Shown here one piece after another: positions 1 through 64,000 of a DNA stretch of 64,000 nucleotides; the stretch's first letter is position 1; the number at the start of each line of letters is the position of its first letter. Made by a program: the position numbers and the translations under genes. The stretch spans positions 1-64,000 of IMG/VR virus record IMGVR_UViG_3300030060_002740. The stretch is one strand, 5' to 3'. Under the pieces are notes generated by a model. The model made no database searches, had not been told where the DNA came from, and worked only from the letters and a program-made list of their open reading frames with translations. Source of the stretch: a virus.

Positions 1-2
1 TG

Positions 3-3000
3 CAAGATGGAACTACTGAATCGAGAAAGGCTGCGTCTGAGATAAAACTGTCTTACTTCAACAACGATGCTAATTGGAACAACTACGTACACCCAACCGG
101 AGCAGGTAATAATCACATTCCAAGTGGAGGCAGTGCAGGTGAATTCCTGAAATACAGTTCAAGCGGAACAGCAGTTTGGGCTACTCCAAGTTACACTACG
201 GAAGAACAAGTAGAGGACTTTATCGCCGCAATGATTACTGCGGGTAGTAATATTGCACTGAATTATGATGATGCAGCAGGGACATTAACCATAACTGGAA
301 CAGATACAAACACTTTCAGAACAGTTAGACTGACTGACGGAAACATACTAGGAGGAACAGAAGTTCTATCTTTCACTGCGGGTAGCAATATATCTCTAAG
401 CGAAAGCGGTGGAGAAATAACAATAGCAACTACTGCTAATAACTACTCAATCTCATCTGATTTGTTAGATGAAGATAACATGGCTTCTAACTCAGCAACT
501 AAGGTAGCCAGTCAACAGTCAATAAAAGCATATGTTGACGCAGAAGTAGCAGGGGTAATTTCTTCTGCTCCGGCTGCACTTGATACGTTAAATGAACTAG
601 CGGCTGCTCTTGGTGATGACGCTAACTTTGCTACGACTACTTCAACAGCACTAGGTAACAGACTAAGAGTTGATACAAACAGTCAGGGATTAACTGCTAC
701 TCAACAAGGATACGCATTAGACAACTTAGGAATAACTGCATCATTAGCGGAGATAAACATACTAGCCAGTGGTCTATCTGCTTCTGATATACCTGCCTTA
801 CCTGCTGGAAAGATTACTAGTGGAACATTAAGTCAGAACACTACTGGAACTGCGGCGGGTCTATCTGCAACATTAGCAATAGCAAGTGGAGGAACAGGAG
901 CAACTAGTGCATCCGGTGCGAGAACCGCTTTAGGGCTAGGAGCGGCGGCAGTAAAAGCAGTTGCAACTGATGGTTCAAGCGGAGTTGCCGATGGAGAAGC
1001 AGGTTTAGTTACTGGAAACGCAGTTTATGATTACATTGCCGCACAAGGATTCGGAACTGCTACGGGAGATATAACGGCAGTAACAATACAAACAGATTCA
1101 GGTTCAGGTGCTAAAGCATCAGATATAGGTGGCTCTGCTGATTTCATATTACAAGGAAGCACTGGAACAGATGTTACAAACAGTGGAACTACGATTACTG
1201 TTGGACTCGATTTAGCAGAGTTACCAGATGGAGGAGATGATGTTGTTGGTAGTGCAGACGAACTAATCTACCTAGATGACGGAACACAGAAGAGAAAACT
1301 CATCAGTGAGATTAAACTAAGCCAATTCAACAATGACGCTAACTTCAACAACTACCAACTCTCTAACATTGTAGACAGTGGAGCATATGGAAGTTCATCT
1401 AATCCTATTGTGCATCTAGTAACAGTAGCAAGTAAGACATCTGCTCATCCTTACAACGGAGATGGTAGCGGTTCTGCATACTTCTTAGATGGAATAGAGT
1501 CGCCAGTTCTTACATTGAATGGTGTAGACTCTGTAACTAGCAACTCAGAATACTATTACAGATTCCAACAGACAGACAATTCTAACAGTGGACATCCTCT
1601 TAGATTCTACTTAGATGCAGATAAAACAACTGCATACACTACTGGTGTCACAACTGCGGGAACGCCGGGTAGTGCAGGTGCTTACACTCAAATTGCAGTT
1701 ACAAAGGATACTCCTAACATACTGTATTACCAATGTTCTGCACATGGGTACATGGGTAATCATGCAATAGTTGCGGGTTCAAACAAGATAAACAACAACG
1801 ATGCTCTAATCAGTTTCCCAACTACTACTGGTACTTTGGCTCTATCAGGAGCAAATGTGAATTATTCACAACTCACTGGAACAATACCTACATGGAATCA
1901 AAATACAAGTGGAAGTGCAGCAAGCCTATCTTCCACTTTAGCAGTATCAAGTGGTGGAACTGGACAAACAAGTTACACCAATGGACAACTGCTTATAGGA
2001 AACACAACTGGTAATACATTAGCAAAGGCAACGTTAACTGCCGGAAACAACATAACAATCACTAATGGTGCAGGTTCAATAGAGATTGCGGGAACTGCTA
2101 ATGACGATGTTTCAGTTACTAACCTTGAAACTAGACTAGGGCAAATAGATTCTAATGTTACTATTGGTAATGCCAATACAGTAGATACTACTATTTCAGG
2201 AGATTTGACTGTAACAGGCGATTTGCTTGTGAGTGGAGATACTGTAACACTCAATACTGCAACACTTGATGTTGAAGACTTAAACATAACAGTGGGTAAA
2301 GGTGCTACTTCCTCTTCTGCTACAAATGGTGCAGGGTTAACTTTTGGTGCTTGGTCAAGTGGTACTATTCCTACTCTAACATGGGTTCATGCAGATAGTA
2401 GATTAGCAGTGAATAAGCCCCTTTATTCTAGTGGTGGTTTTGTTGGTGCATTAACGGGTAATGTAACAGGTAATGTAACTGGTAGTTCAAGTTCAACAAC
2501 AGGTAATGCTGCAACTGCTACTGCCCTTGCCGGAACTGCAAATGCTAATGTTGTATATGCAGGGCCAACATCAGGTAGTGCAACCGCACCTGCATTTAGG
2601 GCATTAGTAGCCGGAGACATACCCGATTTATCGGGAACATACTCTACTACTGATACAGTAGATATGGGTGATGGTTTCGTACTTAGAGATGATGATAATG
2701 ATAACTTCATCATTACTGAAAATAAATTCATCAAGTTCACTGCGGCAACAGGGACAGCAGGTACTAATCTATCAGGTTCGGGTACAACAACCGACCCATA
2801 TGTAATGGCGATTACACTTCCTAACGATACTATCGCTAATACATTTAGGACAGTCACAGTTGATACAAATGGTGATGGGACTGCTGATAATACATTAGGA
2901 GGAACTGAAACTCTAATGATAAAGAAAGGTAATGACATTACTTTAGCAGAATCAGATGGTGTTGTAACTATCACTAACAGTTCTCCACACGTTGCAACGA

Positions 3001-4757
3001 ACTTAACCCAAACAAATGCTGCTAGTACACTTTCTATTCTAAGTAGCACAGGGACTAATGTATTGATTGTAGAAGCAGATGGGACTAAAGCAGGTGTTAT
3101 GACTGTTGCTCATCATAATAAGTTAGATAGTATTGAAGCATCTGCAACAGCAGACCAAACAGCAGCAGAAATAACTGCTCTACTAGATGATGTTGCTAGT
3201 TATACTCTTGGTACAGTAGGTTCAGGAACAATAACTATTGCTAATGATTTAGTTGTTACCGGAACTACAACTACCAATAATGTAGAAACTGTAAGCACAA
3301 GCAATGGAGTTGTGTTTGAGAGTAACGCAACAGGCTCACATGTAGATAAAGAAACACTACTAACAGGAGTAACAGGACTTACTTCTGACATAACAGTAAC
3401 TTTACCATCCACAACAGGAACATTAGCATTATCAGGAGCATCAGTAAACTACTCTCAATTAACAGGGACAGTTCCTACATGGAATCAAGACACTAGTGGA
3501 ACGGCAGCAGGTCTTTCTTCGACATTAGCAGTTAGTAGTGGTGGAACTGGTGTTACATCTGTTCCTATGGTTGGGCTAATCACTGCGGCAAATGTAGCGG
3601 CAGTAAAGACAATCTTATCGTATGGCAATTTAGCGGCTTTAGATTCGGTAGGGGCATCACAAATAACTGATAACTCAGTTGGTGCGGCTGAATTAAATGT
3701 TAGCGGAAATGGAACAAATGGCTATGTTCTTTCTTCTGATGGAGATGGGTCATTTAGTTGGACTGCTCAATCAGCAACAGGAATAGCGTTAACTGCCTTA
3801 TCTGCAAATGATGGTAGTGCTTCCGGTAGTGGAGGTTCATTAGCATACAATAATACTAATGGTGAGTTTACCTTTACTCCGGCTCTCAACATAGCAGGTA
3901 ATTCTGCAACTTCAACTGTTACAGCAAATAATAGCACTGATGAAAATAACTATCTTACCTTTGCGGCAAATGCTACGGCTTCAGGTAGTTTAGGATTAGA
4001 AACAGATAGTACGTTATATTTCAATCCTTCACAAGATAAGTTGTATGTTCCTTATGTTTCTGCAACAAACTTAACTGCTAGTAATTTAATAAGTGCTGTT
4101 AATGGAATAAACATAACTGGTAATAGTCAAGGGATTAATCTGTCAGGTACAAGTAACTTCGTTAAAACTGACAACCTAAAAAATGACACTTTATTGGCAA
4201 TCTCAACTACTGCAAATAATGCTAATATTACATTAAACCCACATGGAACAGGACAAATTGCAGAAAAGGGGCTAAAGACAAAGACTGGAACATATGTCGA
4301 AACAAGACATCCTGATACTGGAACACCTGCTGCAAATAACGCAACTTATGCACAAACACACGGTATAACTAAGGTTCAAGGAAGCCAAAGTCAATTCGGT
4401 GTAATTGCTAATGGCTCTGCTATAACGGTTACAGGAATATTGCCAAATGGTTCAGTTACAGGTGGTAGTAGTGGGTATAGAGCAGTAAGGGGAACTATTC
4501 ACATAGACGCAGGGCTAACAAGTAGTAACATAGTGATGACTCAAGACTTTATTGCAAACGCAAATGATGGTAGTGGAGGATTTACATTTACATCATACGG
4601 TATGGTGTTTGATGGTCAAACAGACCCTCCATTCAAGATAGCATGGGATGATATTGGTACAAATGATTTGGCTTTGAAGGTAATTAATAACATGGGAACT
4701 TCTACAACTAACACACTAAGAATATGGTGGGATTTGACTTTGTTCCCCCAAGTCTGA
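3..4757 (+). CDS. tail fibre/adhesin-like repeat protein, 5'-truncated
   Basis: The reading frame is open from base 3 with no start in view, so the true N terminus lies upstream; at least 1584 residues are present. It is a low-complexity Ser/Thr/Gly/Asn beta-rich protein with duplicated blocks. GTLALSGANVNYSQLTG (about 1830-1890) recurs at about 3420-3480. SSTLAVSSGGTG-type units occur near 870, 1925 and 3515. EIKLSxFNNDAN occurs near 42 and 1310. A cupredoxin-like segment (HPLRF near 1591, CSAHGYM near 1735) is embedded. The last ~120 residues resemble the C terminus of the next gene. This is typical of marine phage tail fibres that bind the host surface. Fibre role is inferred from composition, repeats and position before a fibre chaperone. 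Confidence 0.8.
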   Translation, partial: QDGTTESRKAASEIKLSYFNNDANWNNYVHPTGAGNNHIPSGGSAGEFLKYSSSGTAVWATPSYTTEEQVEDFIAAMITAGSNIALNYDDAAGTLTITGTDTNTFRTVRLTDGNILGGTEVLSFTAGSNISLSESGGEITIATTANNYSISSDLLDEDNMASNSATKVASQQSIKAYVDAEVAGVISSAPAALDTLNELAAALGDDANFATTTSTALGNRLRVDTNSQGLTATQQGYALDNLGITASLAEINILASGLSASDIPALPAGKITSGTLSQNTTGTAAGLSATLAIASGGTGATSASGARTALGLGAAAVKAVATDGSSGVADGEAGLVTGNAVYDYIAAQGFGTATGDITAVTIQTDSGSGAKASDIGGSADFILQGSTGTDVTNSGTTITVGLDLAELPDGGDDVVGSADELIYLDDGTQKRKLISEIKLSQFNNDANFNNYQLSNIVDSGAYGSSSNPIVHLVTVASKTSAHPYNGDGSGSAYFLDGIESPVLTLNGVDSVTSNSEYYYRFQQTDNSNSGHPLRFYLDADKTTAYTTGVTTAGTPGSAGAYTQIAVTKDTPNILYYQCSAHGYMGNHAIVAGSNKINNNDALISFPTTTGTLALSGANVNYSQLTGTIPTWNQNTSGSAASLSSTLAVSSGGTGQTSYTNGQLLIGNTTGNTLAKATLTAGNNITITNGAGSIEIAGTANDDVSVTNLETRLGQIDSNVTIGNANTVDTTISGDLTVTGDLLVSGDTVTLNTATLDVEDLNITVGKGATSSSATNGAGLTFGAWSSGTIPTLTWVHADSRLAVNKPLYSSGGFVGALTGNVTGNVTGSSSSTTGNAATATALAGTANANVVYAGPTSGSATAPAFRALVAGDIPDLSGTYSTTDTVDMGDGFVLRDDDNDNFIITENKFIKFTAATGTAGTNLSGSGTTTDPYVMAITLPNDTIANTFRTVTVDTNGDGTADNTLGGTETLMIKKGNDITLAESDGVVTITNSSPHVATNLTQTNAASTLSILSSTGTNVLIVEADGTKAGVMTVAHHNKLDSIEASATADQTAAEITALLDDVASYTLGTVGSGTITIANDLVVTGTTTTNNVETVSTSNGVVFESNATGSHVDKETLLTGVTGLTSDITVTLPSTTGTLALSGASVNYSQLTGTVPTWNQDTSGTAAGLSSTLAVSSGGTGVTSVPMVGLITAANVAAVKTILSYGNLAALDSVGASQITDNSVGAAELNVSGNGTNGYVLSSDGDGSFSWTAQSATGIALTALSANDGSASGSGGSLAYNNTNGEFTFTPALNIAGNSATSTVTANNSTDENNYLTFAANATASGSLGLETDSTLYFNPSQDKLYVPYVSATNLTASNLISAVNGINITGNSQGINLSGTSNFVKTDNLKNDTLLAISTTANNANITLNPHGTGQIAEKGLKTKTGTYVETRHPDTGTPAANNATYAQTHGITKVQGSQSQFGVIANGSAITVTGILPNGSVTGGSSGYRAVRGTIHIDAGLTSSNIVMTQDFIANANDGSGGFTFTSYGMVFDGQTDPPFKIAWDDIGTNDLALKVINNMGTSTTNTLRIWWDLTLFPQV
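1510..1770 (+). other. cupredoxin-like domain inside the fibre
   Basis: Within the fibre, the stretch from about 1510 to 1770 encodes YYYRFQQTDNSNSGHPLRF, then a TTGV..GTPGSAGAYTQI segment, then YYQCSAHGYMGNH. A His followed about 48 residues later by Cys-x2-His-x2-Met matches the ligand order of type 1 copper (plastocyanin-like) sites. The same pattern is common in marine phage structural proteins. Copper binding is inferred. Confidence 0.5.
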
Positions 4758-4818
4758 TAAACTAATATGATATGCGAGGTATAGGACATAGTGGATAGTG
4801 AAATTATGGTGATTGTAA

Positions 4819-6798
4819 ATGTCAACAGATGCTAATTTTGTAATAAAGAAAGGACTTAACGTTCAAGATGGAGATATCTCCATAAAAGGAAGTAACAAAG
4901 AACTCAGATTTTATGAGGGTTCTAACTATGTAGGGTTTGAAGCCCCTGCTCTTTCTGCTGATAAGATATGGGTTTTACCTGCTGCCGATGGTTCAACTGG
5001 TCAAGCGTTGAAGACTGATGGTAGTGGTAATCTTGGTTGGGTTTCAATTAGCAGTGTTTCTGCTCTTGATGATTTATCAGATGCAATTACACTTTCTAGC
5101 AGAAACTTAGGTCTTGGTACTAACGCAGGTGTGGCTTGGGTAAGTGGTGCTAATCAGAATGTAGCAGTAGGTGAAGATTCGGGTAAAGCAATAACTACCG
5201 GAGATGGAAACATATCAGTAGGTGCTTTTTCGCTACAAACGGCTACAACATCCGGTTATAATACAGCAATAGGCGACCAAGCGGCATCTTCTGCAACAGG
5301 TTGGAGAAATGTTATGGTTGGTGCTTCATCGGGTCAGAACATAACAACTTCTGATTCAGTATTTGTTGGTTATCAAGCGGGGCAAGCCGTTACAAGTGGT
5401 CTTTACAATGTCGCATTAGGCTCAGGTGCATTAAATGATGTAACAACAGGTAATAGAAACATCGGTATTGGTTATGGTGCAGGTGATGGTTATGATGCAG
5501 AATCAGATAACATAGCAATTGGTTATGATGCTTTAGGTGGTGCTATTAACGGTGGAGAATACAATGTCGCTATTGGAAACTATGCGGGAGATGCAGTCAC
5601 AACAGGTGATGGTCATGTCTTGATTGGGCATCAAGCGGGAACAACTATGTCTACTGCACAGAAATGTGTGTATATTGGTTATCAAGCAGGTAAAGACACT
5701 ACTTCTGCACAAGAGAATGTAGGCATAGGCGACCAAGCCTTAGAGAACAACACAGATGGTGGGGCCAATACAGCAGTAGGACATTACGCTATGAAAGACA
5801 CAGACAGTGGTTATAACAATACAGCCGTAGGTTCTTTTGCTTTGTACTCAAATACCGGAGGACAAAACAATACAGGCGTAGGTGTTGACTCATTGAGAGT
5901 CGTGGACGGAGGACACAAGAACATCGGTATTGGAAGTACGGCGGGGAATAACATCACTTCCGGTTCATACAATGTAGTTATTGGTGCGGCTGATGTTCCA
6001 AGTGCAACAGGTAATAGTCAATTATCTATCTCAGATGGCGATGGTGGAGTTACTTGGATAACAGGAACTTCTGATGGTTCAGTGCAGATAGGAACAGGAA
6101 CACAACCAATTACCGCAGGTCAATTGACTGTTGTTCAAGAGGATAATGAAGCAGCACATACTCTTCTTTTGATGGATAACGAGGATGATGCCACAAGAGG
6201 GCCAATACTAACCATGTATAGAAATACTGCATCTCCGGCGGCAGATGATAGATTAGGTTCTATCAGATTTAATGGTGAAGATGCTGGCGGTTATGCAAGG
6301 GACTATGCTAAAATAGAAGGAAAATCTGTTGCAGTTGGAGCAGGTTCACATACAGGAGCATTAATCTTCTCGACAACTATCGGTGCTAGTATAACTGATA
6401 TTATTACAATGGATGGTACAACAGGTGGTGCTTATGGTGGTATTGTATATACTGAAACAGGAATAAAGACGCTGAGTAATTCTGTTTCTGCAACAAGCAC
6501 TGCAAACGATGGTTACATTACTTTACTTGCAGTACCTCATGCTACATTCAAGGCGGTTAAAGCATCAATTCATATTACAGATTCTTCATCTAATGAAGTA
6601 CAGACAATGGATTTAATCTGTCATTATGATGGCTCTGCTGCTAATTATACTACTTACGGTATAATTTACGATGGGGATGCACCAATAGGAGATGTAGAAG
6701 TTGACATTAATAGTAGTAATATTAGAATAAGATTTCAAAATACACAAGGTTCAACAGTGAATCTTGCAGGGAGCATACACGCAGTATGTCATCCATGA
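4819..6798 (+). CDS. tail fibre with YadA-head-like repeats
   Basis: 659 residues. Residues ~100-400 consist of irregular ~19-25 residue repeats of the type N(V/I)A(I/V)GxxAGxxxTTG, as in the left-handed beta-roll heads of trimeric autotransporter adhesins (YadA/Hia head). The N-terminal ~60 residues (LPAADGSTGQALKTDGSG) resemble fibre attachment segments of marine phages. The C-terminal ~110 residues (FKAVKASIHI...YTTYGIIYDGDAP) are paralogous to the end of the preceding fibre. It probably forms a trimeric host-recognition fibre. The start follows a 61-base gap; no strong ribosome-binding site is visible. Confidence 0.8.
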   Translation: MSTDANFVIKKGLNVQDGDISIKGSNKELRFYEGSNYVGFEAPALSADKIWVLPAADGSTGQALKTDGSGNLGWVSISSVSALDDLSDAITLSSRNLGLGTNAGVAWVSGANQNVAVGEDSGKAITTGDGNISVGAFSLQTATTSGYNTAIGDQAASSATGWRNVMVGASSGQNITTSDSVFVGYQAGQAVTSGLYNVALGSGALNDVTTGNRNIGIGYGAGDGYDAESDNIAIGYDALGGAINGGEYNVAIGNYAGDAVTTGDGHVLIGHQAGTTMSTAQKCVYIGYQAGKDTTSAQENVGIGDQALENNTDGGANTAVGHYAMKDTDSGYNNTAVGSFALYSNTGGQNNTGVGVDSLRVVDGGHKNIGIGSTAGNNITSGSYNVVIGAADVPSATGNSQLSISDGDGGVTWITGTSDGSVQIGTGTQPITAGQLTVVQEDNEAAHTLLLMDNEDDATRGPILTMYRNTASPAADDRLGSIRFNGEDAGGYARDYAKIEGKSVAVGAGSHTGALIFSTTIGASITDIITMDGTTGGAYGGIVYTETGIKTLSNSVSATSTANDGYITLLAVPHATFKAVKASIHITDSSSNEVQTMDLICHYDGSAANYTTYGIIYDGDAPIGDVEVDINSSNIRIRFQNTQGSTVNLAGSIHAVCHP

Positions 6799-6809
6799 GG
6801 TGATTAAAT

Positions 6810-7544
6810 ATGGGTAGACAAGCATTTAGAAGAAGAAAAGCAGACGGAACAATAGACGATGGAACAGGTGGTGGTGGTACTTCCGCAACATTCAGTCCAA
6901 TAGTATTCAAGAACAGTGGAAATAGCACTGCAACAAATAGCACTTTCATGCCCCCTCAACCCACTGCTGGAAGCAATTCATTCCAAGCAAACTATGTTTT
7001 CTATCATGCTCGGAAGATTCACATGATTCCATTTTACAGTGGGTCAGGTGGAACCCTCAATAGAATTGTTCTAAGAGCAACAAGTGATTTACCAACTCAG
7101 GGAACTGATGAATGGAGCATCTGTCTATACGAAGCAGATGCAAATGGATGGCCTAAGACAAAGTTATCTTCGACATACCAATGGGTTCCAACGAGTGCAT
7201 GGGGCAACACAATGGCGAGCATCTATGCAACTGATGGAAGCAGTCAAATAACCCTCACCGAAAACACATGGTATTGGCTTGGTTATCTCAATGCTTCAAC
7301 ATCGAGTGGTGGTGGGGTACAAATGGGTGCAGTATCGAGAACCGATATTATGCCTTTGCAATTTGCTGGAACTATCAACTTCAACAATATTCTTTACTGG
7401 AATGCGGGAAGTCAAACTTCCTTCCCATCAGACTTCACCGTGTCGAGTTCGACAAACAGGTGGGTATCTTCTCAGGTTAATTACCTACCGAGAATCGCAT
7501 TCGATTATTCGATAATTAGTGGAAGTTCAAACTGGAAGGCGTGA
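6810..7544 (+). CDS. putative receptor-binding/tail tip beta protein
   Basis: 244 residues, starting after a clear GAGGTGATTAAAT ribosome-binding site. After a basic N terminus (MGRQAFRRRKADG) and a glycine-rich linker comes a single beta-sandwich-like domain rich in Trp and Tyr (DEWSICLYEADANGWP, ENTWYWLGYLNAS). This pattern is common in phage receptor-binding and carbohydrate-binding domains. It sits between the large fibres and the fibre chaperone and overlaps the latter by 4 bases. No specific family was recognised; role inferred from context. Confidence 0.6.
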   Translation: MGRQAFRRRKADGTIDDGTGGGGTSATFSPIVFKNSGNSTATNSTFMPPQPTAGSNSFQANYVFYHARKIHMIPFYSGSGGTLNRIVLRATSDLPTQGTDEWSICLYEADANGWPKTKLSSTYQWVPTSAWGNTMASIYATDGSSQITLTENTWYWLGYLNASTSSGGGVQMGAVSRTDIMPLQFAGTINFNNILYWNAGSQTSFPSDFTVSSSTNRWVSSQVNYLPRIAFDYSIISGSSNWKA

Positions 7545-7822
7545 TGGATATGGTTGAATGGTTTATGGAAGAAGTAATTGATGCAGAAGGAAACAGAACT
7601 CAGGCAAGAGTTCTATCAGAAGATGAAGCAATAGAAATGCTCAGACAAATCAGAACACCGTTGTTAAAAGAAACAGACTTTTGGATGTCGGTTGATAGAT
7701 ACAATGCTCTCAGTGCAGAAGCACAAACAGAACTTACAACCTATCGACAAGCATTAAGAGATGTTCCACAGAGTCCTGACCCATTCAATCCTAATTTTCC
7801 TAATCCTCCATCTTGGTTATAA
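7541..7822 (+). CDS. tail fibre assembly chaperone-like protein
   Basis: 93 residues. The segment LLKETDFWMSVDRY followed by LTTYRQALRDVPQ matches the core of phage tail assembly chaperones (Pfam Phage_tail_APC type: RD.LL..TDW......W..YRQALRD.P). These proteins help fold or trimerise distal fibre proteins. The gene overlaps the preceding receptor-binding-like gene (ATGA-type) and is the last plus-strand gene before a ~500-base gap, the usual place for a fibre chaperone. The extreme C terminus (FNPNFPNPPSWL) is proline-rich. Confidence 0.7.
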   Translation: MMDMVEWFMEEVIDAEGNRTQARVLSEDEAIEMLRQIRTPLLKETDFWMSVDRYNALSAEAQTELTTYRQALRDVPQSPDPFNPNFPNPPSWL

Positions 7823-8011
7823 TGGATTAGTAGGTCAATCACCAATCATCTAAGTCTTCAAACATTTCAGTTAAGCACCTGACGAACATTGCACAAGTAG
7901 AAAATAGTCTTTCCGTTACGTTTACCCCCCCTTATTTGTTTATATTTTATTTTGTAAAATGAACTCATAGACGAATTTTACTCCACGCCCAAAGCCCTCT
8001 AATTAGAGAGA

Positions 8012-8122
8012 CTAACAATCAAATCCCTCCAATTGTGCTTCCCAATAGTCCCAATCCCAATCAGGATTTTTTCTTTTGAGATTATCTAATTTGCTATTAC
8101 CCCTACTATTTTTAACACCCAA
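8012..8122 (-). CDS. tentative 36-residue mini-ORF
   Basis: The frame from a possible TTG at 8122 to TAG at 8012 encodes a peptide whose second half (NPDWDWDYWEAQLEGFDC) looks strongly protein-like, with acidic and aromatic residues. A GAGG precedes the TTG by 8 bases, but no ATG exists and the frame is blocked upstream at 8147-8149. It could be a real mini-protein at the end of the replication operon or a decayed gene tail. Confidence 0.3.
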   Translation of the reverse strand: MGVKNSRGNSKLDNLKRKNPDWDWDYWEAQLEGFDC

Positions 8123-8179
8123 TACCAAGACCTCGTAAGTTCTACGCTAATACCGTCATCTTCCATCCCGAATCAACTG

Positions 8180-8218
8180 GTGCAAAAAAAACACCGAGGG
8201 TTAATTTACTTTTTGCAC
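8180..8218. repeat. 9-bp inverted repeat GTGCAAAAA/TTTTTGCAC
   Basis: Perfect arms at 8180-8188 and 8210-8218 with a 21-base loop, lying just downstream of the last well-supported minus gene. The arm ends in a T-run in either direction, so it could act as a bidirectional transcription stop or an mRNA 3'-end stabiliser. Confidence 0.5.
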
Positions 8219-8317
8219 TGCTAAGTCAGTTGTTGCTACTAATCACGTAATAGGGAGTATGCGAATTTTGAGGGGCCGAAATTTTTGCATAAAAAAAAGT
8301 TGGCCCTATGGCCGAAT

Positions 8318-8455
8318 TTAATTATCCGACCATAAGGCTTTACATTCCCTACATTGCCATATCTTGATTTGCTCAAGACTACCAACATAAGTTCCTTTGA
8401 TGCGTTTTGCAATAGTTGGTTGATTGCAGAATCTACAAGTTTCTTTGAGAGCCAT
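8318..8455 (-). CDS. 45-residue zinc-ribbon mini-protein
   Basis: ATG at 8455, TAA at 8318-8320. The product MALKETCRFCNQP...WQCRECKALW has two CxxC knuckles 30 residues apart, a minimal zinc ribbon. Its start lies inside the preceding 55-residue gene (overlap 23 bases) and is preceded by GAGAG. Zinc mini-proteins are frequent in this genome; partner and target are unknown. Confidence 0.6.
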   Translation of the reverse strand: MALKETCRFCNQPTIAKRIKGTYVGSLEQIKIWQCRECKALWSDN

Positions 8456-8600
8456 CTCTCTGCCTCTCTTCTTCAATCAACTTCTCCATATACTCTTCAA
8501 TACTTTCCTCAGAATATTTACTGTTTCCAAATGCAGCAAAGAAAAGAAGAGAAATCACCAACACAAATACAAACCATGCTAACCATTCAAACGGGGTCAT
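8433..8600 (-). CDS. small single-pass membrane protein
   Basis: 55 residues. The start overlaps the stop of the upstream exonuclease gene (TAATG). Residues 5-24 (EWLAWFVFVLVISLLFFAAF) form one strongly hydrophobic helix, followed by an acidic/basic charged tail (EESIEEYMEKLIEEERQR) likely to be helical in the cytoplasm. Function unknown; small membrane proteins at the ends of viral operons are sometimes involved in lysis or exclusion, but nothing here proves it. Confidence 0.55.
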   Translation of the reverse strand: MTPFEWLAWFVFVLVISLLFFAAFGNSKYSEESIEEYMEKLIEEERQRDGSQRNL

Positions 8601-9193
8601 TACCACTCTACCTCCAATGTCTTTACAATTTCTTCGTCGAGGGAGAATCCTTTAACCATTTTGTTAGAAACCCCATATTTCCACAAGTCATAGACCAATT
8701 CGCAGTCTTTTAGGCAGTATTCTGCTACCTCTGAATATCCACCTGCTTTCCAAACTATTGGTGCATCAGCACTATCCATTATCTTATCACTACCCAATGT
8801 ATGTTGAACTAAGTTAGAAAGAGAATATCTCTCACCATGCTCCTTAGAGAGTATTGCACTAGTATCAATGTATGACTCATTATCCAAATACTTCTTGATA
8901 CAATAGATGTCCATAGCATTTTTCAATACAGGTAAGTCGAAGTTGCGGATATTATGTCCTAGCAACACACCACCCTTTTGGAAGTGTTCATCTAAATCAA
9001 ACTTCAAATCAGATAGCGGTTTAATCTGAACATTACTTTTGACTAAATCATCTACTGCTTTGTCTATGTATATTGTTCCTTTGTCACCATCCCATGTGCA
9101 AACAGTTGACACAAGAAACATATGGGTGTTATCCCAACCTCCGATTTCATAGGAGAAGTTCTTCGTTTCTAAGTCAATGGCTAGAACAGACAT
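8600..9193 (-). CDS. DEDD-type 3'-5' exonuclease (RNase H fold)
   Basis: 197 residues. Exo I DLET (residues 7-10), Exo II with GHNIRNFDLP (about 79-88) and Exo III YCLKDCELVYDLW (about 158-170, Y...D) place it in the DnaQ/PolB-exonuclease superfamily, DEDDy subtype. It is a stand-alone domain with no polymerase attached, probably for proofreading or 3'-end trimming during viral replication. It overlaps the upstream gene by one base (ATG start directly at that gene's stop). The split polymerase encoded upstream has its own exonuclease domain, so this is a second nuclease. Confidence 0.8.
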   Translation of the reverse strand: MSVLAIDLETKNFSYEIGGWDNTHMFLVSTVCTWDGDKGTIYIDKAVDDLVKSNVQIKPLSDLKFDLDEHFQKGGVLLGHNIRNFDLPVLKNAMDIYCIKKYLDNESYIDTSAILSKEHGERYSLSNLVQHTLGSDKIMDSADAPIVWKAGGYSEVAEYCLKDCELVYDLWKYGVSNKMVKGFSLDEEIVKTLEVEW

Positions 9194-9441
9194 TACTCAT
9201 CATCCTTGTTTGATGCAGTCCATATAGATGCTATTTTATCTGCTTCTGATTGTTTTGGATTGGGTGAATCCTTTCGATTTTCTTTTGTTAGGAAACCTAC
9301 TAGTTGTGTTTCTCCAACGTTCAACATTGCTGCTAACTTCCAACCGTCTGCTCCAAATGCGTTCAGTTGTTCAATTATCACTTTTGGGCCTTCTCTTACA
9401 TCAAATACTAGGTACTGATTTTCTACCGTTACTTTACTCAT
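9193..9441 (-). CDS. DUF4177-like small protein
   Basis: 82 residues. The core YLVFDVREGPKVI..LNAFGADGWKLAAML....LVGFLTKE matches the short DUF4177 pattern (a beta strand, then LN.lG.eGWelv, then a closing strand such as FL.R/K). DUF4177 proteins have no known biochemical function. A polar tail follows. It is embedded between the helicase-like ATPase and the exonuclease with one-base junctions, so it is co-translated with replication genes. Confidence 0.6.
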   Translation of the reverse strand: MSKVTVENQYLVFDVREGPKVIIEQLNAFGADGWKLAAMLNVGETQLVGFLTKENRKDSPNPKQSEADKIASIWTASNKDDE

Positions 9442-11012
9442 TAGTTTTCACTCCTTTTTAGTTTAACATATCCGTATCTTCCGACCCTCTTCTCCTCAAA
9501 ATGTTCTGATACTTCCTTGTAATTTCTATACACTTGTGCTTGTCCTCTCCTTGTTGAAGTCATGATATGCTGAAATAGTGTGGTTTTATTTATCCATCTC
9601 TCCCCGTCAATTGTTCTTGCTTCGGGTGTTTGTGATAACTTAACAAACGCTTTCTTAAACTCTCCTAGCATGGCTCTCTCTTGAAGTGACTTCCGTTCAG
9701 CCTTTAGTGCTAAGTCAAGCCACGACACAAGCGACTTATAGCATTGTCGAGTAAGATATGCGCCCTGCCTAACGTGTTTTTCAGTCACGATAAACCTCTT
9801 GTTTTTGTTTTTGATAACTGTCCCTGATTCAGCAATACAAGAAATAACTGCCATTTTAACCATCATTCCCTGCATACGTGTAATGAAGTTATTTGCAACT
9901 TCCATTACTGCGGGTCTGCTATTCTGCACAAACTGTTGAAATTTGTATGTTTCATTCTTTATTGCTTGATTGAATCCTTTTGCAAATGTTACAGTTTTTA
10001 ATGGGTCTTCTCCATTTTCTATGTAGTGTTCTCTCAACGTTTCATAGATTTTAATGAAAGCATCAGAATACTGTTGAATTGGTTTGGCATCATCAATAAT
10101 AACACCATAATCATCAGCAATAGTTTCTCTAATCATATTCTGTTCTTCGATTGGAACTTCTCTGATGTAGATAATAGAACGTTGCATAGCCCCTGTTTCT
10201 GAAATAGCAGTAGTTAGGGTCTTTGGTATGTATGTTGTAGCCCATGAGGATAGTCTTGCATTGCAGGTAAACTCTCCACCTTCCAACTTCTTCTTTCTAA
10301 TTCTCCAATTCTGACCCCAAAGGGTATTCATTAGAGTGTTTAGATAGTAAATGATGTTGTTTCTATGTTGTGTCTTGCTAAAAACACCCGAATCATGAAA
10401 CTCATCGAAGATTAAAAGTCCCTCACCTTCAAGTTGACCATAATTCTGGACTGGAACTTGTATTGTTCTTGTTTGTCCTGTATCATCATCAACAATAGTC
10501 TCATCTTCTTCTCCCATACTTCCGACCATACCTGCATCTGTTGATTCTCCAACCTCGATTACCTGATAACCCGCTCCTTGCCGGTTATGTTCACCAATAG
10601 TCTTGAATCCCTTCTCAAAATCATTGATATCTGTTCCATATTTACGATTTATTTCGTCAAATACCAATTTTGATACAGGCCCAAAGAAATTATACATCTC
10701 AGTTTTACCTGTTCCTGATGTTTGCATCCAAATAACTTGAACTCTTGTGTCAATTCTTCTTTTTCCGGCAGGGATACATACCATATCCTTACAAATCTGC
10801 CCTAAAAGCAAATAAAATGACAACATAGCGGGAACTTCGTTATTTATCGAAACTTCTACTGCATCTTTTACATATTTTTCCACAACAGATGGTATTCTAC
10901 TTGCTTTTGAGTATTCTCTTCCTTCTTGTAGCGACTCAAAGTACAATCTGTCTATTTCTGCTTCATATTCATCGTCTTGACCTAATTTTAATTCATTTTC
11001 ATTATCACTCAT
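9441..11012 (-). CDS. P-loop ATPase, probable replicative helicase
   Basis: 523 residues from ATG 11012 (GGAG 8 bases upstream; an ATG at 11018 is too close to it). Walker A-like MQTSGTGKTEM at about residues 110-120 and Walker B LLIFDEFHD at about 200 are followed by a NLxLF-like segment and an IPK..TTAISETGAMQRSIIYIREVP stretch typical of sensor/arginine-finger regions. The C terminus (last ~100 residues) looks like a winged helix. The whole resembles primase-associated or DUF3987/MCM-like viral helicases. It lies one gene from primase and next to ERCC4, so a replicative helicase role is likely but inferred. Confidence 0.6.
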   Translation of the reverse strand: MSDNENELKLGQDDEYEAEIDRLYFESLQEGREYSKASRIPSVVEKYVKDAVEVSINNEVPAMLSFYLLLGQICKDMVCIPAGKRRIDTRVQVIWMQTSGTGKTEMYNFFGPVSKLVFDEINRKYGTDINDFEKGFKTIGEHNRQGAGYQVIEVGESTDAGMVGSMGEEDETIVDDDTGQTRTIQVPVQNYGQLEGEGLLIFDEFHDSGVFSKTQHRNNIIYYLNTLMNTLWGQNWRIRKKKLEGGEFTCNARLSSWATTYIPKTLTTAISETGAMQRSIIYIREVPIEEQNMIRETIADDYGVIIDDAKPIQQYSDAFIKIYETLREHYIENGEDPLKTVTFAKGFNQAIKNETYKFQQFVQNSRPAVMEVANNFITRMQGMMVKMAVISCIAESGTVIKNKNKRFIVTEKHVRQGAYLTRQCYKSLVSWLDLALKAERKSLQERAMLGEFKKAFVKLSQTPEARTIDGERWINKTTLFQHIMTSTRRGQAQVYRNYKEVSEHFEEKRVGRYGYVKLKRSEN

Positions 11013-11014
11013 GT

Positions 11015-11713
11015 TCATATCTCCATTTTTTCTTCTGAATTTAGTGTGTCGTGTATTCTTTTTGCTAATACACTGCCAATTCCATCTAACGCACACAATT
11101 CATTAGATGAGGCTTCTCCAATTTCCATTATTGAGCCGAATGTGTCAATGAGAGCCTTTGCTTTCTTCTCACTGACACCTTTTATTGTTGTTAGCACATC
11201 AATTCTTAAATCAGTAGTGCTAATCTTACGTTTCTTTACTATTCGGGGAGTATAAACTTCCCTATCGTGGGGTTGCATCTTACAGACAACACAAATTAGT
11301 TGTGCTGCTATTTTTTCGTTCTTAACCCATAATAATGTGCAATCTGTATCTAAAATTATCTTTCCCATTGCACCATAGAACTTTTTCTTTAGTATTACGC
11401 TCTGTGTTGCTTTAGGCATAGTAGATTTAGAGTGCGATAGTTGCGTTTGTAGTGCATCTTCTACTGTTCCGTATAGAATAACTATGTTATTGTCAAACGC
11501 TCTATCCATGTTGTCCATTTGATTCCAAAGTCTGTTATTGACAATAGACTGCAAGAAATCAAAAGATGACTTTGCTTCAAAACAAACATCGTTGAAAATA
11601 TAATCACCAATATCCAACCATTCCTTTTCAGTTGGTATATTCAGTTCAGATGCTTTTTCTAACACTTGTTTTGTTAACTCAGAGTTTTCTCTACTGTCTA
11701 TCTTTAGTTTCAA
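11015..11713 (-). CDS. ERCC4 (XPF/Hef-type) structure-specific nuclease
   Basis: 232 residues from a TTG start at 11713 that overlaps the primase stop (TTGA) and has GGAGG 8 bases upstream. The nuclease domain has IDSREN at residues 5-10, GDYIFNDVCFEAKSSFDF (about 43-60, the ExK and later Asp of the V-ERKxxxD type) and a core similar to XPF/MUS81. The C terminus has two helix-hairpin-helix motifs (IKGVSEKKAKALI, LDGIGSVLAKRI). Cuts branched or flapped DNA at forks; magrovirus-like replication modules carry such nucleases. The first catalytic motif is ExAK rather than ERK. Confidence 0.85.
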   Translation of the reverse strand: MKLKIDSRENSELTKQVLEKASELNIPTEKEWLDIGDYIFNDVCFEAKSSFDFLQSIVNNRLWNQMDNMDRAFDNNIVILYGTVEDALQTQLSHSKSTMPKATQSVILKKKFYGAMGKIILDTDCTLLWVKNEKIAAQLICVVCKMQPHDREVYTPRIVKKRKISTTDLRIDVLTTIKGVSEKKAKALIDTFGSIMEIGEASSNELCALDGIGSVLAKRIHDTLNSEEKMEI

Positions 11714-12708
11714 TCTACATACCTCCAACACTTTCCTACACAATACCCCTGTGCAATTAGTTTATTGCAACTCGGAGTATGATATCCTTTAGAAACTATG
11801 CCACTAACATACATCTTGGTAACGTCATAATTCCAATCCAACCAGACTTCATCAAGTGAAGCAATCTTCTGTAACTCAACCATAATAGTACCAATTACTT
11901 TTTCTTGTTGTTCAAGCGAAATGTTTCTTTCTCTTCCGGTAAGTAAATCTCTCCACCAATGTATGAGATACACTCTTGCATTATGACTTGGGTTTTCAAC
12001 CATAACTGAATTATGCAAGCAAGGTAGTATCGGTAAACTACCAACAGACTTAGGCATCTCAACCTCTATGTCAGAAGCCTCTATTGGTACTACTGATGGA
12101 AACTTAATTCTCTTTGAGCCGTATCTAATGTCTAGTGGTACAATGTTCTTTGCTGATTGTAGTATCAAATCTAAATCTTCTAACTTGTAGTTGATTGGAA
12201 TACAGAAGTAAGATTTGTCTTCATCATAGGTAGTGCTGAGATTCATCGAATTGGGTATTCTTCTCAAGCGATTTATCTGAATACCACTACTATCCAAAGT
12301 AGGATGGTCTTTAGCCAACTCGGTATAATACTGCTGAATGCACCGGATATCATTTACTTGCTCTCCTAGTGCAATTATGTGGAAGCCTTTACCACTAAAG
12401 TAACTTCTGAACATGATGTCTTGTGATTCTAACTTTTTAGCAACTTCAACGAAGTCTTTGTGTGCTAGTTCAAGTGGTTTACCATGTGCATCAAAATCCA
12501 AAAACATCCTGTCTAATATAACAGAGGAATCAATCTGAGTATTATCGTTGATATCTGCGAAATCATAGACTGTTGTATAGCAGTTCATCTTCCCGTTGAA
12601 TTGGTTGAACCAATCGAGAAACTCACTTTTTGTTTTTACTACCCTTCTTCTCATTTGTGGTGCGTGTCTTAGATGACTTCCCGCCCACACTACTCTCGGA
12701 AACTTCAT
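11710..12708 (-). CDS. AEP-type DNA primase fused to PriL-like Fe-S domain
   Basis: 332 residues; GGAGG 9 bases before ATG 12708. The N-terminal catalytic domain shows the archaeo-eukaryotic primase motifs: FLDFDAHG with D71/D73, SGKGFH with H110 and the IQINRLRRIPNSMN block at about 143-156. The C-terminal third resembles the Fe-S domain of the large primase subunit: C230, then C314, C323 and C327 (HTPSCNKLIAQGYCVGKC). So small- and large-subunit functions seem combined in one chain. It would make primers for the viral polymerase. The first 86 bases overlap the upstream gene, unusually long here. Confidence 0.8.
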   Translation of the reverse strand: MKFPRVVWAGSHLRHAPQMRRRVVKTKSEFLDWFNQFNGKMNCYTTVYDFADINDNTQIDSSVILDRMFLDFDAHGKPLELAHKDFVEVAKKLESQDIMFRSYFSGKGFHIIALGEQVNDIRCIQQYYTELAKDHPTLDSSGIQINRLRRIPNSMNLSTTYDEDKSYFCIPINYKLEDLDLILQSAKNIVPLDIRYGSKRIKFPSVVPIEASDIEVEMPKSVGSLPILPCLHNSVMVENPSHNARVYLIHWWRDLLTGRERNISLEQQEKVIGTIMVELQKIASLDEVWLDWNYDVTKMYVSGIVSKGYHTPSCNKLIAQGYCVGKCWRYVD

Positions 12709-12994
12709 TTGTATTATCCTCCTTTTTATTAAAATTAATTTTAGCAGTTGTCAATTCTAACTTAACTGCATTTGCAACTGATTCTTTTAACTTAGTTGAT
12801 GCAATAGAATAGAATTCCTGTCCTATATCTTCCCATACTAAATCCAACTTTTCCTTAGCGGATAGTTCTGCGTAAATAGCATTTGCGAATCCTTCTACAA
12901 CACTGGTCATATTCTGCAATTCGGCAAAAGTCCAGTCTTTGTCTTTCAACATTGTTTTTACCCTTTCATCAATTGTTATTGTTTCATCACTCAT
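12623..12994 (-). CDS. unknown acidic/basic protein upstream of primase
   Basis: 123 residues from ATG 12994 (AAGGA-type site upstream; an earlier ATG at 13012 overlapping the previous stop is possible). N-terminal ~90 residues are helical and acidic (SVVEGFANAIYAELSAKEKLD). The tail is Lys/Ser-rich (TNEKKGSKNKK), possibly unstructured and nucleic-acid binding. Its 3' end overlaps the primase start by 86 bases in another frame. No family recognised. Confidence 0.6.
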   Translation of the reverse strand: MSDETITIDERVKTMLKDKDWTFAELQNMTSVVEGFANAIYAELSAKEKLDLVWEDIGQEFYSIASTKLKESVANAVKLELTTAKINFNKKEDNTNEVSESSVGGKSSKTRTTNEKKGSKNKK

Positions 12995-13011
12995 TTCTTT
13001 TTCTTCCTTCA

Positions 13012-13902
13012 TTATAGCCACCCCGATGACTGCGCTTCGTCACAAATTGAGTAGTATGAACAGTTGGGACAACTGCGAGGTTTGTAATCTGTTGGGAATA
13101 CTCCTCTTTCATATGCGTGAACAATATTTGCTAATCTCTTCAACAGAGCAGTAGTGCTTGCCTTCTTTACTTCTTCAAGGTGCATAACGTTATTCTTAGG
13201 AAAGAACCAAGCCCAATGCGTTATTTGTTTATCTCTTGTTAGACCCAATGCTTCTATATCTTCATCTGTCGCATTATCAAACAATAACTTGTAGAAAGCC
13301 ATTTCCAATCTCATATTAGATGCTTTACTACTATGATTGTACTTTCCTGTTTTTAGTTCCATAGGTATGTATCCTTCTTCGACTTCAAACATTCTATCTA
13401 TAATTCCTTGCAGATGAACGATGTAATCTCCTTCTAATCTAATCGAAGGAAAGTCCTCACGCCTTATCTCAAACTTGGCATTCAAAGTTGCCTCGTTAAT
13501 TACAGGTAAGAAAGAATCCAATGTTCCTTCTTCTTTAGCATCTAAGAATCTATTTGCTTCAAATGAAGCAATAGTTTCATACATGTAACTCATCTCATCT
13601 AAAGGAAAGAGAGTGTAACAATAATTCAACAACTCGTCGGATGAAAGATTCTCAGCCTTAGCAATGTCAAAATCATTAAAGAAGTCCTCTCTTGCATTGT
13701 GAACTAAAGTTCCTTGATACATTGCTTCTGTTGTATCTTGTGGCTTCTGTTCAATGTAATTAAACTCATATTTCTTAGGACACCATTTGAACCCCATAAA
13801 CGAGGATTTGGTTATCTTAAGTATAGGTAAACTATCATCACCATATGTTTTAGGATTCCATTGGTATGTGTATTCATTTGTATTACTGCTTGGTCTGCTC
13901 AT
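13012..13902 (-). CDS. Cas4/RecB-like PD-(D/E)XK nuclease with Fe-S cysteines
   Basis: 296 residues. A first Cys (FKWCPKKYEFNYI, about 40) plus a C-terminal cluster RSCPNCSYYSIC frame a RecB-family nuclease core: LVHNAREDFF (His motif), GIIDRMF (Asp) and IPMELKTGKY (ExK). This is the layout of Cas4, AddB and similar 5'-3' exonucleases with a 4Fe-4S cluster. There are no CRISPR genes nearby, so a role in viral replication or recombination is more likely than spacer acquisition. It starts inside the preceding gene (20-base overlap). Confidence 0.85.
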   Translation of the reverse strand: MSRPSSNTNEYTYQWNPKTYGDDSLPILKITKSSFMGFKWCPKKYEFNYIEQKPQDTTEAMYQGTLVHNAREDFFNDFDIAKAENLSSDELLNYCYTLFPLDEMSYMYETIASFEANRFLDAKEEGTLDSFLPVINEATLNAKFEIRREDFPSIRLEGDYIVHLQGIIDRMFEVEEGYIPMELKTGKYNHSSKASNMRLEMAFYKLLFDNATDEDIEALGLTRDKQITHWAWFFPKNNVMHLEEVKKASTTALLKRLANIVHAYERGVFPTDYKPRSCPNCSYYSICDEAQSSGWL

Positions 13903-14320
13903 TTCTTATTCTCTCCATATATTTTTTTCTTCTTTCTATTGCGTTTAGTTTTTCTAATTCTGAACTATTGTTTCTTCGATTCATCTTTCTTTGTTTTATA
14001 ACCTTATCAACTTCCTCTAAGTTACTTACGATACAATCATTGCACTTGCAACCTTCGGGACATTCAGTTGATTCAGTTAATTCAGGTGCATCAACCAACC
14101 CCATCTTAGGCATTCCCTTTTCTACATACACTTGATATCCTATTACATATTTAGGTTTATCAAACATTATAGTTTGGGCTATGAAGTCTTCCTTTAATTC
14201 TACTACTTCTCTTGTAGAAGTTACTTTTGGTGGTCTAAACCTTTGATAGAGTTTGATTAACTTATCAACTCTTTTTTGGTTAGACCATGATAGGGATTTG
14301 TATATTCTCTTCAAAACCAT
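13883..14320 (-). CDS. unknown Cys-rich basic protein downstream of polymerase
   Basis: 145 residues; ATG 14320 overlaps the end of the polymerase C-terminal gene (GGAG 8 bases upstream). A basic N terminus and a helical basic C terminus (VIKQRKMNRRNNSSELEKLNAIERRKKYMERI) flank a cysteine knot CPEGCKCNDC at about 95-104, a probable metal site. No family recognised. Its tight coupling to the polymerase suggests an accessory role. Confidence 0.55.
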   Translation of the reverse strand: MVLKRIYKSLSWSNQKRVDKLIKLYQRFRPPKVTSTREVVELKEDFIAQTIMFDKPKYVIGYQVYVEKGMPKMGLVDAPELTESTECPEGCKCNDCIVSNLEEVDKVIKQRKMNRRNNSSELEKLNAIERRKKYMERIRNEQTKQ

Positions 14321-15231
14321 TCATCCAACTCCGTTTGATTGTTATCTTTCATTATCTTAGATACATCCCACCCCATTGCTTCATAGATAGGTTCGGCTTT
14401 ACTTACAATAGAAGAAGCATAATGCCTGTAATCAGGTGTGTATCCTTCCAACTCAGCATAGGTGCTTTTTGAGATGTACCTTGGACTGACATATGTTTTA
14501 TTCATAGGATGGTAATACGTATCTGTAATATTGACTATTTTCAGATACAAGTACGAGTCATCTATCTCGTTGTCAGGATTTGTGTAATTGTGATAGATTA
14601 CTCCTTCTATACCTGAACCTATAATTGCTCTCTTGCCTTCTAATGTTACATATGTAGGATTATTGCAACAAACTTTAGTTGGGTCATTTACTAAATCCAT
14701 CAGCGATATCTTAGGGTTCTTTCTCTTAGAATAGAATCCTTCCTTTGTACAATTACTACATTTGACGTTGAACCTTTCTTCACGATATCTACTTCGTTGT
14801 GCAAGTTTGGATATTTCAATATCTCCACTCAAAACTCTTCGATACTCAGACTGTAAGAAAGAAGTTATCTCTTCTTCTGTCTGTTCTTTAACCCATCTGT
14901 CTAAGACTTCTAATTGAATCTCCTTAGCAAGAGGAGTGATTGCTACTCTCTTTGCCGTGAATCCTGTCATTGTGAATTGTAACTCATCGAGAAACTCTCC
15001 GTCTTTCCATGATATCAGACCTGCATTTCTATTCTTTTTACATCCCACACCCAACGTCTTGAAGAACTTCTCAAACTCTAAGGTTACAGGGTGTTCCTCT
15101 AATCCCAACAAGTTTGGAAACTTCTCCCTGACATGAGCATTGAGAATCTGTAAAACATCTTCTGCCTTACTAATATCATCATCTCCCATCTCTACATAGA
15201 TGGAATCTGTGTGTCCATAAACTACTTTCAT
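14311..15231 (-). CDS. polB (part 2): family B DNA polymerase, C-terminal piece (palm motif C and thumb)
   Basis: 306 residues. It starts only four residues before motif C: VVYGHTDSIYVE (residues 3-14), where the usual YGDTDS has His in place of the first Asp while the second (D9) is kept. The thumb follows (TGFTAKRVAIT, a KKxY-like region). An insertion with KCSNC...VCCNN at about 160-195 could bind zinc. The last eight residues, QTELDEWF, are a textbook PIP box (QxxLxxWF) for PCNA. ATG 15231 overlaps the stop of the N-terminal piece (TAATG). It must pair with that piece to form an active enzyme. Confidence 0.9.
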   Translation of the reverse strand: MKVVYGHTDSIYVEMGDDDISKAEDVLQILNAHVREKFPNLLGLEEHPVTLEFEKFFKTLGVGCKKNRNAGLISWKDGEFLDELQFTMTGFTAKRVAITPLAKEIQLEVLDRWVKEQTEEEITSFLQSEYRRVLSGDIEISKLAQRSRYREERFNVKCSNCTKEGFYSKRKNPKISLMDLVNDPTKVCCNNPTYVTLEGKRAIIGSGIEGVIYHNYTNPDNEIDDSYLYLKIVNITDTYYHPMNKTYVSPRYISKSTYAELEGYTPDYRHYASSIVSKAEPIYEAMGWDVSKIMKDNNQTELDEWF

Positions 15232-16916
15232 TATAATTCCCTCACTTTGAATGCCGCTTCTCTGATAGCCTCTCTTGCACTTGCAGTGATACTTGCGGCT
15301 AAATCAACGTTAGCCCAACCAAACCCCTGATATGCAATAATACCATAGAAAGAGGCCATCAATCTCTTTACTGCTAACTGGTTGTTATTCCACTTGTTAA
15401 ACTCTGATTTGTCTTTAGCACTCTTCATGTTTTTCTTATACTCATTACGAAGTTTTTTCAGTTCCAATACCGCTTTTGGTAAAAGACCTAACCTATCCGT
15501 TTTGAAATACATCATCCTCTTTTCTTTGACCTCGGAGAAATCTCTTGGTATTGCCAAATTGACTGCGAACTCTGTTGGTTCAAGTGAAATTGTTTCCCAA
15601 GATATATTTCGTGATACAATCATACTTGGATATAGACCTGCAAAATCAAATGCGGCAACATTGTTGTGAATGCCATTTGTGCCTTGTGTGAGGGGATTGT
15701 ATATCATAGCCCCGTCATAGTCCTTGCGTTCCCCTTTGCGTCCCGTAGGAGCCTTCCAAGAGGCATTACGCATGAAATATATTCCACCCATGTTACTTGC
15801 ATAGAAGCAAGCGTCAAATGGAGCAATCAGGAGTTTCTGCAAAGCCAAAACCGCATCAATACAATGATTATTCTCATCAATCTTTACTAACAACTCAACG
15901 TCCTTCTCAGCATATTCTAAGTAAGTATCTGCATCTTCTGTCCATGCCTTCTTGAAGAAGTCATTCTTATCAGGAAACTTTTCACTTACTAACTTCTTTT
16001 CACCCAAAATGGTTTCTGAAACATAGTCCAATGAAAGAGAAGGCAATGTTCCCTTCTGTGCATCATTCCATTGACGCTCAAAGACCAAATCTAATGCCAC
16101 TGTGATAACACCCTTAATTGGTTGATTGATAGGTGAGAACCTTTCTACTCTTGATTTCCAAATACTAGGTGAATTATTCTTCCAACCTATACCTGTAATC
16201 TCCCCAAACGGAGACATTACTCTTGGGTCTAATTCATGGTGAACCATGCGTATCAATAACTTAGGTAAGTCGAACTTCCACCCGAACCAAGAGATAAGCA
16301 TATCAGGCTCTTTATCTACAAACATAGCCATGAATCTTGAGAGCATATGCCTTTCGTTTCTACAAACTATTAGTTCGCTTGAGTCAACAAACCTTTCTTC
16401 ATTGATATCAACATTAGATGGATACCATACAAACGTGTAGTATTTTTCATCAAAGTTATCGTAAACTACGATACAGGTGATTGCTTCATTGTACTCTCCA
16501 CTTTGCATCCACTCCATATCCCAATACCATTTTCTTGGTTTCTGTTCAGGAATATCATCTAGTTCATCAACTGCATATCTGTAATAATGGGCAACATCTG
16601 CTTCATATGTATCAATGCCCATCTTATCTAATGCAGTCCTAATGTCCTTAGCATATCTAGGATGATTAGGAGTCCATGTGACTTTATCCAAAGGTTCACC
16701 GTAGAGATTATTCTCTTCCGTTCTTTCAGAACTAACTTCTAACCTAAAACTACCATGATTGTCTTTACAGGGTATAGATATATCTCTATCAACAGTCCCT
16801 CTATCAACATAGAAGTATGGTCTAAACTCTGAATGAGACACAATCTTAGATTGAATCTCACCATCAGTGTTTCTCCACCTTACTCCTATTCCTTCTTCTA
16901 AATTACATATTATCAT
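15231..16916 (-). CDS. polB (part 1): family B DNA polymerase, N-terminal piece (exonuclease, motifs A and B)
   Basis: 561 residues from ATG 16916 (GGTGAT just upstream). The exonuclease domain has WDMEW (D133/E135), WFGWKFDLP (D216) and YAEKD (Y335/D339). Polymerase motif A is DFAGLYPS (424-431). Motif B is KRLMASFYG (517-525), where KxxxNSxYG normally has Asn; here it is Ala. The chain ends at AREAIREAAFKVREL, exactly before the beta-hairpin of motif C, which the next gene supplies. Total of both pieces is 867 residues, normal for the family. Split polymerases are known in Methanothermobacter and Nanoarchaeum. Confidence 0.9.
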   Translation of the reverse strand: MIICNLEEGIGVRWRNTDGEIQSKIVSHSEFRPYFYVDRGTVDRDISIPCKDNHGSFRLEVSSERTEENNLYGEPLDKVTWTPNHPRYAKDIRTALDKMGIDTYEADVAHYYRYAVDELDDIPEQKPRKWYWDMEWMQSGEYNEAITCIVVYDNFDEKYYTFVWYPSNVDINEERFVDSSELIVCRNERHMLSRFMAMFVDKEPDMLISWFGWKFDLPKLLIRMVHHELDPRVMSPFGEITGIGWKNNSPSIWKSRVERFSPINQPIKGVITVALDLVFERQWNDAQKGTLPSLSLDYVSETILGEKKLVSEKFPDKNDFFKKAWTEDADTYLEYAEKDVELLVKIDENNHCIDAVLALQKLLIAPFDACFYASNMGGIYFMRNASWKAPTGRKGERKDYDGAMIYNPLTQGTNGIHNNVAAFDFAGLYPSMIVSRNISWETISLEPTEFAVNLAIPRDFSEVKEKRMMYFKTDRLGLLPKAVLELKKLRNEYKKNMKSAKDKSEFNKWNNNQLAVKRLMASFYGIIAYQGFGWANVDLAASITASAREAIREAAFKVREL

Positions 16917-16921
16917 TATTA

Positions 16922-17698
16922 TCACCTATTGATGTACGGTGCTTTCAAAAGCATTCTTGTCGGTGTTACAAACAAGATTGGTGCGTCATCTTTAATGTAA
17001 AGACGAACTGTTCCTTTGAGGAACTTGGAAACTTGACCATTGAACTCAACAGTAGCATCTTCGCCTTCTGACATTGTAGTTTCAATAACTACATCAAACT
17101 TATCGGTTATGCTTTTCCTACTTGACATGATTAGACTTTCTTCTTGTTCATCATAATCAAACTTGTATCGTGCAAGCCCAACAACATCACAACTCTTACT
17201 TGCTGAAAGTATCTCGTCTTCCGATATAACTACCTCAGTCTTGTATTCTGTTTTGCCGAAGGTAGGCATACCTTCACCCATACTACGCAATGTCTTGTGA
17301 AAGACTTCTCCTCTACTAATCATATTGGGTGTAGGGTGTTCTTCTACTAACGGAACTCTTGCAGTTGAACTATCGTTCTTTATCGTCAGATAGTCTCCGA
17401 ACTCCAAAGTAACTAGTCCTGTAAACCCCTTGAGATACTTTACAGTTTTCTCAATATCAATTATAGTTCTACCACTTGTAGTGAGTTGGCCCTCATCTAA
17501 TCTTAGACGGATAACTGCCATGTTTATGTTATCTGCATTGTATGCTACAAGATAATCTCCCTCTGTCTTCAATAGTGCATAGTTACTAACCTGTCCATTC
17601 TTGGAAGTATCACCACTATTGTATTTACCTTTAACCGCAATCTCTTCAATTAATTCTCTAAATATATTTACTTCTATTTCTAATTCCATTTTAATCAT
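16922..17698 (-). CDS. pcn: PCNA-like sliding clamp
   Basis: 258 residues (or 255 from an ATG at 17689 with better spacing to GAG). Two-domain clamp pattern: the N-terminal strand MELEIEVNIFRELIEEIA, an interdomain region with LVEEHPTPNMISRG, and a characteristic ending LYIKDDAPILFVTPTRMLLKAPYI, matching PCNA's (P)l....f....g...yylAP. It tethers the polymerase and other PIP-box proteins; two such motifs occur in this operon. The gene lies directly upstream of the polymerase with 6 bases between. Confidence 0.85.
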   Translation of the reverse strand: MIKMELEIEVNIFRELIEEIAVKGKYNSGDTSKNGQVSNYALLKTEGDYLVAYNADNINMAVIRLRLDEGQLTTSGRTIIDIEKTVKYLKGFTGLVTLEFGDYLTIKNDSSTARVPLVEEHPTPNMISRGEVFHKTLRSMGEGMPTFGKTEYKTEVVISEDEILSASKSCDVVGLARYKFDYDEQEESLIMSSRKSITDKFDVVIETTMSEGEDATVEFNGQVSKFLKGTVRLYIKDDAPILFVTPTRMLLKAPYINR

Positions 17699-17716
17699 CT
17701 CTTTTGTGAAGATATC

Positions 17717-17736
17717 CCTACCCCTTTCAGGGTAGG
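17717..17736. repeat. stem-loop CCTACCC/GGGTAGG before the clamp gene
   Basis: Arms at 17717-17723 and 17730-17736 with a 6-base loop, in the 55-base gap between the zinc-protein gene and the clamp gene, one of the few real gaps in this operon. It may adjust transcription or mRNA stability for the clamp. Confidence 0.5.
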
Positions 17737-17753
17737 AGATACCTTCTTTGTGT

Positions 17754-18047
17754 TCATCCCCAAATGAACTTCTGTTCTTTTCTCATGCTCAATATCCTTT
17801 CTGAACATGAAGGGCAGAAAAACTGATTCTTACCCAAAGTCTTCAAGAAACGCCAACCTTGTGCTTTTGCTACTTGTTTAATTTCAGTAGCATTACGCGC
17901 ATCAATTACTTTCAGGTCTATACATTTCTTGCATTTTATTCGTTCCCCCTTTACTGCAACTGAAGGATGACCAACACACTCCAAATGTAGCATTGTTGTG
18001 TATTGTCTAATCCTCTCAACGTTCATCCAATCTTCGCTTTCACTCAT
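17754..18047 (-). CDS. zinc-ribbon protein
   Basis: 97 residues. CKKC at about 38-41 and CPSC at about 78-81 (FFCPSCSERILSMR) form a likely zinc ribbon; a single CVGHPS lies earlier. Starts on the last base of the Sak4-like gene's stop. Lies between Sak4 and PCNA, so it is probably part of the replication/recombination machinery, but the function is unknown. Confidence 0.6.
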   Translation of the reverse strand: MSESEDWMNVERIRQYTTMLHLECVGHPSVAVKGERIKCKKCIDLKVIDARNATEIKQVAKAQGWRFLKTLGKNQFFCPSCSERILSMRKEQKFIWG

Positions 18048-18883
18048 TACATTTCACCTGCCTTTATCTCCTCAACACCCGTCCAATCAATTTGACCATC
18101 TTTGATGGATAGAACCAACCTTCGTGAACCAATCAATTGTGGCTTTCTCGCACTTGCCTCAAAGAGAGCATGGTACTCAGCACCATTCTTTCTGATATCT
18201 CGGTTCATTCGTATTGTGGAAGTAAAGATGTCTTCTGTTGAAGAATGCCAATTAGCCTCTACACCAACAGGATTTGGATTACCCGAATACTTATCTTTAG
18301 AATGAGCAATCACTATTCGATGGCAAGGCATCTCTAATATCTGCTTATGCAAGAAGTTCTTGTAAGGAGTGTTTCTATCTCCCCAAACGTAAGGAGGTTG
18401 CTTGATAACTGCATCAGCATCCATCTTGTGCTTTTCACGCATCTTTGTTTCGCAGACATCTGTAAGTAGTTTATCTGCTCCATCTAAGATAACCGCTTTT
18501 AGTTTACCTTCATTCAAACATTCCATAGCCATTTCATAGAAGGTTCTTGCATTTTCCATAGTAGCATCAAAGTCAACTAAACTGTCTTCCTTACGCTCTA
18601 TTGGATTATCAACAACAATATTATCTATGTTCTTGTAATGATTTCTTTTCACATCAATAGCACGATTATCGAAATCAAAAACATATACTTTCATGCCGTT
18701 TGCAATATCCTCTTCTGTTAAGATATCTAATGCAATAGCAGTCTTAGCAGTTTTAGGTTCTCCCCATATGCCAAGACACATGAAAGATATAGCAACTTGT
18801 GCTTTATGTCTTATCTTCTCTAATCGTTCTTTCTTTCTTTCTTCAAACGTTTTGGTTGTTCTAGTATTTGCGTTCCAACTCAT
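18047..18883 (-). CDS. Sak4/AAA_24-type RecA-fold ATPase
   Basis: 278 residues. The P-loop GIWGEPKTAKTAIALDI (about 38-54; the GxPxxAKT variant) and Walker B KAVILDGADKL (about 128-138), followed by the HRIVIAHSKDKYSG strand, match the AAA_24 phage nucleotide-binding family, including Sak4 single-strand annealing/recombination proteins that work with phage SSB. An SSB-like gene lies two genes upstream, the classic pairing. Functions as recombinase or recombination mediator, likely replacing RadA. Confidence 0.75.
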   Translation of the reverse strand: MSWNANTRTTKTFEERKKERLEKIRHKAQVAISFMCLGIWGEPKTAKTAIALDILTEEDIANGMKVYVFDFDNRAIDVKRNHYKNIDNIVVDNPIERKEDSLVDFDATMENARTFYEMAMECLNEGKLKAVILDGADKLLTDVCETKMREKHKMDADAVIKQPPYVWGDRNTPYKNFLHKQILEMPCHRIVIAHSKDKYSGNPNPVGVEANWHSSTEDIFTSTIRMNRDIRKNGAEYHALFEASARKPQLIGSRRLVLSIKDGQIDWTGVEEIKAGEM

Positions 18884-19148
18884 TGTAATCCCTATTCCTA
18901 TACACTACTAACGGATTTCCTATTGCTTCTAATATCTCATTCAATCCATTATAGTCAACTTTTATTCTTATTTCCTTTCCTGAAAGAGTATGTAATTTAA
19001 GCCAATATTCATTACTCTTGTTTTGGTTTTGTTTCCACGTAGTAAAATCTACATTGCTTGCTCTGATTGCATAACTCTGACCATGTATAACACTGTCATC
19101 ATCAGCATAAGAGGTTATTTTATATTCATCATAATATCCTTTATTCAT
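18861..19148 (-). CDS. unknown small protein between SSB and Sak4
   Basis: 95 residues, beta-rich N terminus (YKITSYADDDSVIHGQSYAI) and one helix (NGLNEILEAIGNP). A GGAG site lies 8-9 bases before the ATG. Overlaps the Sak4-like gene by 23 bases. No family recognised. Its position between SSB and the recombinase suggests a recombination accessory. Confidence 0.55.
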   Translation of the reverse strand: MNKGYYDEYKITSYADDDSVIHGQSYAIRASNVDFTTWKQNQNKSNEYWLKLHTLSGKEIRIKVDYNGLNEILEAIGNPLVVYRNRDYNELERKY

Positions 19149-19154
19149 GTTTAT

Positions 19155-19190
19155 TTCTCCTTTTTATAGTAAGGGGCGTTGCACCCCTAA
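19155..19190 (-). promoter_or_regulatory. possible internal promoter with stem-loop
   Basis: On the minus strand AGGGGTGCAACGCCCCT (5-base arms at 19172-19176 and 19184-19188) is followed by CTATAAAAAGGAG just before the 95-residue gene. The TATAAAA could be a TATA box, giving a short leader, and the hairpin an attenuator or mRNA processing site. Confidence 0.35.
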
Positions 19191-19226
19191 GACCAACAAT
19201 ATGTGTATGGCTACACCTTTAGGTAA

Positions 19227-20480
19227 TCAGACTGGCATCCAGTCATCATCGAAGTCATCGTCATTCTCATCAATGTGAGTGATTTCTTCGGGGCTTCCGC
19301 CTCTTGCCTTTGTTACAAGAATACCTGTAACGTTGATGGAGATGGGTCTTAGGTTTCCATCTTCATCTGTTCCTTGTGATGTTCTTCCTACAACAACCAC
19401 GTTAGAACCCGTACCGAAATCTATGTCTATATGTGGTGGTGTCCAACAGGTAATAGAATCATCCCATGAAAAGTCAGCAACATTTTCCAAGTTGTAATCT
19501 GACATATGGAACAATCTGTTTCCGTTCTTTGTTGGGTTCATGTTAACAGTTGTTACTTGTCCATCACTGAAGATGTATCTATCGTTGTAGTTAGTCTTGG
19601 TTTGTAACTCATTGTGAGCCAACTCTAAATCAACCACTGCGAAGAAATTGTCTCCACTATACTCCATGAGTGATTCCCTCATGTCTACTGTTGACATATC
19701 CTTCTTACGGGCATCTTCATCAGAAAGTTCACTGTTATATGCAAGAGTTCCAAGAGTGTGTGCCTTGCCCCCATGTATCTTAGTATTATCACTTGAGTTT
19801 ATGATACACTCAAAGTGAACCCACTCAAACGTCTTAGGGTTGAAATCCTTAGACGACGGGCCTTTGTAGTTGAAGTAATACTTCCCCATGTTACCTTCAA
19901 CTTCTCCGATAAACACTGCTGACCTTCTCCACTCGGAAGCGGGTAGTGGCTTACCATAGCGAGCCTTATTCCATTCAGCATCGTTAGTATCAAGAGGAAC
20001 TACAAAGGTTCCATCTTCCATATCAACACTATTAGCAGGTAGACTCACCATCATCTTCATCAGTTCTTCTCCTTCTCTTACCATTCTTGCTTGATATTTA
20101 CCATCATCAGTTAGAGTAAACACTGCAACTTGTCCTAAGTTGTAGGTTGTATCCCTATCTCTACGATAGTCTGCTACTATTCTTTCATTCTGCATAGCAA
20201 GCATATCTCTTGCATCATCAACACTTACAAAATAACCGAATGCCGTCTTATACCATCCACCGGATGAACCCGATGTGTTGGCAGTGGTAGTGTTCTTCTG
20301 CGCCCTTAACGCATTGTTGTAGAACTCCTTCCACAAGTTTAGAGCCAACATAGGCTCTACACTCACATTGACGTTGTTCTTGGAACATATCTCCTCAAAC
20401 CTCGCCAACGCTTCTGCTTCGGTATAACCGATAGCATCAGCAGTTTTTGCTATTGCTTGTCTTACTTCATTTTCATTCAT
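19227..20480 (-). CDS. single-stranded DNA-binding protein (RPA/OB-fold-like)
   Basis: 417 residues from ATG 20480 (GGAGG 9 bases upstream). Several beta-rich segments look like OB folds (GQVAVFTLTDDGKYQARMV; RRSAVFIGEVEGNMGKYYF; NVVVVGRTSQGTDED). An acidic C-terminal tail, NDDDFDDDWMPV, resembles the protein-recruiting tails of SSBs and of phage SSBs such as gp32/gp2.5. Located upstream of a Sak4-like recombinase. Function assigned from tail, composition and context; the OB folds are not proven by sequence alone. Confidence 0.55.
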   Translation of the reverse strand: MNENEVRQAIAKTADAIGYTEAEALARFEEICSKNNVNVSVEPMLALNLWKEFYNNALRAQKNTTTANTSGSSGGWYKTAFGYFVSVDDARDMLAMQNERIVADYRRDRDTTYNLGQVAVFTLTDDGKYQARMVREGEELMKMMVSLPANSVDMEDGTFVVPLDTNDAEWNKARYGKPLPASEWRRSAVFIGEVEGNMGKYYFNYKGPSSKDFNPKTFEWVHFECIINSSDNTKIHGGKAHTLGTLAYNSELSDEDARKKDMSTVDMRESLMEYSGDNFFAVVDLELAHNELQTKTNYNDRYIFSDGQVTTVNMNPTKNGNRLFHMSDYNLENVADFSWDDSITCWTPPHIDIDFGTGSNVVVVGRTSQGTDEDGNLRPISINVTGILVTKARGGSPEEITHIDENDDDFDDDWMPV

Positions 20481-20730
20481 TTTCTTTTTCCTCCATTTGT
20501 CGCTTTCGCTTTTTTTCATATTTTATTTCCACTAATCCTTCTGTCAGCATGACTAAGCCACACATTATCCAAAAGAAATTGGAATCTACGCTGATATAAT
20601 TTAGCGTGTTTAGTATAGGTAGCACTATCAGCAAAGCACCACCTAACGCTATTATCTCATATCGAAGCAGTAGATGTTCTACATCTTGTAGGTCTACTAC
20701 TCCGTCTTCATTAAAGTCTAATCTTGACAT
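20473..20730 (-). CDS. EF-hand/dockerin-like membrane protein
   Basis: 85 residues from ATG 20730 (GGAG 10 bases upstream). Residues 4-15, DFNEDGVVDLQD, form a canonical calcium-binding loop (D1, N3, D5, G6, V8, D12), followed by two hydrophobic helices (ALGGALLIVLPILNTL and FFWIMCGLVMLTEG) and a very basic tail (KYEKKRKRQMEEKE). So: a small two-pass membrane protein with a calcium site at its N terminus. Unusual inside a replication operon; perhaps it anchors something at the membrane. Confidence 0.6.
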   Translation of the reverse strand: MSRLDFNEDGVVDLQDVEHLLLRYEIIALGGALLIVLPILNTLNYISVDSNFFWIMCGLVMLTEGLVEIKYEKKRKRQMEEKENE

Positions 20731-20815
20731 TACCATTTTCTCCTTCTTCTTCCTGTAAGGTCTATTCTTAATATAAATCTCAATACAATATACCCAAGTA
20801 AAACTATCTCAACCA

Positions 20816-21736
20816 TTATACCATCTGTCCTATCATCCAAGATGCCAACACTTTAGGAGTCATATTACTACTTCTCCATTCGGCTTCCCCAACTACACGG
20901 AGTAACTTGAACTTAGACTGTCGCCCTACATCCGTCTTCAAAATAATATCGTGTAGATTTACACAGATGGTTTTCATATCAGTAGACGTGTGTATCAATT
21001 TATGCACCTTCTCCAAAGCATTAGTATGGTTATTCTCAATTATCATGTTTATTATTTCAGAGTATGGCTCAAGGCTCTTGTCTATCTGACTTTGTAGGCT
21101 TCTATTTGAAGAGGATGAAGCCTGTAATTCGTTAATCCCTCGTCTTAAATCACCCTGCAAATAGGTAATGAAGGTTTCTAAGTCTTCATCTGAGTACCTA
21201 TTAATGTTTTCAGAATCCAAGATATTTCTCAAAATACTGAACATATTATCAGAAGAAATCCTCTTGAATCCATAGTTAGCACACCTTGAAAGCAAGGGTG
21301 AGATAATCTTGTGTCTATCATTGCAAGTGATGATGAATCTACAATTGTCAGAGTATCTCTCCATCACTCTCTTGAGAGCATTCTGAGCATCCTTCGTCAT
21401 ACCATCCATCTCATCAAGAAGTATAATCTTGAATGGTGCTTCACCCAATCTCTTAGTTGTTGCAATATCCTTAATCTTCGTTCTTACAGTTTCTAATTTT
21501 CTGTCATCAGAAGCATTGATTTCAAAGAAATTACCTTCCCTGTCCTCTCCTAATATATCATTCACTAGTGAGATGGATGCTGCGGTTTTACCTGTTCCCG
21601 CAACACCATACAAAATCACATTAGGCATATTTCTGTTTAGCACCCAATGTTCAGCATCGTGAACAAAGTTACTCTGTCCTACTATACCACTCAAAGCGGT
21701 TGGTCTATATTTTTCAGTCCATAACATTTTCATCAT
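20816..21736 (-). CDS. rfcS: replication factor C small subunit (clamp loader)
   Basis: 306 residues. WTEKYRPTAL at the N terminus, Walker A GVAGTGKT (44-51), Walker B IILLDEMD (104-111), sensor 1 FIITCND and the SRC arginine-finger motif (150-152) are all intact and archaeal in type. It is slightly shorter than cellular RFC-S (~320). ATG 21736, or 21727 with better spacing. It loads the viral PCNA; the large-subunit function may be met by the protein encoded two genes upstream. Confidence 0.95.
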   Translation of the reverse strand: MMKMLWTEKYRPTALSGIVGQSNFVHDAEHWVLNRNMPNVILYGVAGTGKTAASISLVNDILGEDREGNFFEINASDDRKLETVRTKIKDIATTKRLGEAPFKIILLDEMDGMTKDAQNALKRVMERYSDNCRFIITCNDRHKIISPLLSRCANYGFKRISSDNMFSILRNILDSENINRYSDEDLETFITYLQGDLRRGINELQASSSSNRSLQSQIDKSLEPYSEIINMIIENNHTNALEKVHKLIHTSTDMKTICVNLHDIILKTDVGRQSKFKLLRVVGEAEWRSSNMTPKVLASWMIGQMV

Positions 21737-22325
21737 TCTCCATTATCATTAATTCATCTAACCAATTATCATCATTGTCTTCATCAACATCTACTACATC
21801 TTTCTGCATTCTTTTTAAGAAAAAAGAGTCCTCTGGTTTTCTTCCAGTGTAATTCTCATAACACCTTGGACAAGTAAAGGTTCTGTTGAAATACCTCACT
21901 ATACCTTTTTTACTAATTTCTACCTTTACATTGATTGGAATCCCACAATCAAAACAAGATACTTTACTAATCTTATTATCTAATTTAATATACACTTTTT
22001 TAGCATACTTATCCTTAATGTCTGCTTTCCAACGACCCTTTACTATAATTGATGGCGCATTTGTAGTTCTGTAATCTTCAATTGCTAATCTAAGTATTCG
22101 TCTAAAGAAGGTAGTGTCTCCATATCTATTCTTTCTAGATACTCCAACTTTCTCACTTTTTGAAGCCTTCACGTCTTTTAACAAATGTGGTGGTAACGGA
22201 ACTATGTAATCCATCACATCATCCATAATAAAAGGAACACCATACGGATATTTGTTCAAGAAGGTAAGTAGTGCCTCTTTACATTTATCATGGTTATAGC
22301 GAGTAGTTGCTCCATATGTCCCCAT
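21714..22325 (-). CDS. unknown zinc-ribbon protein between clamp-loader genes
   Basis: 203 residues; ATG 22325 overlaps the upstream stop (TAATG). The first half is helical and basic, with a KSEKVGVSRKNRYGDTTFFRRIL stretch suggesting DNA contact. The second half holds a zinc ribbon, CFDCG and CPRC about 30 residues apart. The tail is acidic (DVDEDNDDNWLDELMIMEND). Found between the two clamp-loader-like genes, so probably a replication accessory. No family recognised. Confidence 0.55.
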   Translation of the reverse strand: MGTYGATTRYNHDKCKEALLTFLNKYPYGVPFIMDDVMDYIVPLPPHLLKDVKASKSEKVGVSRKNRYGDTTFFRRILRLAIEDYRTTNAPSIIVKGRWKADIKDKYAKKVYIKLDNKISKVSCFDCGIPINVKVEISKKGIVRYFNRTFTCPRCYENYTGRKPEDSFFLKRMQKDVVDVDEDNDDNWLDELMIMENDENVMD

Positions 22326-23176
22326 TAGAGCCACGCTCCTAATCCCTGTTGTGGAACAATTCTATCTGTTTTCTTTCTCCTTTTCTTTTCGCCTAAGTTT
22401 AGAAGTCTACACTCTGCGTTATTGTATTTGGTTTTAGCAAACTGCTTAAAACTTTCATCTTTCAATAAGTCCATTAACAGATAAGACTCTTTAGGTTTTA
22501 ATCCAACTCTTCTCGATAGACTTGGCAACTTAGAATAGGAACCGCGCTTAGGCATTTCCATCTTTCTAGCCATTCTACCATCATGTGAATACGCTAACAG
22601 TTCATAGAAATAATCATTTGACCATCTTCTCTTAACTGAGAAATCAACGAATGATAATCTGTTAGGATGCAAGTTAGGAGCAAGCCAAGATAGCAAATGA
22701 ATATCTGATGGCTTAGATAACTTCAGCATCGTTGCAACTTCATCTCTATCATAGTTCTTCAGATACTCTCTAACCATAGGATAGATATCAATATCAAACT
22801 CCTTTGGTTCATCTGCTCTTGATGTTTCAACATCATGTTCTATCTTCTTACTCGCTCTTTTCAGTTGGCATAATGAGAACAAGTCTTTTGGTACTGACTT
22901 CTGGTTATCAGAAATCAATATCACTTGACCCCTGTACTCTAACAGAGTCTTCTTTATTAAATCAGTATTAGGCTTGTAGTGAACCTCGTCAATTATTATT
23001 CCTCTTTCTTTAGGAATGCTAAAGTTGTCTTCTATATCATATTCATTAGCAAACATCACTATTGCATCTTCTGATACAAATGACTTAGCCCTCTTCATTT
23101 TATCTAATGAAGCATTGCCTACTACAATCATAGGTTTAGTTTTCTTGTGTTCCATTGCCGTTTTTATTAGACTCAT
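22325..23176 (-). CDS. degenerate AAA+ protein, clamp-loader large-subunit-like, PIP box
   Basis: 283 residues. MIVVGNASLDKMKRA sits where a P-loop would be but lacks GKT; GIIIDEVHYKPN resembles Walker B and GQVILISDNQKS resembles sensor 1. A helical part then follows, as in clamp-loader collars. The last eight residues, QQGLGAWL, fit a PIP box (QxxLxxWL). This arrangement suggests a catalytically dead clamp-loader subunit like bacterial delta or RFC large. Neighbouring RFC small supports it. The AAA+ fold is inferred from weak motifs. Confidence 0.45.
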   Translation of the reverse strand: MSLIKTAMEHKKTKPMIVVGNASLDKMKRAKSFVSEDAIVMFANEYDIEDNFSIPKERGIIIDEVHYKPNTDLIKKTLLEYRGQVILISDNQKSVPKDLFSLCQLKRASKKIEHDVETSRADEPKEFDIDIYPMVREYLKNYDRDEVATMLKLSKPSDIHLLSWLAPNLHPNRLSFVDFSVKRRWSNDYFYELLAYSHDGRMARKMEMPKRGSYSKLPSLSRRVGLKPKESYLLMDLLKDESFKQFAKTKYNNAECRLLNLGEKKRRKKTDRIVPQQGLGAWL

Positions 23177-23477
23177 TTATTCTCACTTCCAATATTTCCT
23201 TATAATTAGTATTGCAGTCTTTGCAACTTATCATGGCTACATACCATAATAATTCATTTTCTTCTTGTATGCCTATTTCGTATCCGAATGTTTTACTTCC
23301 ACATTCTCTACAACCATCAAATTGTAATCTAATAATATGATGTGTTGCTATCTCTTCTTCATTCATGTGTTCTGTTTCTGTACCTTCCAAGTCACGTTTC
23401 AGTAATTGGTTTCTACAAACAGTGCATAAATGAGAATATGATGCAGTATGGTTCCTATTACAACGAGAGCAAATCAT
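23136..23477 (-). CDS. double zinc-finger protein
   Basis: 113 residues with two CxxC pairs at each half: MICSRCNRNH...HLCTVCRNQ and DGCRECGSK...ISCKDCNTN. The first is a treble-clef-like knuckle, the second a zinc ribbon. Overlaps the next gene by 41 bases at its 3' end. Function unknown. Confidence 0.6.
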   Translation of the reverse strand: MICSRCNRNHTASYSHLCTVCRNQLLKRDLEGTETEHMNEEEIATHHIIRLQFDGCRECGSKTFGYEIGIQEENELLWYVAMISCKDCNTNYKEILEVRINESNKNGNGTQEN

Positions 23478-23956
23478 TCAATTAGCCCCTTGAGTCGGAA
23501 TACTTCATCTAAACCTTTAGCAGTCAAATGCTTTTTAGTTTCAACATTCATTAGAATTAGTAGAAAGGTAAGCCACGTTTCTTTACTATCTTCTTTACCT
23601 GCATAGATAATATTGCTTTCATCTAAAGCATCTTGTAAGTAAGACTGTTGAAAATTACGTATTTGCTCTATTCTACCTATTCTAAGGATGGGTCTTGGTC
23701 TAACCTTTGACTCAAACTCCTTTAATGTAGAATAGATTCCATTTTGTGTGAAAACTCTCTGCAATTTGCTAAGTAGAAACATATCTCCTCTAAAATCAAT
23801 AGAGAGTTTGACTTTGTAGCCTAAATCGTGACGACTATCTTTGTTTATCCTGACTATTGGCTTGGCTAACACCGCACATATTCCTGATACTGCGTCTTTA
23901 TTCAGCCCTTCAACCGATATCAAGTTCCACATAGCACTTCGTAGGCAATTTAGCAC
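23474..23956 (-). CDS. LAGLIDADG-like protein without catalytic motif (tentative)
   Basis: 160 residues from GTG 23956; an ATG at 23932 (MWNLISVEGLNKDAVSG) may be the real start. The order GYKVKLSIDFRGD..LLSKLQRVF....G.YSTLKEFESKVRPRPILRIGRIEQIRNF resembles the beta-beta-alpha core of LAGLIDADG endonuclease halves. No LAGLIDADG acidic residue is visible, so it is probably not an active nuclease. It follows the ligase gene. Assignment weak. Confidence 0.35.
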   Translation of the reverse strand: MLNCLRSAMWNLISVEGLNKDAVSGICAVLAKPIVRINKDSRHDLGYKVKLSIDFRGDMFLLSKLQRVFTQNGIYSTLKEFESKVRPRPILRIGRIEQIRNFQQSYLQDALDESNIIYAGKEDSKETWLTFLLILMNVETKKHLTAKGLDEVFRLKGLIE

Positions 23957-23969
23957 ATAATAATTTGCC

Positions 23970-25520
23970 CTAAGACATCATTTGTATGTCTAAAATCGAG
24001 TTACAGTCTTTCGGGAACTTGTCATTGCGTATCTTTACGACTCTCGGAAATCGTAGTCCATACTCACCTTCACTATCTTGAGTAATAACATCACAAGTAA
24101 CCTCAAGAACTATTCTCGGTAAGATATGGAATGTATCTCCTGAATACTTCTCTACTACTTTCTTCAACTCGGTTGTAAGATATGCTAAATCACCATCAGA
24201 CAGTCCTGTTCCTACTGAGCCAACTGACTTGTAGCCACTAGATGAGGATGAATCCAGTACAGATATACCAAACGTACCAAACACGTTTCTTCTCTTGCCG
24301 TCACCATATTGAGCAGATGTAATTACAACATCCAAATCAATTCGTGGTGGTTTATGTTTTACCATAGCAGAAGTTCTTTTTCCCGCCTGATACGTTGCTC
24401 CTAAATCTTTAATCATAATTCCCTCAAAGCCATCGTTGATAGCCATATTGTATGCTCTTTCAACATCACCGTCAGTATATGCTCTAACTCTATTCCACGA
24501 AGGGAAGTCAGGTAAGTGCATTAGCCTCTCACGGTATGTCTGTTCGATTAATGGTACATCCATATAATGTAGGATATCAAATATTACCATATGAACTGGA
24601 CAATCTTCAACTGCTTTTTCAATGTCTTTAGAGTGTACTCTTGTTGCTAGTTTCTTATGTTCAGCCGGAACATCGGAACCTACGCGAACAACTGGATATA
24701 TCTCAGTATCTAATATGAAGTTAGAGGCATTGAATCTCTTCGCTAACTCTACGATATCAGGATATTGATATGTTACAATCTTACCTTTACGATTGAATAT
24801 AATTACACTATCCCTATCTCTATGAATTTGATATCTATTACCATCATACTTGACATCTATGATGTAGTCATTAGGTAACTTGTAGGGTGATTCGTGCTTC
24901 TTCGCTAAAGAACATGGGATGAACTTACCAACGCCTGTCATACAGGGTGGTTCATTTCCGTTTGATAGGTATCTGTATATCTCAACAGGACTATGATATT
25001 TCACATACTTTTTGATGTCTGAGTTGGGATATCTCCTTTTCAGAAGTCTTTCCACTGCCTTTTCACCTATGCCGTTTCTTGGGCTTCTCAACCAATATCT
25101 CAAAAACCACTTCAATTCAAGAGCAGACATAACATTTGTTCTTTCTTGAAAGACTGAGTAGGCATCACTATTGATAGAGGAACAGTCTGTGATTAACAGA
25201 CTATGAAGTTCCTTCAATGTTATATTAGAATCAACAGTGAACTCATCAGATAGAAACTGCATCATGCCTTCTGATAAATCCCCCCAAACATCTGCTTGTG
25301 TTTTTACTTCATCTTCAAACATACCAAAGGAATTAGCAATCCATGTTATTGCTCTTTTCTGACCAATGTTGTTCACTTCATATTCCAAAGATAATATCTC
25401 AAGAAGAATATGGGGGTCTTTGAAGGCGTTCAATGATTCGTCTATAATACGAATCTTGTCTACTGTTCTATTTTGTTGTTCTATTGCTTCACTCATTCTT
25501 GCAAATCTAATCAGACTCAT
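23970..25520 (-). CDS. lig: ATP-dependent DNA ligase (replication block copy)
   Basis: 516 residues from ATG 25520 (GGTGA 6 bases upstream). An N-terminal DNA-binding domain is followed by the nucleotidyl transferase core: motif I DVKYDGNR (Lys about 225), motif III FILDTEIYP, motif IV DGFEGIMIKD, motif V MVKHKP, and an OB domain ending GLRFPRVVKIRNDK, as in archaeal LigI-type ligases. Length is close to normal (~560). Seals nicks between Okazaki fragments. A second ligase is encoded in the virion block. Confidence 0.95.
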   Translation of the reverse strand: MSLIRFARMSEAIEQQNRTVDKIRIIDESLNAFKDPHILLEILSLEYEVNNIGQKRAITWIANSFGMFEDEVKTQADVWGDLSEGMMQFLSDEFTVDSNITLKELHSLLITDCSSINSDAYSVFQERTNVMSALELKWFLRYWLRSPRNGIGEKAVERLLKRRYPNSDIKKYVKYHSPVEIYRYLSNGNEPPCMTGVGKFIPCSLAKKHESPYKLPNDYIIDVKYDGNRYQIHRDRDSVIIFNRKGKIVTYQYPDIVELAKRFNASNFILDTEIYPVVRVGSDVPAEHKKLATRVHSKDIEKAVEDCPVHMVIFDILHYMDVPLIEQTYRERLMHLPDFPSWNRVRAYTDGDVERAYNMAINDGFEGIMIKDLGATYQAGKRTSAMVKHKPPRIDLDVVITSAQYGDGKRRNVFGTFGISVLDSSSSSGYKSVGSVGTGLSDGDLAYLTTELKKVVEKYSGDTFHILPRIVLEVTCDVITQDSEGEYGLRFPRVVKIRNDKFPKDCNSILDIQMMS

Positions 25521-25731
25521 TCTCATTCACCTTATTTTTTATTTTTATTAACGCTTTCAACAATGTGTCTAATTCACCCATGTTGATTCTAATACCCTTT
25601 TTGGTGGGCTTACCATCACTATACCATCTAACATCTACAACTTCTGTCTTCCAGTAATTACCTTTTTTAATCTGTAATTCAGTTGTAGCGTTTCTTGGTA
25701 TTCTTGCTATTGTTTCAAATTTATCACTCAT
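25507..25731 (-). CDS. PC4-like single-strand-binding transcription coactivator
   Basis: 74 residues. TTELQIKKGNYWKTE, VVDVRWYSDGKPTKKGIRI and LDTLLKALIKIK match the PC4/YdbC fold (beta sheet, VDIR.y...g...PTKKGI, then helix). PC4 proteins bind melted DNA as dimers and assist archaeal/eukaryotic transcription or replication. It overlaps ligase and the next zinc protein, and a viral TFB is encoded in the same operon, so a role in promoter opening is plausible. Confidence 0.7.
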   Translation of the reverse strand: MSDKFETIARIPRNATTELQIKKGNYWKTEVVDVRWYSDGKPTKKGIRINMGELDTLLKALIKIKNKVNENESD

Positions 25732-26129
25732 TCATACCATCCTTCCTTAAATCTATTCAAATCTTTCAAACTGGTAAAAGTCCTAATTCCTTCTACATCA
25801 TCTACTCTTGTAGCAATATAGACAACACCCCCAATACTACTTATCTTAATTATCTCATAAGTCCTATTTTCAGGATGCTCAAATACTTCCATCGTTTCTA
25901 CTTCGGGAACTAACCCGTAAGTTTTTGATAACTCAGAACTAATTGATGATAAGTTGTTTGCTATGTACTTTAGAATTAATCCTTTCTGTATGGGTACTTT
26001 GGCATCAACAGTTACTTTGATTTTACCCGTCATATCACAGACAACGCATTTATTCCCTAAACAGATAGGACATTCTATTTCCGCAGGTAGCGGGGCAGGG
26101 AATTGAACAGTTACCGCAGGTTTACTCAT
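25728..26129 (-). CDS. zinc-knuckle protein
   Basis: 133 residues. An N-terminal CPICLGNKCVVC (about 20-31; a DnaJ-like CxxCxGxxCxxC knuckle) precedes a mixed alpha/beta region with no recognised fold. ATG overlaps the lipoprotein stop (ATGA). Function unknown. Confidence 0.6.
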   Translation of the reverse strand: MSKPAVTVQFPAPLPAEIECPICLGNKCVVCDMTGKIKVTVDAKVPIQKGLILKYIANNLSSISSELSKTYGLVPEVETMEVFEHPENRTYEIIKISSIGGVVYIATRVDDVEGIRTFTSLKDLNRFKEGWYE

Positions 26130-26584
26130 TCTCTACCATTCCATACACGATATGTTGCACTGTAATCAACAGTAACATCAAACGGATAAGATGGGAATAC
26201 CAAAGAAACATTTCCGAACCCAAGTGCAAAACCACTATTCCAAGTGTAACTTAGATTGTCTATGGTTTGGTGGTAGTATCCTGAGATATCATAAGAGTAA
26301 TTATTGAATATAACAGTATTGTTTACTATGTCAAAACTAAGATGGGTCATATTGTACGTAAAGTCCCCACACTCAATAAAACCGTATGTAGTGTTGGTAT
26401 CCAACCAAACTGTTTCGTATGTTGTGTTATTCATATCCTCATGTAAGTATGTGAAAGAACCTGTTACTGTAACCCAATCGGGTTCAGTGGATACAACTTC
26501 CTCCTCAAACACTTCATCAGGGTCAGGTATAGTACAACCCGCTAGTAAAACTGATATCATCAGTAAAGCCATTGCTTTCTTCAT
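26126..26584 (-). CDS. predicted lipoprotein
   Basis: 152 residues from ATG 26584 (GAGTG upstream). The N terminus MKKAMALLMISVLLAGC is a signal peptide with lipobox LLAGC; the Cys is the likely lipid anchor. The exported part is Asn/Thr/Tyr-rich with many N-x-(S/T) sites, beta-like in pattern. It probably sits on the host surface during infection. Possible roles are superinfection exclusion or surface change; neither is shown. Confidence 0.7.
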   Translation of the reverse strand: MKKAMALLMISVLLAGCTIPDPDEVFEEEVVSTEPDWVTVTGSFTYLHEDMNNTTYETVWLDTNTTYGFIECGDFTYNMTHLSFDIVNNTVIFNNYSYDISGYYHQTIDNLSYTWNSGFALGFGNVSLVFPSYPFDVTVDYSATYRVWNGRE

Positions 26585-26589
26585 TGAAA

Positions 26590-26805
26590 TCACTCCCAAT
26601 TGTTGTGTTCTTCGTGTGGGTCATGTGCTTCTTGTGTTTGATGAATAAAGGATGGGTCTACTGTTTCTGTTTCAGGTTCGGCATACAATGCTGCCTCTAA
26701 CAGATGTGTAATAACTTCCTTTACAGTCTTTCCTTCATCCAATGATATTTGGACTATTTCTTCAAACATTTCATTTCTTTCCAGTTCAATCTTAAACATC
26801 TTCAT
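26590..26805 (-). CDS. unknown small acidic protein
   Basis: 71 residues. One amphipathic helical region (FEEIVQISLDEGKTVKEVITHLLEAAL) similar in shape to ribbon-helix-helix helices, but no beta strand supports that fold. Acidic, His-rich tail (HDPHEEHNNWE). Start overlaps the upstream stop by 4 bases. Confidence 0.5.
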   Translation of the reverse strand: MKMFKIELERNEMFEEIVQISLDEGKTVKEVITHLLEAALYAEPETETVDPSFIHQTQEAHDPHEEHNNWE

Positions 26806-27128
26806 ATTTCTTCATCTCCGTAAAACTCGTCTATTGATGGCTCAGACTCGCTACCAAAGGCAATCTCCCCCTGCACATGAAGGTTATCATTCTTTTTCTC
26901 CTTCGCCAAATCCTTCTCATGTTGTATTTCCATCATAATAACGAATGCTCTTTCTAGTTTTTTGTTGCTAAAATCAATGGGTTCGCCATTGTTACGCATA
27001 CAATTGTCAAGTAATCCACGCATATAGAATACTAATCCGGCTAATTCCTTATTTTCATTGACTAAGGTTTTAACTCCCTTAGCAAGACTTGTTGCATTTT
27101 CTACTATTGTCTGTCCTTCGGTTTTCAT
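26802..27128 (-). CDS. unknown helical protein
   Basis: 108 residues, mostly helical (NATSLAKGVKTLVNENKELAGLVFYMRGLLD) with an acidic tail (SIDEFYGDEEI). Four-base ATGA overlaps on both sides show translational coupling. No family recognised. Confidence 0.5.
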   Translation of the reverse strand: MKTEGQTIVENATSLAKGVKTLVNENKELAGLVFYMRGLLDNCMRNNGEPIDFSNKKLERAFVIMMEIQHEKDLAKEKKNDNLHVQGEIAFGSESEPSIDEFYGDEEI

Positions 27129-27361
27129 ACTATCTTCTTCCTATCAAGCGTGTAGTCTGCTATATCTAACAGTGCTATACCTTCCTTATCTGCAATGTAT
27201 TGTCCAGTATCTCTAATCATGTCATACAACTTACCCAAGTTACTACCGATACGGAAGATTTCTTCGTAATCACTTTCAATACTGATAATTCTGGTTTCCA
27301 ATTCTTTCACTTTCAATTCTAGGTCTTCTATTCTTTTGTTATACATATCTCTATCCTCCAT
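27125..27361 (-). CDS. short coiled-coil protein
   Basis: 78 residues. Residues 8-35 (IEDLELKVKELETRIISIESD) form clear heptads, followed by a helical/acidic second half. It lies directly downstream of the JAMM protease gene. Could be an oligomerisation partner; no family. Confidence 0.5.
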   Translation of the reverse strand: MEDRDMYNKRIEDLELKVKELETRIISIESDYEEIFRIGSNLGKLYDMIRDTGQYIADKEGIALLDIADYTLDRKKIV

Positions 27362-27363
27362 TC

Positions 27364-27867
27364 TTACTCTTCCTCCTGATGTTTCTCAGGGTCTTGCTCT
27401 AATAATCCATAATACACTTTCTTCGCACGAATTGTTTCAGGCTCGTATGCCAAATACTGATTATCCCCAATAACAATTGCAGACTTTAGTATGGGCTTCC
27501 ATGTCTTGATTGTCTTCCAGTCCGTTCCACTAAAATAAGCCTCACCAAACGGATGAGTATGAATCCAACACTTAATCGGTATTCTCATTGGTGAACCGTT
27601 AACTAACTCATCCTCATGTCCCTCAAAGGATACGAATGATGCTGAACCACTGCTGATATACAAATCGTCTTTGTCGTCAACAATAACTTGTACTTCTTTA
27701 TCTCCAAGTATCTCGGTTGACATCTTCCATATAGCCCAAATGAACGCTTCTGTTTCGTTGTTTGGGTAAAGGAACTCCGCCTTATCTTTGATATCCACAA
27801 AGACTTCTCTGATATGTCCCTTCCAATCAAACTCTTCTTGTTCTTCTAATTTTATTTCTTCTTCCAT
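27364..27867 (-). CDS. JAMM/MPN (JAB) metalloprotease
   Basis: 167 residues from ATG 27867 (GAGG 7 bases upstream). The metal site IHTHPFGEAYFSGTD (H103, H105, S113, D116) fits the JAMM signature HxHx7SxxD exactly, and a helix with E38/E40 can supply the catalytic Glu. Such enzymes cleave isopeptide bonds or trim residues after the diglycine of ubiquitin-like proteins. The same operon encodes an E1-like enzyme and a beta-grasp protein ending GGSC, so it may mature that protein by removing Ser-Cys, or release conjugates. Confidence 0.85.
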   Translation of the reverse strand: MEEEIKLEEQEEFDWKGHIREVFVDIKDKAEFLYPNNETEAFIWAIWKMSTEILGDKEVQVIVDDKDDLYISSGSASFVSFEGHEDELVNGSPMRIPIKCWIHTHPFGEAYFSGTDWKTIKTWKPILKSAIVIGDNQYLAYEPETIRAKKVYYGLLEQDPEKHQEEE

Positions 27868-27869
27868 AT

Positions 27870-28019
27870 TTATTCCTCTTCTATTTTTTTCATTTTTGCT
27901 GACGTTTTCTCCAATTGAATCCAATCGGAAAACGTTAGACTTTGATTTATTGTTCCATCAAGTAACGCTTGTTCGTAAGAATCACGCATTTCTTGAAACC
28001 TTCTGCCCATCTTCCCCAT
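27870..28019 (-). CDS. 49-residue unknown protein
   Basis: ATG 28019 follows the upstream TGA directly (TGAATG region); TAA at 27870. The product MGKMGRRFQEMRDSYEQALLD... is basic at the N terminus and helical. It lies between a C2H2-like protein and the JAMM protease. Too small to classify. Confidence 0.5.
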   Translation of the reverse strand: MGKMGRRFQEMRDSYEQALLDGTINQSLTFSDWIQLEKTSAKMKKIEEE

Positions 28020-28253
28020 TCAAGCACCACCCATTTCTTCGGCTATCAAATCTTGAGCATTCTCAAACTCATGATATGCTTTGTGACCTGCAATGAAACC
28101 ACCTGCATGTCTTTTCGTTCCTAAGAACTCTTCACCGCAAACGGGACAAGTAACCTTTACTATCTCTGCTTGCTCATAAAATCCATCAGTGGATATTGCA
28201 GTTATCATTTCGCCTATCATTTCTTCGTCTAAATTATCTATTTCTTCACTCAT
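28020..28253 (-). CDS. C2H2-like zinc-finger mini-protein ending GGA
   Basis: 77 residues. KVTCPVCGEEFLGTKRH...GHKAYHEF supplies CxxC plus two or three His, a C2H2-type finger. The C terminus ends EEMGGA. It is part of the zinc mini-protein cluster between the E1-like and JAMM genes. The diglycine near the end may be chance, because the protein is not beta-grasp. Confidence 0.55.
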   Translation of the reverse strand: MSEEIDNLDEEMIGEMITAISTDGFYEQAEIVKVTCPVCGEEFLGTKRHAGGFIAGHKAYHEFENAQDLIAEEMGGA

Positions 28254-28495
28254 AATTTCACCTTTAGGTAATGTCTCAGTGGTTTTATTGCTTTAGGTGT
28301 AGAGACAACTTCCTTCACCTTCTCCTGTTTTGGTACGGAGATGCCGGAGAGAACTCTCCTTCTATACTGTTCCTTCCACATCACTTGAACACAGTCATTG
28401 CAGAACCTTCTGCTATCTGCCAAGTGTTCGGGAACAGGCTCATCCTCTTTACCACAAAGAGTCTTTCCTAGTATTGAGAAGTGAATGTACTTCAC
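28250..28495 (-). CDS. zinc mini-protein
   Basis: 81 residues from a GTG start 28495 that overlaps the stop of the upstream 51-residue gene (GTGA), after GAGGAG. Cys14 (KTLCGKE) and C32/C35 (RFCNDCVQ) form a possible half-finger. Basic C terminus (KPLRHYLKVKL). Function unknown. Confidence 0.5.
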   Translation of the reverse strand: MKYIHFSILGKTLCGKEDEPVPEHLADSRRFCNDCVQVMWKEQYRRRVLSGISVPKQEKVKEVVSTPKAIKPLRHYLKVKL

Positions 28496-28647
28496 TCCTC
28501 CTCCTCCATCTTAATCTTTACATCTTTTATCTCTCTAACTAACCACTTCACAGTAGCAGAGTCAACATCTCTTCTATTGACTATGTTCAGAGCCTTTTCC
28601 AATCCTCTTAGTTTACCCATGAGATAGAACTTGTAGTCAGGAGTCAA
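28492..28647 (-). CDS. 51-residue helical protein, TTG start
   Basis: TTG at 28647 overlaps the upstream TGA (TTGA) and has GAGGAGG 8 bases before it. The peptide TPDYKFYLMGKLRGLEK...VKWLVREIKDVKIKMEEE is amphipathic. Without this gene a 150-base gap would break an otherwise unbroken operon, which supports it being real. Confidence 0.6.
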   Translation of the reverse strand: MTPDYKFYLMGKLRGLEKALNIVNRRDVDSATVKWLVREIKDVKIKMEEEE

Positions 28648-28826
28648 GACATAGCCCTCCTCAATCTCTCCGGTAGAACGACTTCATTCTGACACTTATC
28701 ACAACATCTACCAACTACAATCGGTTCTGCATTGTGTCCATCTGCCCAATAGGGAGTTCCATCTTCCTTGTAGTGGATATCAATGGGTTTTCCACAGATA
28801 TCACATGTCTTCATCTCAATCTTCAT
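28644..28826 (-). CDS. zinc-ribbon mini-protein
   Basis: 60 residues. CDICG (8-12) and CCDKC (about 42-46) around WADGHNAEPI form a two-knuckle ribbon like those common in actinophage and marine phage mini-proteins. Start overlaps the preceding stop (ATGA). Confidence 0.6.
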   Translation of the reverse strand: MKIEMKTCDICGKPIDIHYKEDGTPYWADGHNAEPIVVGRCCDKCQNEVVLPERLRRAMS

Positions 28827-29068
28827 TCTTCTTTCCCCCTATATGCCGGATGTTTCTTTGGTAAACGGTGTAGTCTACTTGTGATTAGTTTCTGCATTTG
28901 ACGAGCAATCTCACCACTTCCATCTTCCCAACGCTTTACCAATCTAGGGTACTTATCATCTTCTTTGTATTGATGTACCATCTTCTCCTCTAACTCAGAC
29001 AAGTCAATCTTATCCATTAGATGTTTAAGCACTTCATACTCAACGTGAATCTTTGAACCTGCTCTCAT
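28823..29068 (-). CDS. unknown basic/helical protein next to E1
   Basis: 81 residues, helical N-terminal half (YEVLKHLMDKIDLSELEEKM) and a basic C-terminal half (ITSRLHRLPKKHPAYRGKEE). Its ATG overlaps the stop of the E1-like gene, so both are made together. No E2-like Cys or fold is visible. Confidence 0.5.
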   Translation of the reverse strand: MRAGSKIHVEYEVLKHLMDKIDLSELEEKMVHQYKEDDKYPRLVKRWEDGSGEIARQMQKLITSRLHRLPKKHPAYRGKEE

Positions 29069-29655
29069 ACGTTCAACACCATCTTATCTGCAACATTCTC
29101 ATTATCAATGAACCATCTTTGAATCCACTGAGAAGCAACACCTGCAATTGCAATCTGCATACAGTTCACTTGTTCAGCACTACCATCCCAATCTCCACCT
29201 TGACAGGAGAAAGAACCTTCTGAACCTGCTAACAAATCATCAACTAGATTCTCGTTGACCTTGTAAGAGATTAGTGCGGCGTTTCTGCCTTGCGCTCTCA
29301 AATCTAACCACTTGAGTTTAGCGTCATCACCGTATCCTTGACGGTACAACATTCTTCTTACGGCTAAGTTATCTGCACAACAGATTACCAAATCATATCC
29401 TTTCAGTTGCTTTTCGACTAAAACCAAAAAGGGCTGTTCATCTACTAATTTCAACCCATTGACCTTCAATCTTTCATTGACGGCACTTACTTTGGTTTGA
29501 CCCACTGTATCGGGGATGTAGTTCTGATATGTCAGATTCTTCTCTTCTAACTTATCATCGTCAAATACTGTTATGTCGTATATTCCTATGCGGGAAAGGG
29601 AGTCAATCAAATAACTACCAATTCCACCTGCTCCTATTATCATTATCTTTCTCAT
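29065..29655 (-). CDS. ThiF/MoeB/E1-like adenylyltransferase
   Basis: 196 residues; GAGG 7 bases before ATG. Nucleotide-binding IIGAGGIGSYL (6-16), D32-D34, NLTYQ (40-44) with K55, and CCADNLAVR (92-100) are the ATP, Mg and adenylation motifs of the E1 family, which activates C-terminal diglycines of ubiquitin-like proteins. Possible catalytic cysteines are C151 and C165. It lacks the CxxC zinc pairs of MoeB and is shorter than usual (~240). Genes for a GG-ending beta-grasp protein and a JAMM protease lie nearby. Confidence 0.85.
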   Translation of the reverse strand: MRKIMIIGAGGIGSYLIDSLSRIGIYDITVFDDDKLEEKNLTYQNYIPDTVGQTKVSAVNERLKVNGLKLVDEQPFLVLVEKQLKGYDLVICCADNLAVRRMLYRQGYGDDAKLKWLDLRAQGRNAALISYKVNENLVDDLLAGSEGSFSCQGGDWDGSAEQVNCMQIAIAGVASQWIQRWFIDNENVADKMVLNV

Positions 29656-29664
29656 TTTTATTCC

Positions 29665-30576
29665 TCAAATTACTATTGCATTTTGCATTATATCATTCAA
29701 TCCATATAGATGAATGTTCTTTCTTTCTATTCCCAACATCTCACAAATAATATCAGTGTGATTACGTAGTGTTACCTCTGATACACTGAAATGTTGCTTT
29801 ACGTCTATTTGCCTTATCGGTGTGTTAGTCAGTTTACCTACCATCCACAGTGTTGTTGCTAATTGGCTATCGGCAAACCTCAAATCTCTTTCATTGTATT
29901 TGTTCTGAATAAACTCAACGAAATTGAAGTAGTCTCTTCTATCTTTAACCGACTGATAGTTTGATTCAAACCAATCCAAGAACCCCGTCACCATGTTGTG
30001 TATATCTCTTTCAGCAAAGATATGTGACTTCCTGTAAAACTTGGCAACCTTCTTTGCTATTCTTGAAACCCTTCTCATCTCTATACCGCTTGTCTTAACA
30101 AAGTCCTTCAATGAAACATTGCCATTATCCATCAACATGAAATATGCTAAACCTGCTGCCCTGTCATCTATCGAATGCCCCCGAAATATCTGATGTTGCA
30201 TTAGCCGTTGGTATAGGTATATTACATGGTCAACGTCTATTGCATCACCACTCTTGTAAGGAGACATGAACATAACACACAAACGATGTGCTTGAGCATC
30301 GGTTTTACTATGGTACTGTTTATCTGAAACAACTCTTCTTTGAAGTTTAGATAGCATATGCTTTCTTGTCAGTATGTTCTGCTCGTTGAAATTACCGACA
30401 AATGACCCCAAGGTTCTGTTATTATCAATAGAGTGTGTAAATTCACTGTTATGTGTTGCACGAACAGTCTCCTCAAACATATCGCAATTCAAGACTAAAC
30501 CACAATCAGAACATATTGTATATCCTAATCGCTCATCGAACTCAGACGAGTTTGAACCGCACTCCGAACACTTCAT
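29665..30576 (-). CDS. tfb: transcription factor B (TFIIB homologue)
   Basis: 303 residues. Zinc ribbon CSECG...CSDCG (3-25) followed by two cyclin-like repeats: AHRLCVMFMS.. through DDRAAGLAYFMLM, and LRFADSQLATTLWMV through VSEVTLRNHTDII, the last being a helix-turn-helix-like segment for BRE contact. The B-reader/linker is present. Archaeal viruses rarely encode TFB; it would direct host RNA polymerase to viral promoters. Confidence 0.85.
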   Translation of the reverse strand: MKCSECGSNSSEFDERLGYTICSDCGLVLNCDMFEETVRATHNSEFTHSIDNNRTLGSFVGNFNEQNILTRKHMLSKLQRRVVSDKQYHSKTDAQAHRLCVMFMSPYKSGDAIDVDHVIYLYQRLMQHQIFRGHSIDDRAAGLAYFMLMDNGNVSLKDFVKTSGIEMRRVSRIAKKVAKFYRKSHIFAERDIHNMVTGFLDWFESNYQSVKDRRDYFNFVEFIQNKYNERDLRFADSQLATTLWMVGKLTNTPIRQIDVKQHFSVSEVTLRNHTDIICEMLGIERKNIHLYGLNDIMQNAIVI

Positions 30577-31889
30577 TTTGAAGCCTCCCTTTTGCGAGCG
30601 ATGTATAGGTTTTCCTTCTCTCTAGTCCAAGACTTGAGTTTTGACATATCTAAACGATATTCAGGGTCTTCTCCACGTTTAACTGCTGAATCCACGTGAG
30701 TTCTTATAGTGTATATTTGTTTAGCAGATGAAACATCATTCATCAAAGCCAATGCTCTTGCAGTTAGTTGGTCGCCAATGCTTGAGTTCCTATGGATGTT
30801 ATCAATACAGATAGAACCACTAAGAGCATGTCCTTTCCAAGAACCTGATTTGTTGGCTTGACCTTCAACCATTTTACCAATCATGTATGTGTTAACATTC
30901 TGATGTCCTTGCTTCATTCCCCTTTTCTCGTCAACAACAACCCAATCTGCAACCTTGCCTCTAACAAAGAGAGCCTTGTTCAATGGATTCCTAAACTGAA
31001 CTAGGCGAATCTGAGGGTATTCCGCATCCATCTCATGTAGTAACTGTGTTGCTCTATCCTCAACCATGTCCTGTTTCCTGTTTTGCATTAACCATGCTAC
31101 ACAGAGTTTGTTCTGAACATCAGTTGGTGGTTGACCCATAAGCAGTCTCCATAACTTAGCGGGTGTTGCTCTATACCAAACCTTAGATTTAGATTGATTG
31201 TGTCTGAAAGTGTTCAAAAACACATTCAAATCCTTTAGTGTGATAGCACCCCACACACCTTCTGAAATCTCCAAAGCACATTCATCATTGCTAATCAATT
31301 TTGTATTGATTAACACTTCTTGTCTTGTTCCTTCACTGTAAAAGTGATAGGGTGAACGGTTCTCAATAGCATGAAGAACATTAGGTGGGAAATGTATAAC
31401 CTTCTCGATGTAGTCATCCATTGTGTCTACATTACGAACAAATGCTCCCCTCATGATTATCTTAGCAAGAGTAACTGCCAAATCCTTCTTTGGTATTCTC
31501 TTACCATCTATGTGATGTTGTGTTCCCTTTCTACCGTATACAATGAAACACTCTCCATCTCTGTACTTGAATCCCATAGTACACATGTAATTGTCATTGT
31601 TGGTTTTAGGAATGAGGTTCATTGCAACACTATCCGCAAGTATCTTCTGAACAGGATTATCGTATTTACCATGTTCTAGGGATGGTCTTGACGATTGAAG
31701 TGAAAACTCACCAAATTGATTCAGGTTACTTGGTTTGTATCTTACTCTGCTTTGACCATCAACTGTACGACTCACACCCGCTCTATACAAGGATGTAAAG
31801 TGTTTCTTCTGTCCTGTTCTGAACAAGAAACTACTTGTCACCCAACCCTTTTCGTCGCCTATTGATGGGATTCTGTATTTTATTTTCAT
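30573..31889 (-). CDS. large unknown protein in the TFB-RNR interval
   Basis: 438 residues from ATG 31889 (GGAGG 9 bases upstream). Mixed alpha/beta with many aromatic and basic residues (SFLFRTGQKKHFTSLYRAG, WKGHALSGSICIDNIHR, RTHVDSAVKRGEDPEYR). No catalytic motif recognised. It is one of the larger proteins of the block, so probably an enzyme or DNA-binding factor. It overlaps TFB by 4 bases and the upstream gene by about 59 bases. Confidence 0.6.
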   Translation of the reverse strand: MKIKYRIPSIGDEKGWVTSSFLFRTGQKKHFTSLYRAGVSRTVDGQSRVRYKPSNLNQFGEFSLQSSRPSLEHGKYDNPVQKILADSVAMNLIPKTNNDNYMCTMGFKYRDGECFIVYGRKGTQHHIDGKRIPKKDLAVTLAKIIMRGAFVRNVDTMDDYIEKVIHFPPNVLHAIENRSPYHFYSEGTRQEVLINTKLISNDECALEISEGVWGAITLKDLNVFLNTFRHNQSKSKVWYRATPAKLWRLLMGQPPTDVQNKLCVAWLMQNRKQDMVEDRATQLLHEMDAEYPQIRLVQFRNPLNKALFVRGKVADWVVVDEKRGMKQGHQNVNTYMIGKMVEGQANKSGSWKGHALSGSICIDNIHRNSSIGDQLTARALALMNDVSSAKQIYTIRTHVDSAVKRGEDPEYRLDMSKLKSWTREKENLYIARKREASK

Positions 31890-32178
31890 TATTATTTTCC
31901 TCCTTTTTCCAAAATTCTGTATCGCCATAATTGTGATGATACCAACAATCTCTTTCGATTGCTTCTGCAAGTTCTTCCATTGATTTGAAGGTTGAATGAC
32001 CTCCAATAATGATACGTTTCATACCTCTGTAAAGATATCTGTAAGTACATTGACCCGTCTTATACAGGGTAAATTTACGATGTAGTTGCGATACTTGCGG
32101 AACGCCAATACAACTTTCTTTCATTCTATTTTCATAGAAGACAAAATCTCTTGGTTTGATTAGTATTTCAGATTTCAC
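31831..32178 (-). CDS. unknown basic protein downstream of RNR
   Basis: 115 residues from a GTG start at 32178, inside the RNR 3' end (11-base overlap) with GGTGGAG upstream. Central YRYLYRGMKRIIIGGHSTFKS and a helix with EAIERDCWYHHNYGD; basic C terminus (NRRRKGLGDK). Resembles small phage DNA-binding proteins in composition, but no family is recognised. Confidence 0.5.
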   Translation of the reverse strand: MKSEILIKPRDFVFYENRMKESCIGVPQVSQLHRKFTLYKTGQCTYRYLYRGMKRIIIGGHSTFKSMEELAEAIERDCWYHHNYGDTEFWKKEENNNENKIQNPINRRRKGLGDK

Positions 32179-34060
32179 AAACTCCACCGGCACAGGCTAG
32201 TTCGCCTTGTAGATTGGTGGAGTCTTCGTATTCTTTAACCTCACTCAAGTCAATTGAGTGGAGTTTACTAACGAGACTGTCGTATTCCAATAGGGTTATT
32301 TCTTCCATAGGTGCTTGTTCGTATGTACCCCCATCATAAGGTAGGAAGGCCATACCATTGTAGTATTCTCTGTTATCCCAAAGCCACTCGGTAACTCTCT
32401 TCCATTCAACATCACGAACATACACTGTTGCTGATACGTTATGTGTATTATTTCCACGAACATGTCCAGTCTTTACCCATCCCTTTGATACTGCCTTAAT
32501 CCTGTTAAGCATACCAATAGCATCTTCATCACTACGAATTATCGCGGAAGTGTCGGGTATCTTTTGTGGGATAGTCAGCACTGCATCTCCATATGACATC
32601 CTATCGTCCTCAATAAGTTCGGGCAGTTTCTCAACAAGATAAGGATATATTGCTTCTCCCTTGCCTATACGGATTCTTCTTGCATAGTAATATCCATACC
32701 ATGCGTGAATACCACTTGATGTACCTAACACACAACTGGTTGTTCCGGCAGGTTTGACACAAGTAGTTCTTGCTGCCGTATTAATACCAAACATTCTTGC
32801 AAATCGTTGATTGATTATCTTAACCATATTCGCCCCATCTGATAACCACTCATCCTTTACCTTCTGACTAGCAATGCCAGTCATAGAAACACCAATCAGA
32901 GCATCCTTCTCTGTTGTTCTTTGCCATATGCCTCTAAGGTAGTGGAAGTCGGTGTATGTTGCTTGTAATGTACCCAAGAAAGATGCTGCCTCTACTCTTT
33001 GGAGGAAGTCTTCTTTTGACATTACACTCGATACGTTCACTTCACACAAATTACAAAATTGATAGGGTCTAAGTGCTATCTCACAACAGGGGTTAGTTCC
33101 CCAATCCTTGTCGTTGGATAGGTAAATACCGGGTTCACCGCTACCACTCTTTTCTATCTTCTTCATCAAAGACTTGAATGTGTCTTTGTCTAACTTATGG
33201 CGTAGTAGAACTGCTGAATTGTTTGCTCTACCTCTTTGTGGGTTTAGTTCCCACCAACTTCCTGATTTGCATAGAGCCATCTCTTCATCATCAGCACTGA
33301 ATAGGCTGATTAACGCTGCTCTGCGAATACCACCTGCTAAAACTGAATCAGCAATATGACAAACCATATCGTGAACTTGTATGGATGTCATCTTGTGACC
33401 ATTAGGCATATCTCTCAACATACCTTCAATGATAGTAAGGCATATTCTAAGTGGTTCAGGACCGGGTGCTTTTCCTCCACTTGTCTTCAGTCTTGCACCC
33501 TTTGCTCTTATGTCTGAATAATCGAATCTTGGGCTTGCAGTTCTCTTGCCAGTATAACTGTTGAAAAGAACCTTAATTGCGTCAGCCCAACCTTCTATTG
33601 AATCTTGAATCTTATATCTGTAAGTTCTATCAGATAGTGGTTGTTGAATATGTGGTAGTTTAGCCACATGATGTCTCTGAACAGAATAACCTACACCTGT
33701 TCCACCTAATAGTAAGAACATTGCTTCACTGAAAGATGTAATGTTATCAATTGGCATGTACGCACAATTGTATATTCTGTTCGGAGACAATTCAACTGGT
33801 TTACCTGCGAATTGCATTGACCTCATTGAAGGCAATACTTTCTTAGTCATCACAAAGTTATCATATACATAGTGTATCTGTTTTTCAACAACAGTTCTGT
33901 TTGTCTGACTAATTGGAAGTGCCTTAATATGCTTAAGGTGCATATCTCGGTTCCTGTTACATATCTCTTCCCAAGTTTCCTTCCTTTCTTCTGCTTCGTT
34001 CCATTTTGCGTATTTGGTATTAACCACTATTTCTGATAATACTTCATTTCCTAATTTCAT
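32168..34060 (-). CDS. nrdJ: adenosylcobalamin-dependent (class II) ribonucleotide reductase
   Basis: 630 residues, monomeric RTPR-like. C99 (RIYNCAYMP), N323/C325/E327 (TNPCCEIAL) and C336 match the active-site thiyl set (thiyl Cys and its partner 11 residues later as in lactobacillus RTPR), and C623/C628 (CAGGVC) are the shuttle pair. It reduces ribonucleoside triphosphates using coenzyme B12, feeding viral DNA synthesis without needing oxygen or a second subunit. A 163-base region with TATA and inverted repeats precedes it. Confidence 0.95.
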   Translation of the reverse strand: MKLGNEVLSEIVVNTKYAKWNEAEERKETWEEICNRNRDMHLKHIKALPISQTNRTVVEKQIHYVYDNFVMTKKVLPSMRSMQFAGKPVELSPNRIYNCAYMPIDNITSFSEAMFLLLGGTGVGYSVQRHHVAKLPHIQQPLSDRTYRYKIQDSIEGWADAIKVLFNSYTGKRTASPRFDYSDIRAKGARLKTSGGKAPGPEPLRICLTIIEGMLRDMPNGHKMTSIQVHDMVCHIADSVLAGGIRRAALISLFSADDEEMALCKSGSWWELNPQRGRANNSAVLLRHKLDKDTFKSLMKKIEKSGSGEPGIYLSNDKDWGTNPCCEIALRPYQFCNLCEVNVSSVMSKEDFLQRVEAASFLGTLQATYTDFHYLRGIWQRTTEKDALIGVSMTGIASQKVKDEWLSDGANMVKIINQRFARMFGINTAARTTCVKPAGTTSCVLGTSSGIHAWYGYYYARRIRIGKGEAIYPYLVEKLPELIEDDRMSYGDAVLTIPQKIPDTSAIIRSDEDAIGMLNRIKAVSKGWVKTGHVRGNNTHNVSATVYVRDVEWKRVTEWLWDNREYYNGMAFLPYDGGTYEQAPMEEITLLEYDSLVSKLHSIDLSEVKEYEDSTNLQGELACAGGVCEI

Positions 34061-34223
34061 TTCTCTCCCTCTCTTGAGTGTGTTGATAAGGGCTTCTCAC
34101 CCTCTTGGCATCTTACCCGATACTAGGATTATGTAGGCTTAACCTAAGCCTAATAATAGTTACCACTTGTGCATATAAATACCCACAAATGGGTTACGTG
34201 TTTCGACATTGTTACTTGCTTAT
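34061..34223 (-). promoter_or_regulatory. promoter/operator of the RNR gene
   Basis: Minus-strand TATA box TTTATATG at 34173-34180. On its upstream side lies ACCCA/TGGGT (34181-34185 and 34190-34194). Downstream, between TATA and gene, lies a perfect 8-base inverted repeat, TAGGCTTA/TAAGCCTA (34134-34141 and 34145-34152, 3-base loop). This is the clearest promoter layout in the replication block and separates RNR from the ubiquitin-like gene. Confidence 0.55.
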
Positions 34224-34427
34224 TTAGCAAGAGCCGCCGACGATGGCAGGTACAAGGTTAACGGAATCAACGGCTGACCAATCAATGCTTGTCACATTTT
34301 CTCGGCTTACCATATCTCCATCAACATACACCCAATGAGTTGGGTGGTCTGCTATCTGCTCAATCATCTCAGCACTGGTTACTTCCAGTTCTGTGTGGCC
34401 TGTTTCATTCAATATTCTCAGTTTCAT
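34224..34427 (-). CDS. ubiquitin-like beta-grasp protein with diglycine (ThiS/MoaD/Ubl type)
   Basis: 67 residues; GAGG 8 bases before ATG. MKLRILNETGHTELEVTS opens as a beta hairpin, then a helix (AEMIEQIAD), WVYVDGDMVSRENVTS, and VNLVPAIVGGSC at the C terminus. This is the layout of ThiS, MoaD, Urm1/SAMP-like proteins: a beta-grasp of 65-90 residues ending GG, where the glycine carboxylate is activated by an E1. Two residues (Ser66-Cys67) follow the GG, as in precursors that a JAMM protease trims. E1-like and JAMM genes are in the same operon. Confidence 0.75.
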   Translation of the reverse strand: MKLRILNETGHTELEVTSAEMIEQIADHPTHWVYVDGDMVSRENVTSIDWSAVDSVNLVPAIVGGSC

Positions 34428-34454
34428 TCTTATTACCTCTGTTATGTTTTTTTT

Positions 34455-34697
34455 CTACTGTTGTAGTTGTTGTTGTTGTACCGCAATCGTCTTGTTGAGT
34501 TCTTGGACTCTGCCCGAAAGGACATTGATTGTTTGCTCATAGTGAGCGCACAACGCCATGTACTGCTGCAACTGGCTTATCGCCTGTTGTGCAGTCTGTT
34601 GGAGTTGAGCGTTGTTTGCTTGCATTGCCGCAAGAACCTCACTCGCATCCGACTCTTCTTCTGTTTGCTTTACTTCTGTTTCTTTTTTCTTACTCAT
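34455..34697 (-). CDS. Gln-rich coiled-coil protein
   Basis: 80 residues. A charged N terminus (SKKKETEVKQTEEESDASE) is followed by a long Gln-rich coiled coil (QQTAQQAISQLQQYMALCAHYEQT) ending in QQQQLQQ. It directly precedes the ubiquitin-like gene and could be an assembly partner; function unknown. Confidence 0.55.
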   Translation of the reverse strand: MSKKKETEVKQTEEESDASEVLAAMQANNAQLQQTAQQAISQLQQYMALCAHYEQTINVLSGRVQELNKTIAVQQQQLQQ

Positions 34698-34701
34698 GTT
34701 T

Positions 34702-35868
34702 TCATCTCCTCTCGTTTAACAGTGCGTCAATAAACTTAGATGCACTCTCTTTTGTTAGCGAGTCTGTTTCTCCTTCATAGCCCAATCTTCGTAAGTACCT
34801 AACTTGCTTCTCAGTAGCAGGTGTCTCCTCCGCAGTATTGGCAGTATTGTCTGTAAAGAGTATACGCTTTAGGGTTTCGGATTGTTTCTCTGTTGGTTCT
34901 GCACCACGAATGAATCTCCTTTTCATATCTCTGAGGAAGTTCCTTTCCCATCTGTTAGAGCCATCTTCATGAGAATCAAACACTGGTAGTCCAAAGTAAA
35001 GACAGGCTTCAAGGAACTTACGCTCCCTCCAATCTTCTTCCATAAGACCACGCATCTTATCCTTAATCTCCAAGTCAAGAGTCTCCAAGAACACCTTTCT
35101 ATCCTCAATATACTTGTCTTCAACTTCAATCTGTTTTAGATAGTCGTCAATCAGTATAGAGAACAAATCCATATCTTTCAGAAGTTTATCATTAGGATAC
35201 CCTCTTGTGTTAATCTGAGCCTTCTTGTTGTCGGGATGATTCCATCTCCAAACAATAGAAGCCATCTTGTAATCTTCTCGACCAAACTTACCCGAACCAG
35301 TTTTCCTGATGTATGTTACAGGGCGATACTCTTTCAATTCGTCATCATAGTATTGTTTACCTGTCTGCCTTACATTCAACCTCAAGTCCAAGTCTTTGAT
35401 TTCATCGAATAACTCAGTGAAACCATCACCATTCTCAATCCACCACGCTTCTTTGATTAGAGTTTCAACTGCTTGCTTTTTCCATTGCTCAATCTTTTCC
35501 TCTGTAATAGCGGATAGTGGCATGTTCAAGGTTTCAGCCATGTGTCTGAGAACCATCCAGTTGTTGATACAGGTTGAACCTACAATCTCCAATGTTCCAT
35601 TCTCAGTGTTCTCAATCTCAAAGTTGTAAACAATGTCCTTACCACAAAGACAGTGATGTGGATGATTGCTTGGGTGATTCTCGATAATGTGTCTATGAGT
35701 TCCATAGATGGTCTTACGCCAAACTCTACCTGTTATCCTCCATTCCTTCTTTGCCTCTTCGTAGTTGTCTGATACAGACAAATCAAGAAGCCTTCTTGTT
35801 AGTGCCGGATAGTGGTGACTTGTTTCAGCAGTGTTATCTACCATTTGTATATCACTAATACCATTCAT
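34702..35868 (-). CDS. unknown protein with zinc motif and C-terminal TEKQ repeats
   Basis: 388 residues. HHCLCGKDIVYNFEIEN...IVGSTCINNW (about 70-108) is a CxC...C zinc motif widespread in phage proteins. The middle is helical/basic. The tail holds two related motifs, EPTEKQSETLKRI and PATEKQVRYLRRLGYEGE, the second followed by LTKESASKFIDALL, a small helical domain often at the ends of phage DNA-binding or exonuclease proteins. A nucleic-acid function is plausible. Overlaps the next upstream gene by 4 bases. Confidence 0.6.
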   Translation of the reverse strand: MNGISDIQMVDNTAETSHHYPALTRRLLDLSVSDNYEEAKKEWRITGRVWRKTIYGTHRHIIENHPSNHPHHCLCGKDIVYNFEIENTENGTLEIVGSTCINNWMVLRHMAETLNMPLSAITEEKIEQWKKQAVETLIKEAWWIENGDGFTELFDEIKDLDLRLNVRQTGKQYYDDELKEYRPVTYIRKTGSGKFGREDYKMASIVWRWNHPDNKKAQINTRGYPNDKLLKDMDLFSILIDDYLKQIEVEDKYIEDRKVFLETLDLEIKDKMRGLMEEDWRERKFLEACLYFGLPVFDSHEDGSNRWERNFLRDMKRRFIRGAEPTEKQSETLKRILFTDNTANTAEETPATEKQVRYLRRLGYEGETDSLTKESASKFIDALLNERR

Positions 35869-36110
35869 TGTAAATCCAACCGCTCGTTGTTCCTCTGTTC
35901 TTTCAAGAATCCATCAAGGAGATGGTCTATCTTACCATAAAGTGCTTCAGGTAGACCACCTATTGTTTTTCTGTTCAGCGATAGCCAAATCAAAAAACGT
36001 GTGTTAAGTATTACCTTAACTTCATCATTCTCATTCATCGTTATTACCATAGGTGGCATTTCTTCATCAGTTACCATCCTAAATTCTACATTACTTTCTT
36101 GTTTTATCAT
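35865..36110 (-). CDS. unknown small protein
   Basis: 81 residues; GAGG before ATG 36110. Acidic/beta first half (NENDEVKVILNTRFLIWLSL) and a helical end. No family; coupling (ATGA) with the 388-residue protein. Confidence 0.5.
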   Translation of the reverse strand: MIKQESNVEFRMVTDEEMPPMVITMNENDEVKVILNTRFLIWLSLNRKTIGGLPEALYGKIDHLLDGFLKEQRNNERLDLQ

Positions 36111-36122
36111 TTTTATTCCTCT

Positions 36123-36206
36123 TTATTCATCGTGTTCAAATCTGTCGCCAGTTGTCCATTTTAGTGGGTTGGCTATTCTATACAGTGTTCCTAATATTCC
36201 TAACAT
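36123..36206 (-). CDS. 27-residue mini-protein
   Basis: ATG 36206 overlaps the upstream TAA (TAATG) and AGGAGGAA stands 6 bases before it, the strongest ribosome-binding site in the area. Product MLGILGTLYRIANPLKWTT... is hydrophobic at first, then polar. It fills what would otherwise be an operon gap. Confidence 0.5.
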   Translation of the reverse strand: MLGILGTLYRIANPLKWTTGDRFEHDE

Positions 36207-36418
36207 TATATTCTTCCTCCTTCATCTATCAGTTCTTTTATTATGCCATCCATTGTTACCATGATGACGTGCATCGCGTCTTCCAAAATCTGCTTCCTTA
36301 CAGGTTTCAGTTCGGGAAGACCCTCGTATCCTTCTACCATATCATTGAAGCCATTCTTCATCTTCTCGATGTTAATTGCAATCTCTTCGTAGATATCCAA
36401 CTTTCTAGGTTCAGGCAT
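36206..36418 (-). CDS. unknown helical protein
   Basis: 70 residues from ATG 36418 (GAGG 9 bases upstream, 8-base overlap with the upstream gene). Two helices, IYEEIAINIEKMKNGFND and LEDAMHVIMVTMDGIIKELID. No family. Confidence 0.5.
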   Translation of the reverse strand: MPEPRKLDIYEEIAINIEKMKNGFNDMVEGYEGLPELKPVRKQILEDAMHVIMVTMDGIIKELIDEGGRI

Positions 36419-36899
36419 AATGCTCAACCTCAGTGTGTAGTTGTTTGAATCTGTGTCTCATTTTCTCCATGTTGTTCTTCGTGCAAGCGGTAACAAAGTT
36501 CTGACCACCACGAAGGAAAATAACCAACTTGAAGTATTTCTTCTCCTCTTTACCATTCATTTGATTCTTGAATAAGTTAGAAAGAGACTCTGTTTCCTTC
36601 AAGGTTGACCACGTAAAAGCCTGAATATCATTTAGGTTAACAATCCCGTTTATGAATCTGATATACTGCTTCTTCGGGTGTTCCATAACCTCTTGCTGAG
36701 AGGCTACGGTAGTAATATTTTGTTCTTCATCAATCCCATGCAAACGAAAGAAGTCATCTTCTGCGAGGCACAAACAAGGTTCTTGTTCATGTTCTCCCCA
36801 TTTGTTTTGGAATACTTTTATCCCCGTTCCTGAGCAAATACGACAAGTGGAAACTTTTGCTGCGTTTTTATTTTCATTAACTTGTTTATTTCTAATCAT
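36411..36899 (-). CDS. unknown zinc-knuckle protein, start of a transcription unit
   Basis: 162 residues. CRICSGTGIKVFQNKWGEHEQEPCLC resembles a DnaJ-like knuckle (CxxCxGxG, CxC). The second half is alpha/beta (KKYFKLVIFLRGGQNFVTAC). Minus-strand TTATATTC about 30 bases before ATG 36899 suggests this gene begins a transcript. Role unknown. Confidence 0.55.
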   Translation of the reverse strand: MIRNKQVNENKNAAKVSTCRICSGTGIKVFQNKWGEHEQEPCLCLAEDDFFRLHGIDEEQNITTVASQQEVMEHPKKQYIRFINGIVNLNDIQAFTWSTLKETESLSNLFKNQMNGKEEKKYFKLVIFLRGGQNFVTACTKNNMEKMRHRFKQLHTEVEHYA

Positions 36900-37123
36900 T
36901 TTATTACTTCCATTTATTTCTATTATGAATATAATTCAAATAAACTACTTTGTGTAAATTCTTTACGCTGCTTAAATAATCTGGACAGAAAATAGGGCAT
37001 TGTCAGAGTTTTTTACATCAAGTTGTTTATTTTGGTCGGGGAGTGATATGCGGGAGAGAGCAACGTCTACTTTGGGAGAATCTCACTCATTACCGTAGCA
37101 AACCGACACGAATATACATTCAA
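36900..37123. promoter_or_regulatory. intergenic region with minus-strand promoter and half palindrome
   Basis: A minus TATA-like TTATATTC lies near 36928-36935 before the 162-residue gene. AACTACTTTGTG at 36944-36955 is the same as the right arm of the palindrome family at 39-43 kb (compare 41547-41558), but the core is missing. A 25-residue minus frame (MPYFLSRLFKQRKEF...) is too weak to call. Confidence 0.4.
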
Positions 37124-37654
37124 TCAGTAATTAACCGCCATTTGTGTGTACCACTCAGGCGGATAATGAGGCCACTTCCAAGAAGCGAACCATTTCTTAT
37201 CATGTATGTAGTAGGCACGATACTTTTCGACAACTGAAAGGTCATCGAAATTCTCAACCTTTTGCCTACATAGTTGGTTGTGGGATATTGCAACTGCAAA
37301 GGGCGTTAGCCCAATATCAGGAAGCATTTCCTCAACCTTATCGAAAACATCGGAATACTCTTCCAATGTCATTGCGACTTTGTGTGTGTTACCAGTGTAC
37401 CAGTAACGTTTTGCGTATGTGTCAAGCAATCCTTCAAGATGGCTTCTCAACCACTGGAAGTTCTGTCTTGTTTCTCTTGCCCAAATAGTGCAAGGATGGT
37501 TTAACATTATGGGGTCATAAGGACTATCCAAACCTAAGTGGTCTGCAATAGTGGACATCATCTGCATTGATTCAAGTGGCATCTTCACGGAATGTTTGTC
37601 TATTACCAAACTTGCCGCTACTTTAGGGTCTTCGTCAAGGATGAATATGTTCAC
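37124..37654 (-). CDS. conserved phage protein of the HxxK...HPCTIWAR family
   Basis: 176 residues. LDEDPKVAASLVIDKHSVKM (about 6-25), HPCTIWARETRQNFQWL (about 53-69), TPFAVAISH and KWFASWKWPHYPPEW are the hallmarks of a widespread phage family, sometimes annotated as a pyrimidine dimer DNA glycosylase-like protein. Experimental function is unclear to me. Conserved His, Cys, Arg and Trp suggest an enzyme acting on DNA or nucleotides. Starts 4 bases inside the upstream gene's end. Confidence 0.6.
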   Translation of the reverse strand: MNIFILDEDPKVAASLVIDKHSVKMPLESMQMMSTIADHLGLDSPYDPIMLNHPCTIWARETRQNFQWLRSHLEGLLDTYAKRYWYTGNTHKVAMTLEEYSDVFDKVEEMLPDIGLTPFAVAISHNQLCRQKVENFDDLSVVEKYRAYYIHDKKWFASWKWPHYPPEWYTQMAVNY

Positions 37655-37980
37655 TCTTCCTCACCTGCCATTGCATCAATATAATTCATACGAAGTGCCT
37701 CCTCAAGACTCTTTATTCTCTTGTCCATTGCAATTAAGACAGAACGAACAGAGTCGAATTTAGCATCGTATTCATCTATCTTATTATCATAAGACTTCAT
37801 CATCTTATCAACGAACTTTGCCTTCTTCTCAATCTTAGCATCAACCGCTCTCCTGTTTCTGGAAACACCAGAATCGCAGTCGTGACAAAACTTGAGATGA
37901 CTTGTGTTAGTTCTAACATAGAATTGCTTGTTGCATCTATGTCCATCTTTCATTACTTTCTGACAATATTTGTAAGGCAT
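37651..37980 (-). CDS. zinc-finger/coiled-coil protein
   Basis: 109 residues. Four Cys in the N-terminal third (YCQKVMKDGHRC...FCHDCDSG), then a long charged helix (RAVDAKIEKKAKFVDKMMK, DSVRSVLIAMDKRIKSLEE). Likely a DNA- or protein-binding regulator at the start of the minus operon. No family recognised. Confidence 0.6.
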   Translation of the reverse strand: MPYKYCQKVMKDGHRCNKQFYVRTNTSHLKFCHDCDSGVSRNRRAVDAKIEKKAKFVDKMMKSYDNKIDEYDAKFDSVRSVLIAMDKRIKSLEEALRMNYIDAMAGEEE

Positions 37981-37982
37981 TA

Positions 37983-38171
37983 TTATTTCTCTCCATTCTC
38001 ATTTGTTGGTTTAGGCAAGAAAGCGTAGGGCAAAATAAGTCCCTTTAACCAAAGGTAAATGACTTGTGCTTTTTTACTTGGTAAACTTGCCTCATAATCC
38101 CCGCCCAACAGTAGGGGTTTGAGTGTAATAGTAAGGTGAAGACATTGCACCGCAACTGGTTTCGTCTTCAT
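37983..38171 (-). CDS. tentative first ORF of the minus operon
   Basis: 62 residues, hydrophobic patches (QVIYLWLKGLILPYAFLP), no clear ribosome-binding site. It could be coding or part of the leader of the replication transcript. Low confidence. Confidence 0.3.
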   Translation of the reverse strand: MKTKPVAVQCLHLTITLKPLLLGGDYEASLPSKKAQVIYLWLKGLILPYAFLPKPTNENGEK

Positions 38172-38242
38172 TAAGTTCGTATTGCCTCGTCAGGACTTAC
38201 GCAATTGAACGCCTTACTCTTGTGTGATAACATGAGTGTGTT

Positions 38243-38291
38243 GGGAGTGCAGTTTTACCTGCACCCCCGTTATCAGGGTTTGAGTCCTGAT
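38243..38291. repeat. two adjacent stem-loops
   Basis: First: GTGCAG (38247-38252)/CTGCAC (38259-38264), extended by GGG/CCC around a bulged A. Second: ATCAGG (38272-38277)/CCTGAT (38286-38291), 8-base loop. Together they could be a structured leader RNA or protein-binding site in front of the minus operon. Confidence 0.45.
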
Positions 38292-38699
38292 TGTTTTGTG
38301 TGATATTTGTGAGTGTGTGTTGTGGGGATGAATAACGTACTGTGCCGTCTATCTCGGAGAGCATACAAAAAGTAAAGGTAACTCTTCCAATTTATTTACC
38401 GCAATGCCGACTACTCTTTTTTATAGCGCAAAGTAACCCAATGGTATGTTCAAAGGGTTAGGCAACTCATTAACATCTTTCTAAATCTCACCCGCCTAAA
38501 CGGGGCTTGACTTGTCCAGTGCCAAAGGCGAACTCCTGTATCTTAAATTCAATTACTGATAGATACCCACAATCCCAACTGTGCCGTTACTAGGTCACTC
38601 CGTCATTCCTCCTAAGAGTCACTACTTCGCTTGTCAGATGACAAACCGCTAAGTTTGCCAAACGCTTTTCACGTCCTTCCACAAATGTTGAGTATGTTC

Positions 38700-38985
38700 A
38701 TTTATCATCCATTTCTCACGCCGATGATAAATATTAATCTGCGTAAACAATACCGTTTCGCAGGTTTTTGGCGTTCATTTCTCGTTTCTCACGTTTATCA
38801 TCACCCCTAGTAATAATAATAGGGGGTATAATATATTAGAGAGAGTGTGTGTGTAGTAGTAATAATATAATGATAATAATGATAAATGATAATTGAATAT
38901 CAAAAAATATTGATTCTATCCAAGAATCCCAACTTTCTACCCCTCGACCTTTCTCATTTCTATGATAATCGGTGAGAAATGAAAG
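38700..38985. other. candidate replication origin: short repeats, hairpin and AT-rich tract
   Basis: ATTTCTCACG next to GATGATAAAT at 38711-38732; TTTCTCACG followed by TTTATCATC at 38785-38802; and inverted (GATAATCGGTGAGAAATG) at 38964-38981. Between them is the hairpin ACCCCTA/TAGGGGT at 38803-38827 and ~90 bases of nearly pure A/T/G repeats. Unlike coding DNA around it. Origin function is inferred. Confidence 0.4.
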
Positions 38986-39277
38986 GAGAAATCAGAACTC
39001 ATATCAGATAGAATATAACTATACTAAATCTCATACTAATATTAGTATAATATATTATATTATATTATGACCCTGTTTGATACCCGATAAATTATAGTGA
39101 TATTTAGGGAGCAAACCTTTCGTGATGAACAACTAGTGTTCGTTAAGTAGCACATTAGGTAATGACTACGCTGAAGGGGTCGGATTCTACAATATGAAAT
39201 CCACCTCCGAGGGTATATGTACCCTGCCCGACCACGCTGACCCCTCTGCCGACTTTATTTCCAATGCGTGTCTAACA

Positions 39278-39314
39278 ACCATATGGTAGGCTACTTTGTC
39301 AGACACCCCATATG
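39278..39314. repeat. palindrome family copy A (right part)
   Basis: ACCATATGGT core at 39278-39287, right arm ACTTTGT at 39293-39299 and outer ACCCCATATG at 39305-39314. The left arms are not recognisable. No plus gene follows, so it could serve a short RNA or be a relic. Confidence 0.6.
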
Positions 39315-39371
39315 AACCTTAGATTGGTCAGGGCTTACATCCCAAGTAGCCTTGTGAATGCCTGTTGTGAG

Positions 39372-39384
39372 AATATATGGGGCA
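39372..39384 (-). promoter_or_regulatory. outer-arm-like TATA element
   Basis: Minus strand GCCCCATATATTC matches the outer arm of copy B (ACCCCATATATCTC), which sits 23 bases from a start codon there. It may start a minus transcript running into the candidate origin region. CCCATATGGG at 39547-39556 is a further related palindrome. Confidence 0.35.
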
Positions 39385-39623
39385 TCGGAACATTGACGCC
39401 AGTGCTATATGAGTTTTCAAGGTCATCTAAGATTCACTGTCCAGTCAGTGTCATGAGTAACTGAACCATTTGCCCGAAGAACTTTCCGTTCTCGCATTCC
39501 ACTTGTGTTTTACTCCTCTCATTAACTCTATTGTTTGTTCGTCAGCCCCATATGGGAATAGGTCGAGGATGAGAATGCGAACTATTCTCATAAATCATCT
39601 TCGCTGATGAAACCTCGTTATGT

Positions 39624-39806
39624 TTATTGTCTAAGGATGGTATTGAATACCTTCAATGCTGAATCTAATTGTTCTAATGCACTGGGTAGGTCATCACTAC
39701 GAACCTTAAGGCTCTTGATGATTAGAACGTGGTCTTGACCCGACTTGGAGTGAGCCACTTCTAACTCGTATGGGTATAACTTGCCCTCAACTATCTGTGC
39801 TGTCAT
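39624..39806 (-). CDS. 60-residue unknown protein under palindrome B
   Basis: MTAQIVEGKLYPYELEVAHS then a helix (SDDLPSALEQLDSALKVF). AT the start, AGGT is near the ATG, and the TATA-like outer arm of palindrome B lies 23 bases upstream, so the mRNA may be leaderless. Separate from the minus replication block by 1.4 kb. Perhaps a small regulator; no family. Confidence 0.55.
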   Translation of the reverse strand: MTAQIVEGKLYPYELEVAHSKSGQDHVLIIKSLKVRSDDLPSALEQLDSALKVFNTILRQ

Positions 39807-39828
39807 ACCTTGTACCTACGAAGTGAGA

Positions 39829-39898
39829 TATATGGGGTCTTTCCTACAAAGTGTCACTACCATATGGTTGGTATACTTTGTCAGATAAACCCCATATA
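39829..39898. promoter_or_regulatory. palindrome family copy B (complete 70-bp dyad, divergent promoter)
   Basis: Perfectly symmetric about 39863.5: TATATGGGGT (39829-39838), ACAAAGT (39846-39852), ACCATATGGT (39859-39868), ACTTTGT (39875-39881), ACCCCATATA (39889-39898). The mirror positions agree to the base. It lies between divergent genes at 39806 (minus) and 39972 (plus); both outer arms contain TATA-like ATATA pointing outwards. Reads as a bidirectional promoter with an internal operator. Confidence 0.75.
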
Positions 39899-39971
39899 GT
39901 TAATATCCGACTAATACAGTGCTTAGAAGGGTTTGAGAAAATCCGATTGTTTTGAATAAAGGTGATAAAAG

Positions 39972-40442
39972 ATGGAATGGAAAGAATTTTCAGGTACAAC
40001 ATTAGCATGGCTAAAGAATGACAAGACTGTTGATGAAGCAGACGCTTCAACTATCAGCAGAATGATTGAGAAGGGTAACGCAAACCCTACACGACAGGTT
40101 CGTATTTCGACCACAATCCGAGAGATTGCGAGAGATTACGCAACTGCCCCATATGGACAGAGAGGATACGCTCTACCCACAAACGCACAAAGCATTGTAA
40201 ACGATGTGACTGCAATAGTGAATGAGATGGCTTCTCTCTTTGATAACGGTGGAGATGCTATTAGAGCATTGCTTCTACCTAACCAAAGGAGCAAGGTCAA
40301 GCATTACCCTAACGGGTCTGCTTGGGCCTCTTCAGTTCTAAAGAACGTGAACGGCGTAGCAGTCAAACTATCCAAAGACGGAACTTGGGATGGTTCGGCT
40401 GAGAGTCTATCCGCTACAATTTCGGAGGTAACTTCGGAATAA
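39972..40442 (+). CDS. unknown protein, paralogue of the 41623 gene
   Basis: 156 residues; GGTGAT 5 bases before ATG. The segment ISRMIEKGNANPTRQVRIS then TIREIARDYATAPY aligns with LDRIMKKGRKDEGRRARIM then TVRTLFMDIPTSPF of the gene at 41623, showing a common origin. Mostly helical, with a C-terminal GTWDGSAESLSATI. First plus gene after palindrome B, so expressed under it. Perhaps a DNA-binding or host-takeover protein; no family recognised. Confidence 0.6.
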   Translation: MEWKEFSGTTLAWLKNDKTVDEADASTISRMIEKGNANPTRQVRISTTIREIARDYATAPYGQRGYALPTNAQSIVNDVTAIVNEMASLFDNGGDAIRALLLPNQRSKVKHYPNGSAWASSVLKNVNGVAVKLSKDGTWDGSAESLSATISEVTSE

Positions 40443-40480
40443 GCGGGTAACTCTCATTGCCCTTCTAAGCACCCGTTCTT

Positions 40481-40543
40481 TGGGGTTTGAGATTACAAAG
40501 TATCTCTTACCATATGGTTTTGCACTTTGTCGTTAGAACCCCA
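40481..40543. promoter_or_regulatory. palindrome family copy C
   Basis: TGGGGT (40481-40486), ACAAAGT (40495-40501), ACCATATGGT (40509-40518), ACTTTGT (40524-40530), ACCCCA (40538-40543), then TTATAC. The TATA-like TTATAC is about 27 bases before the ATG at 40572, which fits a leaderless transcript of the mini-gene operon. Confidence 0.75.
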
Positions 40544-40571
40544 CTTATACCTCAGTTAGAACCTAATTAAC

Positions 40572-40760
40572 ATGAGTAGCAATCTATTTACAAAGAGACA
40601 TTACGAATGGCTTGTTGATATGGCTTTATCCTTACAACTAACCCAAGAACAATGCAGAGAATTGGCTGATATGTTAGAGAAAACGAATCCTAAGTACAAT
40701 AAGGCTAAATTCATTACCACCATTGTCCATACAAGAAATACGAGGAGTGGAGGAATATGA
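40572..40760 (+). CDS. 62-residue helical protein, first of mini-gene operon
   Basis: MSSNLFTKRHYEWLVDMALS, QEQCRELADMLEKTNPKYN, then a polar end. No ribosome-binding site; the TATA-like element of palindrome C is at leaderless distance. The pattern (hydrophobic helix, NP..N..KF) resembles small phage proteins with no known function. Next gene overlaps by ATGA. Confidence 0.55.
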   Translation: MSSNLFTKRHYEWLVDMALSLQLTQEQCRELADMLEKTNPKYNKAKFITTIVHTRNTRSGGI

Positions 40761-40876
40761 TAAGGGACAACATAATGAAAGTTTGCAGAGGATGCCTATA
40801 CGTAATGGAACATAAGTGGACAAGGAAAGGGTATGCCTGTAAAAGATGCCTACATATAACAACGGAGAGATATTAA
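40757..40876 (+). CDS. 39-residue zinc mini-protein
   Basis: GGAGG 4-5 bases before ATG 40757. CRGC and CKRC (residues 9-12 and 28-31: KVCRGCLYVMEHKW, YACKRCLHIT) form a minimal zinc ribbon. Stop overlaps the next start (TAATG). Confidence 0.6.
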   Translation: MIRDNIMKVCRGCLYVMEHKWTRKGYACKRCLHITTERY

Positions 40877-41016
40877 TGTATAAAATAATAAGATTTAGGT
40901 TTGATGGAAATCATAGAACAATGAAGAGAGGACTTACTCTTGAAGAAGCAAAAGCACATTGTCGCGACCCTGCAACTAGTGGCGACGGTTGGTTTGATGG
41001 ATATACGGAGGAGTAA
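40876..41016 (+). CDS. 46-residue conserved phage mini-protein
   Basis: MYKIIRFRFDGNHRTMKRG, LTLEEAKAHCRDPATSG, DGWFDGYTEE. The order (short strand, basic turn, LTLEEAqAHC.dp.ts, GWFDGY) is recognisable from small proteins in many unrelated phages. Function unknown. The wide spread suggests a host-interaction role. Confidence 0.6.
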   Translation: MYKIIRFRFDGNHRTMKRGLTLEEAKAHCRDPATSGDGWFDGYTEE

Positions 41017-41019
41017 GAT

Positions 41020-41148
41020 ATGATAGAGTGCATACGGTGCAAAGAATGCGGAAATATAACAATCAAGCCGGAGGATGAAGAGTTCTTCAGTGAATGGGAT
41101 GAATGTATGTGTAGAGTAAATGAAATATTGGAGGAATACGAATTATGA
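41020..41148 (+). CDS. 42-residue zinc mini-protein
   Basis: MIECIRCKECGNI and DECMCRVNEI: two to three Cys pairs. Acidic otherwise. Overlaps the next start (ATGA). Function unknown. Confidence 0.5.
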   Translation: MIECIRCKECGNITIKPEDEEFFSEWDECMCRVNEILEEYEL

Positions 41149-41273
41149 GTATAATAACAAGTTGGAGAATTGAAGTAACGTTAGAGAATGGAGAAACAGT
41201 GTATGTATCAGACATGCCTAATGACGTTTCTAGTGTGGTTGATGAATACCTCACTGAGTTGGAGGCTGATTAA
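41145..41273 (+). CDS. 42-residue mini-protein
   Basis: MSIITSWRIEVTLENGETVY then a short acidic helix (VVDEYLTELEAD). A beta-strand/helix mini-protein; no family. Followed directly by the next ATG. Confidence 0.5.
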   Translation: MSIITSWRIEVTLENGETVYVSDMPNDVSSVVDEYLTELEAD

Positions 41274-41339
41274 ATGATGAAATTAGTTTTGAGAGTAGAA
41301 ACAGAAGAATACATCTTTGAAAGGTGGGTCTATGCGTGA
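41274..41339 (+). CDS. 21-residue mini-ORF
   Basis: MMKLVLRVETEEYIFERWVYA. It follows the previous stop without a gap and overlaps the next start; could be coding or just a translational bridge. Confidence 0.35.
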   Translation: MMKLVLRVETEEYIFERWVYA

Positions 41340-41493
41340 GAGAAGTAACGCATTACCGGAGGATAGTTTGCCCTCTTGGGTTTTCTATATGGAGGAATGC
41401 CCTAAATGCGATTGTGTAATCAATGAAGGCCATGACTACGCTGAATATGATATTGAAGTGTGTGACCCCGATGAATGCGGAGAAGAGGAATAA
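41332..41493 (+). CDS. 53-residue acidic zinc mini-protein
   Basis: AAGGTGGG 5 bases before ATG 41332. LPSWVFYMEECPKCDCVINEGH and VCDPDECGEEE; CxxCxC plus two later Cys. Last gene of the mini-operon before palindrome D. Confidence 0.55.
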   Translation: MRERSNALPEDSLPSWVFYMEECPKCDCVINEGHDYAEYDIEVCDPDECGEEE

Positions 41494-41510
41494 ATCTCTT
41501 ACTCCCATCA

Positions 41511-41570
41511 GGGTATTATGACAAAGTATCCTACCATATGGTATGAACTACTTTGTGAATTTGAATACCC
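41511..41570. promoter_or_regulatory. palindrome family copy D
   Basis: GGGTAT (41511-41516), ACAAAGT (41521-41527), ACCATATGGT (41533-41542), ACTTTGT (41550-41556), ATACCC (41565-41570). Precedes the paralogous gene at 41623 by 53 bases. Confidence 0.7.
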
Positions 41571-41622
41571 TAATACCCTAAATAGAGACATAATACCGTC
41601 TAAAACGACAGGAGAAACAAAT

Positions 41623-42153
41623 ATGACCGAAAACAAATGGACTGAGTTCACTGAGAAGATAACACAATGGAAAAGAGCGAATAAGGGATGGAACGACCCC
41701 GAACATAAGTCGTATCAAGAGGATTTAGATTCTCTTGACCGAATCATGAAGAAGGGTAGGAAGGATGAAGGCCGAAGGGCTAGAATCATGTCTACTGTTC
41801 GCACTCTCTTTATGGATATACCAACATCACCATTCAGAACAGGCAAAGCCTCTTCGATTGATGCGGGTATGCTTGCAAAATACAACAAAAGCCGAATTGA
41901 TGCCCGAACTGCCTTGATTACTGCATGGAATGCGTCAAAGTTCCTTCAGATGTATGAAGTAAAGAGCAAAAGAGGCGGAGGCGGAGTTTTCGCCACTGCT
42001 GAAGAGTATGCTGACTATCAATTGAGTTCATCGGACTCAAGAGTTCACTCAGCAATGCGTGGAACATCAAAAGACTATCAGTTCGCTGATGGTAAGCCTC
42101 TAATCAACCTTATACCTCAAAAGGTAGTACCTCTATCAGAGTTATTTGATTAG
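41623..42153 (+). CDS. unknown protein, paralogue of the 39972 gene
   Basis: 176 residues; ATG 41623 with GGAG 9 bases upstream. Alignable with the 39972 product over about 45 residues (see that entry), otherwise longer: a glycine patch (KSKRGGGGVFATAEEYADY) and a helical C terminus. Also preceded by a palindrome, so the gene and its control element seem to have been duplicated together. Confidence 0.6.
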   Translation: MTENKWTEFTEKITQWKRANKGWNDPEHKSYQEDLDSLDRIMKKGRKDEGRRARIMSTVRTLFMDIPTSPFRTGKASSIDAGMLAKYNKSRIDARTALITAWNASKFLQMYEVKSKRGGGGVFATAEEYADYQLSSSDSRVHSAMRGTSKDYQFADGKPLINLIPQKVVPLSELFD

Positions 42154-42213
42154 ACGGACCAAAAGTAGGGGGGGACACCCTAAAACTCGCCTCAGTCCCC
42201 CTCTACACCCTTC

Positions 42214-42279
42214 GGGGTCTTATGTTCGCAAAGCAATTACAACCATATGGTTGCTACGAACTTTGTGACGTTAAACCCT
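42214..42279. repeat. palindrome family copy E
   Basis: GGGGT (42214-42218), GCAAAGC (42228-42234), AACCATATGGTT (42241-42252), ACTTTGT (42260-42266), ACCCT (42275-42279). It lies between the converging ends of genes at 42153 (plus) and 42305 (minus), so it cannot be a simple promoter for either. Confidence 0.65.
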
Positions 42280-42304
42280 GAGAGGATGCCCGAAGGCAAT
42301 CCAA

Positions 42305-42568
42305 TCAGTATCCGTCCTGAACCCTAATTGTCTCAACGAAATACTTTGGGTTTTTGAGCATCTCACGGATTTGGTGCATCCTTTCAACGCCCTTACCACG
42401 AATAGCACCATTGAGGGTTGCAATTTCAGCAGTCAATCTGTCTATCTGTATTGCATTCATTCTTTTTACTTCCCGAATTGCACTTCTCTCATATTGGTGG
42501 TATTCTGTGATTCTAACTGTGTCATCTGCGTAGTTTCTGCTCTTTATTGCATACATTGTTCTTGTCAT
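42305..42568 (-). CDS. unknown basic helical protein
   Basis: 87 residues; AAGGTGGAT 9 bases before ATG 42568. MYAIKSRNYADDTVRITEYHQYERSAIREVKRMN, then a helical pair and RMHQIREMLKNPKYFVE. Divergent to the gene at 42688 across palindrome F. Possibly a DNA-binding regulator; no family. Confidence 0.55.
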   Translation of the reverse strand: MTRTMYAIKSRNYADDTVRITEYHQYERSAIREVKRMNAIQIDRLTAEIATLNGAIRGKGVERMHQIREMLKNPKYFVETIRVQDGY

Positions 42569-42599
42569 GTAGTATATATCCACCTTTTCGGGTATAATT

Positions 42600-42661
42600 A
42601 GGGTTCTTTCTGCAAAGCATAGAACCATATGGTAGTATATACTTTGTAGAAATGCTACCCT
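42600..42661. promoter_or_regulatory. palindrome family copy F (divergent promoter)
   Basis: AGGGTT (42600-42605), GCAAAGC (42612-42618), ACCATATGGT (42624-42633), ACTTTGT (42641-42647), TACCC (42656-42660). Lies between divergent genes starting at 42568 (minus) and 42688 (plus). The minus side has AATTATACCC, the plus side CAATATCTTG near 42670. Confidence 0.7.
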
Positions 42662-42687
42662 AATACCCACAATATCTTGATAATACC

Positions 42688-43452
42688 ATGAGCGTAACAT
42701 ACGAACAAACAGCGAAATACACATACAGCGAAGAGAAGTTTAGCGACAAAGCATTCTGCAAGGTTGCTAAGAAACTAATGGACAGAGGGTTGACTTTAGT
42801 TGGTTGGCACTATTCAGCATCGCCACCAGAGATAGTTTATGGCGAAGTCGAAAAGGAAACAGTCGCAACCGACTATGAGATTACTATTGGTGGTAAATCT
42901 GCATTCACTACTCAGTACCGTTCAACTGCTAACGATATTGTAGCGGAGTTGGAAGGCAATGGTTTTGATGGTGGTATTTCAGAGGTCACTAGGAAGACCA
43001 CTAAGATGGTGTGGCAACAGCCAAAAGGCTCTAAGATGTATATGCAAGTCTCAAACTTTGAGGGTGAATTGTCATACTACAAGCAGTATCTCACATACAG
43101 TATAGTCCATCCAAGGAATGACGGCATGGAAGATGACTTGGCTGAAGTGGAACTAGTACCTAAACTCACTAACTCAAACGATGGAGTCATACTGACTATG
43201 AAAACGATTCTAAAGTTAGATAGGGTTCTGAGGGCTGACAGAGTAAAACCGAGTATGGTTGATATTACTCTACATGACTTTGGCCTAATCAAGAGTAAGG
43301 TCGAAGACGCACTCGGTATTCGTAATGCTATATTGAAGGACTGTACTTTCAATGTGAATACCCTCAGTGAAACTGAGTGTTCACCCGATATCATTTACCA
43401 AAGGGAAGTAGCGACCCAATCAGCGAGGGATGGCCCACAAGAAGAAGAATGA
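42688..43452 (+). CDS. unknown 254-residue protein
   Basis: Alternating strands and charged loops (DYEITIGGKSAFTTQYRS; GSKMYMQVSNFEGELSYYKQYL) suggest a beta-rich fold. ATG is about 20 bases from the TATA-like element after palindrome F, with no ribosome-binding site, so probably leaderless. No family or motif recognised; a conserved Trp-His pair (LVGWHYSASPPE) near residue 40. Confidence 0.55.
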   Translation: MSVTYEQTAKYTYSEEKFSDKAFCKVAKKLMDRGLTLVGWHYSASPPEIVYGEVEKETVATDYEITIGGKSAFTTQYRSTANDIVAELEGNGFDGGISEVTRKTTKMVWQQPKGSKMYMQVSNFEGELSYYKQYLTYSIVHPRNDGMEDDLAEVELVPKLTNSNDGVILTMKTILKLDRVLRADRVKPSMVDITLHDFGLIKSKVEDALGIRNAILKDCTFNVNTLSETECSPDIIYQREVATQSARDGPQEEE

Positions 43453-43474
43453 ACGTAAACCCATTGTCCCGAAA

Positions 43475-43525
43475 GGGGCTTTGTGGTCGTTTATACAAAG
43501 TTATCCAACCATATGCTTTGCATTG
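43475..43525. promoter_or_regulatory. palindrome family copy G (degenerate)
   Basis: GGGGCT (43475-43480), ACAAAGT (43495-43501), ACCATATGCT (43508-43517), CTTTGC (43516-43521). One mismatch in the core and a shifted right arm. TATAA near 43571 precedes the gene at 43593 at leaderless distance. Confidence 0.6.
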
Positions 43526-43592
43526 CAAAATTTTTTTGTTTCATTGTTTCTATTACCCAAAGTTAATTTGTATAACCTCTTAGCGAACACCA

Positions 43593-43820
43593 ATGACCGA
43601 TGAGGCTGTTATTTTAGAACTGGTAAAAAACGCCAATAAGATACTGTCCTCAATACGAGAAGAAATTGACAACATAAAGGTTCAAGGCAAGTTAGACCCT
43701 TCTTTGGATAAGAAATTAGTTGCAATAAAAACCGCTACAAAACAACTCGGTAGTGAGATATTAAACAAGGTATTCAGACAAACACGCTTAACAGATTATG
43801 AGGGCTTTGGCACTAAATGA
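43593..43820 (+). CDS. unknown helical protein
   Basis: 75 residues. Three helices (VILELVKNANKILSSIREEI; LDKKLVAIKTATKQLGSEI) and a short tail ending YEGFGTK. TATAA ~20 bases before ATG suggests a leaderless mRNA. No family; it starts the plus virion block. Confidence 0.5.
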   Translation: MTDEAVILELVKNANKILSSIREEIDNIKVQGKLDPSLDKKLVAIKTATKQLGSEILNKVFRQTRLTDYEGFGTK

Positions 43821-43847
43821 TTTTTATTCTGGTTATAGGTGAAAAAG

Positions 43848-44429
43848 ATGGAAAAAATTTTTGCTAGTCCCGAAAAAATTCCAGCCCATTTTTTGAAAAA
43901 AGACGGGGTAGAATCTTTTGACCTATGGTTTGATACACTTCACAAGGACTTTCAGATGGCTAAGACCGAAGGTGGTGTTGATGATGCTATTGATGAGTTA
44001 GAGGAAGTAGTGGAAGAGTTCGACTTGACCGAGAATGAATGGGCTTCGGTTGATGATGCGTCTGATTACCTCTTTGAGCATAAGTACAAAGATAAGATGA
44101 AGAAGAGTTGGGCCGATATCATAAAAGCCACTATGAAAGCACCCCGTATTCCAAGAAAGAAAGGACAGAAAAGAAACTCAAAGGAGCATTCTGATTTGTA
44201 TACAGATGAAAACCCAAAAGGAACTATTCATGGTTTGGGATTCAAGGATGAGGAGAAGTCTAGGAAGTCTGTTTCTAAGATAAAGAACAGTAACAGAAGT
44301 CATGCACATAAAACACAAGCCGCAATAGCAATGGAGCAAAGAGCAAGGGAAATGGGTAAGACCAAAGAAGCAGCGATATACAGGAAGTTCATAGAACAGC
44401 AGAAAAAGAAAACCGAGGCTAGAAAATGA
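43848..44429 (+). CDS. small basic virion-type protein with TDENPKGT motif
   Basis: 193 residues from ATG 43848 (AGGTG upstream; a GTG at 43839 is less likely). An acidic helical half, KKSWADIIKATMKAP (copy of the shared Trp motif) in the middle, then SDLYTDENPKGTIHGLGF and SHAHKTQAAIAMEQRAREMGK. The TDENPKGT...SHAHKTQAAIAMEQRA part recurs in small basic proteins of marine phages and giant viruses. Function unknown; probably a virion or DNA-condensing protein. Confidence 0.6.
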   Translation: MEKIFASPEKIPAHFLKKDGVESFDLWFDTLHKDFQMAKTEGGVDDAIDELEEVVEEFDLTENEWASVDDASDYLFEHKYKDKMKKSWADIIKATMKAPRIPRKKGQKRNSKEHSDLYTDENPKGTIHGLGFKDEEKSRKSVSKIKNSNRSHAHKTQAAIAMEQRAREMGKTKEAAIYRKFIEQQKKKTEARK

Positions 44430-44701
44430 AACAGTGGTTGATTAGAAAGTTGATTGCCTTAATGGGTAACACCTATGTTTGGTTGGACAAGAAGTTAGTT
44501 CATCCTGATGGGCCAGTTCTAGGTTTGGAGATTGATGATGACTTTGCTAAGATGAGCAGATATGAGTTATGTTGTCACATTGAGGATAAGTTCGGATTAG
44601 AGAGAGATTCTTTTTGGAAGTTGGAATCTACACAGAAGATAAGGTTCTGTTCTCAAACTGCAAGGAACATACTTACGCCAAAAAAGAGGAAGAAGAAATG
44701 A
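44426..44701 (+). CDS. unknown basic protein
   Basis: 91 residues. Begins MKQWLIRKLIALMG, a Trp-containing amphipathic start, and ends in a Lys/Arg run (LTPKKRKKK). Two Cys (LCCHI) in the middle. ATGA overlaps on both sides. Possibly a virion DNA-binding protein. Confidence 0.5.
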   Translation: MKQWLIRKLIALMGNTYVWLDKKLVHPDGPVLGLEIDDDFAKMSRYELCCHIEDKFGLERDSFWKLESTQKIRFCSQTARNILTPKKRKKK

Positions 44702-44955
44702 GTAACTTAAGCAAGTTTGATAGTCTTCATCATAGTGCGACTATGCAGGGTTCACTAAGCACCGATGATGATTCTTGGTTTAACATACTAAGAATGGGAG
44801 GGGCGGTAACGTCAACCTCAAGTGGTACATCGGCATTATTCAACAATAAAACGGGAGGGGGAAAAAGACGTGGTAAAAAGAAAAAGAGTCTCAAAAGACA
44901 AAGGTATCAAGACGAAACTACCAGACGGGACAGACGCTACAATCAACGTAAGTAA
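44698..44955 (+). CDS. unknown basic protein with SWFNILR motif
   Basis: 85 residues from ATG 44698. DDDSWFNILRMGG is an internal copy of the shared Trp motif. C-terminal half is highly basic (GGGKRRGKKKKSLKRQRY). Its 3' end overlaps the next gene by 86 bases in another frame. Confidence 0.5.
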   Translation: MSNLSKFDSLHHSATMQGSLSTDDDSWFNILRMGGAVTSTSSGTSALFNNKTGGGKRRGKKKKSLKRQRYQDETTRRDRRYNQRK

Positions 44956-45982
44956 AAGGTCTTTTGGACAGAATTTCCAAGAGTGGGAAAGAAAAGCCGG
45001 AGGACTTTCAGGTGATTCAATTGGGATGATTAGTCCTGAAGCCAGTAACATGACTTTACTCGATGTAGTGAAAGAACAAGGAGTAATTGGAAGAATCAAG
45101 GGAAAGAAGGGAAGTAAGATAAAGGGCAAAGGTGGAGTTGCTATCTTCAAGGCGTTGAAAACTATCTTCAATAAACCTGATATGTCCAAAGGACAGTTAC
45201 CTGCCTTGAAAGCATTGGATACACTAATGAATGCGATTGAGGGAAGTTCTGCTGACCCTCGTAATATTGTATTCTCTAATCCGGTGGATTGGTCAGAAGA
45301 CACTGGAAGAGTCTTGGATACTGAACCTGTTTATGGACATTATAGAACTGATGAGTATGAAACTGTTAGAGATTTGAAAGACGAGGATGTTCCCGCAGTT
45401 TCATCAGAATGGTATAATGATTCCAAGAATGCTGCCACACCACCATTTTGGCAAGCACTTTATGGTAAGGGAACTAATGCTCCTTTCAATTCTCCAAGCC
45501 TACATATGATAATTAAACAGGCTATCAAAGATATTGGGGATGCCCCAATAATTATCAACAAGGACAACCCTGTTCCCATCGAGGGTAAGAAGGCTGCAAC
45601 TACTGCCCTCACAATTTCTGTATTGAGAGGCATAGTGGAAACAGAGTTGAATAATGGAAAAGAGGGTAAGTCATTTCCTGATAGTAAAGTTAGAAGATTG
45701 ATTATGGGGCAACCGTTTGATATTAGAACGGAAAAGGAATCCGAAGCAGTCAAGTCCCTCAAGAAACTGAACATTCCAAATGACATCGAGGAGTGTTGGT
45801 TCAAGTTATCAAGAAGACAAGTTAAGTTGATGGCTTTTGAACTTGCTAAGAGAAAAGGCGTGAAGATGCACTTCAGACAAGCAAGTGGAGATATTGCAAG
45901 AAGCCCATTGGTCTTCGGAGAAAGACCTGACCCTGATACTGAGAAGAAATCTCTTGATTGGAAAGGGATGTTAGCGAGGTGA
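44870..45982 (+). CDS. unknown virion-block protein, 370 residues
   Basis: Starts with GTG 44870 after GGGAGGGGG. Basic N terminus (VVKRKRVSKDKG), a glycine/lysine stretch (GRIKGKKGSKIKGKGGVAIF), an alpha/beta centre and a C-terminal helix ending KKSLDWKGMLAR, a copy of the shared Trp motif at the extreme C terminus. No family; probably part of the capsid interior or scaffold. Confidence 0.55.
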   Translation: MVKRKRVSKDKGIKTKLPDGTDATINVSKRSFGQNFQEWERKAGGLSGDSIGMISPEASNMTLLDVVKEQGVIGRIKGKKGSKIKGKGGVAIFKALKTIFNKPDMSKGQLPALKALDTLMNAIEGSSADPRNIVFSNPVDWSEDTGRVLDTEPVYGHYRTDEYETVRDLKDEDVPAVSSEWYNDSKNAATPPFWQALYGKGTNAPFNSPSLHMIIKQAIKDIGDAPIIINKDNPVPIEGKKAATTALTISVLRGIVETELNNGKEGKSFPDSKVRRLIMGQPFDIRTEKESEAVKSLKKLNIPNDIEECWFKLSRRQVKLMAFELAKRKGVKMHFRQASGDIARSPLVFGERPDPDTEKKSLDWKGMLAR

Positions 45983-45988
45983 TTAGTG

Positions 45989-46072
45989 TTGAAGTGTTGT
46001 AAAATAATAGGTTCATTTGATAATTGGTCTAATACAATGTGTCCTTATTGTGGGAATTACATAGAGAGGTGA
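45989..46072 (+). CDS. 27-residue zinc mini-protein, TTG start
   Basis: TTG 45989 has GGTGAT 5 bases upstream. KCCKIIGSFDNWSNTMCPYCGNY: two Cys pairs in 27 residues, a minimal zinc knuckle. It fills a gap between larger genes. Confidence 0.45.
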   Translation: MKCCKIIGSFDNWSNTMCPYCGNYIER

Positions 46073-46076
46073 GAGT

Positions 46077-46187
46077 TTGTTTTGGGGAGTCTGTTGTTTT
46101 TGTTTAGCAGTAACTCCCTTTGAGTCATCAACTTCTTCCGGTGATTTTTGTGTTACATGTGGAACATACGAGGGGGCGTTATTTTGA
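46077..46187 (+). CDS. 36-residue zinc mini-protein, TTG start
   Basis: TTG 46077, with GAGAGGTGAG upstream. VCCFCLAVTPFESS and DFCVTCGTYEG give two CxxC knuckles. Its stop overlaps the TTG start of the next gene. Confidence 0.45.
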   Translation: MFWGVCCFCLAVTPFESSTSSGDFCVTCGTYEGALF

Positions 46188-46843
46188 CTGTAACAAGAAA
46201 AAGATGTCGTCTTTGTATGCACGAAGACAGGGAAATCTTTGAGAGAGATTTGGAGAGTATGCACCTTCACCCTGATGACTTGGACAGTAGGATGAACTGG
46301 CCTAGTGGGACATCTGCCAAACATCAGAGAAATCACATGGGAGGTTATGCTGATGCCTCTAACCCCAAGTGTGCATTGTGTGTTTATGAGAATCGTTCAG
46401 AAATTGAACAGGAATTGTATTCGGGAGATATGACTCCTGAACTTGCCGCCAAGATAGTGGGTTGTTCAAAGGAGCAAGTTGTTAGACACATCAAGAAACA
46501 TACACAACCATTGGTGCAAAAAGCAGCAGCACAAATATTGGCGACAAAGGAAGTCAATGAGATTGATACCCTAAGTGGTAACATCACTAACCTTGAGAGA
46601 AAGTTGGAAGCCTTGTTTGAGATAGAAGACTTAGACCACAAATCAATTGATTCACTGACAAAGTTAGCGAAGGAAGTAAGAGAGTCGCTAAAGTATCTAA
46701 TGGAGTTCAAGGGTAAACTCGTTCACAGAAGACAAGACACAATCATTGTTCATCAAATGCAGATTATCAAAGAAGTGTTAGCACAAAACCATCCCGAAGT
46801 TTGGTTGGATGTCAGAAAACAAATGGAGGATAAGTTACAATGA
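46184..46843 (+). CDS. zinc/HTH protein, possible terminase small subunit
   Basis: 219 residues from TTG 46184 (TTGA overlap). Two related modules: CRLCMHEDREIFERDLESM...HQRNHMG and CALCVYENRSEIEQELYSG...VVRHIKKH. Each is CxxC, a helix-turn-helix-like stretch, then H...H. This layout is seen in phage small terminase-like DNA-binding proteins. A coiled part and PEVWLDVRKQMEDKLQ (Trp-motif variant) end the protein. Terminase large is 5 kb downstream in the same operon, so small terminase is a reasonable guess. Confidence 0.5.
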   Translation: MTVTRKRCRLCMHEDREIFERDLESMHLHPDDLDSRMNWPSGTSAKHQRNHMGGYADASNPKCALCVYENRSEIEQELYSGDMTPELAAKIVGCSKEQVVRHIKKHTQPLVQKAAAQILATKEVNEIDTLSGNITNLERKLEALFEIEDLDHKSIDSLTKLAKEVRESLKYLMEFKGKLVHRRQDTIIVHQMQIIKEVLAQNHPEVWLDVRKQMEDKLQ

Positions 46844-48639
46844 GTTGGTCAAGGGTTCTGAAGAGAAAGACTCTACGGGATAAGGTAGTTCAAGCATCCA
46901 AGGATGGTAACTTCGATGAACTTCTTCAGAACCATAAACCCGCACAATTGCGTAGAGCAGTAAACGAATTATTAGACATTGATATGCCACAAGAGAGGTT
47001 TCAGCCTTTGTTGGATAAACTTGGAACTGCTAAGAGGGTTGATGGTAAAAGAAACCCTGAATATGAAGACCCTAATACTAAGGAAATAGAAATGTATGAA
47101 TCCTTCATGAAAGGTAATCACGAAGAATTACTTACATTCCTAACAGAAGGAGGAAGAAGCACAGTAACAAATAGAATTTCACGCTTGATGAAATGGAACT
47201 CTGAGAACGGAGATGCACTTCTGAAATACGTCAAGGATAAACCCGAACTCTATGGCTACATCACTAAGGACATAACACTCACACTACCCAATAACTTTGA
47301 TAGGGATATTTTGGATGATTACCAATTTGTAATGGAGAGAGGTATCAAAGTAACTTTACCTGAGTTCCTAACAATAGAACAAGGAAAGGCACTTGCAGGT
47401 GGTCAGCCATCACAACCAATTGAGAGAACTGCTTTTGCTAGAATCTTCAAAGCCCCTGAATACAAGGATAAGATTGTAGCAACTTCTGTCAAATTAGAGG
47501 AAAGCACAATTGATGGTGGATTTGCAGCAGATTATCTGAACATGGTTGTAACAAATCTACGTGGTAATACAAGAGAACCATTCATGCCTACATTCTCAGT
47601 ATCAGAAGCCCCTTCTTCGGGACAAATTAGAGAAGCACAAAAGTTGTTCTTCGGTGCTAAGACTGGTGGAGGCACAAGTAGGATGTATCCCGCAATGGAG
47701 TATATTCTAAGAAATGAGAAGTTGGACTTGGATGTTGGTTTTGTTAGAACTCAAACTAAGGAAACACTACAAGAAGTGGAGTTGGCTAATAAGTTCCAAA
47801 GGGCAGAGATAGATGATGAGGAATTGAATAAGTTATACAATAAGTTTGTAAAAACCAAGACTGATGAGGATGGTAATGTAACAAGCGTTACAGGTTATGC
47901 TAACTTCAAACGAGCAGTTGTTGATGCAGGGCTTGAAGACAGGTATAACAAGTTCTTGAAAGAAACCCAAGTCAGACGCTATACTCTACCTGTTGAAGTT
48001 AGAGATGCTTTAGTTGCTATGATTGACAATGAAGCAGATGATAAACAAGTTAAATTGGTAAAGGCCAAATTAGGGCATCTATTCTCAAAGGTTGGTTTCA
48101 AGCGTTCAGTCAGAGAGATGCGTAAGAAGAAGGTAAACTACGGCGACCCTGATAAGATAAAAGAGGCTCTACTTTCTATGGAAGAAAAAGCAGAGGGAAC
48201 TGTTTCTATAACAGACAAACTATTCCTTGAGAGAGTTAACTTCCTATTCGATGATGTAGACCAAGACCCATTGGGTAATTTCCTTTCGGGAATGGATAGT
48301 GGTGGTAAGTTTAGATTAAGGGATATGCAACTTTCTTCTAAGCAGGTTCTACAATTTTCAGATTTATTGGTTATGGTTCTACAATTATCGAGAAAGATGT
48401 TGAGGGATTCTAAGTTGCAAATGTCCTTGAAGAGATTACTTAGAGAAACAGATGCTAAGAAAAAGAAAGAAACGGAAGACGAGTTTAAGACAAAACTATC
48501 AGAATCATATTCTAAAATACATAAAGGTGTATTAGACGCAATAAGAAGAAAGATGGTGCAAGTGATGGAAGAACCATTGCTACACAATAAATCAGGAGCG
48601 ATTCAACCATACGATTGGATTAACGAGAACAGGAGTTGA
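46840..48639 (+). CDS. large unknown virion-block protein (MSWSRVLK start)
   Basis: 599 residues. N terminus MSWSRVLKRKTLRDKV carries the shared Trp motif. The rest is charged and mainly helical, with no enzyme motif recognised. ATGA overlap with the previous gene. Size, charge and position upstream of terminase/portal suggest an internal virion or scaffold-like protein. Confidence 0.6.
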   Translation: MSWSRVLKRKTLRDKVVQASKDGNFDELLQNHKPAQLRRAVNELLDIDMPQERFQPLLDKLGTAKRVDGKRNPEYEDPNTKEIEMYESFMKGNHEELLTFLTEGGRSTVTNRISRLMKWNSENGDALLKYVKDKPELYGYITKDITLTLPNNFDRDILDDYQFVMERGIKVTLPEFLTIEQGKALAGGQPSQPIERTAFARIFKAPEYKDKIVATSVKLEESTIDGGFAADYLNMVVTNLRGNTREPFMPTFSVSEAPSSGQIREAQKLFFGAKTGGGTSRMYPAMEYILRNEKLDLDVGFVRTQTKETLQEVELANKFQRAEIDDEELNKLYNKFVKTKTDEDGNVTSVTGYANFKRAVVDAGLEDRYNKFLKETQVRRYTLPVEVRDALVAMIDNEADDKQVKLVKAKLGHLFSKVGFKRSVREMRKKKVNYGDPDKIKEALLSMEEKAEGTVSITDKLFLERVNFLFDDVDQDPLGNFLSGMDSGGKFRLRDMQLSSKQVLQFSDLLVMVLQLSRKMLRDSKLQMSLKRLLRETDAKKKKETEDEFKTKLSESYSKIHKGVLDAIRRKMVQVMEEPLLHNKSGAIQPYDWINENRS

Positions 48640-48643
48640 GCAA

Positions 48644-51430
48644 ATGATATCAGATGAAGAATTATACAACGCATTTAGGATTTTAATGCTTGAGCCTGAT
48701 GAGTTCGATGAGTTTACTGAGAGGATGGTTGCTGAACAGTATAAGGATGAAGACCCTAAAGCAATAGCAGATAAGGTTGAATTAGAAGCCGATGATAGAG
48801 CAGAAGACTATCTTAGGTCTTTCAAGCCTGAGTTCCTATACAACTTGATTAAAGATGATGCAGACTTCATGGAGAATGGGAAGTTATCTTCTAAGTATCA
48901 GAAGTCAGGCAAACAATTGGGAGAACTAACTCAATTACTGATAGAGGACATTTCTTCCAAACACGAAGAGTTTGAAGAAATACCCGATGCTATCAGAAAT
49001 AGCATGATTAAGAAATTATTAGAGTTAGGCGGTGTATCAGGTAGAGTTCTGACTACTGACTTAGAAGAAGCAACAACTGACCCTAGTAGGTCTATTGCAG
49101 TTGATGTTAAGAAATTGGATAAGGTTTTGAGGGCTTTTTTAGATGAAACTGGTAAACAGTTAACGTACAAGAATACAATAGAGAGTGGTGTAAAGAAAAG
49201 AAGTGATTTTGCCTCAACAGAAGCATATGAGGAATACTTAGAATCAATAAAAGGTAAACCACGTCAAGAAAGAGATTTAAGCAGAGTTTCGTTGAAGAAT
49301 AGAAACATAAGGAAGAAAGAAGTAGAACAGATGAAGTTTATTCTTGAGAATCAAAAGCCTTCTGTCAGAGACAGGCTTTCACCGTTAATGGTTGTATTGA
49401 GACAATTCGATAAGGTAGAAGAGAGAATAATTCAATTAGACGCTGACCAAATAATTGGTGAGTTGGATTTGAAGATGCTGAATAGAAGAAACAGAATCTA
49501 TTCCTTTTGGAAAGACCATCAAGGTAAGTATGGTGATTTCAAAGAAGCGTATAACAATTGTAGGACTGCATTCGCTAAAATACTAGCACCCTTGATTGAA
49601 GAGAATAAGGAAAACAAAGAAATCCAAGAGTTCAAAAAAATATTAGATAATTTCTTGGGATTTGCATCAGCAATAAACAATGACGAAATGAACTATGTTG
49701 TTAAGTTCAAACCAAAGGACATGGAAGTTTACTTTAGGAATCACAAGGGACTTGCTCTATATGAGAAGTTCATGGAAGATAGTGGTTTAGTTCGTGGTGA
49801 AACAAGGGAAGACGAAGATAGGAAAGCGAGAAGCGAGGGGTACTATGATGAGACAACTGGTGAATTCAAGGAAACCGTTTCCGTAGAAGGTGTCGAAACT
49901 CTTGATTCTGAGGAAGAAGTAATGGAAGCAGAGAGGAAAAAGGAAATGGAAGAACTCTCATTGTTTGGAGCAAAACTCAAGAGGCTTGAAAGCAAGAAAG
50001 TAGACCCACTATACTATCACGCATTCACTAAAGAAACAGGAGCGTTCAAGGATACTGTTGCCTTTGCCCAAGATATTCAAGCAATTCGTGAAGCCATGTT
50101 AGGTGCGGGAGCAGTTAGAGAAATGGCTACTGGTATTGATATGGATGACGAGATAAATGATTACGTCAACCAATTAGAAAGAACATTAGCAAGAGGAGGA
50201 AATGGCCCGTATTATCTACCATTATCTGAATCTGTTAGTAAGTTTGCAATCGAAGAGAACTGGAATGCTGACCCTATAAGTCTGAATACTGCAAGGGGAA
50301 TCAACAATCGTCTTAGACAGATTGGAGACTTCTTGGATAATCTCAGCCAAATCTTAGATGCAGGGGATGATTTGGATAGAGCGTCAGCACCCAGTTCCGC
50401 AATTGCAGATAAACAGGGAGAAGGTGTACCAAGTCAGAAGATGCCGCACCTTGGAACAAAGAACAGAAAAGACCATCTCGATAAAATCGAAGAGGCAAGA
50501 GAAGAGTTTGATGATTTGATAGAAGCAGTGTTAGATTACTTCGTAGTTCCTATGAGCGGTTCAAACAAACCATTCGATGACCCTCTACCTTTCGACACAA
50601 AGACAAACAAGACCCGTAGGATTTTCAGAGCATTAGCAACAGGAAAAACCGACACTGCATTGTTCAAGGTATTAGCACTGGAAGGCAGAGCAGGTTATAC
50701 AATGGTGAAAGCCTCAGAGTTAGAAAGCCTAACGAGAATGTTGGAGTTCTTACAAGATATAGAAGGTAGGAAAGACTTGCCTACTTTGGTTAATGAATTG
50801 GAAAAGGGAATCAAAACTGTCAATTTCATAATGCTAAACAAAAAAGGTTCTGCACTAGCAGAGGAAACTATGGTAGAGTTTGGTCATTATCTACATGAAG
50901 TCTTAGAGGCTAACGATATATCTTGGCCTTCCGACATGAAGTTCCCGAATAACAGTAGAGGCAAGACTCCCGAAGAGTGGAGTCAGATGTATGATACTGG
51001 TAAGGTGTATCCGTTTGAAGCAATAGAAACTCACATCAAGAGGAACATTGGAGGATACTCAGACAGTATGAGAACAATGGTTAGGGGTAGTGATAGAAGA
51101 GGAAAAGGCTCTAACACTATTGTTCAAAGATTCATCAATGCGATAAATGGAATGAAGATTCTAAGAAGTGAAAAGGAAAACACAATCCTATCGGTTCATG
51201 ACGAGATTCGTAAGATGATGGGTAAACCCGTATACTACAACAATGCTAAGTTGGACAACTATGACCATGTAAATAGTGCAATTGGTCTGATGAAATCAAG
51301 ATTCAAGGTTGATGTAACTGCACATGAAGTGGAGTCCATTGTAGGTGAATTGAACTCAATGGAAGAACTGAGCAAAAAGCATGGTGTTCCAAAGGAAGGT
51401 GTATATTTCTTGAAGGCTAATTTCAGGTGA
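48644..51430 (+). CDS. very large unknown helical protein
   Basis: 928 residues, acidic, mainly helical with coiled segments (ERKKEMEELSLFGAKLKRLESK). It does not begin with the Trp motif. Contains long internal segments with EF/DD-rich helices; no domain recognised. It lies between another large unknown and the terminase. A scaffold or ejected internal protein would fit. Confidence 0.55.
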   Translation: MISDEELYNAFRILMLEPDEFDEFTERMVAEQYKDEDPKAIADKVELEADDRAEDYLRSFKPEFLYNLIKDDADFMENGKLSSKYQKSGKQLGELTQLLIEDISSKHEEFEEIPDAIRNSMIKKLLELGGVSGRVLTTDLEEATTDPSRSIAVDVKKLDKVLRAFLDETGKQLTYKNTIESGVKKRSDFASTEAYEEYLESIKGKPRQERDLSRVSLKNRNIRKKEVEQMKFILENQKPSVRDRLSPLMVVLRQFDKVEERIIQLDADQIIGELDLKMLNRRNRIYSFWKDHQGKYGDFKEAYNNCRTAFAKILAPLIEENKENKEIQEFKKILDNFLGFASAINNDEMNYVVKFKPKDMEVYFRNHKGLALYEKFMEDSGLVRGETREDEDRKARSEGYYDETTGEFKETVSVEGVETLDSEEEVMEAERKKEMEELSLFGAKLKRLESKKVDPLYYHAFTKETGAFKDTVAFAQDIQAIREAMLGAGAVREMATGIDMDDEINDYVNQLERTLARGGNGPYYLPLSESVSKFAIEENWNADPISLNTARGINNRLRQIGDFLDNLSQILDAGDDLDRASAPSSAIADKQGEGVPSQKMPHLGTKNRKDHLDKIEEAREEFDDLIEAVLDYFVVPMSGSNKPFDDPLPFDTKTNKTRRIFRALATGKTDTALFKVLALEGRAGYTMVKASELESLTRMLEFLQDIEGRKDLPTLVNELEKGIKTVNFIMLNKKGSALAEETMVEFGHYLHEVLEANDISWPSDMKFPNNSRGKTPEEWSQMYDTGKVYPFEAIETHIKRNIGGYSDSMRTMVRGSDRRGKGSNTIVQRFINAINGMKILRSEKENTILSVHDEIRKMMGKPVYYNNAKLDNYDHVNSAIGLMKSRFKVDVTAHEVESIVGELNSMEELSKKHGVPKEGVYFLKANFR

Positions 51431-51434
51431 TAAG

Positions 51435-51935
51435 ATGTTAGAGTTTCAAGAGATGTCTGAGGATGATGCCGTTAGAGTATTCTTAGATGATGGGTATTAT
51501 GAATACCAAAAAAGAAGAGAGCGTTACCAAAAAATATCTCCTAATTCATCTTGGGCTACTGCACCCGCAAGAATGTTTGTTGGTTTTTTAGAAGATAAAC
51601 CAGTAGGAGTTATTGGTTTTTCTAAATACAAAGGAGTTTTGTTAGGAGCAGGTATTCACGTTAGAAGAGGATTTAGAGGTAGAGGACTATCACAATTATT
51701 AGTTCAAAAACTCATAGAGGAAAAAGGAGGTCAAACTCTTTTTGTTAATATCGGCAACCCAAGAATTGCTAACACATATAGAAGATACGGATTCAAAGAT
51801 ATGAATGAAGAAGAGTTACCCGATGAATCAAGAAATGCTATTCAAGGATTAGAATTTGCCGACCAAGTTCAGAAGTGGGTTTGGGGAGTTCATCGAGATG
51901 TTTGGTTTGATGTGGTGAAAAATGGAATTAGATGA
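51435..51935 (+). CDS. GNAT N-acetyltransferase with C-terminal Trp motif
   Basis: 166 residues. AGIHVRRGFRGRGLSQLLVQKLI is motif A of GNAT (R/QxxGxG/A acetyl-CoA loop) and NPRIANTYRRYGFKDM is motif B. A possible substrate is a protein N terminus or Lys, unknown. The C terminus RDVWFDVVKNGIR is a copy of the shared Trp motif, here at the end instead of the start. Overlaps terminase by 14 bases. A GNAT in a packaging operon is unusual. Confidence 0.75.
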   Translation: MLEFQEMSEDDAVRVFLDDGYYEYQKRRERYQKISPNSSWATAPARMFVGFLEDKPVGVIGFSKYKGVLLGAGIHVRRGFRGRGLSQLLVQKLIEEKGGQTLFVNIGNPRIANTYRRYGFKDMNEEELPDESRNAIQGLEFADQVQKWVWGVHRDVWFDVVKNGIR

Positions 51936-53355
51936 TTTAGATTTTGTTTCAGCAATGGATATGGAACTATCTAAAACTTCATTTCCATACTTTTTTCAGA
52001 ATGTTCTTGGAATGATGTTTCCCCCATACATGCAAGAATGGCTAGAGACAATGGAAAAAACAGATAGAACTGTTATTGTTTGTAGTCGTGACCACGGAAA
52101 ATCTGTTTTTATGCACAGTTGGGTAGTATGGAATCTTGTCTTTCAAGAACCACCATATCAAATGCTTTACATTTCCTCTAACCAAAAGCAGACTCTTGTT
52201 CACATGAGAGAGATTGACAGATACTTCAATCACCCTGCTCTTAAGAAATACAAACCCAGTAGAGGTTGGGCTATTGGAAATATACAATTAACAAACGGTA
52301 ACGCTATCTTGGAGCGTTCCGTTGGTTCTCAAATCAGAGGACTTCACCCACAGGAGATTATCATTGACGACCCTTTGAAGGAGTTCAGTCTTGCAGGTAT
52401 TCAACGAGTTACTGATTGGTTCTTCGGAGATATGATACCAACACTTCATCATACATCTAAGTTGAGGATGATTGGAACTCCATTTACCTATACAGATATC
52501 TTTGCTCAGTTAGAGGAAAATGAAGCATATTCTGTTCAGAAGTATCCATGTCTAAACTCTTTGAATGAACCACTATGGCCTGAGCGTTGGGACTATGACG
52601 CACTAATGAAGAGAAAAGCAGAAATAGGCTCTCTCAAGTTTACAAGAGAATATCTTTGTGTTCCTATATCTACGGGAACTGCTCTATTCAATCCTGAGTT
52701 TATCGAGAAGTGCAAGAACAAGGACTATGTTTTGAAACTTGGACATCGTAAGGAGAAGGGATACAAGTATTATGTGGGCGTTGACCCTGCCATCTCAACA
52801 GATGGAGACTACAATGTAATCACGGTTTTGGAAGTTGATGATGAGAAAAATAAAACCATAGTCCATGTAGATAGGGCCAAGAATGTAGAGTTCAGAGAGA
52901 ACATAGAGAAGATTAGATTAATTGGTAAAATCTTTGAACCAGAAGAAATACTCTATGAAACCAACACGTTTGCAAAAGCATTCACACAGGAACTAAGAAA
53001 CATATCCGATTTGAATGTTAGAGATTTTACCACTACAAGAAAAAAGAAGCAAGAGATAATTCTGAGTCTTCAAATGAACATAGAAAATGGAAAAATAAAC
53101 TTTCCATATGGCGATAATGCAAGCAGAAGATTGACGAATGCTTTGATAGAGGAACTGTCTATGTTCTCTATTACCACTGCCGGAAAGTTTGAGGGTGTAG
53201 GAGCGCATGACGACTTAGTTATGAGTTTAGCATTGGCAGTGGCTTGTGCTACAAAGACATCAGATGTGTTCCTGTTGTTAGATGATATGGGAATATTTGA
53301 TGAGCCTAAACCAATGAACAGGTCTTTAGGCGGAATGATGGGGCTGAACTTCTAG
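51922..53355 (+). CDS. terL: terminase large subunit
   Basis: 477 residues. ATPase: Walker A CSRDHGKS (54-61), Walker B EIIIDD (145-150), coupling motif near GTPFTY (185-190). Nuclease: GVDPA (286-290, first Asp), YETNTFAKA and AHDDLVMSLALA (last Asp pair). Packages DNA into the procapsid. GTPFTYTD and nuclease spacing are typical of the phage/herpes type. It is the best marker of a tailed virus in this window. Confidence 0.95.
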   Translation: MELDDLDFVSAMDMELSKTSFPYFFQNVLGMMFPPYMQEWLETMEKTDRTVIVCSRDHGKSVFMHSWVVWNLVFQEPPYQMLYISSNQKQTLVHMREIDRYFNHPALKKYKPSRGWAIGNIQLTNGNAILERSVGSQIRGLHPQEIIIDDPLKEFSLAGIQRVTDWFFGDMIPTLHHTSKLRMIGTPFTYTDIFAQLEENEAYSVQKYPCLNSLNEPLWPERWDYDALMKRKAEIGSLKFTREYLCVPISTGTALFNPEFIEKCKNKDYVLKLGHRKEKGYKYYVGVDPAISTDGDYNVITVLEVDDEKNKTIVHVDRAKNVEFRENIEKIRLIGKIFEPEEILYETNTFAKAFTQELRNISDLNVRDFTTTRKKKQEIILSLQMNIENGKINFPYGDNASRRLTNALIEELSMFSITTAGKFEGVGAHDDLVMSLALAVACATKTSDVFLLLDDMGIFDEPKPMNRSLGGMMGLNF

Positions 53356-53366
53356 GGGGGTAGTGC

Positions 53367-54695
53367 GTGACGGAGGAAGATAGCGAAATCTTGGAAGATA
53401 TTCTTGAGCGAACAAAGCGAAGAGAGACTTTAGACCAAGAAATCGAAGAACGCACTAAGGATTTGAAACGCGCTTGGCTATCCAGTGTTCCAATAGAAGA
53501 CCACAGTATTTTGGAAAAGAAATACGCAGAAGATTTCAGAATGAGCCTATCTGATGCAAGAAAGGAATTGAAGTATACTCTGACTAAGTATGAGATTGAG
53601 GGTTCTGATATTCCAAAGACAATAAAGGAATTGAAAAAATACCGAAGGACTCTCAAAGGAGAGGACAAGGTGAAGATTACCAATTCGATTGAGAATTTAA
53701 TCAAGGCATATTCTGACCACTTGGATAAGAGTATGGATGACATTTACTGGATTAGTAAGTATAAACCAGTTCTCAAAGACATGACTTGCTCGGAAGATAA
53801 TCTAATCAAACTATCATATGTTGATGATGCAAGTACAAGGCGAGAACTAGTTGATACTCTCTGTAAATATTGGGAAGCAAAAATAGAGAAGGAGGGTATG
53901 CCCTTCAATTCTGACTACTCAAGATTAACAAAGGAAATGACTAACACAAAAAGACAATTCAAAAGATTGCTGAAGAAGCATATGAAAACCACTTCTCCAA
54001 AGGATAAAATCAAACATCACATTCTAAAATCAATATGTGAAGAACCCGGAATATCAGCAAGGCAGATACATGAGAGACTACCGAAGAGTCTCTTTACTAG
54101 AACAACACCAAACGTTATTGCTAAAATGGCTAAACAGGAAAACATCACCACTGTTAATGGTGCTTTCTACAAGTTTAGTGATGAGATAAAGAAAGACATC
54201 TATGCCTATACTGCTGCGTTTATTGATTCTGATGGCTACATTACAATGGATAAGAATTACAATCCAAGAGTCGGTTTGGTTGCAACAGGAGAAAGAGGCA
54301 AGGCTTTCATGATGGAGATGCACAAGTCATTGGGATGTGGCAGATTGCATCTTGACCAAAAATCTCCACAGGACACAAGACCAGTAAACAGGTTGAACTT
54401 TTATTCGGGTGCTGATGTTACAGAACTACTCACAAAATGTAGGCCACATTTCAGAATGAAAGGTAAGAATGCTGACATTCTATTAGAGTTAATCAGAATG
54501 AAGAAATCGCATAAGAAGGCTGATTGGTACAAAGAAAGAAGGGAAGAACTATTCAAGTTGATGAAATATGAGAATCATAAAGACCACGTAGGTTATGATT
54601 TCACACGATATGATATTGATATTGATAGTGTTGCCAAGTTACATGATAATTGTAAGATGGGTGCAATGGATGTTATTGAGGGGGTGATTGCATGA
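53367..54695 (+). CDS. winged-helix plus LAGLIDADG-like protein
   Basis: 442 residues from GTG 53367 (GGGGGGT upstream). A coiled-coil/charged first half, a winged-helix-like segment (KHHILKSICEEPGISARQIHERLP), then YTAAFIDSDGYITMD, the LAGLIDADG endonuclease motif with its acidic residue, and a following GRLHL...NFYSG core. It could be a homing endonuclease fused to a DNA-binding region, or a domesticated form used in packaging, as it sits directly after terminase. No intron or intein is visible there. Confidence 0.55.
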   Translation: MTEEDSEILEDILERTKRRETLDQEIEERTKDLKRAWLSSVPIEDHSILEKKYAEDFRMSLSDARKELKYTLTKYEIEGSDIPKTIKELKKYRRTLKGEDKVKITNSIENLIKAYSDHLDKSMDDIYWISKYKPVLKDMTCSEDNLIKLSYVDDASTRRELVDTLCKYWEAKIEKEGMPFNSDYSRLTKEMTNTKRQFKRLLKKHMKTTSPKDKIKHHILKSICEEPGISARQIHERLPKSLFTRTTPNVIAKMAKQENITTVNGAFYKFSDEIKKDIYAYTAAFIDSDGYITMDKNYNPRVGLVATGERGKAFMMEMHKSLGCGRLHLDQKSPQDTRPVNRLNFYSGADVTELLTKCRPHFRMKGKNADILLELIRMKKSHKKADWYKERREELFKLMKYENHKDHVGYDFTRYDIDIDSVAKLHDNCKMGAMDVIEGVIA

Positions 54696-54937
54696 CTTGG
54701 TTTGACGTTCTAAAAAGAAAGTCTGGTAGGCGAGGAAAAAAGGCTCGCAAGAAGAGAAAGAAAGGTAAGTCAAAGGTGAATCAGGCTGGTAATTACACAA
54801 AGCCCACTATGAGGAAGAAACAGTTTGCAAGAATCAAAGCAGGTAGCAAAGGTGGCCCTGCGGGTAAGTGGTCAGCGAGAAAGGCACAGTTGCTTGCTCG
54901 GAGATACGAGAAAGCAGGTGGTGGCTATCGTGACTGA
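54692..54937 (+). CDS. basic protein with MTWFDVLK start, NYTKPTMRK family
   Basis: 81 residues. N-terminal MTWFDVLKRKSGRRG carries the Trp motif, then a Lys/Arg stretch, then NYTKPTMRKKQF, KAGSKGGPAGKWSARKAQ and KAGGGYRD, a sequence recognisable from small basic proteins of many marine phages and some giant viruses (DUF, function unknown). Probably binds DNA. First of three consecutive small basic genes. Confidence 0.65.
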   Translation: MTWFDVLKRKSGRRGKKARKKRKKGKSKVNQAGNYTKPTMRKKQFARIKAGSKGGPAGKWSARKAQLLARRYEKAGGGYRD

Positions 54938-55277
54938 TTGGTTTGATATCATTAGGAAAAAAAGTAAACCCCGAAGAAGAAAGGGTGCTAAGTCTAGTAA
55001 GAAAAAACTTAGGCGTAGAAAACAAAAGAAAAATCTGAAGCAGGGTCAACAGGCTCTTGTAGAATGGACTGATGAAGAGTGGGGAAGTGCAGAACAACAC
55101 AGTGCCAAAGAAAAAGGAAAAAAAGCACCCTCCAAGACAAAGGGCAGATATATGCCAAAGGCTACTTACAAAAGAACTCCTAAATCTAGGTTGAAGTATC
55201 AAGATAAAAAGAAAAAAGAGGGACGTAAGAAAGGAAAGCAAAACGTCCCAACAGGAAAGAAATTCTCTCAGAAGTGA
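54930..55277 (+). CDS. basic protein with TDWFDIIRKK start
   Basis: 115 residues from GTG 54930 (AGGTGG upstream, 8-base overlap with the gene before). TDWFDIIRKKSKPRR is the Trp motif; then a Lys/Arg-rich region, DEEWGSAEQHSAKEKG and GRYMPKATYKRTPKSR, YQDKKKKEGRKKG, VPTGKKF. The EEW...RYxPK...K...G pattern occurs in the same class of small phage basic proteins. Likely nucleic-acid binding inside the capsid. Confidence 0.6.
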   Translation: MTDWFDIIRKKSKPRRRKGAKSSKKKLRRRKQKKNLKQGQQALVEWTDEEWGSAEQHSAKEKGKKAPSKTKGRYMPKATYKRTPKSRLKYQDKKKKEGRKKGKQNVPTGKKFSQK

Positions 55278-55281
55278 TATT

Positions 55282-55587
55282 ATGGATTGGTTTGAAGTTC
55301 TAAAGAAAAAGGGCAAGCACCCTGCTTTGAAGAGAGCGGGTGTTAGTGGTTTCAGTAAACCAAAAAGAACTCCTAAGCATCCTAAGAAATCTCATGTGGT
55401 TGTCGTCAAAGATGGCAAAAAGGTAAAGACTATTCGCTTTGGGCAACAAGGTGCTGATACAGTAACCGAGAAAGACCCAAAGGGAAAAAGAAAAAAGAAA
55501 CAAGCATCATTCAAGGCTCGCCATGCTAAGAATATTAAGCGGGGGAAAATGTCTGCGGCGTATTGGGCTAACAAGGTAAAGTGGTAA
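55282..55587 (+). CDS. basic protein with MDWFEVLK start
   Basis: 101 residues. MDWFEVLKKKGKHPALKRAG, then KRTPKHPKKSHVVVVKDGKK, TIRFGQQGADT and KARHAKNIKRGKMSAAYWANK. The SHVVVVKDGKKVKTIRFGQ...KARHAKNI...AAYW pattern is recognisable from small basic proteins in other marine viruses (function unknown). Third member of a basic trio, upstream of the portal. Confidence 0.6.
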   Translation: MDWFEVLKKKGKHPALKRAGVSGFSKPKRTPKHPKKSHVVVVKDGKKVKTIRFGQQGADTVTEKDPKGKRKKKQASFKARHAKNIKRGKMSAAYWANKVKW

Positions 55588-55589
55588 GT

Positions 55590-57248
55590 ATGGTAGAAGA
55601 AAGAAGAAGATTTAGTTTAACAAATTTGTTTAGGCAAACTACGCCTAAGCCCGCAGATAGAACAGTATACAATCCGGGTATACAAGAGAGAGATAATTCA
55701 TATCTTTTGACTAGTCCAATCATCTATCACATAGTATCTCAATCAACTATTGTTAGAACCTGTATCACTCAGTTGAAACAGGAGATATTCAGAAGAGGAT
55801 ATCATTGGGATTCTAAGTTTGCTCTAAAATGTAGAAATTGTGGTAAGGAACACGAAAACACAGTAAAGCAATGTGTTGAATGTGAAAGCACTGATTTGGC
55901 AAAGCCTAATGTTGAACAACTAAAATATGCTAAAGAGTTCTTAGATGGGTATGTGAATTGCTCAGAGCAGATGTTTATTGATGTCCTAAAGGAACTTGAA
56001 GATGACTTGAATATAATGGATGACGCATACTTGGTAATGGTAAAGGAATACTATGCCGATAACAACTCCAAGGTCAGGATGCACAGAATAAAGGAAGTAT
56101 ACAGAGGCGACCCAGTTACTATGCACATCTATTCAAACGATTTGGGAGAAAGAGGCAAAGCCGGATATACTTGTTTAAGACATAGAGATAGAGTATATTC
56201 AAGTCCAACTGAACTTTGCGAAACTTGTAATTCAGAACTCTATCCTATTCATTATGTTAACAGGGTAAATGGTGAAGAACAGTATTTCGTAAAGGGAGAA
56301 GTTCTACACTTCAGCAAATACTCTCCAAGTAGATTATATGGACTTTCACCTATAATCACTCTATGGAATAATGTTACAACATTGATTGCTATGGAGAATT
56401 ATGTTAACTCATCATATACCAAAGCAAGAATGCCGAAGGGACTTCTTGCTGTTCAAACAAGAAACATGGATTCGATGAAGTCATTTTGGCGTGGTGTCAA
56501 AGAAAAGATGGAGCAAGACCCACACTTCATACCTGTAATGGGAATAGAGGGAGAAGGCGGTAAGGGTTCTGTTGAATGGGTCAAGTTCATGGACAGTCTA
56601 AAAGAAATGGATTACATACAAGTTAAGGATGATTTGAGAGATAGGATTTCAGCATTCTATGGTGTGAGTAAAATCTTCATGGCAGATAACTCTGCAAGTG
56701 GTGGATTGAACAATGAGGGTATGCAAGTATTAGTTACTAATAGAGCAGTTGAAATGGCTCAAACAATTTGGAATAACTATGTGTTCCCATTTATGACGGA
56801 AGAATTTGGTATAACTGATTGGCGTTTGAAACTACCACCATCCGAAGAAGAGGATGAAATTGCAGTTCTACGTAAAAGAGAGATAGAAGTGAATGTCGCT
56901 GCTGCAATTAAAAACTTAGGATTTGAAGTAGACATGGATGATGAAGGTGGATTCATTTACACAAAACCTGAACCTAAAGAACCAACAGAAGGAGAAGGTG
57001 AAGAAGGTAGCGAAGAAGTTGAATTAGACCCATACGCCGGAACTGATATTGATGCCTCTCAACTAGGACAATTACAAGAACAAATGATGGGTGGTGGAAA
57101 TAAGTCTGAGAGCAAACCTCAAGAGAACCCCCCCGCTACGAGAAACAAACCATCTATGGCAACTGGGCCGGATAAAAGATTTACAGGATTACCAAGAGAA
57201 GCCGGAAATGAAAATGTTGACGAAAGAACAGAGAGGAGAGTAGGATGA
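55590..57248 (+). CDS. portal protein with zinc-binding insertions
   Basis: 552 residues from ATG 55590. The pattern around ISAFYGVSKIFMADNSASGG and a portal-type core (SPSRLYGLSPIITLWNNV) fits phage portals. Two clusters, C81/C84/C95/C98 and C195/H198/C210/C213, look like zinc ribbons inserted in the wing region. C terminus acidic (EGEGEEGSEEVELDPYAG) and Gln-rich. It forms the connector for DNA entry and is adjacent to terminase as usual. Confidence 0.75.
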   Translation: MVEERRRFSLTNLFRQTTPKPADRTVYNPGIQERDNSYLLTSPIIYHIVSQSTIVRTCITQLKQEIFRRGYHWDSKFALKCRNCGKEHENTVKQCVECESTDLAKPNVEQLKYAKEFLDGYVNCSEQMFIDVLKELEDDLNIMDDAYLVMVKEYYADNNSKVRMHRIKEVYRGDPVTMHIYSNDLGERGKAGYTCLRHRDRVYSSPTELCETCNSELYPIHYVNRVNGEEQYFVKGEVLHFSKYSPSRLYGLSPIITLWNNVTTLIAMENYVNSSYTKARMPKGLLAVQTRNMDSMKSFWRGVKEKMEQDPHFIPVMGIEGEGGKGSVEWVKFMDSLKEMDYIQVKDDLRDRISAFYGVSKIFMADNSASGGLNNEGMQVLVTNRAVEMAQTIWNNYVFPFMTEEFGITDWRLKLPPSEEEDEIAVLRKREIEVNVAAAIKNLGFEVDMDDEGGFIYTKPEPKEPTEGEGEEGSEEVELDPYAGTDIDASQLGQLQEQMMGGGNKSESKPQENPPATRNKPSMATGPDKRFTGLPREAGNENVDERTERRVG

Positions 57249-57574
57249 GTTGGGAAGATACGATAAGAAAGAATGTGTTTGATAAAAACCCTAATGATAT
57301 GACTGACTTTATGAATGTCAGTCCTAGAATGGAAAGGGAAGCAGAAAAGAGAACACAGGGGGAAAATAGATACAAGATAGAGAGAATGTTACTGGATGCT
57401 TCTGTTGCTTTAGGTAATGCAGAAAAGTTGTTAACTGAGTTAAATAGAGAACATAAAGATGAATTAAACTCTACTGAATATATGAAAGGAGATAGATTAA
57501 AGAATAGTATGTCTAAACTCATAAGAAGAAGTGTAAAGAACATCTCAGTTGTTGAAAAAGAATTGTTTAGGTGA
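57245..57574 (+). CDS. unknown helical protein (MSWEDTIRK start)
   Basis: 109 residues; Trp motif MSWEDTIRKNVFD at the start; otherwise helical (LLDASVALGNAEKLLTELNRE) and basic at the end. Overlaps portal stop (ATGA). Likely virion component by context. Confidence 0.55.
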   Translation: MSWEDTIRKNVFDKNPNDMTDFMNVSPRMEREAEKRTQGENRYKIERMLLDASVALGNAEKLLTELNREHKDELNSTEYMKGDRLKNSMSKLIRRSVKNISVVEKELFR

Positions 57575-57580
57575 TTTAGA

Positions 57581-57982
57581 ATGAGTTGGCGGGTTATTCT
57601 GAAAGAGGTTTCTTGTCCTTTAGCCACTCAAGATTTAATGTTGAATACAAAAAATAGAGATGCTTCAGTAAAAAATCCTAACATCAGATATGGCCCACTT
57701 AATCTTGAAGATGAAGATTATTGGGTAGAATATGGAAAGAGATGGAATACTACTGCTGATGTAGCAAAAGAATCTAATTGTAGCAATTGTGTTGCTTTTG
57801 ATATATCACCGAGAATGGATGACTGTATGCCGTTGACTACTGATGAAGATGGATATTTAGGTTACTGTTGGATGCACCATTTCAAATGTCATTCAGCAAG
57901 AACATGTTATACTTGGGCTAAAGGTGGCCCAATAGATGATGATGCAACATCAAAAGAAAATCAAATGAGGGGTAAACAATGA
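57581..57982 (+). CDS. Cys-rich protein (MSWRVILK start)
   Basis: 133 residues. Starts MSWRVILKEVSCPL. Then TADVAKESNCSNCVAFD, RMDDCM, YCWMHHFKCHSARTCYTW: seven or eight Cys and His residues in a pattern I recognise from an uncharacterised phage Cys-rich family (…CxxCxxFD…GYCxMHxFKCHSARTC…). Metal or Fe-S binding likely. Virion location suggested by motif and operon. Confidence 0.6.
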   Translation: MSWRVILKEVSCPLATQDLMLNTKNRDASVKNPNIRYGPLNLEDEDYWVEYGKRWNTTADVAKESNCSNCVAFDISPRMDDCMPLTTDEDGYLGYCWMHHFKCHSARTCYTWAKGGPIDDDATSKENQMRGKQ

Positions 57983-58095
57983 ATTGGTTCGATGTATTAA
58001 AGAAATTAAAAGGTAAACAAAAACTACTTGACAAAGATGATGATGGAGATATTGATGAAGAAGACTTCAAAGCACTAAGGGAGGAGAAGGAATGA
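57979..58095 (+). CDS. 38-residue EF-hand mini-protein with Trp motif
   Basis: MNWFDVLKKLKGKQKLL then DKDDDGDIDEED, a complete EF-hand loop (D1, D3, D5, G6, I8, D12), then a short helix. It combines a Trp tag with one calcium loop and little else. Overlaps both neighbours (ATGA). Confidence 0.6.
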   Translation: MNWFDVLKKLKGKQKLLDKDDDGDIDEEDFKALREEKE

Positions 58096-58346
58096 GTTGG
58101 CAAGATATACTAAAAAACGAGATGGACATAAAGACATTAGAAGAAATAGCAGGTGAATTGGAGAAAGCAGTTGAAGCACATGGTTCTCAAGCAAAGAGAA
58201 TCAGAGAGATAATTTCTCAATACAAGAAAGAACCACCCACAAAAATGCCCTCACCACAATACATAACCAATAGGCCAAAAACCGCAGGGCAACAGTCTAT
58301 GATAGATAGAGCAACTAGGAACTTGAGAGAACAAGAGAGAAGGTGA
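58092..58346 (+). CDS. unknown helical protein (MSWQDILK start)
   Basis: 84 residues. MSWQDILKNEMDIK, a helix (LEEIAGELEKAVEAHGSQAK), Pro-rich middle, basic tail (ATRNLREQERR). No family; virion context. Confidence 0.55.
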   Translation: MSWQDILKNEMDIKTLEEIAGELEKAVEAHGSQAKRIREIISQYKKEPPTKMPSPQYITNRPKTAGQQSMIDRATRNLREQERR

Positions 58347-58350
58347 TTAC

Positions 58351-58578
58351 ATGAGTGAAGAAAAAACAGTAAGAGAGTTAGAAAGAGAATTGAAGGCAGC
58401 AAGGGTTAGAGAAAGAAAGGAACACACCGATAAGGTGACTGTTAGTAGAGACTATTCTATTGGTGGTATTGATAGAGATACCACAGTAGAAAAGAAAAGT
58501 CCTGATTCTGCTGATATACCTGATGCTATTCTGCTACCTAAGAGTAAGAGAAACCGAAGAGAGAACATACCTTTCTGA
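58351..58578 (+). CDS. unknown small basic protein
   Basis: 75 residues. Charged coiled N terminus (VRELERELKAARVRERKEH), polar middle, basic end (PKSKRNRRENIPF). Does not carry the Trp motif at the start. GGTGATTAC upstream of ATG. Confidence 0.5.
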   Translation: MSEEKTVRELERELKAARVRERKEHTDKVTVSRDYSIGGIDRDTTVEKKSPDSADIPDAILLPKSKRNRRENIPF

Positions 58579-58587
58579 GTTGGTTAC

Positions 58588-60417
58588 ATGACATGGACTA
58601 GTATTCTCAAGAGAAGCGAAATCCATGCTGATGTTATGTGGGCTTACAATCAAGCCCAACAACAAGAATCAACCAAGTTTCCTATTGCAGATTTGCGTGA
58701 GGCGCATCGTGCATTAGACGATGCAGCCGAAAAAGACGCAGAAGAAAGAGATGAATCGGAGGCTAAGGTTACAAATATTTTGAGTAGAGGTTTTTTCTCT
58801 AACTCAAGGGATAGGTTAACTCCTGTTGAGTTTGAGAAGGATAAAAGAAAGTTCGTCAACAGAATAAATAATTTAGAAAGATTACTAAACAAAAGAAGTA
58901 CAGAATCTATGAAACTTCCCGAAGGACAGACATTGAACATAAGAGATTTAGATGCTATAAGAGAAGAAAACTCTTTGCTAGAATTATTGTTTGAGGGAGA
59001 GAAAAAAGTTCTCGTTAAACTAAGAGAAGGATTAGGAGAAAGAAAAGATGCTGCCATTGACTTTGCAGAAAAACTTACTGATGCAATGGAATCATGGGAT
59101 AGGTACGGAGATAATACCCGTAGTAGAAATCTTGCTGATAACCTAAGACCACGACTATCATCAGGAGCAAAGAACCTACAAGCATATTTGTTAGAGGGAA
59201 AGGGTCGAATTAGAACTGAGGTTTCTTCTGTATTTCACGAAAAGAATGCAGAGTTCGATGATGAAAGTAAAACTTGGAGTCCTCTTAAGGTATATCCAAA
59301 GGGAAACACTTCCTTGGAATTACTTGAGCAAATATACTCTTATCTTAGAATACCAATAAAAATATCAGGAGAAGATGAAGCCGGAGAGAAGGCAATACGA
59401 AGTTATTTCTCATTGGATGTGGATGGTTTTGTAGAAGAGATTCATGATATGATAGGCAGTGATGACCCAAAGATTCACGCTAAATTATTCTTTAACAAGG
59501 ATGATGTTTTGAGAAAGATATACAGAATAGTTCCTGAAATCATACAGATTGCAGAGGAAAAGATGGATGAGAAGGAAAAGAGGGATTTGCTTACTAAGCA
59601 TTTTGACGTGTTGGAGTATCTGATTAGGATTAATTCTTTGACTGGTGATTATAGTAGACTCAAAGAAAGCAGGTTGGACAAGGTGAAAAGATTTGCTCAT
59701 ATGCGAAAGGGAAAAAGAAATCTCAGTATGAATAGAAACTTCCCGATGTTAGAAGATGCGTATGAGGAGTATGAGGCAAACCCAAGTGAATATCATGAAA
59801 GTGGTAGAAAACAAAGAAGGGCAGGGAAAGACGCTTCTTCTCTACAAACCCTTGGATTGAAACCAATACCTGACGGAGCAGTTAGGGGAACTTACCCTAA
59901 GAAAAAGAAGGTAGAAGACTTACAAAGAGAAATTGTTTCTTTCGGGGAAAAAGCAAGGGAAGCAATCAAAGAAGAACAAAAGAAACTTGCTGTTAACAAG
60001 CCTAAGACAGAAAAAGAAAAAATTCAAGCAGAGAGAACTTTCTTACTTCCTCTCAAGAGGCAGATAGAGAGATACACGAAAGAAGTAGAAGAACTAGGGT
60101 TACTGTTTGAGGATACTCCTGAGTCTGCTGCCGAGTTCCATGACTATGGAGATTTAAGTTCTGATAACTTAGATGAAAAAATAGAAGAAGCAAAGGAGCA
60201 ATTGAAACTCGCAGAGGAGGCAAAATTGGAAGAAGAGGAATTAGAAACATACAAGGATTATGTTGTTACTCTGCAAACTATCAAGAAACTCCCCCAAATT
60301 AGAGAAACAGTTGGTAGGATTCAAAGCATAATAGATTCTGCTAAATATCCTATAATGTCTGAGCAACAATCATTAGATGAACCCTCATCTGAAGATGCAA
60401 AGGAGGAGTCTGCATGA
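58588..60417 (+). CDS. large unknown virion-block protein (MTWTSILK start)
   Basis: 609 residues. MTWTSILKRSEIHADVM at the start, then mainly charged helices (REEKxK-type coiled regions: LQREIVSFGEKAREAIKEEQ, EEAKEQLKLAEEAKLEEEE). No enzyme motif. Similar in size and charge to the 46840 product, and the two may be related structural/scaffold proteins. Confidence 0.6.
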   Translation: MTWTSILKRSEIHADVMWAYNQAQQQESTKFPIADLREAHRALDDAAEKDAEERDESEAKVTNILSRGFFSNSRDRLTPVEFEKDKRKFVNRINNLERLLNKRSTESMKLPEGQTLNIRDLDAIREENSLLELLFEGEKKVLVKLREGLGERKDAAIDFAEKLTDAMESWDRYGDNTRSRNLADNLRPRLSSGAKNLQAYLLEGKGRIRTEVSSVFHEKNAEFDDESKTWSPLKVYPKGNTSLELLEQIYSYLRIPIKISGEDEAGEKAIRSYFSLDVDGFVEEIHDMIGSDDPKIHAKLFFNKDDVLRKIYRIVPEIIQIAEEKMDEKEKRDLLTKHFDVLEYLIRINSLTGDYSRLKESRLDKVKRFAHMRKGKRNLSMNRNFPMLEDAYEEYEANPSEYHESGRKQRRAGKDASSLQTLGLKPIPDGAVRGTYPKKKKVEDLQREIVSFGEKAREAIKEEQKKLAVNKPKTEKEKIQAERTFLLPLKRQIERYTKEVEELGLLFEDTPESAAEFHDYGDLSSDNLDEKIEEAKEQLKLAEEAKLEEEELETYKDYVVTLQTIKKLPQIRETVGRIQSIIDSAKYPIMSEQQSLDEPSSEDAKEESA

Positions 60418-60758
60418 GTTGGCAAGATGTTCTAAAGGAAGAGGGATTCTACTTCGCTCCTGTTTTCATTGAGAAACTCGACGGTAAGCAGAAAAAGAAG
60501 TTGAAGAAACTCATACAGAAGGCCCAACCAACAAACATGATGGGTCAAGACATGACTCAACTCTCAGATATAATCGAAGAACTGAAAGATATGGATTTAG
60601 TAAAATCCGACAAGAAACTAAGTAAAACCGTAGAAGGGTTTGATGAGAAGAACTTGGATATCCTCGCTTCTGCCTCTGAGTTGAGGAAAGACTACGAAAC
60701 ATTATTCACACAACTAAGGAAAATGGTTTATCCACCATCAAAGAAAGGTAAGCAGTGA
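60414..60758 (+). CDS. unknown helical protein (MSWQDVLK start)
   Basis: 114 residues. MSWQDVLKEEGFYFAPVFIE, then helices (KLKKLIQKAQPTNMM; LSDIIEELKDMDLVK). ATGA overlap with the previous gene. No family. Confidence 0.55.
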   Translation: MSWQDVLKEEGFYFAPVFIEKLDGKQKKKLKKLIQKAQPTNMMGQDMTQLSDIIEELKDMDLVKSDKKLSKTVEGFDEKNLDILASASELRKDYETLFTQLRKMVYPPSKKGKQ

Positions 60759-60762
60759 TACA

Positions 60763-60843
60763 ATGAATTGGAAAGAAGAACTAAGAATACGGATTAAAGA
60801 AAGTTTATCTAAAATGTATGAGGAGGAAGCATACAATGAGTGA
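60763..60843 (+). CDS. 26-residue mini-protein (MNWKEELR start)
   Basis: MNWKEELRIRIKESLSKMYE...: nothing but a Trp-motif-like start and a helix. Its stop overlaps the next start. If translated, it is close to a free copy of the tag. Confidence 0.45.
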   Translation: MNWKEELRIRIKESLSKMYEEEAYNE

Positions 60844-61057
60844 CGAGATGTTGATGCTGATGAAAGAATTGGTAGACAAAGTGAAAGCCTTAGAGCAAGC
60901 AGTTTACCACAAAGACAACCTATTGATGAAATCAGGATTTGTTGTTTACGATTCACCTACACCCACAATGAATAGTAAAGATGTTGTAGGTAGTAGTACG
61001 ATAAAAAAGAGTATGGATTGGGAAGACATACATGAATTAGTAAAACAGATGGAGTGA
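60836..61057 (+). CDS. unknown protein with C-terminal SMDWEDIHELVK
   Basis: 73 residues from ATG 60836. Helical first half (LMKELVDKVKALEQAVY), polar middle, and the Trp motif variant SMDWEDIHELVKQME at the C terminus. Virion context. Confidence 0.5.
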   Translation: MSDEMLMLMKELVDKVKALEQAVYHKDNLLMKSGFVVYDSPTPTMNSKDVVGSSTIKKSMDWEDIHELVKQME

Positions 61058-61062
61058 GCGAT

Positions 61063-61281
61063 ATGCCGGAGAGAGTAACAAAAGAAGAGAAAGTAGTCGA
61101 ATTGGCTATTGCAAAAGCAAAAGAAGTATTGCAAGAGGCTAAACACCTTGGGCAGTTAGAGTTAGATGAGCCTCTTACTGGTGAAGAAGTAAAAGTAAAA
61201 AGACCAAAGAAGAATCCTTCGGAAGAACCTTTGCCAAAAACAAGTAATGTCGAAGGAAAAGAAGATAAGTTAAATGACTGA
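61063..61281 (+). CDS. unknown charged protein
   Basis: 72 residues from ATG 61063 (GGAG 8 bases upstream). Helix (VVELAIAKAKEVLQEAKHLG), then a Lys/Glu/Pro tail. No family. Confidence 0.5.
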   Translation: MPERVTKEEKVVELAIAKAKEVLQEAKHLGQLELDEPLTGEEVKVKRPKKNPSEEPLPKTSNVEGKEDKLND

Positions 61282-61308
61282 ATCCCTACGAAAGACTTGA
61301 GGGGTCAG

Positions 61309-63900
61309 ATGCCGCAAACAGGAATAGAGTTTGAAAAAGAAACTAGTGGCCTCACAAAACAGGTCTTAGATTTCTTTGAGAAGGTTCGTTATTCCTATCT
61401 TTCAGCAAGAGAAAATCCCGATGACTACGGGGATGCTTGGAAAAAAACAGTAAAGGATATCAGAGAACAATTAGATTCTCTTGATGATTTCAGCAATGAG
61501 TTGAAAACTTATGTCAAGGAAGACTTGGCTCAATCTGATGAAGCATACAATCCAAAGTCAAGACAAGCAAAAGAATTGTACGAAGCGGTAAAAGAACTTA
61601 GGTTCAAATCCGAAAAAGTCAGTGACCCGTTTTCAAAACAACTTGGTGATGATGTAATACCTAAGTTGTTGAAGAATGAAGCATTATTCGCTTATTTTAT
61701 TCATTATGCACTACGCTCTCATGCAAATGCTTTACCTGAAAAAGCGTGGAAGGCAGTGGAACTCAAACCTGACAAGATAACTCAAAACGTGATGGGTTTG
61801 GATTTAGAGCCAAAGGACATACCGCTATACATCATAGAACATTATGGCGGGGAAGAGGAAGACACAAGAAGAGTAGAGAGTAAGTTCAAGGGGGCTTACA
61901 AATTATTGGAGAAGGTGTATGCCTCTCAATATGATGAGGGTAAATGGGAGAATCTTGTTGAGTTAGATATTGCTAAGAGTGAGCAAAAGCAAGAAATTGA
62001 TTTTATCGTTCCCAACAAACCAATGTATAGAATCTTTGAGATAGATGACATGAAGGAAATCAAGGGTCTTACTGGTGAGTACATTGTCCAAGAGAAGTAT
62101 GACGGGATGAGAATACAACTTCACAAGTTCAATGGTAAAGTCAGAATATACTCTTTCAATGAAAAAGACATTACAGATAAGTGTTCAAAACAAGTTAAGC
62201 AATTAGAAAAGAAAGCATTTGGGGATTGTATCTTAGATGGAGAACTCATGTTGTTTGACGGTGATGAACCACTACATAGAGCAGATACAATAGCCCATGT
62301 TTTCAAGAACAAAAAGGGTGGTGAACTAAAAGCACACGTCTTTGATATTATGGTTCATGAAGGAAAGAACATCGCTGATGAAACCCTAAGAGAAAGAAAT
62401 AACATTCTTCTGTACCAATACGCTCAACATTCATCAGAAGACTTAGCATTCCCATCTAAGAAAGATACAAGGATTGCTGACTCCATAAAAGAAGTAGAAA
62501 CCTATGCTAAAGAAATAATGCAGTTACCTGCATCAGAAGGTGTGGTAATCAAGGATATAGAATCAACATACTACATTGGGGTTAAGAAAAATCCTAAGTG
62601 GATTAAGTGGAAGAAGTTCGTTGACTTGGATGTTATAGTTTTAGATGATAAGAAAACAAAGAGCAACTTACATTCCTACACAATGGGAGTTGGGCCAGTA
62701 AATGCTGAAACTGCTAGGAACTACAAGACTGTTGAGTTTGAGGATAAAGACTACTTAGAAGTAGGTAAGGCTCTCAATACAAAACAATCAGTAAAGATTG
62801 GTAGCATAGTCAGAGTGAAAGTTGACGAGGTTAAAAAAGGAAAGGACGGTTTCAAATTGTTCTCTGCTAAAGTTATAGAGATACCTGAAGTAACACAATC
62901 GGATACTGTTGAAACATTAGAGCAATTAGCAAGTAAGACAAAGAAATCTCTCAATGCAATCGGATACACCTTTGGAGAAACAGTAGGCGGTGCATTTGAA
63001 GTTACATCAGGAATGAAGAACCCAAGAGGTCAGACTAAGAAAGATGTAAAGAAAGGATATTACATTACAGACCACATACATGGAACTGCTGAGATTATTC
63101 TAAAGGAGGACATGGATGGTTTCACAATCTATGGGTTTGAGGGAGATTCTCTTATGCAGAAGAATGCTCTATACAACATAGATATGTGGAAAGAACAAGT
63201 GGTTAGTATAATGAAAAGTAAACGTTCTACCTTTAGATTGGCTATCCGCAATGAGATATTAGACAGTGGTAGAGATAATCTAAGGTTTGAGCAGATATTA
63301 GATTATGTCAAAGACAAACATCAAGGAACCTTTGAGGATTTATTCGACTCAGATGAAGGAAGATTAATGTCTTGGATGAAACAACAAGAAGATTTGGTTT
63401 ATCTTCATCCCAACAAGTTTACTGCAAGAGAAGACGTATTGGAAAAGGATGTTGAAGAATTACAAAAAGAAGAAATGGGAAAGTATACAATTAATCTTAG
63501 AGAAGATAATAATGTTGATTTAATCATAGAATACAAAGACGAGCGTATGGGTTGGACTATTGATATTGAAGAGTCAGAAGACATATACGAGTTGTTTGGT
63601 AAATCAGGTAAGTATCCGGCTATTGTTATGAAGAATGCAGGTGAGCCTAAGAAAGTCTTAGATAAAGGAAATATAGAATTAGGAATTCAAAAAGATGGAT
63701 ACCATGAATATAGATTAGATGGAGATAAGTTCCAAACAAGAATGCACTTTAGAGTAATTCCTTTAGATGAACAAAAGAGTTGGATAGCATGGACAGGAAA
63801 GAAACAGGAAATGTTAGACGATGAAGAGAACCCAAATAAATGGAATCTGAATGAAGACTCTTATGCTCAATTACCTTTCCCTTCGGATAAAAAAGAGTAA
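61309..63900 (+). CDS. second ATP-dependent DNA ligase, extended, in virion block
   Basis: 863 residues from ATG 61309 (GAGGGG upstream). A long helical N-terminal part, then ligase motif I VQEKYDGMR (Lys near 265), motif III DCILDGELM, motif IV EGVVIKD and motif V KWIKWKK, plus an OB-like region. The C-terminal ~250 residues are extra: a winged-helix-like part (FRLAIRNEILDSGRDN), then alpha/beta with WTIDIEESEDIYELFG and YHEYRLDGDKFQTRMHFR. It lies just before the likely capsid gene and may be packaged. Distinct from the ligase at 23970. Confidence 0.85.
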   Translation: MPQTGIEFEKETSGLTKQVLDFFEKVRYSYLSARENPDDYGDAWKKTVKDIREQLDSLDDFSNELKTYVKEDLAQSDEAYNPKSRQAKELYEAVKELRFKSEKVSDPFSKQLGDDVIPKLLKNEALFAYFIHYALRSHANALPEKAWKAVELKPDKITQNVMGLDLEPKDIPLYIIEHYGGEEEDTRRVESKFKGAYKLLEKVYASQYDEGKWENLVELDIAKSEQKQEIDFIVPNKPMYRIFEIDDMKEIKGLTGEYIVQEKYDGMRIQLHKFNGKVRIYSFNEKDITDKCSKQVKQLEKKAFGDCILDGELMLFDGDEPLHRADTIAHVFKNKKGGELKAHVFDIMVHEGKNIADETLRERNNILLYQYAQHSSEDLAFPSKKDTRIADSIKEVETYAKEIMQLPASEGVVIKDIESTYYIGVKKNPKWIKWKKFVDLDVIVLDDKKTKSNLHSYTMGVGPVNAETARNYKTVEFEDKDYLEVGKALNTKQSVKIGSIVRVKVDEVKKGKDGFKLFSAKVIEIPEVTQSDTVETLEQLASKTKKSLNAIGYTFGETVGGAFEVTSGMKNPRGQTKKDVKKGYYITDHIHGTAEIILKEDMDGFTIYGFEGDSLMQKNALYNIDMWKEQVVSIMKSKRSTFRLAIRNEILDSGRDNLRFEQILDYVKDKHQGTFEDLFDSDEGRLMSWMKQQEDLVYLHPNKFTAREDVLEKDVEELQKEEMGKYTINLREDNNVDLIIEYKDERMGWTIDIEESEDIYELFGKSGKYPAIVMKNAGEPKKVLDKGNIELGIQKDGYHEYRLDGDKFQTRMHFRVIPLDEQKSWIAWTGKKQEMLDDEENPNKWNLNEDSYAQLPFPSDKKE

Positions 63901-63903
63901 ATA

Positions 63904-63925
63904 TTACTATTACTTCATATAGTAA
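63904..63925. repeat. inverted repeat TTACTAT/ATAGTAA
   Basis: Perfect 7-base arms at 63904-63910 and 63919-63925 right after the ligase stop. CATATAG in the right arm may be the TATA box of the next gene; the dyad could also end the ligase transcript or be an operator. Confidence 0.5.
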
Positions 63926-63945
63926 GAGTGTAAAACTTACCGACA

Positions 63946-64000
63946 ATGCTGATGATGGGTACTCCTTTACTAAAGGCTGAGAGTAACCATGAGTTTAGTA
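63946..64000 (+). CDS. start of the next gene, truncated by the window (possibly capsid)
   Basis: An open frame begins ATG 63946 (alternatives 63952, 63955): MLMMGTPLLKAESNHEFS. A TATA-like CATATAG lies about 27 bases upstream, the right distance for a leaderless, strongly expressed gene. An alternative ATG at 63989 in another frame has no support. Major capsid or protease is a guess from genome position only. Confidence 0.35.
   Translation, partial: MLMMGTPLLKAESNHEFS

Follow-up and report, generated by a model that had tools for sequence, protein, structure and literature searches.

The locus examined here raises the question of why many apparently unrelated proteins, encoded around the terminase and portal genes of a virus, carry the same short tryptophan-containing peptide. 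The window that we analysed, 64,000 nucleotides long, comprises bases 1–64000 of a 92,413-base virus record. A replication block on the minus strand, from about 8 to 38 kb, encodes a family B polymerase (PolB), a clamp-loader-like AAA protein, an ATP-dependent ligase and a TFB-type zinc ribbon. The plus-strand block contains, in order, the terminase large subunit (51922–53355), the portal protein (55581–57248), an S78 prohead protease (63946–65187) and an SU10-type major capsid protein (SU10_MCP; 65190–66584), followed by the tail genes; the terminase and portal are untagged and serve as landmarks. The closest named relatives of the capsid protein belong to the haloarchaeal Druskaviridae (HVTV-1/HCTV). 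The Magrovirales/Aoguangviridae have been described as having genomes of 90–100 kb, two opposed gene clusters, an archaeal-type replisome, an HK97-fold capsid protein and a relation to the Druskaviridae, with marine Poseidoniales archaea as their attributed hosts (PMC10768690). Our record matches this description in its 92,413 bases, its opposed blocks, its archaeal-type replisome and a capsid protein nearest to those of HVTV-1/HCTV, and it is a magrovirus-like, marine tailed virus, probably with an archaeal host. Its sole relative in the genome collection, a contig from a metagenome bin of Maricaulis, is probably mis-binned and was rejected as a guide to the host. Magroviruses are widespread and uncultured, and the small genes of their head block are almost all without known function.

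A first-pass annotation of the window listed eleven proteins that open with the tryptophan peptide, and ten of these starts fit the strict motif that we used for the window, M-x-W-x-x-[VITE]-[LI]-[KR], exactly. The first, MSWSRVLK (46840–46863; all coordinates are on the plus strand), opens a 599-aa protein (46840–48639) of unknown fold, in whose family 26 of 38 members have an N-terminal tag. In a structure model of this protein the tag (residues 1–9) has pLDDT <50 and the rest is folded; a search with the fold returned no PDB relative and matched only unnamed viral models. Between the terminase and portal genes, MTWFDVLK (54692–54715) begins an 81-aa very basic protein and MDWFEVLK (55282–55305) a 101-aa basic protein with a phrog_7595 body. 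The one start that departs from the motif, MTDWFDIIR (54930–54956), belongs to a 115-aa basic protein with a GTG start and has its tryptophan at position 4. MSWEDTIR (57245–57268) comes directly 3′ of the portal gene, and beyond it lie MSWRVILK (57581–57604; a 133-aa Cys-containing protein), MSWQDILK (58092–58115; 84 aa), MTWTSILK (58588–58611; a 609-aa protein in whose family the tag is rare, 1/79) and MSWQDVLK (60414–60437; a 114-aa protein, with a relaxed tag in 75/85 family members). The remaining two are slight as proteins: MNWFDVLK (57979–58002) begins an ORF of just 38 aa, and MNWKEELR (60763–60786), the weakest member, an ORF of just 26 codons.

The internal and C-terminal copies described in the same annotation are all present. 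KSWADIIK (near 44106; core SWADIIK, 44106–44126) lies where two domains of the 43839/43848 protein join, and DSWFNILR (near 44770; core SWFNILR, 44773–44793) is internal to the 85-aa 44698 protein. At C-termini, VWFDVVKNGIR (VWFDVVK, 51900–51920) ends a GNAT-family protein (51435–51935) directly 5′ of the terminase, LDWKGMLAR (45953–45979) ends the 44822 protein, and MDWEDIHELVKQME (61013–61054), a variant with His at +4, ends a 73-aa protein (60836–61057). One further copy lies just beyond the window, where the prohead protease gene, of which bases 63946–64000 are inside, ends in MSWEDIHALTRGD.

These matches are far more numerous than chance would provide. Given the amino-acid composition of the genome and its 110 genes, 0.012 N-terminal matches are expected (P for at least nine about 1e-23), and the block from 39.9 to 66 kb contains 10 motif matches vs 1.0 in shuffles. 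In the replication block a single match, internal to its protein, stands vs 1.8 expected and 0 of 47 genes have a terminal tag, and the motif is found 0 times in the 11,032 aa of the genome's tail genes. Matches at residue 48 of the ligase and residue 410 of the capsid protein lie inside folded or conserved domains and look fortuitous.

We gathered relatives via the terminase, giving 80 loci in which gene calls were mechanical. The terminase strand has 369 strict ATG-initiated tags and the opposite strand 0; because the loci overlap in content and share ancestry, these and the following are counts of sequences and not of events. Motif matches in called virion-strand genes number 475 vs 36 in shuffled proteins, and 322 of the 475 are N-terminal, with Trp exactly at position 3 in 243. 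A relaxed form of the motif places an N-terminal tag on 497 of 1551 plus-strand genes (18 in shuffled proteins) and on 0 of 155 minus-strand genes. The enrichment over random and replication proteins on which the first-pass annotation's proposal depended is thus pronounced, and its view that the tag is a plus-strand feature from which the minus-strand replication proteins are free holds for terminal tags. An isolated exception is a minus-strand replication-block gene in one relative (L172), which begins MGTMTWEDVLK.

The tag belongs to a particular group of viruses. It is present in 20 of 20 larger records, nearly always on one strand and mainly in one region around the terminase. When a viral collection was scanned for the tag pattern alone, 103 of the 117 loci returned had homologues of this virus, which makes the tag a property of this group; the others were short pieces with several tags or chance matches. 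No tag was seen in the HVTV-1 head genes examined from the Druskaviridae, and no earlier report of a Trp tag was found in the literature searched.

Within the group, the tag is confined to the head module ahead of the capsid gene. It is present on 186 of the 537 genes that lie upstream of the prohead protease and on 0 of the 725 downstream of the major capsid gene, so that the original designation of a tagged 'virion block' was too broad: the tail genes are never tagged. The portal (0/81), the capsid protein (0/78) and a second ligase (0/70) are likewise free of it. Six apparent matches in terminases are an internal MQEWLETMEKTDRT segment (residue ~38) in a conserved domain, and were set aside as fortuitous.

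The consensus over the 80 loci is M-[STND]-W-x-[DEN]-[IVT]-[LIV]-K. Distinct N-terminal tags have S/N/T/D at position 2 in 88% and D/E/N/S/T at position 5 in 87%; position 6 is mostly I/V/T, position 7 is L/I/V and position 8 is Lys in 96%. The residue preceding Trp is D/S/N in 80% of C-terminal tags, though the regular expression left this position free; S/T/D/N precede other Trp residues in about 28% of cases. In 325 distinct 16-mers only the first 8 residues are common, and information is at background beyond about position 10. Such a pattern would suit an N-capped amphipathic helix. No protease cleavage motif was evident after the tag, with neither conserved residues nor [LI]xE enrichment. 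The tagged proteins are small (median 105 aa), variable and mostly orphan, and the median body is slightly acidic, not basic. Searches of 130 tagged representatives against Pfam and PHROGs gave weak, scattered matches only, with the exception of phrog_7595, and additional scans were no more telling as to cargo function.

A cognate peptide is found on the prohead protease, which is a protease-scaffold fusion. All 79 of the 79 protease-scaffolds with an intact end (that of L158, cut by the contig end, was excluded) carry W-x-[DE]-[ILV] in the last ~16 residues, in the form SW[GEDSAN][DE][ILV]H or one near to it, and Trp397 is invariant within an otherwise variable tail. A model of modest confidence predicts a long helix (297–378), a linker and a separate helix (397–405) that begins at the invariant Trp; the catalytic part of the model is poor, so we use the C-terminal helices alone, and with caution. 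This IH ending is shared by the 73-aa protein at 60836 and by that protein's relatives. Shell binding in tailed viruses is the task of the scaffold, and cargo tags may therefore mimic the scaffold peptide. Whether the two share a receptor is uncertain, because the scaffold variant has His, not Leu/Ile, at +4.

We consider it likely that the Trp peptide is a capsid-targeting, or prohead-loading, signal for internal and perhaps injected proteins. The first-pass suggestion of a docking or cargo-loading peptide thereby becomes the best explanation, given the cognate peptide on the scaffold, the pre-capsid placement and a layout like that of the capsid-targeting sequence (CTS) of phage T4 internal proteins, with binding and packaging as its conjectural part. 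The tag would form an N-capped amphipathic mini-helix, [S/T/D/N]-W-x-[D/E]-[I/V]-[L/I]-K, whose Trp/Ile/Leu face enters a docking site within the prohead; the capsid protein and the scaffold core that the protease-scaffold fusion builds are the likeliest places for this site. The C-terminal helix of the scaffold, SW[GED][DE][IL]H, would use the same docking site or an overlapping one. Docked proteins would thereby be trapped when the shell closes and would remain with the DNA as internal proteins, some of which probably reach the host and act there as early factors of anti-defence or takeover. Each step, from helix contact and receptor to packaging and injection, is inferred. We count against prohead loading the His at +4 of the scaffold variant, the almost complete lack of assignable cargo functions and the slightly acidic median body.

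A broader proposal, which we advance tentatively, is that a whole order of viruses, probably archaeal, uses the peptide as a position-independent packaging code. A peptide related to the C-terminal docking peptide of the scaffold would have been copied or re-evolved on >100 families, marking roughly one in three genes ahead of protease and capsid as encoding virion-internal, injected proteins. With a layout equal to that of the T4 CTS, the N-capped aromatic mini-helix would be a general, convergent means of loading HK97-fold heads. If the tag does mark proteins for the head, a regular expression separates virion-internal, probably injected proteins from others and yields >100 families that are candidates for anti-defence or takeover; T4's kind of address label would then be shared by tailed viruses remote from it, and a ready peptide would be at hand for loading foreign proteins into such capsids.

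Short helical motifs are common sorting and docking signals, and the tag could instead direct proteins elsewhere in the infected cell (a virus factory, a membrane or a host complex), or recruit a single host or viral partner, in a manner unrelated to packaging. The genes that carry the tag are small, evolve fast and mostly lack a known function, as host-interaction factors would. We nevertheless regard cellular sorting as unlikely. A terminal tag on 0 of 47 replication-block genes and its lack in tail genes both tell against it, as does the cognate peptide's presence on the protease-scaffold, whose place of action in known phages is the interior of the prohead.

Tagged genes concentrate around the terminase and portal, which would also fit a role not in loading cargo at large but in assembling the machinery of packaging or of the neck, as a contact within the portal, terminase or head-completion complex. 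Such complexes need few proteins, however, whereas the tag occurs on 143 families, often on 5–11 lineage-specific genes per locus. Neck genes, moreover, are usually located after the capsid gene, where no gene is tagged. This makes a neck or packaging contact quite improbable.

The diversity of the tagged bodies bears on the possible origin of the tag. Clustering of the bodies after tag removal gave 143 tagged families, 76 of them single-member (single-linkage at one threshold; the counts are approximate), in agreement with the first-pass statement that the rest of each protein is unrelated. The tag is modular. In the 44822 family the terminal tag (for example DWRTIMK or DWREIVK) is kept and the linker before it diverges beyond recognition. 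The slot before the terminase is filled in some viruses by GNAT-like proteins with the C-terminal tags WFYIMRK, WKDILRR, WFAMLKR or WFDVVK and in others by proteins with the N-terminal tag MNWFDLLK or MDWFEIVK, for which the GNAT assignment is weak (E 0.003–0.02). In the 43839 protein the tag separates an acidic domain from a phrog_727-like domain, both of which occur in relatives as N-tagged proteins of their own. Similarly, the 44698 module, SWFNILRM.GAVTSTSSGTSALFNN, opens some proteins in relatives and comes after unrelated domains in others. The body of the 55282 protein has homologues without the tag in Roseobacter and cyanobacterial phages; in Roseobacter phage CRP-4 it begins MVMAKKDPRLERAG vs MDWFEVLKKKGKHPALKRAG here, the body being the same and the tag extra. 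With 143 families, placement at N-termini, C-termini and domain seams, and untagged phage homologues, the idea of a transferable tag is strongly supported.

It is correspondingly very improbable that the tagged genes are all diverged paralogues of one ancestor in which the start alone is still recognizable. Recent tandem duplication accounts for some neighbouring tagged genes (for example at L174 and L193), but the bodies are diverse (GNAT-like, phrog_7595 with untagged phage homologues, the 599-aa unknown fold, small Lys/Arg-rich proteins), and one N-terminal ancestor cannot yield C-terminal copies.

At the nucleotide level, the Ser2 codon is AGT in 96% of N-terminal tags vs 54% of untagged Met-Ser genes, and an ATGA overlap with the upstream stop occurs at 50% of tagged starts vs 18% of others. 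An A-starting second codon is partly a consequence of ATGA coupling. Codons 5–8 of the tags vary much like those elsewhere in the genes, Leu being written in all six ways, and the Ser codons of the internal and C-terminal copies differ from AGT. A translation-start or DNA-level signal (ATGAGTTGG) in place of a protein signal is the least probable explanation of all, since the codon-2 bias and the excess of ATGA overlaps are real but the freedom of codons 5–8 and the internal and C-terminal copies with other Ser codons rule against a translation leader as the whole cause. The AGT bias and ATGA overlap fit operon coupling and perhaps a spreading of start-site DNA by copying; the C-terminal copies, with their different Ser codons, look independently evolved.

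How does the proposed loading signal compare with known systems? The first-pass annotation likened it to encapsulation signals. Encapsulin cargo-loading peptides are short, C-terminal, present on unrelated cargo and dock to the HK97-fold shell of a cellular compartment; here the shell gene is a tailed-virus SU10_MCP and the tags are mostly N-terminal, so that this is not an encapsulin system, and the CTS of T4 internal proteins is the nearer precedent. In P22-type scaffolds a C-terminal helix binds coat, and cargo loading through it is an engineered use. The protease-scaffold described here likewise ends in a conserved short helix but, unlike in P22, many proteins naturally bear a peptide akin to it. 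The phage P1 protein DarB provides a second precedent, its N-terminal 30 residues being enough to carry a reporter into the head (PMC9024508). The P1 Dar proteins are antirestriction cargo and have no recognizable common N-terminal consensus (PMC9024508), whereas the tag has an explicit one.

In T4, IPII and IPIII begin MKTYQEFIAE and IPI begins MKTFKEF; in IPIII, 10 N-terminal residues are enough for packaging, with residues 4 and 7 weighing most (PMC9026906). The tag differs from the CTS in having Trp, in having Lys at +5 and in lying one residue closer to Met. It also occurs at C-termini and between domains, many more proteins carry it, and its role in packaging is a proposed one. The CTS is cleaved off by T4, whereas no conserved cleavage site is seen after the tag, a difference that we count against prohead loading; the protease here is of another family (S78). 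The T4 internal proteins are basic, whereas the median tagged body is slightly acidic. They are also small, variable and injected, one being antirestriction, and the tagged proteins are likewise small and variable. The tag is not of the MKTYQEFIAE sequence family, residue classes being alike but residues and register different, and we claim no homology. In both systems the peptide is some 10 residues long, N-terminal in T4 and mostly so here, stands on small variable proteins and has the same layout of Thr/Ser, aromatic, any residue, acidic (+2) and hydrophobic (+3/+4), as in T-Y-Q-E-F-I and S-W-Q-D-I-L, and the spacing of T4 residues 4 and 7 (Tyr and Phe/Ile-type positions) equals that of Trp3 and Ile6 of the tag.

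The tag, an eight-residue Trp peptide, lies at the seams of larger proteins as well as at their ends, and two proteins of the window illustrate how the attached segments vary. The module SWFNILRM.GAVTSTSSGTSALFNNKTGG, followed by a basic tail, is found at 44698–44955 and again in the related locus L012 (489–1310); it is reused, with differing N-terminal domains in front of it. One of these domains contains an HEYLH segment, a sequence feature suggestive of a metallopeptidase. The protein at 43839–44429 carries an acidic domain (VDDAIDDLEE..WSSVDDASDYLFEHK) that recurs in L026, L048, L080–L082 and L087 and in L037, L041, L047 and other loci. Three settings of this domain are seen: a separate tagged protein, the C terminus of the post-terminase protein and a fusion as in the window. 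In L174 and L193, tagged paralogues are arranged in tandem arrays and have a second motif in common (e.g. MSWFDIIKEPLISIPK and MTWWSIIKNQIASTKGK).

The head block also encodes a second ATP-dependent DNA ligase (61297–63900, 867 aa, PF01068), which adjoins the gene for the prohead protease and is separate from the replicative ligase at 23970–25526. This head-block ligase is kept in about 70 related loci, where it is without the tag.

Outside the head block, a single clear case of a tagged gene was seen: an isolated minus-strand gene in the replication block of L172 (2373–2690), starting MGTMTWEDVLKDFEQ.

Tagged genes are present in further records. Contig NZMJ01000101.1 (L293), assigned to a Maricaulis metagenome bin, encodes several, together with a terminase that is 80% identical, and is probably a virus contig placed in the wrong bin. 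On a 184,733-base contig (L196), at least seven tagged genes stand in a row, so the tag may also occur in viruses with genomes twice as large as that of the window's virus.
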